From contig CAMCFA010000024.1 in NCBI GenBank assembly GCA_945873955.1, positions 1 to 35,209 on the forward strand: a stretch of DNA of 35,209 nt. The letters run 5' to 3'. This stretch comes from an uncultured Clostridia bacterium. GTDB taxonomy: Bacteria; Bacillota; Clostridia; Oscillospirales; Ruminococcaceae. Positions within the stretch are counted from its first letter, which is position 1; each line of letters opens with the position of its first letter. The position numbers were made by a program, and so were the translations under genes. Shown in pieces: positions 1 through 35,209 of the stretch. The notes under the pieces are model-generated. The model was not told the DNA's origin. It ran no database searches and saw only the letters and a list, made by a program, of their open reading frames with translations.

Positions 1-713
1 TCAGCCATCCAGCCCTCGTTCTTGCCCTGGTAGGAAGCGATACGCAGTGCGAAGCACTTCTTGCCGAGGAGAACGTTTCCGCCGTATGCGGAGTTGATAG
101 ACCAGATAGTGTTATCCTGCGGGAACTGAACGATATATCTGTTCTCGGGGTCAACGTCAGCCTTGCTGTGCAGACCGCGAACGAAGTCGTTGGAGGTGTC
201 GCCGAGGTTCTCGAACGCCTGTGCGCCCATACGGGTCATGATGTTCATGTTAAGAACAACGTAGATAGAGTCGGTGATCTCAACGCCAACCTTAGCGAGA
301 GGAGAACCGATCGGGCCCATGGAGTAAGGGATAACGTACATTGTTCTGCCCTTCATAACGCCGTCATACAGCTTGGAGAGCTTTGCGTACATCTCTGCGG
401 GGTCGCACCAGTTGTTGGTGGGGCCTGCCTCCTCCTTGGTGGGGGTGCAGATAAAGGTTCTGTCCTCAACACGCGCTACGTCGTTGGGGAGGGTTCTGTG
501 ATAAAGGCAGCCGGGGAGCTTTTCGGGGTTGAGTCTGTACATCTTGTCCCTGTTGCCCTCGGGGAGTGCGCAAACCTCGTCGGTCAGCTCGTCGAGCTGC
601 TCCTTGGAACCGTCGATCCATACAACGGACTCGGGCTTTGTCAGAGCAACCATTTCATCGACCCACTTGATAACGTTGGGGTTCTTGGTTAAAACACCGG
701 GATTTCTTGCCAT
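1..713 (-). CDS. pckG: Phosphoenolpyruvate carboxykinase (GTP), N-terminal part; gene runs off the left edge
   Basis: Converts oxaloacetate and GTP to PEP, CO2 and GDP, linking the TCA branch to glycolysis/gluconeogenesis in the cytoplasm. The minus-strand frame starts at ATG 711-713 (MARNPGVLTKNPNVIKWVDE) behind an AAGGAG site at 723-728, and 237 residues are visible without a stop. Family-like segments include a VVWIDGSKEQ stretch, the LPGCLYHRTLPNDVARVEDRT region and the IPYSMGPIGSPL substrate-binding region; these are the usual PckG N-terminal signatures. The C-terminal GTP-binding and metal-binding parts lie outside. This is a host housekeeping gene, not element cargo: it lies left of the tRNA junction and points away from the element. 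It has its own promoter (807-835). Identification is by recognised sequence pattern and is firm. Confidence 0.95.
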   Translation of the reverse strand, partial: MARNPGVLTKNPNVIKWVDEMVALTKPESVVWIDGSKEQLDELTDEVCALPEGNRDKMYRLNPEKLPGCLYHRTLPNDVARVEDRTFICTPTKEEAGPTNNWCDPAEMYAKLSKLYDGVMKGRTMYVIPYSMGPIGSPLAKVGVEITDSIYVVLNMNIMTRMGAQAFENLGDTSNDFVRGLHSKADVDPENRYIVQFPQDNTIWSINSAYGGNVLLGKKCFALRIASYQGKNEGWMA

Positions 714-806
714 AATAGTTATCTCCTTCTATAATATTTTGGAATATGAGAAGCGGAATGACACACTATTAACAAAGTGCGAAAAACCACTTTCTCCACA
801 TATACC

Positions 807-835
807 ATTATACCCGATATTCCGCAATAAGTCAA
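807..835 (-). promoter_or_regulatory. Promoter of pckG
   Basis: Read on the minus strand: -35 TTGACT (835-830), 17-nt spacer, -10 TATAAT (812-807). It lies about 95 nt upstream of the pckG start, so the leader is long. The spacer contains TTGCGG, which also occurs in the spacer of the antisense promoters at 28833-28861 and 28974-29002. Confidence 0.85.
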
Positions 836-1018
836 GACAAATTTCTCATTTTTCATCAAAAATCTTCATAATTGTGCACATTTAAATCTATCTTAATGCG
901 GCGTCACATATAATGCGGGAAAACGCGCTCCGAAAAGCCGATTTTCTGCAAGGAATCACGGAAGTTTCCTGCATATTTAAACGGCATAATATACGAACAC
1001 AGAGATATAAAACAAAAA

Positions 1019-1040
1019 CCGCGCCTTTCAGCGCGGTTTT
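1019..1040 (-). terminator. Terminator-like hairpin in the host intergenic region
   Basis: CCGCGC (1019-1024) pairs with GCGCGG (1031-1036). It is flanked by A-rich sequence on the left and TTTT on the right, so it could act on both strands. The longer T-run (TTTTTGTTTT) follows on the minus strand, suggesting leftward termination of the tRNA transcript. The rest of 836-1087 holds no gene that I can support. Confidence 0.7.
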
Positions 1041-1087
1041 GTGTCGTCTATGGTATACAAAATAGATTTTTAACGCGGGAGAAAACC

Positions 1088-1131
1088 AATAAAAAACAAA
1101 AGCGCCTCGACGCGCGATAATGCGTGTCGAG
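1088..1131 (-). terminator. Terminator of the disrupted tRNA gene
   Basis: CTCGACGCGC (1106-1115) pairs with GCGTGTCGAG (1122-1131), ten pairs including one G-U, with loop GATAAT. On the minus strand it is followed by CGCTTTTGTTTTTT. It lies 9 nt past the tRNA CCA end, the expected place for a tRNA terminator. Confidence 0.85.
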
Positions 1132-1140
1132 ACACTCGAC

Positions 1141-1163
1141 TGGTTGGGGTGGAAGGATTTGAA
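1141..1163 (-). other. Left attachment junction: 3' end of a tRNA gene (probably tRNA-Gln)
   Basis: On the minus strand these 23 nt read T-loop TTCAAAT, T-stem 3' strand CCTTC, acceptor 3' strand CACCCCA, discriminator A, then CCA. The T-stem 5' strand that should follow on the right is missing and unrelated sequence begins at 1164, so the tRNA is cut at the T-loop. The integrase gene starts 67 nt further right. Tyrosine recombinases often use tRNA 3' ends as attachment sites (established). An acceptor implying 5' TGGGGTG fits tRNA-Gln (inference). The restored tRNA should lie at the right end of the element, outside this window. Confidence 0.85.
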
Positions 1164-1182
1164 AAGTTGACTTCGTATTGAG

Positions 1183-1211
1183 TTGACGTTATATCTCCAA
1201 TTGTGTATAAT
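1183..1211 (+). promoter_or_regulatory. Promoter of the integrase gene
   Basis: -35 TTGACG (1183-1188), 17-nt spacer, -10 TATAAT (1206-1211), about 20 nt before the integrase start codon. A second TTGAC lies at 1167-1171. The promoter sits immediately inside the element next to the attachment junction. Confidence 0.85.
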
Positions 1212-1230
1212 ATTTCAAGGGTGGTAAATT

Positions 1231-2229
1231 TTGTCGAAATATACAAAAGAGATATACGACATAATCCAGCAAAGCAATATGAAGCGGAAACTGGAAAACT
1301 ATGTAATTGAAGAATGGTTTGAAAAGTTTCTCACAGATTATTGCTCAAATATCAAAGACTCTACCTTTGCCAGCTACAAACAAGCAGTAAACAATCACAT
1401 TAACCGAATACTTGGAGATATTCCGCTGAAAGAAATCAACAGCGAAGTTCTTCAATTCTTTATTAAGGTATTGTCAGAGGGTGATGATGAAACCAGTCCG
1501 TTGGCACCCAAAACGGTAAAGAATGTATACGGAATTCTACACAAGGGACTTTTAACAGCTCATAAGCTGGGATATATGATGGCGAATATTGAGGACATGA
1601 TGGTTGTTCTTCCAAGGACTGCCCCGTCTGAAATTACTCCCCTGTCAAATGATGAAATAAGTGCGCTCTTATCATATATAAATGGTAGTCAGTACCAACT
1701 CATTATTACGACAGCAATATTTACCGGAATGCGTGAGTCTGAGCTGCTGGGGCTGCGTTGGTGTGATATTGATTTTAAAAGTGGCACAATAAACATCTCA
1801 CGGCAACTTGTACGAGATAAGATCACACATGAATTTGTCCTGACTACCCTCAAGAACAATAAACCTCGGACGATAAAGCCCGCAGGATTTTTGATGATTG
1901 AGCTTGAGAGGACATATACGGGCAACCGACAGGATTTTGTCTTTACAAACGCGAAAACAGGCAACCACATGAGCCACAATGCAGTATATCGGTATTTGAA
2001 AAAGGCTTCAAGCAAATCATTTGGGCGTGATAATGTGAGATTTCATGACTTGCGTCATACATACGCCGTCTTATCGCTTCAGGCTGGAGATGATTACAAA
2101 ACTCTGCAAGATAACATGGGTCATTACTCAGCTTCGTTCACGCTGGATAAATACGGACATTGTACTGACACGATGAAAGTGGTAAGTTCTCAACGCATGG
2201 ATAGCTTCTACAAAGAGCATTTAACCTAG
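1231..2229 (+). CDS. int: Tyrosine recombinase (ICE integrase)
   Basis: Site-specific recombinase that integrates and excises the element at the tRNA 3' end. The protein has 332 residues, normal for the Tn916/phage integrase family. Residues about 25-130 form the SAM-like core-binding domain; about 135-325 form the catalytic domain. Visible catalytic residues are Arg168 (TGMRESELLGLRW), His272 and Arg275 (HDLRHTYA), His298 (MGHYS) and the nucleophile Tyr308 (LDKYGH). A catalytic Lys probably lies in the LKNNKPRT turn near 206-212. The start is TTG, chosen for the AAGGGTGG site just upstream. It has its own promoter and terminator, so it is transcribed apart from the rest. No separate excisionase gene is seen beside it; the TnpV-like gene at 27796 is a distant candidate. 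Confidence 0.95.
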   Translation: MSKYTKEIYDIIQQSNMKRKLENYVIEEWFEKFLTDYCSNIKDSTFASYKQAVNNHINRILGDIPLKEINSEVLQFFIKVLSEGDDETSPLAPKTVKNVYGILHKGLLTAHKLGYMMANIEDMMVVLPRTAPSEITPLSNDEISALLSYINGSQYQLIITTAIFTGMRESELLGLRWCDIDFKSGTINISRQLVRDKITHEFVLTTLKNNKPRTIKPAGFLMIELERTYTGNRQDFVFTNAKTGNHMSHNAVYRYLKKASSKSFGRDNVRFHDLRHTYAVLSLQAGDDYKTLQDNMGHYSASFTLDKYGHCTDTMKVVSSQRMDSFYKEHLT

Positions 2230-2255
2230 TTAAACAATTTAATATAATGTCAATT

Positions 2256-2294
2256 CCCTGATAAGCGCACAAACTATCAGGGATTTTTCTTTTT
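2256..2294 (+). terminator. Terminator of the integrase gene
   Basis: CCCTGATA (2256-2263) pairs with TATCAGGG (2275-2282), followed by ATTTTTCTTTTT. It separates the integrase from the next operon. Confidence 0.9.
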
Positions 2295-2326
2295 CAGTTC
2301 AGAAAAAATTGTGCTACATATAGCAC
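2279..2326 (+). repeat. Leader module copy 1 (T-rich stretch plus palindrome)
   Basis: A 21-bp T-rich stretch at 2279-2299 is identical to 3365-3385, and both are followed 11-14 nt later by the GTGCTA palindrome. Here the stretch doubles as the T-run of the integrase terminator. At 3365 there is no hairpin before it, so the second copy looks like a duplicated fragment of this one. Confidence 0.7.
2311..2326 (+). promoter_or_regulatory. Palindromic operator-like site 1
   Basis: Exact GTGCTACATATAGCAC: a 6-bp inverted repeat GTGCTA/TAGCAC around CATA. It lies 22 nt before the start of the micropeptide gene, just upstream of its AAAAGAGG ribosome binding site. Confidence 0.8.
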
Positions 2327-2348
2327 CAGACACAGAAAAGAGGTAACC

Positions 2349-2420
2349 ATGAAAGCCTTTTTCAAAGAAATAACACGTCTGATAATCTATCTGCTGACTA
2401 AAAAGAAGATGGACTGGTAA
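2349..2420 (+). CDS. 23-residue basic, hydrophobic micropeptide
   Basis: ATG at 2349 follows AAAAGAGGTAACC, a good ribosome binding site, and the frame ends at TAA 2418-2420. The peptide begins MKAFFKEITRLIIYLLTKKK and ends MDW: a short hydrophobic stretch flanked by lysines, compatible with an amphipathic membrane-associated helix. It lies directly downstream of palindromic site 1 and 15 nt before the exonuclease gene, so it is probably the first cistron of that operon. Function is unknown. It could simply be a leader peptide that couples translation to the exonuclease gene. The evidence is the start context and position only. Confidence 0.5.
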   Translation: MKAFFKEITRLIIYLLTKKKMDW

Positions 2421-2435
2421 CATAAGGAGGTCGCA

Positions 2436-3359
2436 ATGAAAAGTGAAAGATGGAACAGTTCATCGTCCCTGCTGCTATCTAAGCAGGAATTCCGTGACGA
2501 GCTGAAAACCGAACGACAGTGGGCAAAAGCGGGCTTTCTCGCCTTGTCCGAGGACTGCGGAAAAAAGCTGCGTCCTACAAGCTGGTCTACTGGCTCGATT
2601 GATACACTCCCCCGCTATCTTCTTCCGGAGGAAGTCAGAACTGCGAGTGCAGATGAGCTGGCAGCATACTTTCAGCCGGAACGCGAACGAAAGGCAGCCA
2701 AAGCCGCAGAACGCAGAGCAAAACTCAGGATAGAGCGCGAAAGAGAAAAGGAACAGGCTCGATTACTCCGTGCAATGGCTGAGCAGCAGGACAAAGTTCA
2801 CACTATTGCACAATCCGTTGACCTGACTCCTGAAACATTTGGCGGTATCGTGATAGATACAGAAACAACTGGTCTGTACGCAGGAGAAGATGAAATATTG
2901 CAGCTCTCCATAATCAGCGAAAACGGAGAAAAGCTATTCGACAGTTATTTCCGTCCGCTGCATAAAACGTGGCAAGAAGCGCAAGCAGTAAATCATATAA
3001 CCCCGGAAATGGTGGCAGACGCACCGAGCATAGCTGATAGAGCTGCTGAAATCCAGCGGATAATAAACTCCGCAGATAAGATTATCGGCTACAACACATA
3101 TTTTGACGTGAATTTCATAAGCGCCGCCGGGCTGATTATCCCAGAGCGAGCAGAAATCATTGATATAATGCCCATGTTTGCGGAAATCTTCGGCGAATGG
3201 AGTGAGAGCCACGGTGATTACAAGTGGCAGAAGCTCACGACCTGCGCTGAGTACTTCCGTTTTGACTGGAGCAGCATGAAAGCTCATGACAGTCTTGCAG
3301 ACTGCTTTGCAACGCTGCATTGCTACAAGAAAATTATGACAAGCAAGACGAACGAGTAA
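2436..3359 (+). CDS. DEDDh 3'-5' exonuclease (DnaQ-like) with a coiled-coil N-terminal region
   Basis: Predicted 3'-5' exonuclease of the DNA polymerase III epsilon-like superfamily, 307 residues. The exonuclease domain spans about 135-302: ExoI motif with Asp141 and Glu143 (IDTETTGLY), ExoII around IIGYNTYFDVNFI with the conserved Asp, and ExoIII with His284 and Asp289 (HDSLAD), so all metal-binding residues are present. Residues about 75-125 are rich in Arg, Lys, Glu and Ala and look like a charged coiled coil. The first 75 residues are not recognised. The start follows ATAAGGAGGTCGC. Many Firmicutes elements carry such a nuclease; trimming or repair of transferred single-stranded DNA is an inference. 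No polymerase gene is nearby. It is probably co-transcribed with the upstream micropeptide from the site-1 leader. Confidence 0.88.
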   Translation: MKSERWNSSSSLLLSKQEFRDELKTERQWAKAGFLALSEDCGKKLRPTSWSTGSIDTLPRYLLPEEVRTASADELAAYFQPERERKAAKAAERRAKLRIEREREKEQARLLRAMAEQQDKVHTIAQSVDLTPETFGGIVIDTETTGLYAGEDEILQLSIISENGEKLFDSYFRPLHKTWQEAQAVNHITPEMVADAPSIADRAAEIQRIINSADKIIGYNTYFDVNFISAAGLIIPERAEIIDIMPMFAEIFGEWSESHGDYKWQKLTTCAEYFRFDWSSMKAHDSLADCFATLHCYKKIMTSKTNE

Positions 3360-3364
3360 ATCTA

Positions 3365-3410
3365 AGGGATTTTTCTTTTTCAGTTTTGAATAATGTGCTA
3401 CATATAGCAC
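3365..3410 (+). repeat. Leader module copy 2 (T-rich stretch plus palindrome)
   Basis: Positions 3365-3385 repeat 2279-2299 exactly and are followed by the palindrome at 3395. No hairpin precedes this T-run, so it does not look like a working terminator for the exonuclease gene. Confidence 0.7.
3395..3410 (+). promoter_or_regulatory. Palindromic operator-like site 2
   Basis: Exact GTGCTACATATAGCAC. Unlike most copies it lies far (121 nt) from the next start codon, at 3532, with hairpins in between. Confidence 0.8.
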
Positions 3411-3454
3411 AACAATTCCCTCTGCCACAGAGGTTCACATATATTTCTCCCTGA

Positions 3455-3478
3455 GAACGCAGCTTAACGGCTGCGTTC
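3455..3478 (+). other. Leader hairpin upstream of the XRE gene
   Basis: GAACGCAGC (3455-3463) pairs perfectly with GCTGCGTTC (3470-3478) around TTAACG. A weaker hairpin (CCCCT/AGGGG, 3491-3504) follows. The 5' arm shares GAACGCAGC with the second hairpin of the structured RNA at 7303-7359, but the rest of that architecture is not evident here. No T-run follows, so it is not a typical terminator. Confidence 0.55.
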
Positions 3479-3531
3479 GATGTCAACCCTCCCCTATCAA
3501 GGGGTAAAAAATAGTAAAGGAGCATTACACT

Positions 3532-3813
3532 ATGTTTGCAAACCGAACAAAATCAGGAAGAGCCAACATTGTTGGCATTAATATCGCCAGAATGCGAAAG
3601 CAGCTCAAACTCAGCCAGAGAGAGGTTGCCGACAGGCTTACGGCGATAGGTCTTACCATTGACAAAAACGCTATACAGCGCATGGAAAGCGGATCGCGCT
3701 TTATCACCGACATTGAGCTGATCTATATCGCAAAACTGTTCTCTGTTTCAGTTTCAGCTCTCTTCATCTATGAGCCTATTCCTGATGAAGTCAAGCTCAA
3801 CACAAATGAATAA
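3532..3813 (+). CDS. XRE-family DNA-binding regulator
   Basis: A 93-residue protein consisting almost entirely of one Cro/C1-type helix-turn-helix: NIARMRKQLKLSQREVADRL forms helices 1-2 and the turn, and DKNAIQRMESGSRFI the recognition helix (about residues 18-75). It ends in a short hydrophobic tail (SALFIYEPIPDEVKL). The start follows AAAGGAG. Small single-HTH proteins of this class act as dimers on palindromic operators and often control ICE gene switches (established for the class). It is therefore one candidate to bind the GTGCTACATATAGCAC sites, one of which (3395) lies in its own leader; this is inference. It is separated from both neighbours by structured leaders, so it may be monocistronic. 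Confidence 0.88.
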   Translation: MFANRTKSGRANIVGINIARMRKQLKLSQREVADRLTAIGLTIDKNAIQRMESGSRFITDIELIYIAKLFSVSVSALFIYEPIPDEVKLNTNE

Positions 3814-3844
3814 TTTTGGTTAATCGCTCTTCTGAGCTTTTAAC

Positions 3845-3905
3845 AGCACGGCAAGGGTAGCTCCCTAAAGGGCGGTTCTTCCTCTTTCACCGCCCTGCCC
3901 GTGCT
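3845..3905 (+). ncRNA. Candidate structured RNA, copy B (three-way junction)
   Basis: An outer helix AGCACGG (3845-3851)/CCGTGCT (3899-3905) encloses hairpin 1, AGGG (3854-3857)/CCCT (3863-3866) with pentaloop TAGCT, and hairpin 2, AGGGCGGT (3869-3876)/ACCGCCCT (3889-3896). The same order of helices, with pentaloop CAGCT and compensatory changes, occurs at 7303-7359. Both end 20-27 nt before a palindromic site and a start codon. I do not recognise the family. It may be a cis-acting leader or a small RNA. Confidence 0.55.
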
Positions 3906-3932
3906 TATATTACTTGAAAGAGGACTTACGTT

Positions 3933-3948
3933 GTGCTACATATAGCAC
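3933..3948 (+). promoter_or_regulatory. Palindromic operator-like site 3
   Basis: Exact GTGCTACATATAGCAC, 22 nt before the ATG at 3971 and followed by GGAAAGAAAGAGGT, which serves as ribosome binding site. A TTGAAA (3914-3919) lies 17 nt upstream of the TACATA inside the palindrome, so the site may overlap a TGC-extended -10 element. Confidence 0.8.
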
Positions 3949-3970
3949 GGAAAGAAAGAGGTAAATTATT

Positions 3971-4777
3971 ATGGCAGTTTCGTTGACTAAGAAGCCACTT
4001 ATGCGTGAGTACACTCCGGAACACATACGCAGCGAGGAGGAAACGCTCCCGCCAAAGCTCAAAGAATACACACCGGAACACATTGCGGTCGAGTCTGCAC
4101 CGCAGCCTTTAACTAAGAATTATAGCGTTGAAGATCCGGCTTGTTCCGGCTCAAACAATGTTGAAGTTATAAATTCTGATTTAACCGTTCTTGACAAAGA
4201 GCAGCTCTGCTGCATGATGAAAAACACTACAAATGAGATTTATGTTCTCTATAATAAAATCGAAAAACTGACCGCCGAAGCAGAACGCCGTGCAAAAGAC
4301 GATGGTTATTGGAATGAGAACTACTTTGGGAATGTAGGCTATTTCCATGAAAAGGTCGGTATAAAAATATCAAAAGCTCACCGAAGATATAAGCGCCGCC
4401 ACTTAATGGATTGGCTTACAATGGAAACGTTAAAAAAAATATCCGGGATAATCATTGCAATCTCAACAATCGTATTCTCGATGAATATTCTAATCACTTT
4501 TTTGAACAGAGATCCATATCCAGAAACGTCAGCAATAATGGAAGTAACCACAGGAACGATAAACAGCAAGGAGAGTTCCAACGGTCATTTTCACCTGTGG
4601 GTGGATACAGAAGCTGATTATGATGGCAAGAAACTTAATGCTCAAAAATGCTATTGTGTCCCCGAAGAAGTCTATCTAGCTGTTTCTGTTGGAGATAACT
4701 TTGACGGCAGCGAATACAAAGTCGAGAACTTATCCACCAGTAACATGGATATTTTTAGGGGCTGGATCAACAGATAA
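3971..4777 (+). CDS. Single-pass membrane protein of unknown function (A)
   Basis: 268 residues, family not recognised. The N-terminal cytoplasmic part contains two copies of EYTPEHI (residues 13-19 and 32-38), followed by a charged helical region (about 75-145) ending in the very basic KAHRRYKRRH. One transmembrane segment spans about 156-178, and a C-terminal domain of about 90 residues follows. The positive-inside rule places that domain outside the cell. The stretch HIAVESAPQP resembles HIAYEPAPQE in the membrane protein at 6924, and both proteins begin with MAV, suggesting a shared N-terminal sorting or interaction tag. It lies downstream of the structured RNA and site 3, with 20 nt to the next gene, so it heads a three-gene operon with the two regulators that follow. 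Confidence 0.75.
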   Translation: MAVSLTKKPLMREYTPEHIRSEEETLPPKLKEYTPEHIAVESAPQPLTKNYSVEDPACSGSNNVEVINSDLTVLDKEQLCCMMKNTTNEIYVLYNKIEKLTAEAERRAKDDGYWNENYFGNVGYFHEKVGIKISKAHRRYKRRHLMDWLTMETLKKISGIIIAISTIVFSMNILITFLNRDPYPETSAIMEVTTGTINSKESSNGHFHLWVDTEADYDGKKLNAQKCYCVPEEVYLAVSVGDNFDGSEYKVENLSTSNMDIFRGWINR

Positions 4778-4797
4778 TCAGAACGGAGGTAGCGGTA

Positions 4798-5328
4798 ATG
4801 ATTAATGAAAATAAATCGAAAGGAATTGCCTGCCCTTTCTGCGGGAAAAGCCCAGTTTATGGTACGTTCGTTACGTCATTCTATTATAGGAAAGAACACG
4901 AGTTGTTCGATAATGGCATAGGCATGGAATGTGCGAATTCTTTCACAGACTTATATGGCGAACCTATTGAGGAAATAACTAATCCGTCCATAAAGCTGAC
5001 AAGCTGCCGCTGTGCTTCTTGCGGAAAAAGGTGGTTATCCTGCGACTACACGCTTGTAAAAGACGAAAACGGTATCTACTCGTTTGAAAAACGGGATAAA
5101 ATATCCGAAAAAACCAAAAGCACAGTCTATGACCAGCTAATCAAACTCTGCAAAGAACGAGGAATAAAACCTTCACCATTACTGAGGTCTTTAGGACTAA
5201 GCGCTACGAACTTAAAGAGATGGCAGGACGGTTCAACAATTAATTCCGATATTCTTGAAAAGCTCGCCGAGTGCTTTGGAGTTTCTGTGAATTATTTCTT
5301 GGCAGATGATGAATTAAGGAGGACGTAA
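4798..5328 (+). CDS. Zinc-ribbon protein with C-terminal HTH
   Basis: 176 residues. The N-terminal part carries CPFCGKSP and CRCASCGKRW, four or five cysteines spaced as in a zinc ribbon. The C-terminal 65 residues form an XRE-like helix-turn-helix (LIKLCKERGIKPSPLLRSLG, then LSATNLKRWQDGS). That HTH resembles the third HTH of the 6081 protein (LIFLLEERGITKNKLLTDL), so the two are probably paralogous modules. The start follows AACGGAGGTAGCGGTA. The stop overlaps the next start by one base (TAATG), indicating translational coupling. A transcription regulator or a nucleic-acid-binding adaptor is likely; its target is unknown. Confidence 0.78.
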   Translation: MINENKSKGIACPFCGKSPVYGTFVTSFYYRKEHELFDNGIGMECANSFTDLYGEPIEEITNPSIKLTSCRCASCGKRWLSCDYTLVKDENGIYSFEKRDKISEKTKSTVYDQLIKLCKERGIKPSPLLRSLGLSATNLKRWQDGSTINSDILEKLAECFGVSVNYFLADDELRRT

Positions 5329-6038
5329 TGGAAGAATTATCTGAAATCAAGTCACTAGCGGAGTCAAATATCGGCTCTGAGTATCCATTAAATCTGCTGG
5401 ACGCAGTTGACAGCGATAACGTTTGGCAGTATCCAGTTCCTGCCGATATTAACGGAACAGTAGAATATCTCTTACATACATTTCTTTCTCAGAGAGAGAA
5501 CAATATTCTGCACCAGCGGTTTAAGCTGTGCAAAACATACGCAGAAATCGGCGAAATATATCAGATTACAGGGGAGCGAGTCCGCAAGATAGAGGAAAAA
5601 GCTCTGAACAGATTGCGTAGTCCGGGGTGTATGAAATACTTGCAAAATGGCATTTACAAAGCAACGCAAATAGATATAAACAATGCCGCTGAGCAGGCGG
5701 TTTCTGCGGAAATTTCAACCGCCGTTGCATATCTCAGAGAATTGCTCATTAACAAAACGAATTTCTTGGATGAACGTCCTGTTATAGTGACAGCAAAAAC
5801 AGAAATTGAGGATTTAAACTTATCCGTCCGCTGTTACAATTCCGTAAAACGTGCCGGAATAAATAAGGTCGGTGACCTTGAAAAAATCACGTTTCGGGAA
5901 TTACGGCTTATTCGCAATCTTGGCAAGCACTCCCTGGACGAACTTATTGGAAAACTCGCCGAACAAGGTGTTGCATTTCAAGAGGAAACAGACCCCGATG
6001 AAAAAATAGTGCTTCAAAGAGCGCCTATCATTGGCTAA
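5328..6038 (+). CDS. Fusion of a sigma-factor region 4-like HTH and an RNA polymerase alpha C-terminal-like domain
   Basis: 236 residues with two parts that recall RNA polymerase. Residues about 53-105 (LSQRENNILHQRF, then YAEIGEIYQITGERVRKIEE) match sigma-70 region 4, the helix-turn-helix that reads the -35 element. Residues about 157-212 (EDLNLSVRCYNSVKRAGI, then LRLIRNLGKHSLDELIGKL) match the helix-hairpin-helix alpha-CTD that binds UP elements and activators. Sigma regions 2 and 3 are absent, so it cannot act as a normal sigma factor. A role as an element-encoded activator or polymerase appropriator is inference. It overlaps the preceding gene by one base and is followed by site 4. Domain recognition is good; function is unproven. 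Confidence 0.8.
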   Translation: MEELSEIKSLAESNIGSEYPLNLLDAVDSDNVWQYPVPADINGTVEYLLHTFLSQRENNILHQRFKLCKTYAEIGEIYQITGERVRKIEEKALNRLRSPGCMKYLQNGIYKATQIDINNAAEQAVSAEISTAVAYLRELLINKTNFLDERPVIVTAKTEIEDLNLSVRCYNSVKRAGINKVGDLEKITFRELRLIRNLGKHSLDELIGKLAEQGVAFQEETDPDEKIVLQRAPIIG

Positions 6039-6049
6039 ATACGCGAAAT

Positions 6050-6065
6050 GTGCTACATATAGCAC
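6050..6065 (+). promoter_or_regulatory. Palindromic operator-like site 4
   Basis: Exact GTGCTACATATAGCAC, 15 nt before the ATG at 6081. The ribosome binding site GGAGGAAGG abuts the palindrome. TTGGCT (6031-6036) lies 17 nt upstream of the internal TACATA. Confidence 0.8.
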
Positions 6066-6080
6066 GGAGGAAGGAATACT

Positions 6081-6884
6081 ATGTCAAAACTTAAGTTTGG
6101 TGAGCGTATTCGAACCGTTCGCAAAAACGCAGGGTGTAGTCAAAAGGAGTTTTGCTCGTTTCTTGATATACCACAGTCAACGCTGTCAGCATACGAAACG
6201 GATAGAATGCAGCCGACTGTTGCTACTCTCGTACATATTGCGACAAAATTCAACGTATCACTCGATTGGCTTTGCGGCATTGACAAGCTGCACACAAGCA
6301 CTTATTTGGACAATAAGTCAATTGGGCTGCGAATAAAGGCGCTGCGCCTTGAGCGTGGGCTTACTCAATCCGATTTTGCTAAGTTGATTGGAAAGGCGCT
6401 CCGAACGGTTCAGAAATACGAGAAAGGCGAGATTGAAATCGCCCTATCAACAGCAAATGAAATCGCGCAGGCTATGGGCGTGTCCGCAGCCTATCTTCTC
6501 GGTAATGATGAACACACGGCAGCAGCTCCCCCACCTATGGTGTTTTACGACAAGCTCATTTTCCTTTTAGAAGAACGTGGTATAACCAAGAACAAGCTGC
6601 TGACGGACTTACATCTCAACAGGAACTCTTTCGGGAACTGGCAAAAGCAAGGCTCAAAGCCCAGAGCTGAAACGATGGAAAGGCTTGCGGAATACTTTGA
6701 GGTAACTCCCGAAAGCCTATCCAAAGACAACACAGAATTAAAATATCTTCCGACAGCAAGAAAATTTCTTGCGCTGGAAGCTCCGCCAACTATTAAGCTC
6801 AAAGGCAAGAATTTCACCGCAGAGATACCCGCTTACATTTTTAACGAGCTTATGTCGGTTCTTCTTGAAAAACTGAAAGACTGA
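6081..6884 (+). CDS. Regulator with three tandem XRE-type HTH domains
   Basis: 267 residues. HTH 1 spans about 6-66 (RIRTVRKNAGCSQKEFCSFL, then IPQSTLSAYETDRMQP). HTH 2 spans about 80-140 (RIKALRLERGLTQSDFAKLI, then ALRTVQKYEKGEIE). HTH 3 spans about 155-215 (LEERGITKNKLLTDL, then NSFGNWQKQGSKPRAETMER). The last 50 residues are a short tail. Single-HTH proteins are common, whereas three in one chain is unusual and could allow one molecule to bridge several operator half-sites. With site 4 directly before its own gene, it is a plausible binder of the element-wide palindrome (inference). The start follows CGGAGGAAGG. Monocistronic or co-transcribed with 6924. Confidence 0.85.
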   Translation: MSKLKFGERIRTVRKNAGCSQKEFCSFLDIPQSTLSAYETDRMQPTVATLVHIATKFNVSLDWLCGIDKLHTSTYLDNKSIGLRIKALRLERGLTQSDFAKLIGKALRTVQKYEKGEIEIALSTANEIAQAMGVSAAYLLGNDEHTAAAPPPMVFYDKLIFLLEERGITKNKLLTDLHLNRNSFGNWQKQGSKPRAETMERLAEYFEVTPESLSKDNTELKYLPTARKFLALEAPPTIKLKGKNFTAEIPAYIFNELMSVLLEKLKD

Positions 6885-6888
6885 AATT

Positions 6889-6904
6889 GTGCTACATATA
6901 GCAC
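6889..6904 (+). promoter_or_regulatory. Palindromic operator-like site 5
   Basis: Exact GTGCTACATATAGCAC, starting 4 nt after the stop of the triple-HTH gene and ending 19 nt before ATG 6924. The upstream flank CTGAAAGACTGAAATT is nearly identical to that of site 7 (7380). Confidence 0.8.
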
Positions 6905-6923
6905 GGCAAGAAAGAGGTATAAT

Positions 6924-7292
6924 ATGGCTGTCAATCTTGAAAAAGAAAGTATCCAGCGCAGCTCACTTTCTTCAGCGCCCGAAAAGCTGCCCAGCGACAC
7001 TACCAAACATATAGCTTACGAGCCTGCTCCTCAAGAACAGGGCGCTGATATTGATGTGTATGACCTGCTTTTTGTAGGCTTAATGAGTGCGTTATATATT
7101 CTTATAGGGCATTTCATGCCAGCACTTCTTGGACTGGCATTTCCAGATGCACTTGATGCAGAGGAGTGTGTGGCGTTTGTTAATGCCTGTCGTATATTAC
7201 TTATGTGGATTGGTTCTTTTGGTGTATTCATATCAGTTTGGTCTTACACTTACGAAAAAATTGTGACACATATAGCACGGAAAGAAAGATAA
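6924..7292 (+). CDS. Two-pass membrane protein of unknown function (B)
   Basis: 122 residues. An N-terminal cytoplasmic tail of about 42 residues contains HIAYEPAPQE, similar to protein A at 3971. Two transmembrane segments follow (about 45-70 and 86-108), with a short basic tail ending HIARKER. The ribosome binding site is AAAGAGG. The last ten codons are read straight through a degenerate copy of the palindrome (7263-7278), whose GTGACACATATAGCACGG encodes VTHIAR, so the stop probably moved into an older leader module. No family is recognised. A role next to the par genes or regulators cannot be assigned. Confidence 0.7.
   Translation: MAVNLEKESIQRSSLSSAPEKLPSDTTKHIAYEPAPQEQGADIDVYDLLFVGLMSALYILIGHFMPALLGLAFPDALDAEECVAFVNACRILLMWIGSFGVFISVWSYTYEKIVTHIARKER
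7263..7278 (+). promoter_or_regulatory. Palindromic site 6, degenerate
   Basis: GTGACACATATAGCAC differs from the consensus at two adjacent positions in the left arm (CT to AC), which breaks the dyad. It lies inside the 3' end of the membrane protein B gene. It retains the common downstream flank GGAAAGAAAGA, so it appears to be a decayed copy of the leader module. Confidence 0.65.
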
Positions 7293-7302
7293 CAGGCAAA
7301 TA

Positions 7303-7359
7303 ATCGGGATAAAGGCAGCTCCTTGAACGCAGCAACAGCCTGCTGTGTTCCGTCCCGAT
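7303..7359 (+). ncRNA. Candidate structured RNA, copy C (three-way junction)
   Basis: An outer helix ATCGGGA (7303-7309)/TCCCGAT (7353-7359) encloses hairpin 1, AAGG (7312-7315)/CCTT (7321-7324) with pentaloop CAGCT, and hairpin 2, GAACGCAGCA (7325-7334)/TGCTGTGTTC (7341-7350) with one G-U pair. The helix order matches 3845-3905, and hairpin 1 shows a G-C to A-U covariation with the same YAGCT loop. It lies between two palindromic sites in the leader of the par operon. Confidence 0.55.
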
Positions 7360-7379
7360 AAAACTGAAAGGCTGAAATT

Positions 7380-7395
7380 GTGCTACATATAGCAC
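7380..7395 (+). promoter_or_regulatory. Palindromic operator-like site 7
   Basis: Exact GTGCTACATATAGCAC, 20 nt before the parA ATG. It is followed by CGAAAGAAAGAGG, which supplies the ribosome binding site. The upstream flank matches that of site 5. Confidence 0.8.
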
Positions 7396-7415
7396 CGAAA
7401 GAAAGAGGAACAAAT

Positions 7416-8180
7416 ATGATTTCAATAGCAATGTACAACAATAAGGGCGGCGTCGGTAAAACCACCTCCGTAATTAACGTATCGCAGCAGCTTGCGCTAA
7501 AGGGCAAGACGGTACTGGTCGTTGACCTTGACGGTCAGGCGAACAGCTCACGCTTCTTCACGGACAGCCCGAAACCGGGACTTGCTCAAGCTCTGGTCAA
7601 GGACATGGTTGCTCCCGAAATAGCCAAGTGCAGCACCAGATACCCGAACATTGACATAATCACAGCTACGTCCGAACTGAACACAATTATTCCGGAGTTT
7701 GGCGCATTAGATGAGGAAGTCCAGTATAAGAGGGTCGAAAAAATATTTTCTTTTTCAGAAAAGCCGTGGTATGGCGGAAGAAAATACGACTATATGCTGA
7801 TAGATATGCCCCCGGCGCTCAATGCTCTAACAAAGACTATTCTCAGCACCAGCGATTATGTATTTGTACCTATCGAGCTGGGATTGTTCTCAATTCAAGG
7901 CATACCAACAGTCACGGACATAATCAGTCGCTGCGGAACAAAATTCGGCGGCTGCTTTGCAAACAGGTTTGATAAGGACAACCCCTCGGACGTGCAGCTC
8001 CTTGATATGCTGCGCAGCAACCTCGGCAAAAAAGCTATGGACAGCGTAATCCCATACAGCCGGGTAATTAAGAACTCGATAAATTTCAGCGTTTCCGCTG
8101 CGGAATATATGAACTGGACATCGGCGTCCGACAGCTTTAAAAAGCTGACAGATGAGATTCTGGAAAGGGTCGGTGAGTAA
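7416..8180 (+). CDS. parA: ParA/Soj-type partition ATPase
   Basis: 254 residues. The deviant Walker A motif NNKGGVGKTT (residues 8-17) follows immediately after the start, then VVDLDGQANSS and a Walker B-like YMLIDMPPAL, as in small chromosomal-type ParA proteins. ParA binds DNA non-specifically in its ATP form and with ParB segregates replicons. In ICEs it stabilises the excised or replicating form (established for the family). The ATG at 7416 is chosen because AAAGAGG lies 7-13 nt before it; an upstream GTG at 7380 would lie inside the palindrome. The stop is followed within two bases by the start of the membrane protein gene, and ParB lies one gene further, so this is a par operon under site 7. 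Confidence 0.93.
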   Translation: MISIAMYNNKGGVGKTTSVINVSQQLALKGKTVLVVDLDGQANSSRFFTDSPKPGLAQALVKDMVAPEIAKCSTRYPNIDIITATSELNTIIPEFGALDEEVQYKRVEKIFSFSEKPWYGGRKYDYMLIDMPPALNALTKTILSTSDYVFVPIELGLFSIQGIPTVTDIISRCGTKFGGCFANRFDKDNPSDVQLLDMLRSNLGKKAMDSVIPYSRVIKNSINFSVSAAEYMNWTSASDSFKKLTDEILERVGE

Positions 8181-8181
8181 T

Positions 8182-8796
8182 ATGTATATTAAGTATGCCG
8201 ACAGAAAAAAGATATGCGAAAAACTTGCCGCCTACCGTGTTGGCGAAATCGTTGCAGTTCTTACAGATACCGAATGTGAAGATGGCTTAATCGAAGCTCA
8301 AACTAAACTCACGATTACAAGTATCAAAATAAGAGATAACATATTTGTTCCTGAAATACTTGAAAATCAGCTGAGCAATTACGTTTCAGACTGTGACGAA
8401 TACAATTTCATATACACACTAACCCCTATCGACTCTACTCCGGCTGGGATTTATGATTTCAGCTCAAGCGAATTCGTAAGGGCTGACGAGTTTGTCGGCA
8501 AAGACTTTCACAGCATATACAGAGCAAAGGAAAAGAGAAGAAAAAGGGCTGCTGCTAAGTACTGGGGAAAAGTTGTCTTGCTTTTGGCAGCTGGGTTCAT
8601 ATCATACACGGCTATAATATCGCTCTTATTGTTACCGATATTTTGGATATGTGAGATACCTTTCTTCACAGCTCCTTTTCCGGCATTGGGTATAGCTTTT
8701 TTTGCAATGCTATTCTCAATGCTTAGTGAAAAAATCACAGGAACTTTTACAAAGCTCACAACAAACCACTGCATAGACAAAAGAAAGGACAGATAA
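8182..8796 (+). CDS. Membrane protein of unknown function inside the par operon
   Basis: 204 residues. A cytoplasmic N-terminal domain of about 120 residues is not recognised. A basic stretch (KEKRRKRAAAKYWGK) is followed by two or three hydrophobic segments (about 127-165 and 167-188), giving a membrane hairpin with a short charged tail. ATG 8182 is preferred over the in-frame upstream ATG at 8152 because GGTCGGTGAG lies just before it and the longer form would overlap parA by 29 nt. Its place between parA and parB, four nt before parB, is unusual for a partition locus. It might tether ParA/ParB or the element DNA to the membrane or to the mating channel, but this is speculation. Confidence 0.75.
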   Translation: MYIKYADRKKICEKLAAYRVGEIVAVLTDTECEDGLIEAQTKLTITSIKIRDNIFVPEILENQLSNYVSDCDEYNFIYTLTPIDSTPAGIYDFSSSEFVRADEFVGKDFHSIYRAKEKRRKRAAAKYWGKVVLLLAAGFISYTAIISLLLLPIFWICEIPFFTAPFPALGIAFFAMLFSMLSEKITGTFTKLTTNHCIDKRKDR

Positions 8797-8800
8797 AGGA

Positions 8801-9874
8801 ATGGGTAAGTTCACATTTAACACGTCAATAGGAATGGACATGAAAGCTGCGTCAGCCGACAGCTTTGTTGATAACATACAGATGATCGAATTTTCGGAAA
8901 TCAAGCAGAACAAGGACAATTTCTACACACTCTCGGAGCTGGAACTGCTGGCAGATGATATCGAACGTCAGGGACTTAAGCACAACCTTGTTGTGTGCAA
9001 GGACAGCGCCGGGTCTGGATACTGGCTCATCAGCGGACACCGGAGATACTCCGCCATTAAGCTGCTCATCGAGCAGAACAGGCTGAAAAGCACCCTTGTT
9101 CCCTGCTACGTTGACGGTGAACGCACTCAGGCTGAAGCGCGGCTTAACCTCATCATGCTGAACGCTACGCAGCGTAAATACACTGACGCCGAAACAATGG
9201 CAGAATATGAAATGCTCAAGCAAACCATTCAGCAGCTTGAGGACGAGGGCAAGCCCGTCAAGGGACGTATCCGCGATTTGATTGCTACAACGCTGAACAT
9301 ATCTCCCGCACAGGTCGGTAAGATTGAGAATATCAAGCACAATGCAATTGATGAGGTACACGAAGCCGTCAAGGATGGCAAAATGTCCATATCCACCGCA
9401 AACGAGGTGGCAAAGCTCACGCCGGAGAAGCAGCAGGAGATACTCACCAGAAAGCCAACCAGCGAAATCACTCACAAGGAAGTCAAGGAGATACAGAAAC
9501 AAACAGCGCCGAAACCGCAGAAATCAACAAATGAAATTCCGGACGAAACAGATGACGAGTCTGATACTGACGAGCCGGAATATATCAGACCGGACGTTAC
9601 CGAAGCTGCACCGTCCCCTGCTCCATCTGTTCCTGTTTTAGAAAAGAAGCCGGTATTCACGTCTGAAAAAAAGAACGAGAGCAAATCGGCTTCACCGGAT
9701 CTGAAAAAGATTACCGATACACTGGAGCTGACTGCGGTTGAGATTGCTGCACTTCATCAATATATTGATGACCTGTATAATAATCTTGATTGCGATGATG
9801 AAAACGAGGACACAATACTGGGCATAAGTATCAAAATTGACTGCTTTCTCACGAAACATGGAATTGAAACGTAA
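8801..9874 (+). CDS. parB: ParB/Spo0J-family partition protein
   Basis: 357 residues. The N-terminal ParB/sulfiredoxin-type domain (about 25-125) includes the phosphate-binding GHRR motif (LISGHRRYSAI, near residues 78-84), followed by a central helix-turn-helix region (about 150-215: RDLIATTLNISPAQVGKIEN). An acidic, proline-rich linker (about 230-300) leads to a C-terminal helical domain probably used for dimerisation. ParB spreads from centromere-like parS sites and stimulates ParA (established). No classical parS repeat was recognised in this window; the dispersed GTGCTA palindromes are one possible but unproven target. The start follows AAAGGA with tight spacing. Confidence 0.9.
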   Translation: MGKFTFNTSIGMDMKAASADSFVDNIQMIEFSEIKQNKDNFYTLSELELLADDIERQGLKHNLVVCKDSAGSGYWLISGHRRYSAIKLLIEQNRLKSTLVPCYVDGERTQAEARLNLIMLNATQRKYTDAETMAEYEMLKQTIQQLEDEGKPVKGRIRDLIATTLNISPAQVGKIENIKHNAIDEVHEAVKDGKMSISTANEVAKLTPEKQQEILTRKPTSEITHKEVKEIQKQTAPKPQKSTNEIPDETDDESDTDEPEYIRPDVTEAAPSPAPSVPVLEKKPVFTSEKKNESKSASPDLKKITDTLELTAVEIAALHQYIDDLYNNLDCDDENEDTILGISIKIDCFLTKHGIET

Positions 9875-9880
9875 GCGGTA

Positions 9881-9909
9881 TTGACACACCTTGTCGTTTG
9901 TGGTATAAT
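9881..9909 (+). promoter_or_regulatory. Perfect consensus promoter of the lipoprotein gene
   Basis: TTGACA (9881-9886), 17-nt spacer, TATAAT (9904-9909) preceded by TGG, an extended -10. It has no palindromic site. This predicts strong, probably constitutive expression independent of the rest of the element. Confidence 0.92.
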
Positions 9910-9955
9910 ATAGGAGCATTATTTTAATGCCAATATTTGTTTATGAGGTGATTTT

Positions 9956-11092
9956 ATGAAATCAAAATTTTTCTTTTCAGCCTTGCCTGTCCTGTTTGCG
10001 GGAGCAACTCTCTTGACCGCCTGCTCCACAAGACCGACAATCGATTTTGAACAGTGCGTGACGGTAGATTTTACGGGTTACGAGGACGAGGGAAGAGTGG
10101 TAATTCATACTGACAACGACTACATACTGTCGCTGCTCGGAGATATGAACACGCTATCTGCTACCAGCCTGCTGAGCAGCTTTTCAATTGACGCAGTTGA
10201 GAACAATGGCGAATTGTCCAACGGCGACGTGGTAACTGTCATAGTAAACACAAATCAAACAGCCCTTGATAATGCAAAGGTAAACGTAAAGAACACAGAG
10301 CTTCATTTTACAGTAGAGGGTCTGGAAGAAAAGCCGAAGCTTGATGTGTTTGCAGATGTTTCGCTGTCAGTCACCGGTGCTTCACCCTATTGCAAGGTAT
10401 CCGCTGAATATAGCGGCGATCAGTGGCTATCTGGTTATTCATTCAATATTACAAGTGTTGACGGAGAACAGAAAGAATACTACCAGAACGGCGATAAGGT
10501 CATAATCTCACTTACTCAGGACGCACTTGACAGCTTGAAGGACAAAGGAAATATAGAAGAAACATCGCGTGAATTCACCATTCAGTCTGACAGCGCATAC
10601 ATTCTTTCTGCTGCTGATCTGACCGCCGACAATATGACAGCGTTCAGAGCAGAAATAGACGAGTATCTTAACAGCAAGATCAACGATCTGCTGAACAATT
10701 CAGACAACACGTCGAAATGGAACGTTATTTCTGGCGTATCAGGTATAAACTCCGGTGCGCTTGCTGCAAGCAGCTGTGGTATAACAGGAATAGAGAATGT
10801 GGAGTATAATTCCGCCTATGCTGGCGTTGCAAAAGAAAAAGGTGCGTTCGGTAATATCAAAGAATATAAATACGCATACATTTTTTATAACGCTGATATA
10901 TCCTACTTTGCAAACTCAGGTTTTTCAAAAAAAGAGGATACGGTTAACGGAGCGTTTATAGTACGTGTCACTGACCCTATGATAACCGCCAGCGGAGAAA
11001 TCACCTACACTGACATATCCCTCGGAGCGAAAAGCGATCTCCAGACAGCCATTAACGATAGGATAACTGAGAATTTCAGCAAGTTATCCTGA
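9956..11092 (+). CDS. Secreted lipoprotein of unknown function
   Basis: 378 residues. A lipoprotein signal peptide (MKSKFFFSALPVLFAGATL) ends in lipobox LTAC with Cys23 as the lipidation site, so the protein is anchored on the outer face of the membrane. The remainder is rich in Ser, Asn, Asp and Thr and probably beta-structured. Two regions begin with similar short patterns (VTVDFTGYEDEGRV and SLSVTGASPYCKV), possibly repeated beta-sandwich domains. No enzyme motif is seen. It has its own consensus promoter and a terminator, separating it from the par operon and the transfer operon. A strongly expressed surface lipoprotein on an ICE could act in entry exclusion or mating-pair stabilisation, but nothing in the sequence proves this. 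Confidence 0.8.
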   Translation: MKSKFFFSALPVLFAGATLLTACSTRPTIDFEQCVTVDFTGYEDEGRVVIHTDNDYILSLLGDMNTLSATSLLSSFSIDAVENNGELSNGDVVTVIVNTNQTALDNAKVNVKNTELHFTVEGLEEKPKLDVFADVSLSVTGASPYCKVSAEYSGDQWLSGYSFNITSVDGEQKEYYQNGDKVIISLTQDALDSLKDKGNIEETSREFTIQSDSAYILSAADLTADNMTAFRAEIDEYLNSKINDLLNNSDNTSKWNVISGVSGINSGALAASSCGITGIENVEYNSAYAGVAKEKGAFGNIKEYKYAYIFYNADISYFANSGFSKKEDTVNGAFIVRVTDPMITASGEITYTDISLGAKSDLQTAINDRITENFSKLS

Positions 11093-11114
11093 CTTAGAAA
11101 AAAATATGTACCTA

Positions 11115-11150
11115 AAGCCGATTGCTAAAAGTGATCGGCTTATTTATTTT
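11115..11150 (+). terminator. Terminator of the lipoprotein gene
   Basis: AAGCCGAT (11115-11122) pairs with ATCGGCTT (11134-11141), followed by ATTTATTTT. Site 8 begins at the next base. Confidence 0.75.
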
Positions 11151-11166
11151 GTGCTATATGTAGCAC
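11151..11166 (-). promoter_or_regulatory. Palindromic operator-like site 8, inverted orientation
   Basis: GTGCTATATGTAGCAC is the exact reverse complement of the other copies: arms are the same and the core CATA becomes TATG. It lies 23 nt before ATG 11190. The inverted copy argues for a DNA-level protein site. Confidence 0.8.
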
Positions 11167-11189
11167 AATCACATTAAGGAGGTAAACCT

Positions 11190-11252
11190 ATGCCAATGTC
11201 GGACGAGCTTGCCGGCGCAACGCTCAATTACAGCCAAAAGCTATGGAGATAG
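11190..11252 (+). CDS. Short frame carrying the likely true start of the DUF3801 protein (frameshifted)
   Basis: ATG 11190 has a perfect site TAAGGAGGTAAACCT, and the 20-residue frame MPMSDELAGATLNYSQKLWR ends at TAG 11250-11252. The following gene starts at ATG 11243 in the -1 frame without any ribosome binding site. A -1 shift at CCAAAAG (11234-11240) would join NYSQK to AMEIAAELVK, giving a smooth helical N-terminus. It may be a programmed frameshift, a genuine mutation, a sequencing error in the AAAA run, or a coupling leader peptide. Confidence 0.55.
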   Translation: MPMSDELAGATLNYSQKLWR

Positions 11253-12598
11253 CAGCGGAACTTGTCAAAATGATAACACCCGCTATACGAACCGGAGCAG
11301 AGAAGCTGATAAACATTGCAACAAAATCCGAAACAGAAATAGCGGGTACAGTAAACAGGTCATCTTTATTTGTTGAAGCCAAAAAAGAAAGCTGCAATAT
11401 CCTTTCCACCTCCAACTTTATTGATACTGATGTGGACAAAATTGCTGCGAAAGCGAAAGAGTACCATATTCCGGTTTCGTTTATCGGCAATGACGGAAAG
11501 CAGACGATGGAATTTCTTTCCCGTGACGAGTCTGTCATCAATCAAATAGTACAAGATATTATGCAGGAACGCCTGCAAGAAGCGCCGCAGAATATCAAGT
11601 CGTTTGCTGTGAGTGAGGGAAATGTCGCTGCCGTAAAGGAACAGCTTGAAAAGAATGGTGTGGAATGCCAGTTTGTCCAGAGCGCCAACGGAAAGATATA
11701 CTGTATGTATCCTGCCGGAGAAGCCGAAAAGGTGGCGGCAATCAAACAGGATTTTAAGCAAATGCAAACAGACGTTGCAGAGAAATTCAAGGTATCGAGG
11801 AATACCAGCGGTATTGCCGTAATGGAGGACGCAAAGCTCGGTAAGAGTATTTCATTTGTTAATGAGAAAAAACAGCCCTTGACAAAATCCCATGTTATGG
11901 AGGTAATGCAAGAGCAGTTCGGTTATTCCAAAGCTGAAGCCAACCTTGCTGCAAATAAACTGTGTGATGAGCTGAACCTCGAACATTCTCAATTCCTCGC
12001 CCACAATGAGCAGTTAGAAATCATAAATTCGTTTAACACCAACATAAAATTCCGGAACGACAGCATACTGCTTAAGGACACAACATTTACCTCTGTCAAT
12101 TTCAAGGGTGGCAGCGGAACACATATCTTCATAACTAACGGCGATAAGAAAGCTGCATTATCTCCAGCAACAATGTCCGAAACAGAGATGATGAAAATAT
12201 GCACAACCACTCTTGGAATGAATGAGGAACAGGCTGCCGAAGCTGTTAGCAAAGCGAAGAAAATTGACGAGCAAATCAACGCAAAGCTGCACCAAACCAC
12301 TATTTACCGAAATGACGGTGTGCAGCAGGTCGAAATTGAGCGCAAATCAAAAAATTCTTTTTCAGTCCGGGTAGGAAATACCGAAAAGGAATATGATTTT
12401 GCTGACCCAAATCTGGCGGCGAAGCTGAGCAAGGACTTTGGCATTACCGAGGGCAAGGCGAATAACATTATTGACCATGCTCAAAAGCAAAGCGCCCTAA
12501 TGAACCGGGTCGAGAAAGCGTTTAATAAAACTGCGAAATCAGTCAAAGAAAAGACTGAAAAAACCGTCAAAGATGTCAGCAAAGGGGTTAAGCGATGA
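11243..12598 (+). CDS. DUF3801 (PcfB-like) conjugation accessory protein
   Basis: 451 residues. The region around residues 30-140 (KIAAKAKEYHIPVSFIGND, then QTMEFLSRDESVINQIVQDI) matches DUF3801, a family whose member PcfB is an accessory protein of the relaxosome and coupling protein in Gram-positive transfer systems (established by family). It continues with three or four weaker repeats of an alpha/beta unit, including one at about 195-240 and one at about 300-345. A lysine-rich C-terminal tail (NKTAKSVKEKTEKTVKDVSK) follows. It lies directly before the coupling protein gene and overlaps it by ATGA, the usual gene order. The start is uncertain: ATG 11243 lacks a ribosome binding site, whereas a good one serves ATG 11190 in another frame. 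Full-length protein may begin at 11190 through a frameshift. Confidence 0.78.
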   Translation: MEIAAELVKMITPAIRTGAEKLINIATKSETEIAGTVNRSSLFVEAKKESCNILSTSNFIDTDVDKIAAKAKEYHIPVSFIGNDGKQTMEFLSRDESVINQIVQDIMQERLQEAPQNIKSFAVSEGNVAAVKEQLEKNGVECQFVQSANGKIYCMYPAGEAEKVAAIKQDFKQMQTDVAEKFKVSRNTSGIAVMEDAKLGKSISFVNEKKQPLTKSHVMEVMQEQFGYSKAEANLAANKLCDELNLEHSQFLAHNEQLEIINSFNTNIKFRNDSILLKDTTFTSVNFKGGSGTHIFITNGDKKAALSPATMSETEMMKICTTTLGMNEEQAAEAVSKAKKIDEQINAKLHQTTIYRNDGVQQVEIERKSKNSFSVRVGNTEKEYDFADPNLAAKLSKDFGITEGKANNIIDHAQKQSALMNRVEKAFNKTAKSVKEKTEKTVKDVSKGVKR

Positions 12599-14721
12599 AA
12601 AAGAAAAAAGACCCTCTTATGCTTGTAATTTATGCTGTGATAGCGCTTTTTGGATTATACTTTGCTGCTGCATTGGGAACAGCAATGGATACGTCCCTCG
12701 ATGAAAAAGGCGGATTGGATTTTACTGCCTTTGGAAACAATATCGAAAGCACTATGACAGATACTGACCTTGTGTTTTCGCATTTAGTTGACACTTCATC
12801 ATACGGTTTTAAGATACCGTTAATTGGAACAGTTGCAGCAGCTATATATATAATGCTGAAAGTTACGACCAAGAAGCGGCTGCACAGAAAAGGCGTTGAA
12901 CACGGCTCTGCACGGTGGGCGACCGAGAAAGAAGCGAAATCTCTTGCCGACAAGCCGCCAAAACCGAAAAAAGGAGAAAAGGCAGCTCCAAAACCGCCTA
13001 AATCTCCATTTGAAACGGACAACAATATCATCTTAACACAGGAAGTGCGAATGTCGCTGAACACACGGCAGCACAGGGAAAACCTCAATGTGCTTGTCAT
13101 AGGTGGCTCAGGCTCTGGTAAATCGCGCTTTTACGTTAAGCCGAACCTTATGCAGCTTAATACCAGTTACGTTGTTACAGACCCAAAAGGAGAGCTGCTG
13201 CGAAGCTGCGGACGTCTGCTGAAAAAGTCCGGCTATGAAATCAGAGTGTTTAACCTTATTGACATGGCTCACAGCAACAATTACAACCCTTTCAATTATG
13301 TGTTTGACCGTGACGGGAACGTCAATAAGTCCTATGTTCTAAAGATGATAAACTGCCTGATGAAGAACACTAAGCAGGCTGACAGCACAGGCGGCGATCA
13401 GTTCTGGGATGACGCGACAAAGGCATTGCTGCTTGCTATTTCATTCTATCTTCTGGAAAAATGTGAACCGGAAGAACGTAATTTCGGCATGGTAATGAAA
13501 ATCATGAAGCTGGCAGAAATTAGTGAGCAGGACGAAAATATGCGGTCGGAGCTTGACGATATGATGGACGAGCTGTATGCCGAAAATCCGTATAGCATGG
13601 CGGTAACGTATTACAAGGATTTCAAGAAAGCTCCTGCCGAAACTGCGAAGTCTATTCTTATTTCAGCTGCTGTCCGGCTGCAAGCGTTCAATTTACCGGA
13701 GGTCGCAAACCTGACACACACGGACAATATACACCTCGATACTATGGGGGATAAAAAAACGGCGCTGTTCGTAATTATTCCGTCCTCAGACGCAACATTC
13801 AATTTCCTTGCTGCAATGATGTATACGCAGCTGTTCGATACGTTGTACGATACGGCTAATTTCAAGTATGGCGGCAGGCTTCCGGTACACGTTCGCTGCC
13901 TGTTGGACGAATTTGCGAACATTGGAACAATACCGGATTTTGATAAGCTGCTGGCGACTATGCGCTCAATGGAAATAAGCGCAAATATCATAATTCAAAA
14001 CCTTGCGCAGCTGAAAAAAATGTACGATAAATCATGGGAGATTGTTACGGGTAACTGTGACAGTCTCCTTTTTTTAGGCGGTCAAGAAGCAAGCACACTT
14101 GAAGCTATCTCTAAATCGTTGGGAAAGGAAACGATTGACGTTGTATCATGGAATCGCACACGAAGTCATAGAAACCCCTCATCATCTGAAAACAACAGCA
14201 TTATGGGGCGTGAGCTGATGACCCCGGACGAACTCAAGGTAATGAAGCCTATGCAGTGTGTCCTGATAGTCCGGGCTTTCTACCCATTCCGCTGCCAAAA
14301 GTACAACATAGAGAAACACCCTAATTATAAGTACCTTGAGGACAGCAACGAAGAATATGCCTATAAGATTGATAAGCTGCACACGCTGGAAATGCCGGAC
14401 ATGAACAGCTTACACTCTGATAAGATTGAGCCTAAAGACAGAATTTCTATACCGGATATTGAGGAGGAGAAAATGATGTCAGATATTGATATTCCTGAAG
14501 ATGAAATTGACGAGGATATTGCAGTGAATAACAACCTCTCTCTCGATGATGAATTTTCAGCTCCGGAAACAACACCGTCCCAAAAGCTGTTCCAGATGGA
14601 CAGCATGGAGGACGAGGAGCTGCCTGATGATGTTCAGGTACTCAACCTTGACACGCCTGCTGTTATCACAGAAGATGATATTTCTGATTTTGTAGATGAT
14701 GATAGTGCAGACCTGTTCTGA
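12595..14721 (+). CDS. VirD4/TraG-type coupling protein (T4CP)
   Basis: 708 residues. The ATPase links the relaxosome to the type IV secretion channel at the inner membrane. Two transmembrane segments (about 9-30 and 72-92) precede the cytoplasmic part. Walker A GGSGSGKS sits near residues 170-177, followed by VVTDPKGELLRS typical of TraG, and Walker B has Asp438-Glu439 in CLLDEFANIGTIPDF. The last 100 residues are acidic and low-complexity, probably a substrate or accessory docking tail. The start overlaps the DUF3801 stop (ATGA), so the two are coupled. The length is normal for Firmicutes ICE coupling proteins. Confidence 0.95.
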   Translation: MKKKKDPLMLVIYAVIALFGLYFAAALGTAMDTSLDEKGGLDFTAFGNNIESTMTDTDLVFSHLVDTSSYGFKIPLIGTVAAAIYIMLKVTTKKRLHRKGVEHGSARWATEKEAKSLADKPPKPKKGEKAAPKPPKSPFETDNNIILTQEVRMSLNTRQHRENLNVLVIGGSGSGKSRFYVKPNLMQLNTSYVVTDPKGELLRSCGRLLKKSGYEIRVFNLIDMAHSNNYNPFNYVFDRDGNVNKSYVLKMINCLMKNTKQADSTGGDQFWDDATKALLLAISFYLLEKCEPEERNFGMVMKIMKLAEISEQDENMRSELDDMMDELYAENPYSMAVTYYKDFKKAPAETAKSILISAAVRLQAFNLPEVANLTHTDNIHLDTMGDKKTALFVIIPSSDATFNFLAAMMYTQLFDTLYDTANFKYGGRLPVHVRCLLDEFANIGTIPDFDKLLATMRSMEISANIIIQNLAQLKKMYDKSWEIVTGNCDSLLFLGGQEASTLEAISKSLGKETIDVVSWNRTRSHRNPSSSENNSIMGRELMTPDELKVMKPMQCVLIVRAFYPFRCQKYNIEKHPNYKYLEDSNEEYAYKIDKLHTLEMPDMNSLHSDKIEPKDRISIPDIEEEKMMSDIDIPEDEIDEDIAVNNNLSLDDEFSAPETTPSQKLFQMDSMEDEELPDDVQVLNLDTPAVITEDDISDFVDDDSADLF

Positions 14722-14726
14722 AAAAA

Positions 14727-14742
14727 GTGCTACATATAGCAC
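14727..14742 (+). promoter_or_regulatory. Palindromic operator-like site 9
   Basis: Exact GTGCTACATATAGCAC, 5 nt after the coupling protein stop and 66 nt before the pilin-like gene. A related AT-rich string, TGTACATATATCA, lies at 14774-14786 between site and gene. Confidence 0.8.
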
Positions 14743-14808
14743 AATTGCTTGGATACTTCCGCATGGTGCGGTTGTACATATATCATTTTTTTAAGGAGGT
14801 TTTCTATT

Positions 14809-15234
14809 ATGGAAAACAAAAACAACACCCCCGCTGTGCAGGACACAGCAAAGCACACCAACCCTATCAAGCGCTTCTTTTCAGTTCTGAATGGAAAGCG
14901 CCAGAAAATCGCATTGAGCGTAATGACCGCTATTTCTTTCGCGATGGTCAACACAATCTATGCTTTTGCCGAGGGTGAGGACGGTGGCGCAACAGGCGTT
15001 AATGCAGGCGATGAAGCGTTTTTCAGCGTTCTCGGTTTCTTCTGCACGTGGATCGGTCGTATCGGTCTGGTAATTGCGTTTGTCGGCGGCATAATGTTCG
15101 GCTTCTCAATAAAGAACGATGACGCAGACAGCAAGCAGCGTGGTCTTACCGCTTTGGCGTCAGGTTTTATTGTTTTCGCCTTGACACGTTCGATGAATCT
15201 GTTCTTCCCCGGCGTCGATATTCCTCTCTTCTGA
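14809..15234 (+). CDS. VirB2/Maff2-like pilin-type membrane protein
   Basis: 141 residues. A basic N-terminus (about 1-32) is followed by a hydrophobic segment (KIALSVMTAISFAMVNTIYA) ending in AFA-EG, a plausible signal peptidase site near residue 56. The mature part has two hydrophobic helices (about 75-98 and 112-128) separated by a short polar loop (SIKNDDADSKQRG). This layout, with a glycine-rich first helix, is that of VirB2-type pilins and of the small Maff2-like proteins that follow the coupling protein in many Clostridia elements. The ATG at 14809 is chosen for TTAAGGAGGT before it; an upstream in-frame ATG at 14749 has none. It is flanked by site 9 and a terminator, so it is probably made from its own transcript, as expected for an abundant subunit. 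Confidence 0.78.
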   Translation: MENKNNTPAVQDTAKHTNPIKRFFSVLNGKRQKIALSVMTAISFAMVNTIYAFAEGEDGGATGVNAGDEAFFSVLGFFCTWIGRIGLVIAFVGGIMFGFSIKNDDADSKQRGLTALASGFIVFALTRSMNLFFPGVDIPLF

Positions 15235-15267
15235 TAACCCTAACAACCATATGATAAGCTTGAAACT

Positions 15268-15303
15268 AGCTGTGCCTATGTGCTACATATAGCACAGCTT
15301 TTT
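15268..15303 (+). terminator. Terminator-like hairpin after the pilin gene, with a palindrome inside
   Basis: AGCTGTGC (15268-15275) pairs with GCACAGCT (15292-15299), extended by TAT/ATA, and is followed by five T residues (15299-15303). Palindromic site 10 (15280-15295) shares the 3' arm, so the two helices exclude each other in RNA. Confidence 0.75.
15280..15295 (+). promoter_or_regulatory. Palindromic operator-like site 10
   Basis: Exact GTGCTACATATAGCAC, 38 nt before the VirB6-like gene and embedded in a terminator hairpin. TTGAAA (15260-15265) lies 18 nt upstream of the internal TACATA. Confidence 0.8.
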
Positions 15304-15333
15304 CATGCTTAACTTTAAGAACGGAGATGTAAA

Positions 15334-16182
15334 ATGGGCGGTATTGATTACGCTTGGGTCGCAAGCGCTATTGAACAGTATGGCAAAGTACTTAATAAGG
15401 CTTACGAAATGATAATCAAAACTCTTTGTAATAGTTCATATCTGGATACAATACTTGCAAGCGATAGTTTGTCTTCATTGTTGGATGCTATCAAGGGTAC
15501 TGCCATAGTATTATGTACGATATTCTTTCTAATCGACTTTTTTTCCAAGTCACTTCATCTACAATGGGTGACATGGGAAAATGTTCTGATGTTATTTCTA
15601 AAACTCACAGTTGCCAAAGTATGCGTTGATAACGCAGAATGGATAACAACAACAATTTACAACGGATTTTGTTCGTTAGGCTCAAGCATTACAGAAAGCG
15701 ATCTTACCGCATCGTTTCTTCCTGATGTGCCAGAACTATATTCATACTTCCTGACAGACGCCGAAGTGGAAAAACTCGGGAATGTATCTTTCTTTCTCAA
15801 TCTTGACTCACTTATGATGGCAACAAAAGTCAACATAATTGGCTGGATAATGATGATTGTATTGATTCTCTCAAATGTTGTTATCATCGGTCGAATGTTT
15901 GAACTGTCAGTATATACCTTAATTGCACCAATTCCATTAGCTACGCTGGCTTGTGAGGGCTTGCAAGATGTCGGAAAGAACTTTCTAAAATCCTATGCTG
16001 CTGTCTGCATACAGGCTTTGGTACTTATAATCATGTTCCTTGCCTATAATGCGCTATGTTCCCTGTTAATCCCAATGTTCAATATAATTGAAGGCTGGAG
16101 AGCAATAATAATGTGCCTTGTCCTTGGACTTAGCGTAATGCAGTCCGGTCAGTGGGCAAAACGTATTGTTGGTTCTATGTAA
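15334..16182 (+). CDS. VirB6/TrbL-like polytopic membrane protein of the mating channel
   Basis: 282 residues. Five or six hydrophobic segments are visible (about 50-70, 80-100, 165-190, 193-213, 225-250 and 255-275), separated by short loops, with a polar region at about 105-160. This is the layout of the TrbL/VirB6-type inner membrane proteins found between pilin and PrgI in Gram-positive ICEs. The protein is expected to form part of the translocation channel (inference from family and context). The ribosome binding site is ACGGAGATG. It heads a long run of closely spaced genes reaching to 26519. Confidence 0.85.
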   Translation: MGGIDYAWVASAIEQYGKVLNKAYEMIIKTLCNSSYLDTILASDSLSSLLDAIKGTAIVLCTIFFLIDFFSKSLHLQWVTWENVLMLFLKLTVAKVCVDNAEWITTTIYNGFCSLGSSITESDLTASFLPDVPELYSYFLTDAEVEKLGNVSFFLNLDSLMMATKVNIIGWIMMIVLILSNVVIIGRMFELSVYTLIAPIPLATLACEGLQDVGKNFLKSYAAVCIQALVLIIMFLAYNALCSLLIPMFNIIEGWRAIIMCLVLGLSVMQSGQWAKRIVGSM

Positions 16183-16196
16183 GGAGGTAATGCTGC

Positions 16197-16604
16197 TTGA
16201 TTGAAATAAGAGTTCCAAAAGAAATAACCGAATACAAGGAGAAATTCCTGTTCGGACTGACAGTGCGGCAGTTTATCTCCGCAGCTGCTGCACTAGCAAT
16301 ATGTGTGCCGCTGTTTATTTTTGGCAAGGACGCAATCGGAGAAGATTTGATAGGCTGGATTATCATTCTGATTGCAGTTCCTATACTGGCGTTCGGCTTT
16401 TTCAAATATAACGGAATGAATTTTGAGGACTTTATTGTTCTGCTTATCCGTCAGAAATGGCTTGAACCACAGAAGCGTACATACATAGATTACCCGGTCT
16501 TCTGGTATTGCCGTCAGGAGATCATCAATGATGAGCTTGCTCATCAAATGGCTGCAAAGAAACGTTCAAGAAAGGGTGGTAAAAATGTTCAGCCAAAAGC
16601 CTAA
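16197..16604 (+). CDS. PrgI-family membrane protein of the conjugation channel
   Basis: 135 residues. The sequence opens with IEIRVPKEITEYKEKFLFGL, followed by two adjacent transmembrane helices (about 22-42 and 48-68) and a conserved FKYNGMNFEDFIVLLIRQKW segment, all typical of PrgI (named after plasmid pCF10). A basic tail follows. PrgI proteins lie before VirB4 and form part of the membrane complex. The start is TTG at 16197, supported by AAGGAGGT eight nt upstream. The 3' end overlaps the VirB4 start by 20 nt. Confidence 0.92.
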   Translation: MIEIRVPKEITEYKEKFLFGLTVRQFISAAAALAICVPLFIFGKDAIGEDLIGWIIILIAVPILAFGFFKYNGMNFEDFIVLLIRQKWLEPQKRTYIDYPVFWYCRQEIINDELAHQMAAKKRSRKGGKNVQPKA

Positions 16605-18972
16605 TGACACCAAATCTGCAAAAAGTGCAGATAAAATACGCCTTGCACGGGAAAAAAAGCCGAAGAAAACAAAGGAAAAGACGGTACGGCGGGTCGCTAA
16701 ATCAGTGCAGGACACAATTCCTTACGACAGAGTTTGCACCAATCAGATTTTCGAGGTCAGCAAGAACCACTATTCCAAAACTTATTCTTTTTCAGACGTG
16801 TCATATACTGCTGCTTCACCGGAGGAACAGGAGCGAATTTTCCTTGCCTACGGCGATTTACTCAACAGCTTTGACACAACCGATGATATTCAGATAACGC
16901 TGCACAACAACGTTATCAACAAGAAAGAGTTTTCTCATCGTATCTTACTCGGTCACATGAATGATGGCTATGACGAGTACCGTGACGAATACAACGAAAT
17001 GCTGCTTGAAAAAATGCAGCAGGGTCAGAACGGTATAACCTGCAAGAAGTATTTTACTGTTACTGTTTCAGCGGTCGATTTGGAAACGGCGCAGCAGAAA
17101 TTTTCTACAAATGAACTTTATATGCGCAGCTGCTTTCAAAAGATAGGCTGCGAACTTACTCCGCTGAAAGCCAACGAACGCATACGCATTATTGCAGATA
17201 TTTTTCGTGGTGTCAATCAGGAGATACGTCCGATCTCAACCTCGGAATTTATGCGCGGCGCTGAAAAATCACTCTGCTGCCCGGATTACTTTGAATTTAA
17301 AAAGGACTATTTCCTTTTCAATGATAAATACGCGCGAATGGTGTATCTGAAGCTGCTCCCTGCTTCTCTTCAGGACAAGATACTTACCGATTTGTGCGAA
17401 ACTTCGCTGCCGATACTTGTTACAGTCAACATTGCTCCAGTTGACCCGGCAGAAGCTCGTAAAAGCGTTAAGCGGCAGCTAACCAGTATGCGCTCTGATA
17501 AAATAAAGCAGCAGAAAAAGGCAGCACAGCACGGAGTTATCGCCGATGTAATAAACGATGATTTAAAGCAGTCCCTTGAAGAAGCCGAAAGCCTGCTGGA
17601 GGATCTCCAGTCAAAGAATCAGAAGATGTTCCTGCTCAATCTGGTAGTCATGATAACCGGAACGTCCTTTGACGAGCTTGAAGCCAACACAGAGAAAATC
17701 GAAGCAGTATTCAGAAAGCATATCTGTACAACTACCCGTGCGCCGTATCAGCAGGAGGACGCAATGGCAAGCTGCTTACCTTTGGGGAACTGCCGTCTGC
17801 CCATGCGCCGAACGCTGACAACAGAAAGCGCCAGCGTGTTCCTGCCTTTCAACAGCAAGGAGCTTTCGCAGGAGGGCGGTATGTATTACGGTCTTAACCA
17901 GACCACAAATAACCTGATTATATTCAATCGTGCTTCTCTGATAAATGCCAACGGCTTTATCTTAGGCTGCCCCGGCTCTGGTAAATCGTTCTCTGCAAAG
18001 CGTGAAATGGTGAATGTATTCCTCGCCACAAACGATGAAATAATTATCGTTGACCCGGAACGTGAATATACAAACCTCGTCCGCGCTCTGGGAGGTGAGC
18101 TGATTTATATTTCCGAAAGCAGCAACTCTCACCTTAATCCGCTTGACATTTCCGAAGAAATGTTTAGGGCAGATGACGAAGATCCCATTAGTGCAAAATA
18201 CGACTTCTTCCTTTCGTTCTTTGAAACGATAATGGGCAAATCCGGTATCTCCCCGGAGCAGAAAACCATTATAGACAACTGCCTGCATGAGGTATACAAG
18301 GATTACCAGATGGGGCTGAAAAAGGAACTGCCAACTCTTGTTGATTATTACAATATTCTTAAAAAGCACCCGTCCGATGAAGCAAAAGCACTGTATATGT
18401 CGCTTGAGCTTTATGTAAACGGCTCGATGAAGGCGTTCAGCTATCAAAGCAATGTGAATGTAAACAATCGTGTTGTAGTTTACGATATCAAGGACTTAGG
18501 CAAGCAGCTCAAACCCCTCGGAATGATGGTCGTTCTGGAAAATCTCTGGGACAAAATCGTGCGTAACCGTGAGCGCGGCATACGCACTCGAATTTATATC
18601 GACGAGATATATCTTCTTTTCAGAAATGAAGAAAGCGCAAACTTCCTCTTTGAGCTTTACAAGAGAGCTAGAAAATGGGGCGGTATTCCCACGGGAATTA
18701 CACAGAATGTTGAGGACTTGCTCAAATCCGACACCGCACGGTCTATGCTCTCCAACTCTGAGTTTATACTCATGCTTAATCAGGCTGCTTCTGACCGTGA
18801 CCACCTTGCACATTTGCTGAAAATTCCTGACACGCTGATGAACTATGTAACAGGCGCACCCGCCGGAAGCGGTCTTATCTACTGCGGTATGAATGGCAGC
18901 CTGCCGTTCAAGGACGATTTTCCGACAGACACAAAGCTTTACAAGCTGATGACAACAAAATTCGGTGAATAA
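16585..18972 (+). CDS. VirB4-type conjugation ATPase
   Basis: 795 residues. VirB4 is the conserved motor ATPase of type IV secretion, at the cytoplasmic face of the channel. The N-terminal domain (about 30-400) precedes the ATPase domain with Walker A GCPGSGKS (461-468) and Walker B IYIDEIYLLF (Asp673-Glu674). The motif IIIVDPEREYTNLVRAL is characteristic. ATG 16585 is chosen because AAAGGGTGG precedes it; a longer frame beginning at 16528 would extend further into PrgI without such a site. The stop is 2 nt before the next gene, indicating coupling. Confidence 0.95.
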   Translation: MFSQKPNDTKSAKSADKIRLAREKKPKKTKEKTVRRVAKSVQDTIPYDRVCTNQIFEVSKNHYSKTYSFSDVSYTAASPEEQERIFLAYGDLLNSFDTTDDIQITLHNNVINKKEFSHRILLGHMNDGYDEYRDEYNEMLLEKMQQGQNGITCKKYFTVTVSAVDLETAQQKFSTNELYMRSCFQKIGCELTPLKANERIRIIADIFRGVNQEIRPISTSEFMRGAEKSLCCPDYFEFKKDYFLFNDKYARMVYLKLLPASLQDKILTDLCETSLPILVTVNIAPVDPAEARKSVKRQLTSMRSDKIKQQKKAAQHGVIADVINDDLKQSLEEAESLLEDLQSKNQKMFLLNLVVMITGTSFDELEANTEKIEAVFRKHICTTTRAPYQQEDAMASCLPLGNCRLPMRRTLTTESASVFLPFNSKELSQEGGMYYGLNQTTNNLIIFNRASLINANGFILGCPGSGKSFSAKREMVNVFLATNDEIIIVDPEREYTNLVRALGGELIYISESSNSHLNPLDISEEMFRADDEDPISAKYDFFLSFFETIMGKSGISPEQKTIIDNCLHEVYKDYQMGLKKELPTLVDYYNILKKHPSDEAKALYMSLELYVNGSMKAFSYQSNVNVNNRVVVYDIKDLGKQLKPLGMMVVLENLWDKIVRNRERGIRTRIYIDEIYLLFRNEESANFLFELYKRARKWGGIPTGITQNVEDLLKSDTARSMLSNSEFILMLNQAASDRDHLAHLLKIPDTLMNYVTGAPAGSGLIYCGMNGSLPFKDDFPTDTKLYKLMTTKFGE

Positions 18973-18974
18973 CA

Positions 18975-21011
18975 TTGAAAACGACAGACCTTAACAAATC
19001 CCGCATTTCTGCTGAAATGCCCGAAGAACCGCAGCTGCTGCATTCTGTAAAGCAAAAAACAGAATTGCAGAAAAAAGTCAATTCAGAGGGCTTAACGCAG
19101 AAGATGGACAGGAGCATAAATTCCCGTAATTCAAGTCCAGAACCCGCACATTCCGATGATGAAACAATTTATCGAAATCGCAATCTGAAGCCTGCTTCAA
19201 AAGAACGATACAATAGTCCGGAAAACAATGCGGCTGCGAAACACACACAGCTTCAAAACACTGAATTGCAGAAAAAAACCGAAAAAGCCGTAAAGCCGGA
19301 GTTCAAGGAGTCCGCTGCGTTTTCAAGAAAGCGCACGATTTATCACAAGCGTGTTCCGAAGCCTGCACCCAAAGGGAAATATAAGCTGCTGAAAAACAAT
19401 GTGGTAATCAAGGATAAGCTGCTGGATCAGAAGCAGCGGACAATTTTGAATGCGGTCAAACTCAATCGCGCCAGGCTGCATTTTAAGCGGATCAATCTCA
19501 ATAAGGCAAATCCGCTTAAGGTCGTTTCCAGTAAGAAATATTCTGGTGTAATTAAATCAGCCGGGCGTTCCGCATTAAAGTCAAACGGTAAATTTCTTTC
19601 TGTCCGGCATGGGGTCAAATCGGCAGCCGGAGTAATTGGCAAGCCTGTTACTGCTGCAAAGGATAAGCTGTTATCTCAGCGTCCCGATCTTGACAAATCT
19701 GGTGATACCGGAACAGAAGCGATGAAGCTGGGGCTTCAAGGTGTAGGTTATGCGGAAAAGGGCGCAAGGAAAATATACAATGCGGTGGACAACACTATTC
19801 AGCATTCCAGAAAAATTTACAACAGAATTAACCGCAGCATTGCAAATCCGGCAAAACGCTCTTTGAAAACCGCCAAAGCTACCATGAAATCAACCTCAAG
19901 GACGGTCAAGACCTCAACTAAGGCGATACGAAATACCGCTAAAATGGCTGAAAGGACTGCAAAGGCAAGTGCAAAAGCGGTCAAAACCGCTGCAAAAGCA
20001 GCAAAAGCGGCAGCTCAAATTGCTCAAAAAGCTGTTCAGTTGATAATCAAGGTGGTTAAGGCTGCTGCACAAGCCGCCGCAAAAGTGGTTAATCTGATCA
20101 TCGAAACAGCGCCTTATAGCCTTATTATTATCGGTGCTGTCATTCTTCTGATACTCTTATTTGTACTTATATCAAGCATTGCCGGAGGAATTGGTGGGAC
20201 TGTGACTGCTGCAGGCGGTTGGTGTATTGATGATACAGAAAGTAACTCGCCTTCGGATATATACGAAAACTACAAGCGTTTCATAGATGAAGCGGATAGT
20301 GTTATTGACAGCAAGGTTATCAATAGTATGCAATCCAAAGTTACTGGTTTTTGCGTACCCATTACCGATGACGATGAACCTCACAATATAATTGTCTATA
20401 ACGATCCATACAACAATACGACATATTATCCTGCTGACAACAAAGATGAGATTATCAATCCATTGATTGATGAATTCAAGGAAAGCAATATGGATAATGA
20501 GGAATACGCCAAAATGCTTGCAACCCTTTTTGTCCTGATGACAAGAGAAAAACAGCAGGCAGAAGGAAAAACCGAAAATGAAATCTACGACTTTGATTTC
20601 AAGCGAGAGGATTTCGAGGAGTTTATCGGTGAAATTGTTGAGATCCCCGGCGGGGACGGTAGCTCCAGCGGTAACAGTTGCAAGTGGGGTTCTACATATT
20701 TGTACAAACAGACAAAGACAGAAAGTCCGGTAGCTTGCCCCGGACGTAACTGTGAAACTGAATATAGAAGCGGCTGTCATGATGCTTATTACGAGGACGA
20801 GGAAGGCGAAAAGCACTATTATTGTACCGGACACCCGTACTGCCCCGTAAACCACACCAAAATGACGGTAACTCTTTATACAGCAGAACAGTATTACAAC
20901 AAGTCCATTGAAGAAATCTACAACATGACGGACACGGAAAAATACCGTTTCGGCATTGCAAAGGAATTCATTCAGAACCTGCTTGATGATAAGGAGAAAG
21001 GCGTGATATGA
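18975..21011 (+). CDS. Large CD1108-like membrane protein, without a visible cell-wall hydrolase domain
   Basis: 678 residues starting at TTG 18975, two nt after the VirB4 stop. The first 370 residues are highly basic; about 310-375 is an Ala/Lys-rich repeat (KASAKAVKTAAKAAKAAAQI) likely to form a long amphipathic helix. One strong transmembrane segment (about 380-405) is followed by an extracellular part containing a cysteine- and histidine-rich stretch (CPGRNCETEYRSGCH, then YYCTGHPYCPVNHTK) seen in CD1108-type mobile element proteins. In that family this region is usually followed by a lytic transglycosylase or NlpC/P60 domain; here the chain ends about 45 residues later. It probably scaffolds the channel across membrane and wall. 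Family assignment is moderate and function inferred from position after VirB4. Confidence 0.65.
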   Translation: MKTTDLNKSRISAEMPEEPQLLHSVKQKTELQKKVNSEGLTQKMDRSINSRNSSPEPAHSDDETIYRNRNLKPASKERYNSPENNAAAKHTQLQNTELQKKTEKAVKPEFKESAAFSRKRTIYHKRVPKPAPKGKYKLLKNNVVIKDKLLDQKQRTILNAVKLNRARLHFKRINLNKANPLKVVSSKKYSGVIKSAGRSALKSNGKFLSVRHGVKSAAGVIGKPVTAAKDKLLSQRPDLDKSGDTGTEAMKLGLQGVGYAEKGARKIYNAVDNTIQHSRKIYNRINRSIANPAKRSLKTAKATMKSTSRTVKTSTKAIRNTAKMAERTAKASAKAVKTAAKAAKAAAQIAQKAVQLIIKVVKAAAQAAAKVVNLIIETAPYSLIIIGAVILLILLFVLISSIAGGIGGTVTAAGGWCIDDTESNSPSDIYENYKRFIDEADSVIDSKVINSMQSKVTGFCVPITDDDEPHNIIVYNDPYNNTTYYPADNKDEIINPLIDEFKESNMDNEEYAKMLATLFVLMTREKQQAEGKTENEIYDFDFKREDFEEFIGEIVEIPGGDGSSSGNSCKWGSTYLYKQTKTESPVACPGRNCETEYRSGCHDAYYEDEEGEKHYYCTGHPYCPVNHTKMTVTLYTAEQYYNKSIEEIYNMTDTEKYRFGIAKEFIQNLLDDKEKGVI

Positions 21012-21319
21012 GAAAATTCATCGACTACTTTATGAAAAAGAGCGTAAAGCAGCGGATATACCTGATTATCGGGTTTGTTCTGCTGCTTGTTCTATGCTTT
21101 TTTATAATAAAAGGCAACATTATCGACAACAATCAGTTGCCAAGTACCGCTGGCGAAATATCCAGCACAACAGTTGAAGCAAGCGCCGCTGAACCTCCGG
21201 ACACAACTTCGGCTATAACGTTTCGCATAAGTCTTTTTGACGTGCTGCCGCTTATTGCCGTATTCATTGCCTACGGGATACACAAGTTCCGTCAGGCAAA
21301 AAAGGAAAGGAGAAAATAA
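21008..21319 (+). CDS. Small two-pass membrane protein
   Basis: 103 residues, overlapping the preceding stop by ATGA. Two transmembrane segments (about 17-36 and 77-93) flank a Ser/Thr/Ala-rich loop (about 40-70), with basic ends (KKSVKQR at the start, KFRQAKKERRK at the end), so both ends are probably cytoplasmic with the loop outside. No family is recognised. Context places it in the transfer operon. Confidence 0.75.
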   Translation: MRKFIDYFMKKSVKQRIYLIIGFVLLLVLCFFIIKGNIIDNNQLPSTAGEISSTTVEASAAEPPDTTSAITFRISLFDVLPLIAVFIAYGIHKFRQAKKERRK

Positions 21320-21688
21320 ATGGCAAAATCTAATTCCAAAATCAGCAAGCTCCGGGAAAAAGCTGAACTGAAAGCCAACCAGCTCAAGGAGTGCAGCGAA
21401 AAAATCAAGAAAGCGAAAGAGGAGATGAAGGCTCTGAAAAAAGAGATAGCTGCTCTGGAACAGGAGATAAATTCGCTGGAGCTTATGCAGCTTTCTGAAA
21501 CTCTTAACAACAATGGCATTACTGCCGCAGATGTTGAAGCTGCTATTGCAGCTGGGCATATCAAGAAATCAGAACCGCCGCAGGAGCAGACTGAGCCGGA
21601 AAGTACAACAATACAACCGGAGAAGCCTGCGCAGGAAAACGGCGAAAACAGACAGGAGGTAAGCACTTATGAAGCTGGTAGTCGCTGA
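21320..21688 (+). CDS. DUF4315 family coiled-coil protein
   Basis: 122 residues. Residues about 5-60 form a strongly charged coiled coil (KAELKANQLKECSEKIKKAK), followed by LMQLSETLNNNGITAADVEA and a proline/glutamate-rich tail. This is the layout of DUF4315, a small protein found next to the VirB4/CD1108 and topoisomerase genes in Clostridia ICEs. Function is unknown; the coiled coil suggests oligomerisation. It starts directly after the previous stop (TAAATG) and overlaps the topoisomerase gene by 20 nt. Confidence 0.8.
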   Translation: MAKSNSKISKLREKAELKANQLKECSEKIKKAKEEMKALKKEIAALEQEINSLELMQLSETLNNNGITAADVEAAIAAGHIKKSEPPQEQTEPESTTIQPEKPAQENGENRQEVSTYEAGSR

Positions 21689-23795
21689 AAAACCGTCCGT
21701 GGCGCGTGATATTGCCGCTGTGATCGGAGCTGACGAAAAAACAGATGGCGTACTTAAAGGCAGCGGGTACATAGTCACCTCAGCTCGAGGACACCTTGTT
21801 CGGCTGAAATTTCCTAATGAGTATGACGAGCGCTATCAGAAATGGAAGCTCGATGATCTGCCGATCATGCCTGATTTTGAGTTCACCGTCATTTCCGGCG
21901 CAGAGGATTGCTTCGAGAGCCTTAAAAAGAATATGCTCAGTTCCGAGGTAGATGAGATAATCTGCGCGACTGACGCGGGGCGTGAGGGCGAGTGTATATT
22001 CCGGTATATTTACGACTTTATCGGCTGCACCAAGCCTGTGAAAAGACTTTGGATTTCATCGCTGACAGCGGAGAGCATACGGCAGGGCTTCAATAATCTG
22101 CTGCCCAGCTCCGAGAAAGACAGCGTATTCGCAGCCGGACTTGCCCGTAACAAGGTAGACTGGATATTCGGCATGAATATGTCACGTCTTTACTCGATTT
22201 ACTGTGGTGCAAAATGCTCCGTGGGCAGAGTTCAGACTGCTGTCGTGAACATGATAGTCCAGCGTGACAGGGAGATAGCAGCGTTCGTGAAAAAGCCGTA
22301 TTTCAGGCTGAAGCTGGAGAACGGCGCAGAATGGTTTGATGGTGACGAGGACAGCTTCTCGGAACGTAACGCAGCGGAAACAGTTAAGACTAAATGCGAA
22401 AATCAGGTTTGCACGGTGAAATCCGTGGATACAAAGCTGAAAAAAGAAAACCGTCCGCTGCTGTTTTCCCTGACCTCATTGCAGTCTGAAGCTAATGAGA
22501 AGCTGGGCTTTTCGGCGGCAAAAACGCTGGATATTATGCAAGGCTTATATGAAAAGAAGCTGCTGACATATCCCCGTACAGACAGTAACTACATTACCGA
22601 TGATATGGCTGCAAAGCTGGAGGGGCTTGTATCAAAACTGAGATTTTTTGATGAAGCCGCAGTCGATGAGCTGCTCATCACCGGATTGAACGTGGATAGT
22701 CGTGTTGTGAATAATGCAAAGGTAAGCGATCATCATGCAATACTCCCCACTGAAAATATCGACCACGCTGATAAGGTGGAGCTTTCCGCAGATGAAAAAG
22801 CTATCCTTGAAACGGTTATGAAGCGTTTCCTTGCGGTATTAAGCTCGGAATACCAGTACAACGAAACTGCTGTGATATTTGATGTAAACGGCGAAACATT
22901 CCGCTGCAAGTTCAAAGTCCCGGTCAAACTAGGCTGGAAAAAATTCTATCCCGGTCAGGACGAGGAAAACGGAAAAGCCGTAAATTACTCCGAGGGCGAG
23001 AGCTTTGAAACGAAAAATCTCTCAATATCGGAATGCGAAACTCAGCCGCCAAAGCACTTTACGGAAAGTACGCTGCTAAAGGCTATGGAAAACATAGACC
23101 GCCGTATTGAGGACAAGGAACTGAGCAGCTATGTATCTGAGCGCGGTCTGGGTACTCCTGCGACAAGAGCAGAGGTCATCGAGCGCATAATTTCAGTAGG
23201 GTATATCAGTCGAAACGGGAAATCGCTTACCGCCGAAGATAAGGGCTTTAAGCTGATTGATATATTGCCGGAGGAGGTCAAAAGCATTGAGATGACCGCC
23301 AGCATGGAGCAGCAGCTCTCCGCGATCGAGAACGGCAGCGAAACAGCCGATAATGTCGTAAATCAGATGGCGCAGAACGTGCGCCGCATTATCGAGCTTG
23401 AAGCCGGGCGGAAACACGTTTCACTTGCACCGCCGAAAATTTCCCTGGGAAAATGCCCGAAGTGCGGCGGCAGCGTGTATGAGTTCACCAAGAAAGGCAA
23501 CACGGTATTCTATTGCGAAAACTCTCCGAAAACCTGCTTTTTCCGGCTCTGGAGCGATGATTTATTCTGGAGTTCCAAAGGTAAGAAGCTCTCCTCAAGC
23601 ATAGTGAAATCTCTGCTTGCAAAGGGTAAAGTAAAGGTCAGCGGACTGAAAAGCGAAAAAACCGGAGGTACTTATGACGCGATTATTTCTTTCAAAGACT
23701 GGACAGACAAGAAGAACGATAAACCCAAAGTCGGCTTTAAAATAGAGTTCGATAACGATAAGCCGAAAGCCAAAAACAAAAAGAAAGGCGGCTAG
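21669..23795 (+). CDS. topB: DNA topoisomerase III (type IA)
   Basis: 708 residues. The N-terminal TOPRIM domain (MKLVVAEKPSVARDIAAVIG, then CATDAGREGECIFRYIYDF with its DxGREGE metal site) is followed by the catalytic region with active-site Tyr near residue 301 (LLTYPRTDSNYITDDM). A C-terminal zinc-binding part begins CPKCGGSVYEF and includes CENSPKTCFF. Type IA enzymes cut and pass single strands; ICE-encoded TopB is thought to resolve single-strand intermediates during transfer or plasmid-like replication (established for the family, inferred here). ATG 21669 follows ACAGGAGGTAAGC inside the preceding gene. Confidence 0.96.
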   Translation: MKLVVAEKPSVARDIAAVIGADEKTDGVLKGSGYIVTSARGHLVRLKFPNEYDERYQKWKLDDLPIMPDFEFTVISGAEDCFESLKKNMLSSEVDEIICATDAGREGECIFRYIYDFIGCTKPVKRLWISSLTAESIRQGFNNLLPSSEKDSVFAAGLARNKVDWIFGMNMSRLYSIYCGAKCSVGRVQTAVVNMIVQRDREIAAFVKKPYFRLKLENGAEWFDGDEDSFSERNAAETVKTKCENQVCTVKSVDTKLKKENRPLLFSLTSLQSEANEKLGFSAAKTLDIMQGLYEKKLLTYPRTDSNYITDDMAAKLEGLVSKLRFFDEAAVDELLITGLNVDSRVVNNAKVSDHHAILPTENIDHADKVELSADEKAILETVMKRFLAVLSSEYQYNETAVIFDVNGETFRCKFKVPVKLGWKKFYPGQDEENGKAVNYSEGESFETKNLSISECETQPPKHFTESTLLKAMENIDRRIEDKELSSYVSERGLGTPATRAEVIERIISVGYISRNGKSLTAEDKGFKLIDILPEEVKSIEMTASMEQQLSAIENGSETADNVVNQMAQNVRRIIELEAGRKHVSLAPPKISLGKCPKCGGSVYEFTKKGNTVFYCENSPKTCFFRLWSDDLFWSSKGKKLSSSIVKSLLAKGKVKVSGLKSEKTGGTYDAIISFKDWTDKKNDKPKVGFKIEFDNDKPKAKNKKKGG

Positions 23796-23798
23796 TAT

Positions 23799-26519
23799 AT
23801 GTATTTTTTCAGAGTTGAGTTAAGCAGCTTTGATGATGAAAAGAAAGTAATATTCCTCATTCCCGATCAGACGGATACGGACGAAAACGGCGCTCCGTTT
23901 CAGGAAAAGCTGCTGACTAATTCGCCCAAGTACAAGGAATTCGTTAAGGAAACCAAAACGTCTGTGGTTGATGTTTCCTACACCGTCTACGAAACTTCAG
24001 CTCCGATCACCGGGGAAATTACCGATGAATACTTTTCCCAGATGGAGCAGGACGGTGCGCTGATAGCCCATGACAGCAACGAGTTCAGCATAACCACCGG
24101 GAAAACGTCTAAATCCGGTGGTAAGAGCAATTTGAAAATGTATGCGATTTTCGGAGTAATCGCCGCTGTTTTCATTGGGCTTATAATTGCTTCAACCGCC
24201 GCGGGGAATGGTGGGAATACCGTATCCGAAACAACAGAAGCAACGTCTGAGGTCACTCAGGAAAGCAGTACAGCAGAATCTCTTGAACCCACCACAGATG
24301 TGATTATCGAACCGACTGCCGAATCATTACCGGAAACCTCCGAAAATTCCGGTTTTGTTGATACTCCACCTGAACAGACCACTGAGGAGGAAACTGCCCC
24401 GGCTGATACCTCCGAACCAGTCGAAGCGGTCAGCAGTTCAGGCGGTGCAGCAAGCAGCGGGAAGTCTGAATATACAATTTCATTCCATGCAAACGGCGGC
24501 GAGGGTACTTTGGACAGCATTTCCTCTGAACCCGGACAATATGTTGTGCTGCCCTCTGCTGAAAGCGCCGGGAAGATCCTCTCAAAACAGGGATATAAGC
24601 TGATAGGCTTTTCCGATAATGTTGAGATAAACTATCCTCTGTACGACTACAAAATGCCCTCCCGTGATATTACGCTTTATGCGGTATGGGAGCCTGAAAC
24701 ATATACCGTAACCTATAACAGCAACGGCGGTACAGGCACTCTTTCACGCACAGAGGTCAAATATGGAGATGACGTACCATTACCGACTGACGTTTCAATC
24801 TATAATGACGAGCTGATACTTGCGGGGTGGAATTCATCTTCCAAAGCCAAATCTGCGCTTAAATCCCTTACTATGCCGGCTGAGGATATAACTCTCTACG
24901 CTGTTTGGAGCGACAAAAAGCCGACTGCAACGGTTACGCTGCATTATGACGATAACATAATGGTTATGGAAAAGGAAATCGGCACTACGCTCAATATGCT
25001 GAACGATTTCGGCGTAACCAAAGAGGATTATATCGTAGCCGGGTGGTACTTTGACGGTTCGCCAAAGCGCATTGAATATCTGAGTGTTGACGGGGACTGT
25101 GACGTATATGCGAAATGGAAAAGTGCTACATATATCACAATTACCGTTGACCGCAGCTACCTCAATAAGCCTGCCGAAAAGTTCAAATTACCGCTTGATA
25201 TGACGGGTACTGCAAAGTTCACTACTCCGGCAGTAAATAACCCGGAGGATATTTATAACCATGTTTTCGGCTGTACCTACGGATTTTCAACTAAGCAGCC
25301 AACTGGTCAGTTTGGAACTATTGAGTATTACAGCGATACCGAATATGGATTTTCCAAAGATACAACCCTATACCGGGTGCTGAACAAGTACGGCGGCGGA
25401 AAGGGTACAGAGAAAAATCCGTATATCATTGACCGCTATGACCAGCTTATATACCTTGCTGAGAACGGGGCAAGCGGTTACTTTAAGCAGACCGCTGACA
25501 TAGTATTCCCTAATACGGCAGAAAGAAAGCCCATAAATACTCCGGTAATTTCAGTAGGTTATGAGAATAAATACTACAACCATTTTGTGTATGACGGGCA
25601 AAATTTCACCATAAAGGGACTGAAAGGCGAGGGCGGTCTGTTCGGAACGCTGGCAGCAAGCACGATAAAGAATGTCCGCATTACCGGAGCAAAAATCACC
25701 TCCGGCGGTAACAACTGCGGCGTTCTTGTGAATGAGGTTACTTCGTATGTCTTTGATGACGAAAGCAGCTCGAATAAATTCACTACCGGGAATACGCAGA
25801 TACTTAACTGCACCGTATCTGACAGCACGGTATCAGCAGACAAGAGTACCGATTTCATGGGCGGTATAGTCGGCTACGGCGGCATAATCAAAGACTGCTT
25901 TGCAAACTCGATAACACTAAAAGGCAACAGTTCCATTTCCGTTGCAGCAGCGGGTGGTATAGTAGGTAATGCCTGCACGGTCAAAGCCTGCCTTGCCAAT
26001 GGCGTGTCAGCCGACAGTTCGATCCTCTCCGCTGGAGGAATTGCTGGAACAGCATACGGCGTTGAACTGTATGAGAGCAGAGAAAAGGCAGATAAAATCG
26101 GCGGCAGCATTATCGGCTGCGGAGTGCGCACGTTCATTTCACGCGCCGAAAGCAGCGGTGGCATTGCCGGAACAACCACCTCTATAAACAATATGGCGTA
26201 TATAAAGAGCTGCTATGTCGCAAACATTGTGCTTAACGGCAAATACAATGGCAGCATTTCCGGCAGGGACGGAAACGAGAATTACCGCCACTCGATAGCA
26301 TACTGCATTGTAGATAACACGAATGGTTATAGCTTTATAGGCGGTGATAAGGTGCGCTCCGCAACTTCAACGATGGTTCTCAACGTTCCGGCAGACACAG
26401 GGTTGACAGTAGACGGTGTGCTTTCTGTACTCAACGCTTCCGGTAGCGGTTATTCCAGTTGGCAGCGCAGCAAGGATATTAACAGCGGGTATCCTTATCC
26501 CAGCGGTATCACATTCTAA
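23799..26519 (+). CDS. Surface protein with InlB-type B-repeats, anchored by an N-terminal membrane helix
   Basis: 906 residues, start 3 nt after the topB stop. A cytoplasmic N-terminal domain (about 1-110) leads to a transmembrane segment (about 113-133), then a Ser/Thr/Glu/Pro-rich stalk (about 135-215). Three Listeria-Bacteroides-type repeats follow (about 225-445), each ending in LYAVW or VYAKW and containing NGGEGTL or NGGTGTL. A linker leads to a C-terminal beta-helix-like region (about 520-890) with repeated GGI-type turns (GGIVGYGG, AGGIVGNA, AGGIAGTA, GGIAGTTT). The layout is that of an adhesin displayed outside the cell. Placed in the transfer operon, it may hold mating cells together (inference). 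An imperfect palindromic site (25123-25138) lies in the coding sequence. Confidence 0.85.
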   Translation: MYFFRVELSSFDDEKKVIFLIPDQTDTDENGAPFQEKLLTNSPKYKEFVKETKTSVVDVSYTVYETSAPITGEITDEYFSQMEQDGALIAHDSNEFSITTGKTSKSGGKSNLKMYAIFGVIAAVFIGLIIASTAAGNGGNTVSETTEATSEVTQESSTAESLEPTTDVIIEPTAESLPETSENSGFVDTPPEQTTEEETAPADTSEPVEAVSSSGGAASSGKSEYTISFHANGGEGTLDSISSEPGQYVVLPSAESAGKILSKQGYKLIGFSDNVEINYPLYDYKMPSRDITLYAVWEPETYTVTYNSNGGTGTLSRTEVKYGDDVPLPTDVSIYNDELILAGWNSSSKAKSALKSLTMPAEDITLYAVWSDKKPTATVTLHYDDNIMVMEKEIGTTLNMLNDFGVTKEDYIVAGWYFDGSPKRIEYLSVDGDCDVYAKWKSATYITITVDRSYLNKPAEKFKLPLDMTGTAKFTTPAVNNPEDIYNHVFGCTYGFSTKQPTGQFGTIEYYSDTEYGFSKDTTLYRVLNKYGGGKGTEKNPYIIDRYDQLIYLAENGASGYFKQTADIVFPNTAERKPINTPVISVGYENKYYNHFVYDGQNFTIKGLKGEGGLFGTLAASTIKNVRITGAKITSGGNNCGVLVNEVTSYVFDDESSSNKFTTGNTQILNCTVSDSTVSADKSTDFMGGIVGYGGIIKDCFANSITLKGNSSISVAAAGGIVGNACTVKACLANGVSADSSILSAGGIAGTAYGVELYESREKADKIGGSIIGCGVRTFISRAESSGGIAGTTTSINNMAYIKSCYVANIVLNGKYNGSISGRDGNENYRHSIAYCIVDNTNGYSFIGGDKVRSATSTMVLNVPADTGLTVDGVLSVLNASGSGYSSWQRSKDINSGYPYPSGITF
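25123..25138 (+). promoter_or_regulatory. Intragenic near-copy of the palindrome
   Basis: GTGCTACATATATCAC differs from the consensus at one position (G to T in the right arm). It lies within the surface protein gene, encoding part of SATYIT, far from any start codon. It may be chance or a silent remnant. Confidence 0.4.
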
Positions 26520-26532
26520 CTTACGGACAAAT

Positions 26533-26548
26533 GTGCTATATGTAGCAC
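26533..26548 (-). promoter_or_regulatory. Palindromic operator-like site 12, inverted orientation
   Basis: GTGCTATATGTAGCAC, the exact reverse complement of the main form and identical to site 8. It lies 24 nt before the ssb start. Confidence 0.8.
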
Positions 26549-26572
26549 AATTTTATGCAAAGGAGTATAATC

Positions 26573-26998
26573 ATGTTTAACAGGTCAATTCTCATGGGCA
26601 GGATATGTAATGAGCTTGTACTTAATACTATTCCGTCCGGGAAGTCGGTAACGGCTTTCCGGGTGGCGGTGGAACGTGCTTTCTGTCCCAAAGGCGGGGA
26701 ACGTGAAGTAGATTTCTTCAACGTATGCGCATGGGGCAAAAGAGCTGAATTCGTCTGCAAATATTTCAAAAAGGGCAGCATGATAATGCTTGAGGGCGAA
26801 CGCCAGCAGCGCAGATATACCGACAAGGACGGGAATTCAGCTATCTGGGACGAGATAGTTGCTGACATTATCAGATTTACTGGAGAGAAATCATCAGAAG
26901 GCGCAGCCGAACAGCAGGACGCAGCTGCTGAAGAAGCATATACCCCTCCGGATTTTCCCGATTATACAGGCGTTGATACGGACGATTATCCGTTTTGA
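26573..26998 (+). CDS. ssb: Single-stranded DNA-binding protein
   Basis: 141 residues. The OB-fold spans about 1-105 (NRSILMGRICNELVLNTIPS, then FFNVCAWGKRAEFVCKYFKKG), and an acidic tail ends DTDDYPF, matching the D-D-x-P-F tip by which SSB recruits partner proteins. It protects single-stranded DNA during transfer and replication of the element. ATG 26573 is chosen for AAAGGAG seven nt before it; an in-frame ATG at 26555 lacks a site. It has its own leader with inverted palindromic site 12 and is followed by the promoter of the giant gene. Confidence 0.95.
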   Translation: MFNRSILMGRICNELVLNTIPSGKSVTAFRVAVERAFCPKGGEREVDFFNVCAWGKRAEFVCKYFKKGSMIMLEGERQQRRYTDKDGNSAIWDEIVADIIRFTGEKSSEGAAEQQDAAAEEAYTPPDFPDYTGVDTDDYPF

Positions 26999-27029
26999 AA
27001 AATAAAATTGAAATTCTCCAAAAAAATAC

Positions 27030-27058
27030 TTGACTTTATCGCATTAATGTGCTAAAAT
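27030..27058 (+). promoter_or_regulatory. Promoter of the giant helicase/methylase gene
   Basis: TTGACT (27030-27035), 17-nt spacer, TAAAAT (27053-27058) preceded by TGC, an extended -10. The string GTGCTA at 27049-27054 is one half-site of the element palindrome overlapping the -10, so the same regulator might still contact it weakly. Confidence 0.8.
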
Positions 27059-27077
27059 ACAATTACAGGAGGTTAAT

Positions 27078-30000
27078 ATGGCTCGACAGACACGAGAAGA
27101 AAGAGAGCATGAGGTCAGAGAACAGTACGAAGCCGTAACTGACAAGCTTTTCACCGACAGGCAGGCGTTCAAGGATTTTCTCTCTTTTTCAGGAAAGCAC
27201 TACAAGCTCCCGGCAGACCATGCAATGATGGTATTCTATACAAATCCAAATGCGGATATGGTAACAGACTACGATACATGGCAGAAGCTCGGCAGACAGG
27301 TCACACGGGGACAAAAGTCGATAGCAGCGTTCGAGAACGGCAAGCTGCGGCACTACTTTGATATATCGCAGACCGAAGGAAAGGCGATCAAACCGCGCTG
27401 GCACTTTGATAAAGATATGGCTGCCGCATTTACCGCAGAGGTTTCCTCGAAAGAGGGTAAGACGTTTAGCAGCATTACAAGCTGCGTTGATTATTTCTCC
27501 GACAGTCAGACCTACGGGCAGATCGCCAGCTTGAACGGAGCGCTGAATATTGACGCAGAAAAGCGCAAGGCGTTTTCCAAATCAGTCAGCACTATGGTTC
27601 GCGCCGTTGTTGCTGCACGGTGCGGCTATAACAGCAAATTCCATTACAAGAGTGACCCGCTTGACCTGTCGGCTTTGGATATGCTGCACAGCAAGGCAGA
27701 GCTGGAAAAGCTCACAGATTTTGTACAGACAAATGCGAAAGCAGTTCTGCTTTCGATGGAAAAAACCGTAAATGAAATTCAGAGGAGGAACAGTTATGAG
27801 CAAGGACATAATCAAGGACGGAATTCGCCAGATATGGTGCGAGGAGGACAACAAGTACTATCCGGAGATAATCGAGGAGAACGGCAGAACATACAGGCTA
27901 GACAAGAAAACGTGGCTGTATCTTCAGGAACTGTCGCTGGGACTGACACCGGAGGAAGAAGAACTGATGAAGAAGCCGATAGGACATTACGGAGCAGCGT
28001 GGCAGAAGTTCATGGAGGAGAATTACCCATACGAGATAACCGGGCTGAAGGGCAGAATGAAATGGGAGCTGATACCCCGGCAGATAGACAAGGAAGCCGA
28101 GGAAATGGCGTGGAACATGGAGCAGGAGTACGCCCGGAACAATCCCAGACCGACAACCTTTCTGGAAATCGCTCAGTGGGAGAAGATGAAGCAGCTCGAG
28201 GTGGATCACAGGGTAATGACCGATCTGGTACTCCAGCACAGAGAATAAACGATACGGCAGGCGCTGATGAAGCTCCTGCCGTTCCTGTTTATGAAAAGAG
28301 TTTTGCGGAACAGGTGGACGATGTACTAAACGGAACAGCCAACCGTTACAACGATTTGAAAATATGTGATACACCACAGATATTGCAAAGTATTGGTTGT
28401 GAACAGCTCCCGATGTTATATACACAGAAACACCTGCGTAATGCACTCAAAGACAAAAACCGCCAAAAACATACGCATGGTCTTAGCGTTGAACAAATCA
28501 AAGCAATTCCTGACTTAATTCAAAGCCCAGTAATGGTTTATGATTCACTTACGCGAAATGACAGCTTAGTTGTCGTTACGTCAGAATTTGATGCCGACAG
28601 CTGCCCTGTTGTAGTAAGTGTTCGCCCTAATGGAAATGGAACTTATGAAATTGAAAACATAAATTCAAATTTCGTAACAAGCATATACGGCAGAGAGGGA
28701 TTTGCGAAGCACTTAAACGAGGTTTTGCAGCAGGATAAGCTGCTATTCATAGATAAAGAAAAAAGCCAAGCAATGTTCCGTGTGCTGCGACTAGAATTCC
28801 CGCAGGGCGTAAACACTCTTGACTTCAATATTATTATACACCAAAGCCGCAATATTGTCAAGGGATCTGCTAAAGAAATTTCTGAAACTGATGACAAACA
28901 GAAAAGCCAAGAGATGTTTGAGAGATGGGGAGAACAATACTCCGAATTAACAAACACTCTTGACTTCAATGTTATTATACACCAAAGCCGCAATATTGTC
29001 AAGGGGGCTGAGCAGAAAATTTCTGAGAATGACAACGACATATCCATTGCTGCCGAAGCACTCACCAGTTATGCACAGACACAGCTCCTTTACTACAATG
29101 TTGATGTACGGGAAGCGTTTCTGAACAGTGACCGCCGCGCGTTTAATAATGCCGTAAACTCTGCTCTGGACACCATTATCTCCGATGTAGTATCGGACAA
29201 AATCACTTTGGATGGCTGCACAACAAAGCAGTTTATGGCACTCTACAAAGAGATGATGGAAGATCAGTCCTACAAGGACAAACTTTCAGCAGACCTTTCT
29301 GACAGACTGTACGAAGCCCATCAGGAAACCAACAAGGCGCGGCAGTTCGCACACGCAAATGGTATTCCCTATGACGAATACCCTTATGACCCGGACGAAG
29401 AATTCAACCCATATCTTTATGACCCTGCCCGAATGAGCGATGAGGACTATGACCGTATGCATGAGCTGATACAGGCAGAACAGGAAAGCCACCATTTCCC
29501 GGAGATAGTAGTGAACGGCACGTTTAACCGAGATTTCAACGTTGCAGACGTTGGTTTTGAGGTCAACAAGCCTTACACGGTTGAAGAGTTCAACGCTGCA
29601 CTCAAAAAAGCGAACGAGCTTTATGCAGCCGATGAACGTTTTGAGGACAAACTCTATGAGGTAAGCGTTTCGGTTTTCGCAAGCGAGGATAGAGCCGCAA
29701 CCTTCAACTTTGAGATATACGCAGAATATCACAGTATCGGGGATATAATGGACGCAAAGCAGTCAATCGCAGATACACAAACGCTTTCCGAGCTTAAATC
29801 AGCAATTTCGGAAATCGAGAGCAAAACGCTTGGCACACATTCGGACGAAATACCCTCTGAACTCGATAAATTCTATGTAAATCGCGAATCCGAGCAAGTG
29901 ACGTGGGTTTATTACAACCCCGACAGCAGCTCCGGCGGACAGTTCGTTTACACATATATGTCCTTTGACGATATTTTCAACGCTATGGAAAAGGACGACC

Positions 30001-33000
30001 CCCTTGAATATTTAACGGAAACTTGCAGGCAGGAGCTTCTCGACCGTGGTGCAGAGGGTTTTGACGGTGTTGCCGAGGAATTTATGACCGACAGCGAGGA
30101 TATTTCAAGCCGTGAGGAGGGTTTTGTTGACAAGCTCTTTGCTCTTACAGAGCCGAGATTTGCTATATATCAGCTAAAAGGCGGCGAGAATTTGCGTGAC
30201 TACCGCTTTGAGCCTGCTGACCGATTGAAGAAGAACGGTCTTTATGTTGACCGTGAAAACTACAACCGAGTATATCGTGGCAGATTGAAAGAGGGCGAAA
30301 CCCTTGAAGATATATACGAACGCTTTAATCTTAATCACCCGCAGGACTTCCAAGGTCATTCGCTCTCCGTTAGTGATATAGTTGCAGTAAAGAGCAACGG
30401 CACAATCGCCGCTTACTACGTCGACAGAGTGGGATTTACAAGAGTACCCGATTTTACCCTGTCCCGTGAGGAACGCAAGGCACGGCGCACTCTGACCGAC
30501 AATCTGACTTTATTGGCAGATAATCAGTTAGCAACCGATGAAATGGACGATTTGGGCGATAAGCTGTTTGATTATGATAATGCGCCGAAATATGACGGTA
30601 GGGCTTCGTGGACGATTGGCGCAGGACTTCACGCCGACGATTTTGAGAACCTTGCTACCCGTTATAACAACGGAGAGGATATTCGTGCGGAGCTGGCGCA
30701 GAAAATCTACGGCAATATGACGCATATCGAGTTTTACGAGTTTCCCCCTGCCGACGGTATCGGTTATATTGATATATCAACCGAAAAGACCGACAGCGGA
30801 ATGACTTTCCGCACAAAGGGCGGCTTTGAGATTACGCATAGCTGGGAAACACTCGGAGAAGCTCTGATTACCGCCGCACGGCAGGAGTTTGACAGGCATG
30901 AACGGCTTGACAGAGAATATTTTCTGACCGAAGCCAAACAGCGAATAAACGACTATTCGCAAAGAGAATTTGGCGAGGAAGCCGATTTCTCCGACTTGTC
31001 GCACGTCCCGCTTGCCTACACTACACACGAAGATACCGAGGTCGGAATAAGCGTATATGCAAATCTTGTGGATAACAAGATAGTGACAATGTACGGCGAT
31101 GATATTGCCGAAGAACAGAGCTTTGCCTATACGGACGATATGCTTGCTGCGCTCGGCAACCTTGAATTTAGTGACCTTGTTGTTATCGCTGATGAAACCA
31201 TACAGAAGCTCACAACAGAAGAAGCAAAGCCGCAGGAAGAAGCCGTTCAGTTAAATCTGTTTGGCGACACTATGGAGGTCAACGGGGCTACCGAACAGAA
31301 GCAGGCAGCTACATGGACACCATATATCATTGCTGACCTCAAAACATGGGCTGACAACACAAGCAGAACTGAAGCGTCTAAGCTGGAGCATTTTGCAACA
31401 TTTGAAGAAGCAAAGGCGCGGTTTGATGAGCTGAGAAGCCAGCCTTATAATTCCGAAGAAGCCCGGCGCGAGGACGGTACTCCTTACGCACGGCTCACGC
31501 TTGGCATGGAAACGGAACACGGCGCAACCGATATTATCCATGTTCGCGCAGGACAGAATTATCTTGTCGAGGATTTTACTCGCCAGCCCTCAATATTGTC
31601 GAACCCGAACGCGATGGAGCTGATAACCAGAGTAGCGAATGAAATCGGATTTGACCGTGTATTTGAATACAAGCTGCTCGATAACGGCAAATATGACAAC
31701 GGCACAGATATTTCTTTTTCAGAATGGGACAATCACTATTTTGAGATGAAAGCTCCGCAGCCGCCGAAACAGCAGCTCCCTACCATAACCTGTGAATGGA
31801 GCGAAAGCTCGGTATTCGAGGAGGGAAAGACCTACTCTGTCCTTGAATTCGATACGCTGATGAAACAGGCTGATAGCGAATGGGTAGCAAAAAGGCAGCA
31901 GGAGATTGATAAATACGGTGAAGATTTCGATAAAATCTATGCTGCATACGAACAAGGCGAAATTGACGGTGTTCATCAGGGGTATGCAAAAACTAGGTTT
32001 ACCGTCAATATGCCCGATGGAACAACGTACACCGAACGGCAAGACATTGGTGACGGTTACGGCGGCGTAATAGATTTTCTTTCTCAGTACAGCGGGTATA
32101 AGAAAATAGCAGAGGAGCTTCAGCAGGCTCTCAACGCAGAAAAGGCGCAGCAGCTCAATAAACAGGCAGAGGAACGTGCGCAGTCTGTTCCGGAAAGCAG
32201 GCAGAACAACTTCCGCATTACAGAGGAAACCGAAATCGGCGCGGGCGGTCTGAAAACCAAATTCCAGAATAACATAGCCGCGATCACAACGCTGAAAAAT
32301 ATCGAGAGCGAAAACCGCAGCGCAACACCTGAAGAACAGCAGACCCTTGCAAAATACGTTGGCTGGGGTGGTATGCCACAGGCATTTGACCCCGCAAACG
32401 AACAATGGAGCAAGGAATACAAACAGCTCCGCGAGCTGCTGACAGATGATGAATACAAGGCTGCTGCGGAAAGCACCCTAAACGCGCATTATACCTCCCC
32501 TGAGATAATCGGTGCAATGTACAAGGCTCTGGATAATTTCGGCTACAAGGGCGGCAACGTGCTTGAGCCTGCAATGGGCGTGGGTAATTTCTTTGGGTGT
32601 ATGCCGGAGGGCATGGACAAGGACAGCAGGCTCTACGGCGTGGAGCTTGACAGCCTGACGGGACGTATCGCAAAGCAGCTCTATCCGCAGGCAGATATTC
32701 GGGTGCAGGGCTTTGAAAAGGCTGATTTCCCGGACAACTTTTTTGACGCAGCAATCGGAAACGTTCCGTTCGGCAACTACGGTGTAGCGGACAGACGGTA
32801 TGACAAGGAGCATTTTCTCATACATGACTACTTCTTTGCAAAAACGCTGGATAAGGTTGCTCCCGGCGGCGTGGTGGCGTTCATCACGTCAAAGGGTACT
32901 CTGGATAAGGCAAATCCGAAAGTCCGCGAATATCTTGCGAAACGCGCTGACCTGATAGGTGCTGTGCGGCTCCCGAATAACGCTTTCAAGGGAGCAAATA

Positions 33001-35209
33001 CAGAGGTAACGTCGGATATAATCTTCCTCCAGAAGCGTGAGAAAATGGCTGTGGAAATGCCGGACTGGGTATATACCGGGCGAAACTCTGACGGAATACC
33101 CATGAACCAGTATTTTGTCGATCACCCGGATATGGTACTCGGCAAAATGGAATATACGACAGGAGCTTTCGGGCAGGAGGTTACTTGTACTCCTATCGAG
33201 GGCGCAAAGCTCTCTGAGCAGCTCGACAAGGCTGTTTCAAAGCTCCGCGCAGAGGTCACGGTACACAAGCGCGAAGCACGGCAGGATAGGGAACGGGGCG
33301 TTATTCCGGCAACAGCAGACGTGCGAAACTTTACTCACACAATCGTTGACGGTAAGATGTATTACCGTGAAAACAACGTAATGACGGAGGTTAAGCAGAC
33401 AGGCAAAGACCTTGAACGCATGAAAGGGCTGCATGGACTGCGGCAGACAATGCGTGAGCTGATAGAAGCTCAGTCAAGAAGCTGCTCTGACGAGGAGCTT
33501 CACACCTTGCAACAGAAGCTGAATACTCAGTACGACAGCTTCAAAAAGGAATACGGCAGCATAAACGACAGACTGAATGCGAACGTGTTCCGCAGCGATG
33601 ATGATTACAATACCCTCTGCTCACTTGAAATCGTCAATGCTGAAAAGAAAACCACCGAAAAATCGGACATATTTACGCAGCGTACCATAAAACCGAATGT
33701 AGAGATAACTCATGTGGACACACCGCAGGAGGCTATGCAGGTATCTATGGATATGAAAGGTCGCATAGATATAGGGTATATGGCGCAGCTGTGCAGCAGA
33801 GCGCCGGAACAGGTCGTAAACGAGCTTGTACAGAGCAATTTGATATACCTCGATCCCGAAAAATACAGACCTGAAGAACCATTTGAGGGGTATGAGGAAA
33901 CCTCGGAATATCTTTCCGGCAACGTCCGTGAGAAGCTCCGCACCGCCGAAGCTGCTGCAAAGGATAACCCCGAGTTGTTTGGTCGAAACGTTACCGGACT
34001 GACCGAAAGCCTGCCGCCAACAATCGAAGCAGGAGATATTACCGCACATTTGGGCGCTTCATGGGTAGATGTGCAGGACTACGAACGCTTCCTCAAGGAA
34101 TACATAGGGCGCGATCTTCCCGGTGTTACGCTGCGGCGTACCTCTGCCGGAGAGTACAAGCTGGAAAACAAGACCTTTGATAAAAGCGTGGCAGCAACAA
34201 ATACCTATGGCACGGAGCGTATGAGCGCCTACCATATATTTGAAAATCTGCTCAACCACAGAGATGTGACCGTCAAAGACCGTGTGGATCTGGGTGATAA
34301 TAAGTATAAGTACGTTATCAACACAAAGCAGACACAGCTTGCTACTGAAAAGGCACGGCAGATGAATGAAGCCTTTTCAAAGTGGGTGTGGGACAAGCCG
34401 GAACGCCGCGACAAGTATGTCACCCGCTACAACGAGCTTTTCAACAGCATTGTCGGGCGGCACTATGACGGTTCACACCAGACATTTCCCGGAATGTCAC
34501 CGTATATTCAGCTCAAGCCACACCAGAAAGACGCAGTAGCCCGCGCAAAGTACGGCGGAAACACGCTGCTGGCGCACTGTGTAGGCGCAGGCAAATCCTT
34601 TGAGATGATTGCTGCAACAATGGAAAAGAAACGTCTTGGGCTGATAAATAAGGCTTGCGTGGTCGTTCCAAAAGCATTAGTGGGACAAACAGCCAGCGAA
34701 TGGCTGCGGCTTTATCCGCAGGCTAAAATCTTGGTTGCAGGGGACAACGACTTTTCAAAGGACAACAGGCAGAAATTCATCGGACGCTGCTGCACAGGCG
34801 ATTACGCAGCCGTAATCATGAGCTATGAGCAGTTTGAAAAGATACAGATGTCTGTTGAGTACAGGCAGCAGTTCCTTCAGCGTGAGCTAGACAGTATTCA
34901 AGCAGGAATAAACGAGCTAAATCCATACCTCGACAGGACAAGTATAAAGGATTTGCAGCGTGAACAGAAGCGTATCAAGGTCAAGATTGAGAAGCTGCTG
35001 GACACCGCAAAGACAAAGGATACCTCGCTAACCTTTGAGCAGCTCGGCTTTGACAGCCTAGTTGTCGATGAAGCCCACAACTACAAGAATGGGCTTGTCG
35101 TATCAAAGATGAACAACGTATCCGGCGTTCAGACAACGGCTGCGCAGAAATCCGAGGATATACTGATGAAAACACAGTACCTCAACGAAACATACGGAAC
35201 GAAGAATAT
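27078..35209 (+). CDS. Giant multidomain DNA-processing protein: ArdC-like, YodL, N6-adenine methylase and SNF2-type helicase (3' end off the window)
   Basis: ATG 27078 follows ACAGGAGGTTAAT, and the frame stays open for about 2710 codons to the edge. An N-terminal ArdC-like part (about 20-110) contains DTWQKLGRQVTRGQKSIAAF. Residues about 240-390 are low-complexity (Gly, Arg, Asp, Asn), where another frame encodes a TnpV-like protein. Residues about 578-595 and 625-642 repeat NTLDFN(I/V)IIHQSRNIVKG. A YodL domain lies near 1050-1120 (HPQDFQGHSLSVSDIVAV). The N6-methylase has VLEPAMGVGNFFG (about 1827) and the catalytic-type NVPFGNYG (about 1894). Helicase motif I is HCVGAGKSFEM (about 2500) and motif II is VVDEAHNYKN (about 2663). 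Such proteins are common in Firmicutes ICEs and may combine methylation of incoming DNA with unwinding; the exact role is not established. Confidence 0.92.
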   Translation, partial: MARQTREEREHEVREQYEAVTDKLFTDRQAFKDFLSFSGKHYKLPADHAMMVFYTNPNADMVTDYDTWQKLGRQVTRGQKSIAAFENGKLRHYFDISQTEGKAIKPRWHFDKDMAAAFTAEVSSKEGKTFSSITSCVDYFSDSQTYGQIASLNGALNIDAEKRKAFSKSVSTMVRAVVAARCGYNSKFHYKSDPLDLSALDMLHSKAELEKLTDFVQTNAKAVLLSMEKTVNEIQRRNSYEQGHNQGRNSPDMVRGGQQVLSGDNRGERQNIQARQENVAVSSGTVAGTDTGGRRTDEEADRTLRSSVAEVHGGELPIRDNRAEGQNEMGADTPADRQGSRGNGVEHGAGVRPEQSQTDNLSGNRSVGEDEAARGGSQGNDRSGTPAQRINDTAGADEAPAVPVYEKSFAEQVDDVLNGTANRYNDLKICDTPQILQSIGCEQLPMLYTQKHLRNALKDKNRQKHTHGLSVEQIKAIPDLIQSPVMVYDSLTRNDSLVVVTSEFDADSCPVVVSVRPNGNGTYEIENINSNFVTSIYGREGFAKHLNEVLQQDKLLFIDKEKSQAMFRVLRLEFPQGVNTLDFNIIIHQSRNIVKGSAKEISETDDKQKSQEMFERWGEQYSELTNTLDFNVIIHQSRNIVKGAEQKISENDNDISIAAEALTSYAQTQLLYYNVDVREAFLNSDRRAFNNAVNSALDTIISDVVSDKITLDGCTTKQFMALYKEMMEDQSYKDKLSADLSDRLYEAHQETNKARQFAHANGIPYDEYPYDPDEEFNPYLYDPARMSDEDYDRMHELIQAEQESHHFPEIVVNGTFNRDFNVADVGFEVNKPYTVEEFNAALKKANELYAADERFEDKLYEVSVSVFASEDRAATFNFEIYAEYHSIGDIMDAKQSIADTQTLSELKSAISEIESKTLGTHSDEIPSELDKFYVNRESEQVTWVYYNPDSSSGGQFVYTYMSFDDIFNAMEKDDPLEYLTETCRQELLDRGAEGFDGVAEEFMTDSEDISSREEGFVDKLFALTEPRFAIYQLKGGENLRDYRFEPADRLKKNGLYVDRENYNRVYRGRLKEGETLEDIYERFNLNHPQDFQGHSLSVSDIVAVKSNGTIAAYYVDRVGFTRVPDFTLSREERKARRTLTDNLTLLADNQLATDEMDDLGDKLFDYDNAPKYDGRASWTIGAGLHADDFENLATRYNNGEDIRAELAQKIYGNMTHIEFYEFPPADGIGYIDISTEKTDSGMTFRTKGGFEITHSWETLGEALITAARQEFDRHERLDREYFLTEAKQRINDYSQREFGEEADFSDLSHVPLAYTTHEDTEVGISVYANLVDNKIVTMYGDDIAEEQSFAYTDDMLAALGNLEFSDLVVIADETIQKLTTEEAKPQEEAVQLNLFGDTMEVNGATEQKQAATWTPYIIADLKTWADNTSRTEASKLEHFATFEEAKARFDELRSQPYNSEEARREDGTPYARLTLGMETEHGATDIIHVRAGQNYLVEDFTRQPSILSNPNAMELITRVANEIGFDRVFEYKLLDNGKYDNGTDISFSEWDNHYFEMKAPQPPKQQLPTITCEWSESSVFEEGKTYSVLEFDTLMKQADSEWVAKRQQEIDKYGEDFDKIYAAYEQGEIDGVHQGYAKTRFTVNMPDGTTYTERQDIGDGYGGVIDFLSQYSGYKKIAEELQQALNAEKAQQLNKQAEERAQSVPESRQNNFRITEETEIGAGGLKTKFQNNIAAITTLKNIESENRSATPEEQQTLAKYVGWGGMPQAFDPANEQWSKEYKQLRELLTDDEYKAAAESTLNAHYTSPEIIGAMYKALDNFGYKGGNVLEPAMGVGNFFGCMPEGMDKDSRLYGVELDSLTGRIAKQLYPQADIRVQGFEKADFPDNFFDAAIGNVPFGNYGVADRRYDKEHFLIHDYFFAKTLDKVAPGGVVAFITSKGTLDKANPKVREYLAKRADLIGAVRLPNNAFKGANTEVTSDIIFLQKREKMAVEMPDWVYTGRNSDGIPMNQYFVDHPDMVLGKMEYTTGAFGQEVTCTPIEGAKLSEQLDKAVSKLRAEVTVHKREARQDRERGVIPATADVRNFTHTIVDGKMYYRENNVMTEVKQTGKDLERMKGLHGLRQTMRELIEAQSRSCSDEELHTLQQKLNTQYDSFKKEYGSINDRLNANVFRSDDDYNTLCSLEIVNAEKKTTEKSDIFTQRTIKPNVEITHVDTPQEAMQVSMDMKGRIDIGYMAQLCSRAPEQVVNELVQSNLIYLDPEKYRPEEPFEGYEETSEYLSGNVREKLRTAEAAAKDNPELFGRNVTGLTESLPPTIEAGDITAHLGASWVDVQDYERFLKEYIGRDLPGVTLRRTSAGEYKLENKTFDKSVAATNTYGTERMSAYHIFENLLNHRDVTVKDRVDLGDNKYKYVINTKQTQLATEKARQMNEAFSKWVWDKPERRDKYVTRYNELFNSIVGRHYDGSHQTFPGMSPYIQLKPHQKDAVARAKYGGNTLLAHCVGAGKSFEMIAATMEKKRLGLINKACVVVPKALVGQTASEWLRLYPQAKILVAGDNDFSKDNRQKFIGRCCTGDYAAVIMSYEQFEKIQMSVEYRQQFLQRELDSIQAGINELNPYLDRTSIKDLQREQKRIKVKIEKLLDTAKTKDTSLTFEQLGFDSLVVDEAHNYKNGLVVSKMNNVSGVQTTAAQKSEDILMKTQYLNETYGTKN
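27796..28248 (+). CDS. tnpV: TnpV-like protein encoded in an alternate frame inside the giant gene
   Basis: 150 residues in the +1 frame relative to the giant gene. ATG 27796 is preceded by AGAGGAGGAACAGTT, a strong ribosome binding site. The protein resembles TnpV, a transposon-encoded family: a short N-terminal region (IWCEEDNKYYPEIIEENGRT), then the characteristic GHYGAAWQKFMEENYP, LKGRMKWELIPRQIDKEAEE and FLEIAQWEKMKQLEVDHRV. In Tn4451-type elements TnpV is thought to be excisionase-like, but function is weakly established. The sequence is well mixed and hydrophobically patterned, whereas the giant frame over the same bases is a Gly/Arg/Asp/Asn-rich linker. That suggests TnpV was the older code and the linker arose by overprinting. 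No promoter of its own is obvious, so translation from the giant mRNA is likely. Confidence 0.72.
   Translation: MSKDIIKDGIRQIWCEEDNKYYPEIIEENGRTYRLDKKTWLYLQELSLGLTPEEEELMKKPIGHYGAAWQKFMEENYPYEITGLKGRMKWELIPRQIDKEAEEMAWNMEQEYARNNPRPTTFLEIAQWEKMKQLEVDHRVMTDLVLQHRE
28811..28864. repeat. 54-bp repeat copy 1 with antisense promoter
   Basis: 54 bp repeated at 28952-29005 with a single mismatch, 141 bp apart and in frame. Its ends form an imperfect inverted repeat (CTTGAC ... GTCAAG), as in small palindromic mobile elements. It encodes NTLDFNIIIHQSRNIVKG in the giant gene. Confidence 0.85.
28833..28861 (-). promoter_or_regulatory. Perfect consensus antisense promoter in repeat copy 1
   Basis: On the minus strand: TTGACA (28861-28856), 17-nt spacer, TATAAT (28838-28833). 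Transcription would run left across the giant gene toward the tnpV region. Confidence 0.65.
28952..29005. repeat. 54-bp repeat copy 2 with antisense promoter
   Basis: Second copy of the 28811-28864 repeat; the only change (A to G) turns an Ile codon into Val. The flanks are only loosely similar (KSQAMF versus KSQEMF upstream, KEISETDD versus QKISENDN downstream), so the core is much better conserved than its surroundings. Confidence 0.85.
28974..29002 (-). promoter_or_regulatory. Perfect consensus antisense promoter in repeat copy 2
   Basis: On the minus strand: TTGACA (29002-28997), 17-nt spacer, TATAAT (28979-28974). It is identical in -35, spacer and -10 to the promoter in copy 1; the one base difference lies outside it. 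Confidence 0.65.

Follow-up and report, generated by a model that had tools for sequence, protein, structure and literature searches.

The window, a stretch of 35,209 nucleotides from a Clostridia bacterium, carries an integrated element in which the 16-bp dyad GTGCTACATATAGCAC is repeated in ten exact copies (eight forward, two inverted) and two near copies. These repeats, first reported by a sequence-only reading, are real: allowing up to three mismatches, 23 strand-wise matches were counted against a shuffle mean of 0.18 (maximum 2), and none of 100 shuffles reached 23. On the plus strand, exact copies lie at 2311..2326, 22 nt upstream of a 23-aa ORF (2349), at 3395..3410, 121 nt upstream of the XRE gene 3532, at 3933..3948, 22 nt upstream of ORF 3971, at 6050..6065, 15 nt upstream of the triple-HTH gene 6081, at 6889..6904, 19 nt upstream of ORF 6924, at 7380..7395, 20 nt upstream of parA, at 14727..14742, 66 nt upstream of ORF 14809, and at 15280..15295, 38 nt upstream of the VirB6-like gene 15334. 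The two inverted copies, on the minus strand, are found at 11151..11166, 23 nt upstream of a 20-aa ORF with its ATG at 11190 and 76 nt before ORF 11243, and at 26533..26548, 24 nt upstream of ssb (26573). The dyad-bearing leaders thus include those of parA, the 11243/VirD4 genes, ORF 14809, the VirB6-like gene and ssb, and promoters there are mostly unrecognisable. The names 'pilin' (for ORF 14809) and 'DUF3801' are those of the earlier reading, the corresponding Pfam matches being below cut-off.

All ten exact dyads are wholly intergenic, compared with 2.9% of 16-mer positions in 1231-35209 (the chance estimate for ten out of ten treats the sites as independent), and 10 of the 12 gaps of at least 30 nt contain an exact dyad. 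Eight of the ten are followed by a start codon 15-38 nt past the dyad end, where the distance for the copy at 11151 is counted to the ATG at 11190 and not to 11243. The near copies behave differently: the one with a single mismatch (25123..25138, plus strand) is located within ORF 23799-26519 and may be an intragenic site or a chance match, and the one with two mismatches (7263..7278, plus strand) overlaps the end of ORF 6924-7292, although its flanks resemble the other leaders. Neither is therefore a plain leader site. In the whole source genome we found 15 exact dyads, ten in the window and five on contigs C54, C67 and C87; the latter adjoin integrase, serine recombinase or Mob genes, and the genome-wide search thus revealed no scatter away from mobile elements.

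Sites with at most one mismatch were followed by a Shine-Dalgarno sequence and a start within 90 nt in 65 of 93 cases across the elements. The underlying leader list (92 rows, at most one mismatch) includes orthologous leaders, enters the L120 site 3954 on both strands and, by the strand rule, omits the L120 sites 61 and 4631, which have no start. The suggestion that the dyad overlaps an extended -10 element, read by a host sigma factor or by the sigma-region-4/alpha-CTD protein 5328-6038, builds on the resemblance of TGC-TACATA to a weak extended -10 and on three sites with -35-like hexamers. The hexamer said to precede TACATA by 17-18 nt does not generalise across leaders, since among 57 distinct leaders only 3 and 4 had a -35-like hexamer (at least four matches) at the required distance, compared with 0-6 at other distances. 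In addition, the GTGTCAC and TTGCCA kinds of dyad described below lack the hexamer arrangement, and no counterpart of the 5328 gene was found within the 25 kb of the dyad-bearing G431 C20, a 33% match being located on G431 C16, all of which makes a promoter element barely credible. Genes with their own promoter had also been said to lack the dyad, a statement contradicted by the relative L104, in which a perfect TTGACA-17-TATAAT is followed by the dyad 14 nt downstream.

Control of translation or processing by a hairpin in the mRNA leader would fit a six-base stem and four-base loop positioned right before Shine-Dalgarno sequences, with many copies in operon gaps. However, pairing on the sense strand is kept in only 3 of 10 one-mismatch copies (antisense: 4), the centre of the GTGTCACNNGTGACAC kind is a free NN, and the dyad follows the ParB protein, as shown below, which together render this reading highly improbable; that Rfam gave no match in the window at gathering score says little. 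The sites are most likely element-wide protein-binding dyads in gene leaders that are recognised as DNA rather than RNA, and this part of the sequence-only reading is supported.

Two neighbouring genes, separated by a single ORF, encode the proposed binder and its proposed partner: a ParB-family protein (8801..9874, plus strand) and a ParA ATPase (7416..8180, plus strand; AAA_31, E 1e-34). The structure model of the ParB shows a ParB/Noc/KorB-type fold with an N-terminal domain and an HTH DNA-binding domain, and matches Noc, ParB and KorB. Pfam ParB_N scored 19.6 bits, under the cut-off of 26.3, and the NCBIfam parB models were likewise below cut-off, while a ParB profile search returned eight Noc/ParB/Spo0J chain sequences with E values from 6e-6 to 8e-3. 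Furthermore, GHRR..A and N.TQR, which we take to be the CTP motifs of ParB, are invariant in 19 of 19 aligned ParB sequences. Residue 169, a proline in the window ParB, begins the recognition helix and appears to correspond to R173 of Caulobacter ParB, a known specificity residue (PMC7383237). Because a search with the profile of the DNA-binding half returned no ParB chain, this correspondence rests on aligned motifs (S-x-x-Q-V with S-R-x-H-V, the second taken from a matched ParB-family chain) and not on a residue-level structural alignment.

Comparing 20 ParB loci, we observed that three dyads with a common 16-bp frame (GTGCTAYATRTAGCAC, GTGTCACNNGTGACAC and TTGCCAYATRTGGCAA) follow three kinds of ParB; GTGTCACNNGTGACAC was found de novo and TTGCCAYATRTGGCAA was noticed by inspection. 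Since these loci were selected for holding parB, the presence of the dyads was tested by whole-genome counts only. Few of the elements are independent. Among 43 whole genomes of the genus, the first dyad was found in 16, the second in five and the third in two, with 0 of 43 for the reversed-pattern control each time. The first dyad occurred in 10 of 10 genomes with a P/A/S-169 ParB versus 6 of 33 others, the second in 3 of 3 with an SNGQ ParB versus 2 of 40, and the third in 2 of 3 with a K-169 ParB versus 0 of 40. At the locus level, a dyad with exact arms was present in 16 of the 20, of which 14 carry solely the kind matching their ParB. The mixed loci are G431 C16 (six matching, one other) and G333 C21 (one matching, one other), the second-kind match of the latter, with core TACT, being possibly due to chance. 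For GTGTCACNNGTGACAC, the genome scan used the strict pattern and the locus counts the arms GTGTCA/TGACAC with any core, giving for example six instead of five in G431 C16.

Among ParB residues 1-232, residue 169 alone separates all three kinds, in a test on 11, 3 and 3 sequences that left out L102, L054 and L112 (sequences lacking a dyad), assigned L113 (K, no dyad within its 6 kb) to the K group and included the partial ParB L119 (206 aa), which was excluded from A2 and the trees. In the ParB tree the first kind does not form one clade, and the ParB of G406 branches with the K group. G406 differs from G418/G422 in residue 169 and in the dyad of the VirB6 leader, as well as, in degenerate form, in that of the topoisomerase leader, with VirB4 92%, VirD4 87%, VirB6 84% and ParB 71-73% identical. 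Similarly, the two elements of G431 (C16 and C20) have ParA proteins 98.8%, tandem-HTH proteins 86% and ParB proteins 62% identical, and their dyads differ. As far as sequence comparison goes, the dyad changes along with ParB and its residue 169 among close elements.

These comparisons bear equally on the candidate binders named in the sequence-only reading, the XRE/HTH proteins 3532, 4798 and 6081, for one of which the dyad would be the operator of an element repressor. HTH genes do adjoin dyads, the 6081 leader itself has one, tandem-HTH relatives are present in several of the elements, and on the mobilizable locus L046 a near-exact dyad is followed by a sequence related to 4798 in its HTH part. 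Nevertheless, the dyad fails to follow 6081 across elements, and 3532 and 4798 are disfavoured by their absence from the elements that were fetched. In G180 and G333 the syntenic elements retrieved have the same exact dyad and nothing matching 3532 or 4798, G406 has the dyad and no tandem-HTH match at E 1e-10, and in G431 the dyads follow ParB and not the tandem-HTH protein, which makes 6081 unlikely as the specificity determinant. Since the mobilizable loci L046 and L047, one in each of the G180 and G333 genomes, contain 61 aa with 70% identity to the HTH part of 4798, this protein is unlikely as the binder rather than excluded. Overall, we regard an HTH repressor as very unlikely.

The relation between residue 169 and the dyad is a local rule. 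The ParBs of G181 and G372 share the helix SPAQVGKIENI, yet the exact dyad is absent from both genomes, in a scan of 396 genomes in which the reversed-pattern control matched once (G250), and their loci yielded no other dyad. The G019 ParB also has SPAQ but a different dyad, and no dyad was seen in G428 C16 (21 kb, SPAQ) or JAFULX (7 kb). G426, with N at 169 (SNVQ), has two first-kind dyads in its genome, and a search for a dyad belonging to its own ParB found none. Two sites have the core TAAA, not YATR: the only one at G000's second parB (C2) and one of the pair in G414. Moreover, the first dyad was present in 5 of 28 genomes without a detected ParB, including one that is 100% complete (G371). 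In favour of the ParB reading, a ParB relative (38%) beside a ParA in another genus is accompanied by five copies of TTGATAYATRTATCAA, three of which stand 20-30 nt ahead of start codons.

Loci of mobilizable elements without parB contain the first or the second dyad, never both, bearing in mind that all loci but L132, a Mob_Pre match lacking any dyad, were picked for holding one. Judging from these loci, mobilizable elements of the same genus probably use the ParB of the conjugative element. A scan of genome contigs gave eight loci. In viral contigs the dyad pattern was present in 40 stretches, with a single site each except for one contig with two, which we took as chance by judgement rather than calculation; no ParB relative was found among the viral sequences. 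The ParBs in plasmid records were all below 60% identity (98 of 98 records).

Taken together, the dyads are very probably bound by the ParB that the element itself encodes (8801-9874), as the comparative data argue. A ParB dimer would read the 16-bp dyad as DNA, with two half-sites sharing one 16-bp frame, and, like other ParBs, probably close on it as a CTP clamp. ParA (7416-8180), ParB and about ten parS-like sites across operon leaders would then constitute a ParABS system able to keep the element in the cell line while it is excised or replicating. ParB may also autoregulate parAB and damp the transfer operons by blocking the way close to promoters, as a roadblock, in the manner of KorB on RK2. 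On the present comparisons a partition role is likely and transcriptional control is plausible.

The conjugation regulon proposed in the sequence-only reading is possible, the same data being also explained by a set of partition sites. In this narrower form of the best explanation the dyads form a dispersed centromere without gene control, and their intergenic placement merely avoids coding sequence. IncC R55 has 14 mostly intergenic parS-like repeats (PMC10954446); the sites of the window show no bias within their gaps towards starts over stops (mean relative position about 0.5, n=10), and only 7 of 87 distinct leaders have, upstream of the site, a promoter agreeing with the consensus at 9 or more of 12 bases. 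On the other hand, absolute distances to the start codon are clustered, eight of the ten falling at 15-38 nt (for the 10-40 nt range P is about 0.01 when the gaps are taken into account), short spacing recurs in other elements, and in L104 the dyad lies directly past the perfect promoter. We consider partition alone a serious possibility, though short of the probable one.

The proposed ParB sites can be set beside several known systems. As in KorB/O_B of RK2, a ParB-type protein capable of both partition and transcriptional control, there are copies of a 16-bp operator, with conjugative-transfer genes among those controlled by KorB (PMC11790492); unlike in RK2, the dyad is a different one, the element is integrated in a Clostridia bacterium and repression is only predicted. 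The many mostly intergenic sites, one of them before parA, resemble the 14 scattered parS of the R55 ParABS, and mobilizable elements bearing copies of parS recall SGI1 with its stolen parS (PMC10954446). However, R55 has a 22-bp repeat in place of a 16-bp dyad with several kinds of specificity in one genus, and, unlike R55/SGI1, homologous mobilizable elements here bear different kinds of dyad. Palindromic sites are shared with ParB/parS and Noc/NBS, where few residues of the DNA-binding domain, including R173, switch specificity (PMC7383237), whereas here a natural series within one element family is seen by comparison only. ICEclc BisD, formerly ParB, is likewise encoded by a par-locus gene of an ICE and is a transfer regulator, acting with BisC as an activator (PMC7423338). 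Searches of open-licence PMC papers listed none whose title or opening abstract lines describe such ParB/site sets in these elements, which does not prove that there are none.

We tentatively propose, at slightly less than even confidence, a KorB-like system of Clostridia, in which the partition protein would also act, by way of operator sites in almost all leaders, as the master damper of transfer genes, specificity switched mainly at one residue would insulate co-resident elements, and mobilizable parasites would adopt the dyad of the prevailing ParB. If this is true, one element family would offer ready-made ParB/site pairs in which few residues alter the DNA that is read, and thereby a natural setting in which to test the evolution of ParB specificity and the avoidance of cross-talk between co-resident elements. 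Furthermore, parS piracy by mobilizable elements would extend from SGI1/IncC to Clostridia, and partition and conjugation control may be tied in the elements of these bacteria.

The sequence-only reading's list of sites for the 16-bp dyad GTGCTACATATAGCAC is confirmed: the window has eight exact copies on the plus strand, two on the minus strand and two near copies, a count reached by none of 100 shuffles. The pattern is genuine, and the case for it is stronger than that reading stated. All ten exact copies are wholly intergenic (intergenic positions make up 2.9% of 1231-35209), ten of the twelve gaps of at least 30 nt between genes contain one, and a start codon lies 15-38 nt downstream of eight of the ten; the near copies overlap the end of ORF 6924-7292 (7263) or lie within ORF 23799-26519 (25123). 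The source genome holds 15 exact dyads, ten in the window and five on three other contigs. Of these, C54 encodes a tyrosine integrase together with a small, excisionase-like HTH protein, C67 has relatives of Mob_Pre and of its partner genes, and C87 has a serine recombinase with Mob_Pre, so that the dyad copies adjoin mobile-element genes. The CATA core is oriented with the gene in eight of the ten exact window copies (2311-15295 and relatives), which is unexplained for a protein dimer site and is perhaps caused by leader copying. The leaders at 3933, 6889, 7263 and 7380 also resemble one another outside the dyad, with tt on its upstream side and gaaagaaaga or a similar sequence on its downstream side, which suggests duplication of a module of dyad and Shine-Dalgarno sequence.

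Exact copies of this first dyad were found in 5 of 396 family genomes (reversed-pattern control: one), and 16 of 43 genus genomes match the pattern GTGCTAYATRTAGCAC (control: none). The syntenic conjugative elements of two genomes, G180 and G333, carry the dyad with at most two changes before parA, the 11243/VirD4 genes, VirB6 and topoisomerase. In the window, ParB (8801-9874) adjoins ParA (7416-8180), and a ParB profile search gave 19 loci in 15 of the 43 genus genomes, to which JAFULX was added; these 20 loci were scanned for repeated dyads without a presupposed sequence. A second dyad, GTGTCACNNGTGACAC, replaces the first in elements of G399, G396 and G431 (contig C16), and a third, TTGCCAYATRTGGCAA, stands before VirB6 in the G418 and G422 elements, with a degenerate form before topoisomerase; all three have a common 16-bp frame, and the second and third occur in 5 and 2 of the 43 genomes, with no reversed-pattern match for either. 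Dyads with exact arms are present in 16 of the 20 loci; in 14 they are solely of the kind that matches the local ParB, and the mixed loci are C16 of G431 (six matching, one other) and C21 of G333 (one of each). Treating genomes as independent, though they are related, the first dyad occurs in 10/10 genomes with P, A or S at ParB residue 169 versus 6/33 others (P about 4e-6), the second in 3/3 with SNGQ ParB versus 2/40, and the third in 2/3 with K ParB versus 0/40.

Two comparisons lessen the problem of shared ancestry in this match. The two elements of G431 are 98.8% identical in ParA, 86% in the tandem-HTH protein and 62% in ParB; the matching dyads of C16 are of the second kind, C20 has three exact first-kind dyads, and the lone first-kind dyad of C16 precedes parA, where the leader hardly differs from its C20 counterpart. 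The dyads here track ParB and not the HTH protein. For eight of nine shared genes compared, G406 is closest to G418 or G422, at 92% identity in VirB4, 87% in VirD4 (where G333 C21 is almost level), 84% in VirB6 and 71-73% in ParB, and its ParB branches with theirs; its ORF 11243 is closer to G399 (74%) than to G418/G422 (72%). Its ParB has S at 169 where theirs have K, and its dyads are first-kind, without the third kind.

The recognition helix in the ParB alignment reads S[PAS][AS]Q with the first dyad, SNGQ with the second and SKSQ with the third, and residue 169 alone among 1-232 separates all three kinds (11, 3 and 3 sequences, including L113, a K-kind locus whose 6 kb lack a dyad, but not the dyad-less L102, L054 and L112). 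It opens helix 169-181 in the ParB model and would correspond by motif to Caulobacter ParB R173, described in PMC7383237 as contacting parS and as one of four residues switching specificity between parS and NBS. The exact dyad is absent from G181 and G372, genomes of another genus with ParB helix SPAQVGKIENI, and their fetched loci have no repeated GTGCTA-like dyad; the G019 helix SPAQVGKMQNV goes with five copies of TTGATAYATRTATCAA, of which three have a start codon 20-30 nt downstream. Residue 169 is therefore no code beyond close relatives. No dyad was found in the ParB loci G428 C16 and JAFULX, the ParB of G426 reads SNVQ with first-kind dyads elsewhere in that genome, and in G000 the second parB (C2) has a site with the core TAAA. 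Two loci with distant ParB relatives have repeated dyads of their own: in L056 (5508-5950), four copies of GTGTCAGAATCTGACAC lie within and beyond the 3' part of parB, and in L139 two copies of GTGTCCATTTGGACAC (18146 and 18228) lie between parA and parB.

Among loci that have a Mob_Pre relative and lack a match to parB, those of G000, G180, G333 and G416 have the first dyad and those of G431, G398 and G420 have the second, none in these seven genomes carrying both; they were chosen for holding a dyad, and L132 (G000 C37) is a Mob_Pre match without one. Since the profile search of the 43 genus genomes detected no ParB in G398 and G420, the dyad class matches the resident ParB in the other five only, with the caveat that G431 has both ParB kinds. 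SGI1, which according to PMC10954446 carries parS of its IncC helper, is a similar case of helper sites on a mobilizable element.

Recognition of the dyad as DNA is favoured over RNA because sense-strand pairing is kept in only three of ten one-mismatch copies, the centre of the second dyad is free, and an Rfam search gave no match in the window. The dyad is unlikely to be a -10 element, with no enrichment of -35-like hexamers at the required distance among 57 distinct leaders. Promoters with at least 9 of 12 consensus bases were found in 7 of 87 distinct leaders; in the L104 15449 leader the -10 of a perfect promoter ends 14 nt upstream of the dyad, which therefore lies just past the expected transcription start. 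At L010 7561-7576, dyad arms stand in an apparent intrinsic terminator (GTGCTATTTATAGCAC, then a T-run), and an identical hairpin with T-run occurs at L127 3673 on the minus strand.

The protein 5328-6038 is an unusual two-domain regulator, joining sigma-70 region 4 (E 2e-12) to an RNA polymerase alpha C-terminal domain (E 2e-19), with relatives in other genus genomes. Protein 6081-6884 has several HTH domains in one chain; several other genus loci match its first 65-70 residues at 76-88% identity and leave the remainder unmatched, as though the first HTH had been shuffled as a module. A 23-aa ORF with a Shine-Dalgarno sequence (2349-2420) separates the exonuclease gene from a dyad, and a 20-aa ORF (11190-11252) begins downstream of the dyad at 11151; the L104 counterpart of ATG 11190 reads through in frame into the ORF matching 11243. 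The ORF 27078-35209, which continues past the contig end, encodes 2,710 aa or more and has a promoter-like leader without a dyad.

The sequence comparison shows co-variation of site and ParB, and from it we infer with high confidence that ParB binds the dyads. A relative of the zinc-ribbon/HTH protein (4798) in the G180 and G333 genomes slightly lowers our confidence, and the mechanism behind the dyads is still most likely ParB binding, not XRE control. Such binding may control transcription, by analogy with KorB, which acts from 16-bp O_B sites on RK2 (PMC11790492), and with the ICEclc gene formerly named parB, described as a transcriptional regulator working in a different manner than KorB (PMC7423338). 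The clustered distances to start codons favour a role in expression, although the sites show no bias toward starts within their gaps and several leaders resemble copies of one another. Another possible role of ParB binding is partition, by analogy with IncC R55 and its 14 scattered, mostly intergenic parS (PMC10954446).

What the first reader, a model, noticed from the sequence alone, without database searches (positions are those of the whole stretch)
2311..26548. Element-wide 16-bp dyad GTGCTACATATAGCAC upstream of ten element genes: a candidate conjugation regulon
Eight exact copies (2311, 3395, 3933, 6050, 6889, 7380, 14727, 15280), two exact reverse complements (11151, 26533) and two near copies (7263, 25123). 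Nearly all lie in short leaders before regulators, parA, the DUF3801/coupling-protein operon, pilin, VirB6-VirB4 operon and ssb. Genes with their own consensus promoters (pckG, int, lipoprotein) lack it. An exact 16-mer is expected far less than once in 35 kb. The inverted copies keep the arms and reverse-complement the core, which favours a DNA-binding protein over an RNA hairpin. At 3933, 6050 and 15280 a -35-like hexamer lies 17-18 nt before the internal TACATA, so the dyad may overlap a TGC-extended -10. Candidate binders are the XRE protein (3532), the zinc-ribbon/HTH protein (4798) and the triple-HTH protein (6081).
Basis: partly seen in the sequence, partly recalled or inferred. Interest (0 to 1): 0.85.

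Follow-up and report, generated by a model that had tools for sequence, protein, structure and literature searches.

The report
Partition protein's operators across conjugative element
A mobile DNA element of a gut bacterium carries the same 16-letter mirrored site in front of many of its genes, and comparison with related elements suggests that the element's own partition protein ParB, not the regulators first suspected, reads these sites and may act as its master switch.

Summary
In detail: 10 exact and 2 near copies; 0.18 matches expected at up to 3 mismatches. The window is most of a ~43.9-kb ICE in a tRNA-Gln gene, which carries 12 of the genome's 15 exact copies. All 10 exact window copies are noncoding; 7 lie 15-25 nt before a start codon.

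The proposed binders are not supported: XRE 3532 and the Zn-ribbon protein do not track the motif, and the triple-HTH protein was not found at several dyad-bearing parAB loci. What tracks it is ParB (8801-9874). Of 20 related ParB loci, 17 carry a 16-bp dyad, in three types that follow the ParB recognition helix and recur before the same backbone genes. Two ICEs in one genome share parA (99%) and XREs (88-95%) but differ in ParB (64%) and in dyad. In another genus, an element sharing only an exonuclease, ParA and ParB with the window has five same-scaffold dyads. ParB's predicted fold matches Noc, ParB and KorB.

Best reading: a KorB-like ParB-operator network with swappable specificity. Binding and repression are inferred. 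"-10 overlap" is not supported.

The parts
1141..1163 (.). left attachment repeat of the ICE (23 bp, repeated at C67:9866-9888, the 3' end of tRNA-Gln)
2311..2326 (+). dyad GTGCTACATATAGCAC, 22 nt before a 23-codon ORF (2349-2420)
3395..3410 (+). dyad, 121 nt before the XRE gene 3532
3933..3948 (+). dyad, 22 nt before the 268-aa gene 3971
6050..6065 (+). dyad, 15 nt before the triple-XRE gene 6081
6889..6904 (+). dyad, 19 nt before gene 6924
7263..7278 (+). decayed copy (2 mismatches) followed by the usual purine-rich leader sequence, at the 3' end of gene 6924-7292
7380..7395 (+). dyad, 20 nt before parA
7416..8180 (+). parA (AAA_31, Pfam E 1.1e-34)
8801..9874 (+). parB, proposed reader of the dyads; HTH recognition helix with SPAQ at residues 168-171
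11151..11166 (-). dyad (reverse complement), before the PcfB-like/T4CP operon (23 nt to an ATG at 11190 whose frame is interrupted; 76 nt to 11243)
14727..14742 (+). dyad, 66 nt before gene 14809 (Maff2-like pilin; name recalled, no profile hit)
15280..15295 (+). dyad, 38 nt before virB6 (15334; TrbL profile below cut-off)
25123..25138 (+). 1-mismatch copy inside reading frame 23799-26519; may be chance or a weak site
26533..26548 (-). dyad (reverse complement), 24 nt before ssb (26573)
6081..6884 (+). triple-XRE protein (RstR family above cut-off), possible co-regulator; rejected as the main reader

Best explanation
The 16-bp dyad is the binding site of the ICE's own ParB (window 8801-9874). 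ParB dimers bind the palindrome through their helix-turn-helix. Because sites are spread over the whole element and most sit 15-25 nt before start codons (parA, regulators, the coupling-protein operon, ssb) or a little further (pilin, VirB6), ParB most likely acts, like KorB of plasmid RK2, as an element-wide repressor (blocking transcription near its start) besides serving ParA-driven segregation of the excised circle. Related ICEs have re-coded both partners, ParB helix and dyad, on a shared scaffold KTGNNA-N4-TNNCAM, so that ICEs in one cell can have separate circuits. Shown by sequence: sites, positions, co-distribution, co-variation, ParB fold. Inferred: binding, repression, role of CTP, role in segregation.
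Against: Pfam ParB_N is below its curated cut-off (19.6 vs 26.3 bits); the model's mean pLDDT is 68.6 and several matched chains superpose poorly (12-14 A), probably because the two domains are placed differently. Three of 20 ParB loci have no recurrent dyad: G038:C16 in 24 kb (one scaffold dyad, GTGACA-TTTG-TGTCAC, before PcfB), G026:C145 and G035:C52 on short contigs. Some T1 assignments rest on few sites (G000:C2: one 2-mismatch variant; G021:C30 and G039:C94: one exact copy each). Of 7 out-of-genus genomes with a ParB, only G061 and G333 show scaffold dyads, and those of G333 lie inside reading frames; G221, G408, G147, G098 and G180 show none in the stretches fetched. SPAQ occurs with T1, T4 and T6, so these four residues alone do not set specificity. 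Five genomes (G006, G011, G013, G033, G037) have T1 sites but no ParB hit at E 1e-20. Most leaders have no recognisable promoter (at least 9 of 12 consensus bases in 4 of 40, 5.1 expected), so how binding would repress is open.
Confidence: 0.66

Rival explanations
1. The dyads are operators of the triple-XRE repressor (6081) or another XRE/Zn-ribbon regulator.
For: The five two-domain matches of 6081 (about residues 3-153) all lie on contigs with T1 sites: G009:C8, G019:C2, G023:C3, G042:C16, G042:C20, while the relatives matching only the first domain (59-88% identical) lie on contigs without them. 16-bp palindromes suit XRE dimers (recalled).
Against: No two-domain relative found at the T1+parAB loci L118, L138, L160, L240 and L243; L138 is an 8-kb piece, L118 a 7.5-kb contig, and L243 lies in the window's own genome, which has 6081 elsewhere. 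XRE2 88% identical on G042 C16 and C20 whose dyads differ. G061 element has no match to these proteins but has same-scaffold dyads. XRE 3532 has no match in G009, G023 or G042.
Confidence: 0.1
2. The dyads are only parS centromere sites for segregation of the excised or replicating ICE; their place before genes reflects intergenic space, not regulation.
For: parAB present; several sites lie inside the helicase ORF of relatives and inside parB of G061, as parS sites can.
Against: 7 of 10 window sites (6 if the interrupted PcfB start is not counted) lie 15-25 nt before starts, more than expected even among noncoding positions (P 7e-5 for 7); the spacing recurs in relatives (median 24 nt in 40 nonredundant leader sites, which were chosen within 60 nt) and with T4 dyads in another genus.
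Confidence: 0.2
3. RNA hairpins in the leaders control translation or mRNA stability.
For: Each dyad can fold as a 6-bp stem with 4-nt loop (-5.6 kcal/mol alone) just before the ribosome-binding site.
Against: The PcfB leader has the dyad reversed in the window and forward in G009, G019 and G023, which changes the loop; 28 forward and 12 reverse among 40 leaders, so a bias exists but no rule; sites also occur far from starts and inside ORFs; no Rfam match at gathering scores; types change with ParB.
Confidence: 0.06
4. The dyad overlaps the -10 box of a special promoter, perhaps read with the sigma-r4/alpha-CTD protein 5328.
For: TTGAAA or TTGGCT lies 17-18 nt before TACATA at 3933, 6050 and 15280 (read); close orthologs (59-60%) of 5328 occur in the three relatives richest in the motif.
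Against: -35-like hexamers at that distance in 6 of 40 leaders, 5.3 expected; in G042:C20 a consensus promoter ends 14 nt before the dyad; stretches with relatives of 5328 in G005:C7, G031:C10, G021:C51 and G019:C36 have no recurrent 16-bp dyad; 5328 appears only as a 47-codon remnant in G042:C20.
Confidence: 0.05

Closest known systems
KorB and its OB operators, plasmid RK2 (IncP)
   Different: Integrated element of gut Clostridia; sites mostly 15-25 nt before start codons, whereas OB lies 4-10 bp or 45 to >1,000 bp upstream of promoters (PMC11790492 passages); other site sequence; repression untested; a KorA counterpart was not sought
Noc/NBS and chromosomal ParB/parS
   Same: fold; many dispersed sites (Noc, recalled); [quoted passage not shown]
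   Different: element-borne and linked to gene leaders; different site scaffold
Omega/delta of Firmicutes plasmid pSM19035
   Same: partition protein that binds sites overlapping promoters of its own and copy-control genes (PMC9499535 passages)
   Different: Omega is a ribbon-helix-helix protein on heptad repeats; here a ParB-type HTH on single 16-bp dyads across the element
Tn1549-like ICE backbone
   Same: order of VirD4, VirB6, PrgI, VirB4, topoisomerase, ssb and helicase genes (likeness to Tn1549 and the names PcfB and Maff2 are recalled; domains)
   Different: parAB with element-wide dyads; whether Tn1549 itself has them was not tested

Membership tests
ParB/Noc/KorB superfamily | ParB N-terminal domain by curated profile | tested here: inconclusive
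   Pfam ParB_N 19.6 bits, cut-off 26.3; NCBIfam PRTRC_parB 23 bits, cut-off 278.6; profile of 18 relatives hits ParB, Noc and Spo0J chains in PDB at E 7e-7 to 1e-3
ParB/Noc/KorB superfamily | N-domain plus HTH fold | tested here: met
ParB/Noc/KorB superfamily | CTP binding and clamp closure | not testable with these tools
   SGHRR (78-82) invariant in 18 relatives; its likeness to the ParB CTP motif is recalled
KorB-type element-wide repressor | about 16-bp operators dispersed over the element near several operons | tested here: met
   that they are operators is inferred
KorB-type element-wide repressor | co-encoded with ParA | tested here: met
   parA 7416-8180 with its own dyad
KorB-type element-wide repressor | binds the operators and represses transcription | not testable with these tools
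   only co-variation evidence
parABS partition system | ParA, ParB and palindromic sites on one element | tested here: met
   that the sites are cognate is inferred
XRE/CI repressor-operator system (6081) | site type follows the repressor across elements | tested here: not met
ICE | integrase, type IV secretion genes, flanking direct repeats at a tRNA 3' end | tested here: met
   Phage_integrase, T4SS-DNA_transf and PrgI, TraG P-loop in VirB4, repeats and tRNA-Gln; transfer itself untested

The most novel reading that the evidence does not exclude
In ICEs of gut Clostridia the partition protein ParB doubles as the element's global transcription regulator, and element lineages diversify by jointly re-coding the ParB recognition helix and a 16-bp operator 'barcode' (KTGNNA-N4-TNNCAM), so that ICEs coexisting in one cell run insulated circuits. 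Excisionase-integrase modules, toxin-antitoxin-like kinase genes and recombinase elements carrying the same barcode would then be plugged into, or parasitic on, that circuit.
Probability: 0.45. Interest if true: 0.8.

Novelty: new variant of a known kind. Interest (0 to 1): 0.66.

Why it matters
How such ICEs of gut Firmicutes are regulated is, to my knowledge, poorly known. If ParB is the master regulator, excision, transfer and segregation are tied to one protein with a readable site code: operators can be predicted from sequence, compatibility of coexisting ICEs can be tested by swapping a helix, and KorB-like control would extend from proteobacterial plasmids to integrated elements of Clostridia. 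The listings returned by searches of the open-access library (top 12-15 each; none for the motif string) showed no paper on such a system.

Tried and rejected
For a while 6081 looked best, because its five two-domain relatives all lie beside T1 sites; parAB loci without it and the G042 pair overturned this. -10 overlap: 6 of 40 vs 5.3 expected. RNA element: no Rfam match at gathering scores. I first took gene 3971 and its G019/G023 counterpart as homologs with flipped dyads; only their first 27 residues match, so the flip is now argued from the PcfB leader. Family-wide searches for the pattern and for 6081 (E 1e-30, best 8 candidates per genome scored) found only this genus among 126 sampled genera (297 genomes). 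No PDB match for the single ParB sequence. The sigma-protein stretches without parAB lack the conjugation genes too, so they test protein 5328 but give no 'ICE without ParB' control.

Limits: gene starts come from a simple caller of my own; T1-T6 were defined on the same loci used to count them; the leader statistics used 32 of the held stretches and only sites within 60 nt of a start; most genomes are draft or metagenome assemblies, so an absence may be a gap. One search used 20 ParB sequences cut to 265 residues; G023:C17 and RGIG8838 are partial. The G042 pair differs in other right-half genes besides parB, so alone it does not prove ParB. Five out-of-genus ParBs without scaffold dyads count against generality.
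Full report
1. Observation. The 16-mer GTGCTACATATAGCAC occurs exactly 10 times in the window and twice with 1-2 mismatches, as stated. In the whole genome (3.47 Mb, 172 contigs) there are 15 exact copies: 10 in the window, 2 on contig C67, 2 on C54 and 1 on C87. The window's last 55 bases equal the first 55 of C67, and a 23-bp direct repeat lies at window 1141 and C67:9866, where it is the 3' end of a tRNA-Gln gene. The window is therefore most of an ICE of about 43.9 kb (34,069 + 9,888 - 55 bases) holding 12 of 15 exact copies. The other three lie beside an excisionase-like gene and integrase (C54) and a serine recombinase (C87). All ten exact window copies are noncoding and seven end 15-25 nt before a start codon; one of the seven is the PcfB start, whose frame is interrupted.

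2. Which protein reads it? I searched each candidate in the 43 genomes of the genus. The exact motif occurs in 16 of 43. XRE 3532 has no match in G009, G023 or G042, which have the motif. Zn-ribbon/HTH relatives, matching by the C-terminal HTH, lie mostly on contigs without it; G009:C11 and G019:C42 are exceptions. The sigma-r4/alpha-CTD protein has close orthologs in the three motif-richest relatives, but other stretches with relatives of it have no recurrent dyad, and it appears only as a remnant in G042:C20. The triple-XRE protein's five two-domain relatives are all beside motif sites, which first made it the best candidate.

3. ParB. A de novo search for recurrent dyads (20 Markov resamplings of 20 kb gave none) found a second 16-bp dyad, GTGTCACNNGTGACAC (T2), in related ICEs G001:C50 and G004:C2; it occurs in 5 of 43 genomes. 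Both loci encode a relative of window ParB. ParB relatives occur at 19 loci in 15 of 43 genomes (E 1e-20). A third type, TTGCCA-YATA-TGGCAA (T3), came from G025:C12 and G029:C29. With RGIG8838 there are 20 ParB loci: 12 with T1 (GTGCTA-YAWA-TAGCAC), 3 with T2, 2 with T3, and 3 without a recurrent dyad (G038:C16; short contigs G026:C145 and G035:C52). The recognition helix reads S[PAS][AS]Q in the 12 T1 ParBs and in G038:C16, SNGQ in the three T2 ParBs, SKSQ in both T3 ParBs and in G026:C145, and SNVQ in G035:C52. In the ParB tree T2 and T3 are supported clades (100/98, 99/97), while G012:C97 (SSAQ, T1 sites) groups with the T3 ParBs (99/98).

4. A natural swap. G042 carries two ICEs. C16 and C20 have parA 98.8%, a small XRE 95% and XRE2 88% identical, but parB only 64%. 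C20 has three exact T1 dyads and no T2. C16 has six T2 dyads, keeps one intact T1 before parA, and retains only the right half of the T1 dyad in a homologous leader. This excludes parA and both XREs as the determinant; other genes of the right half also differ, so the pair alone does not prove ParB. Different types precede the same backbone genes: T1 and T2 before PcfB and the topoisomerase; T1, T2 and T3 before VirB6; T1 and T3 inside the large helicase ORF.

5. Beyond the genus. Among 396 genomes of the family (five best candidates scored in each), 10 have a ParB relative at E 1e-30: three of this genus and seven others from six genera. G061:C34 has five copies of TTGATA-CATA-TATCAA; three end 20-30 nt before start codons and two lie inside parB. 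Of 25 window proteins compared with 40 kb of that contig only an exonuclease, ParA and ParB have a match at E 1e-6. G333:C29, which has the conjugation backbone, has three TTGACA dyads, all inside reading frames. G221, G408, G147, G098 and G180 have none of this scaffold in the stretches fetched, two of which are short. The dyad types fit KTGNNA-N4-TNNCAM; 40 Markov resamplings of the window gave 0.05 such dyads on average. The single scaffold dyad of G038:C16 lies before its PcfB gene.

7. Mechanism. Shown: positions, spacing, co-variation, fold. Inferred: ParB binds the dyads and represses, as KorB does from 16-bp OB sites (PMC11790492, passages). Overlap with a -10 box is not supported. In G042:C20 a consensus promoter ends 14 nt before the dyad, which would place it in the first transcribed bases. 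Most other leaders show no consensus promoter, so read-through from upstream genes or weak promoters are possible. ParA's own leader has a dyad, which suggests autoregulation. The XRE and sigma-like proteins may be partners, in the way KorA is for KorB; this is untested. [quoted passage not shown] DNA rather than RNA recognition is favoured by the reversed dyad in the PcfB leader of the window relative to G009, G019 and G023.

8. Novelty. ParB-family proteins as regulators (KorB, VirB) or nucleoid occlusion factors (Noc), and partition proteins that regulate (Omega), are known. A ParB-operator network over a clostridial ICE with lineage-specific site codes did not appear in the listings of searches (passages read only in PMC11790492, PMC12704722, PMC7383237 and PMC9499535). 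I call it a new variant of a known kind.

Noticed in passing
window 5328-6038: Protein fusing sigma-70 region 4 (E 2e-12) with an RNA polymerase alpha C-terminal domain (E 2e-19); relatives occur in several other regions without dyads. An unusual RNA-polymerase-directed regulator worth its own study.
   Followed up: partly
window 11190-11252: The PcfB-like start right after the dyad reads 20 codons to a TAG (read), while the body of the gene continues in another frame from about 11243; real interruption or assembly error not decided.
   Followed up: no
L231 6928-8110, L230 2044-2641, L237 2270-3688: Dyads flank a two-gene module with a zeta-toxin-like kinase (name recalled, from sequence likeness); L231 and L230 also carry relaxase-like genes and look like right ends of related ICEs.
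   Followed up: partly
L020 167-277 and L242 1533-1586: Two or three dyads in tandem, 38-48 bp apart start to start, before an excisionase-like gene and integrase at other element ends.
   Followed up: partly
L022 2003 and L229 6138-11012: T1 dyads beside a shared serine recombinase and, in L229, type I restriction-like genes, with no ParB match in L229 or L022; possibly elements plugged into an ICE's ParB.
   Followed up: no
window 7263-7310: Decayed dyad plus its usual purine-rich leader at the 3' end of gene 6924-7292, suggesting that a former downstream gene was lost.
   Followed up: no
window 2349-2420: A 23-codon ORF with its own ribosome-binding site directly behind the first dyad.
   Followed up: no
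L233 4180-4303: Homologous leader in G042:C16 keeps only the right half of the T1 dyad, a site apparently decaying after the ParB change.
   Followed up: yes
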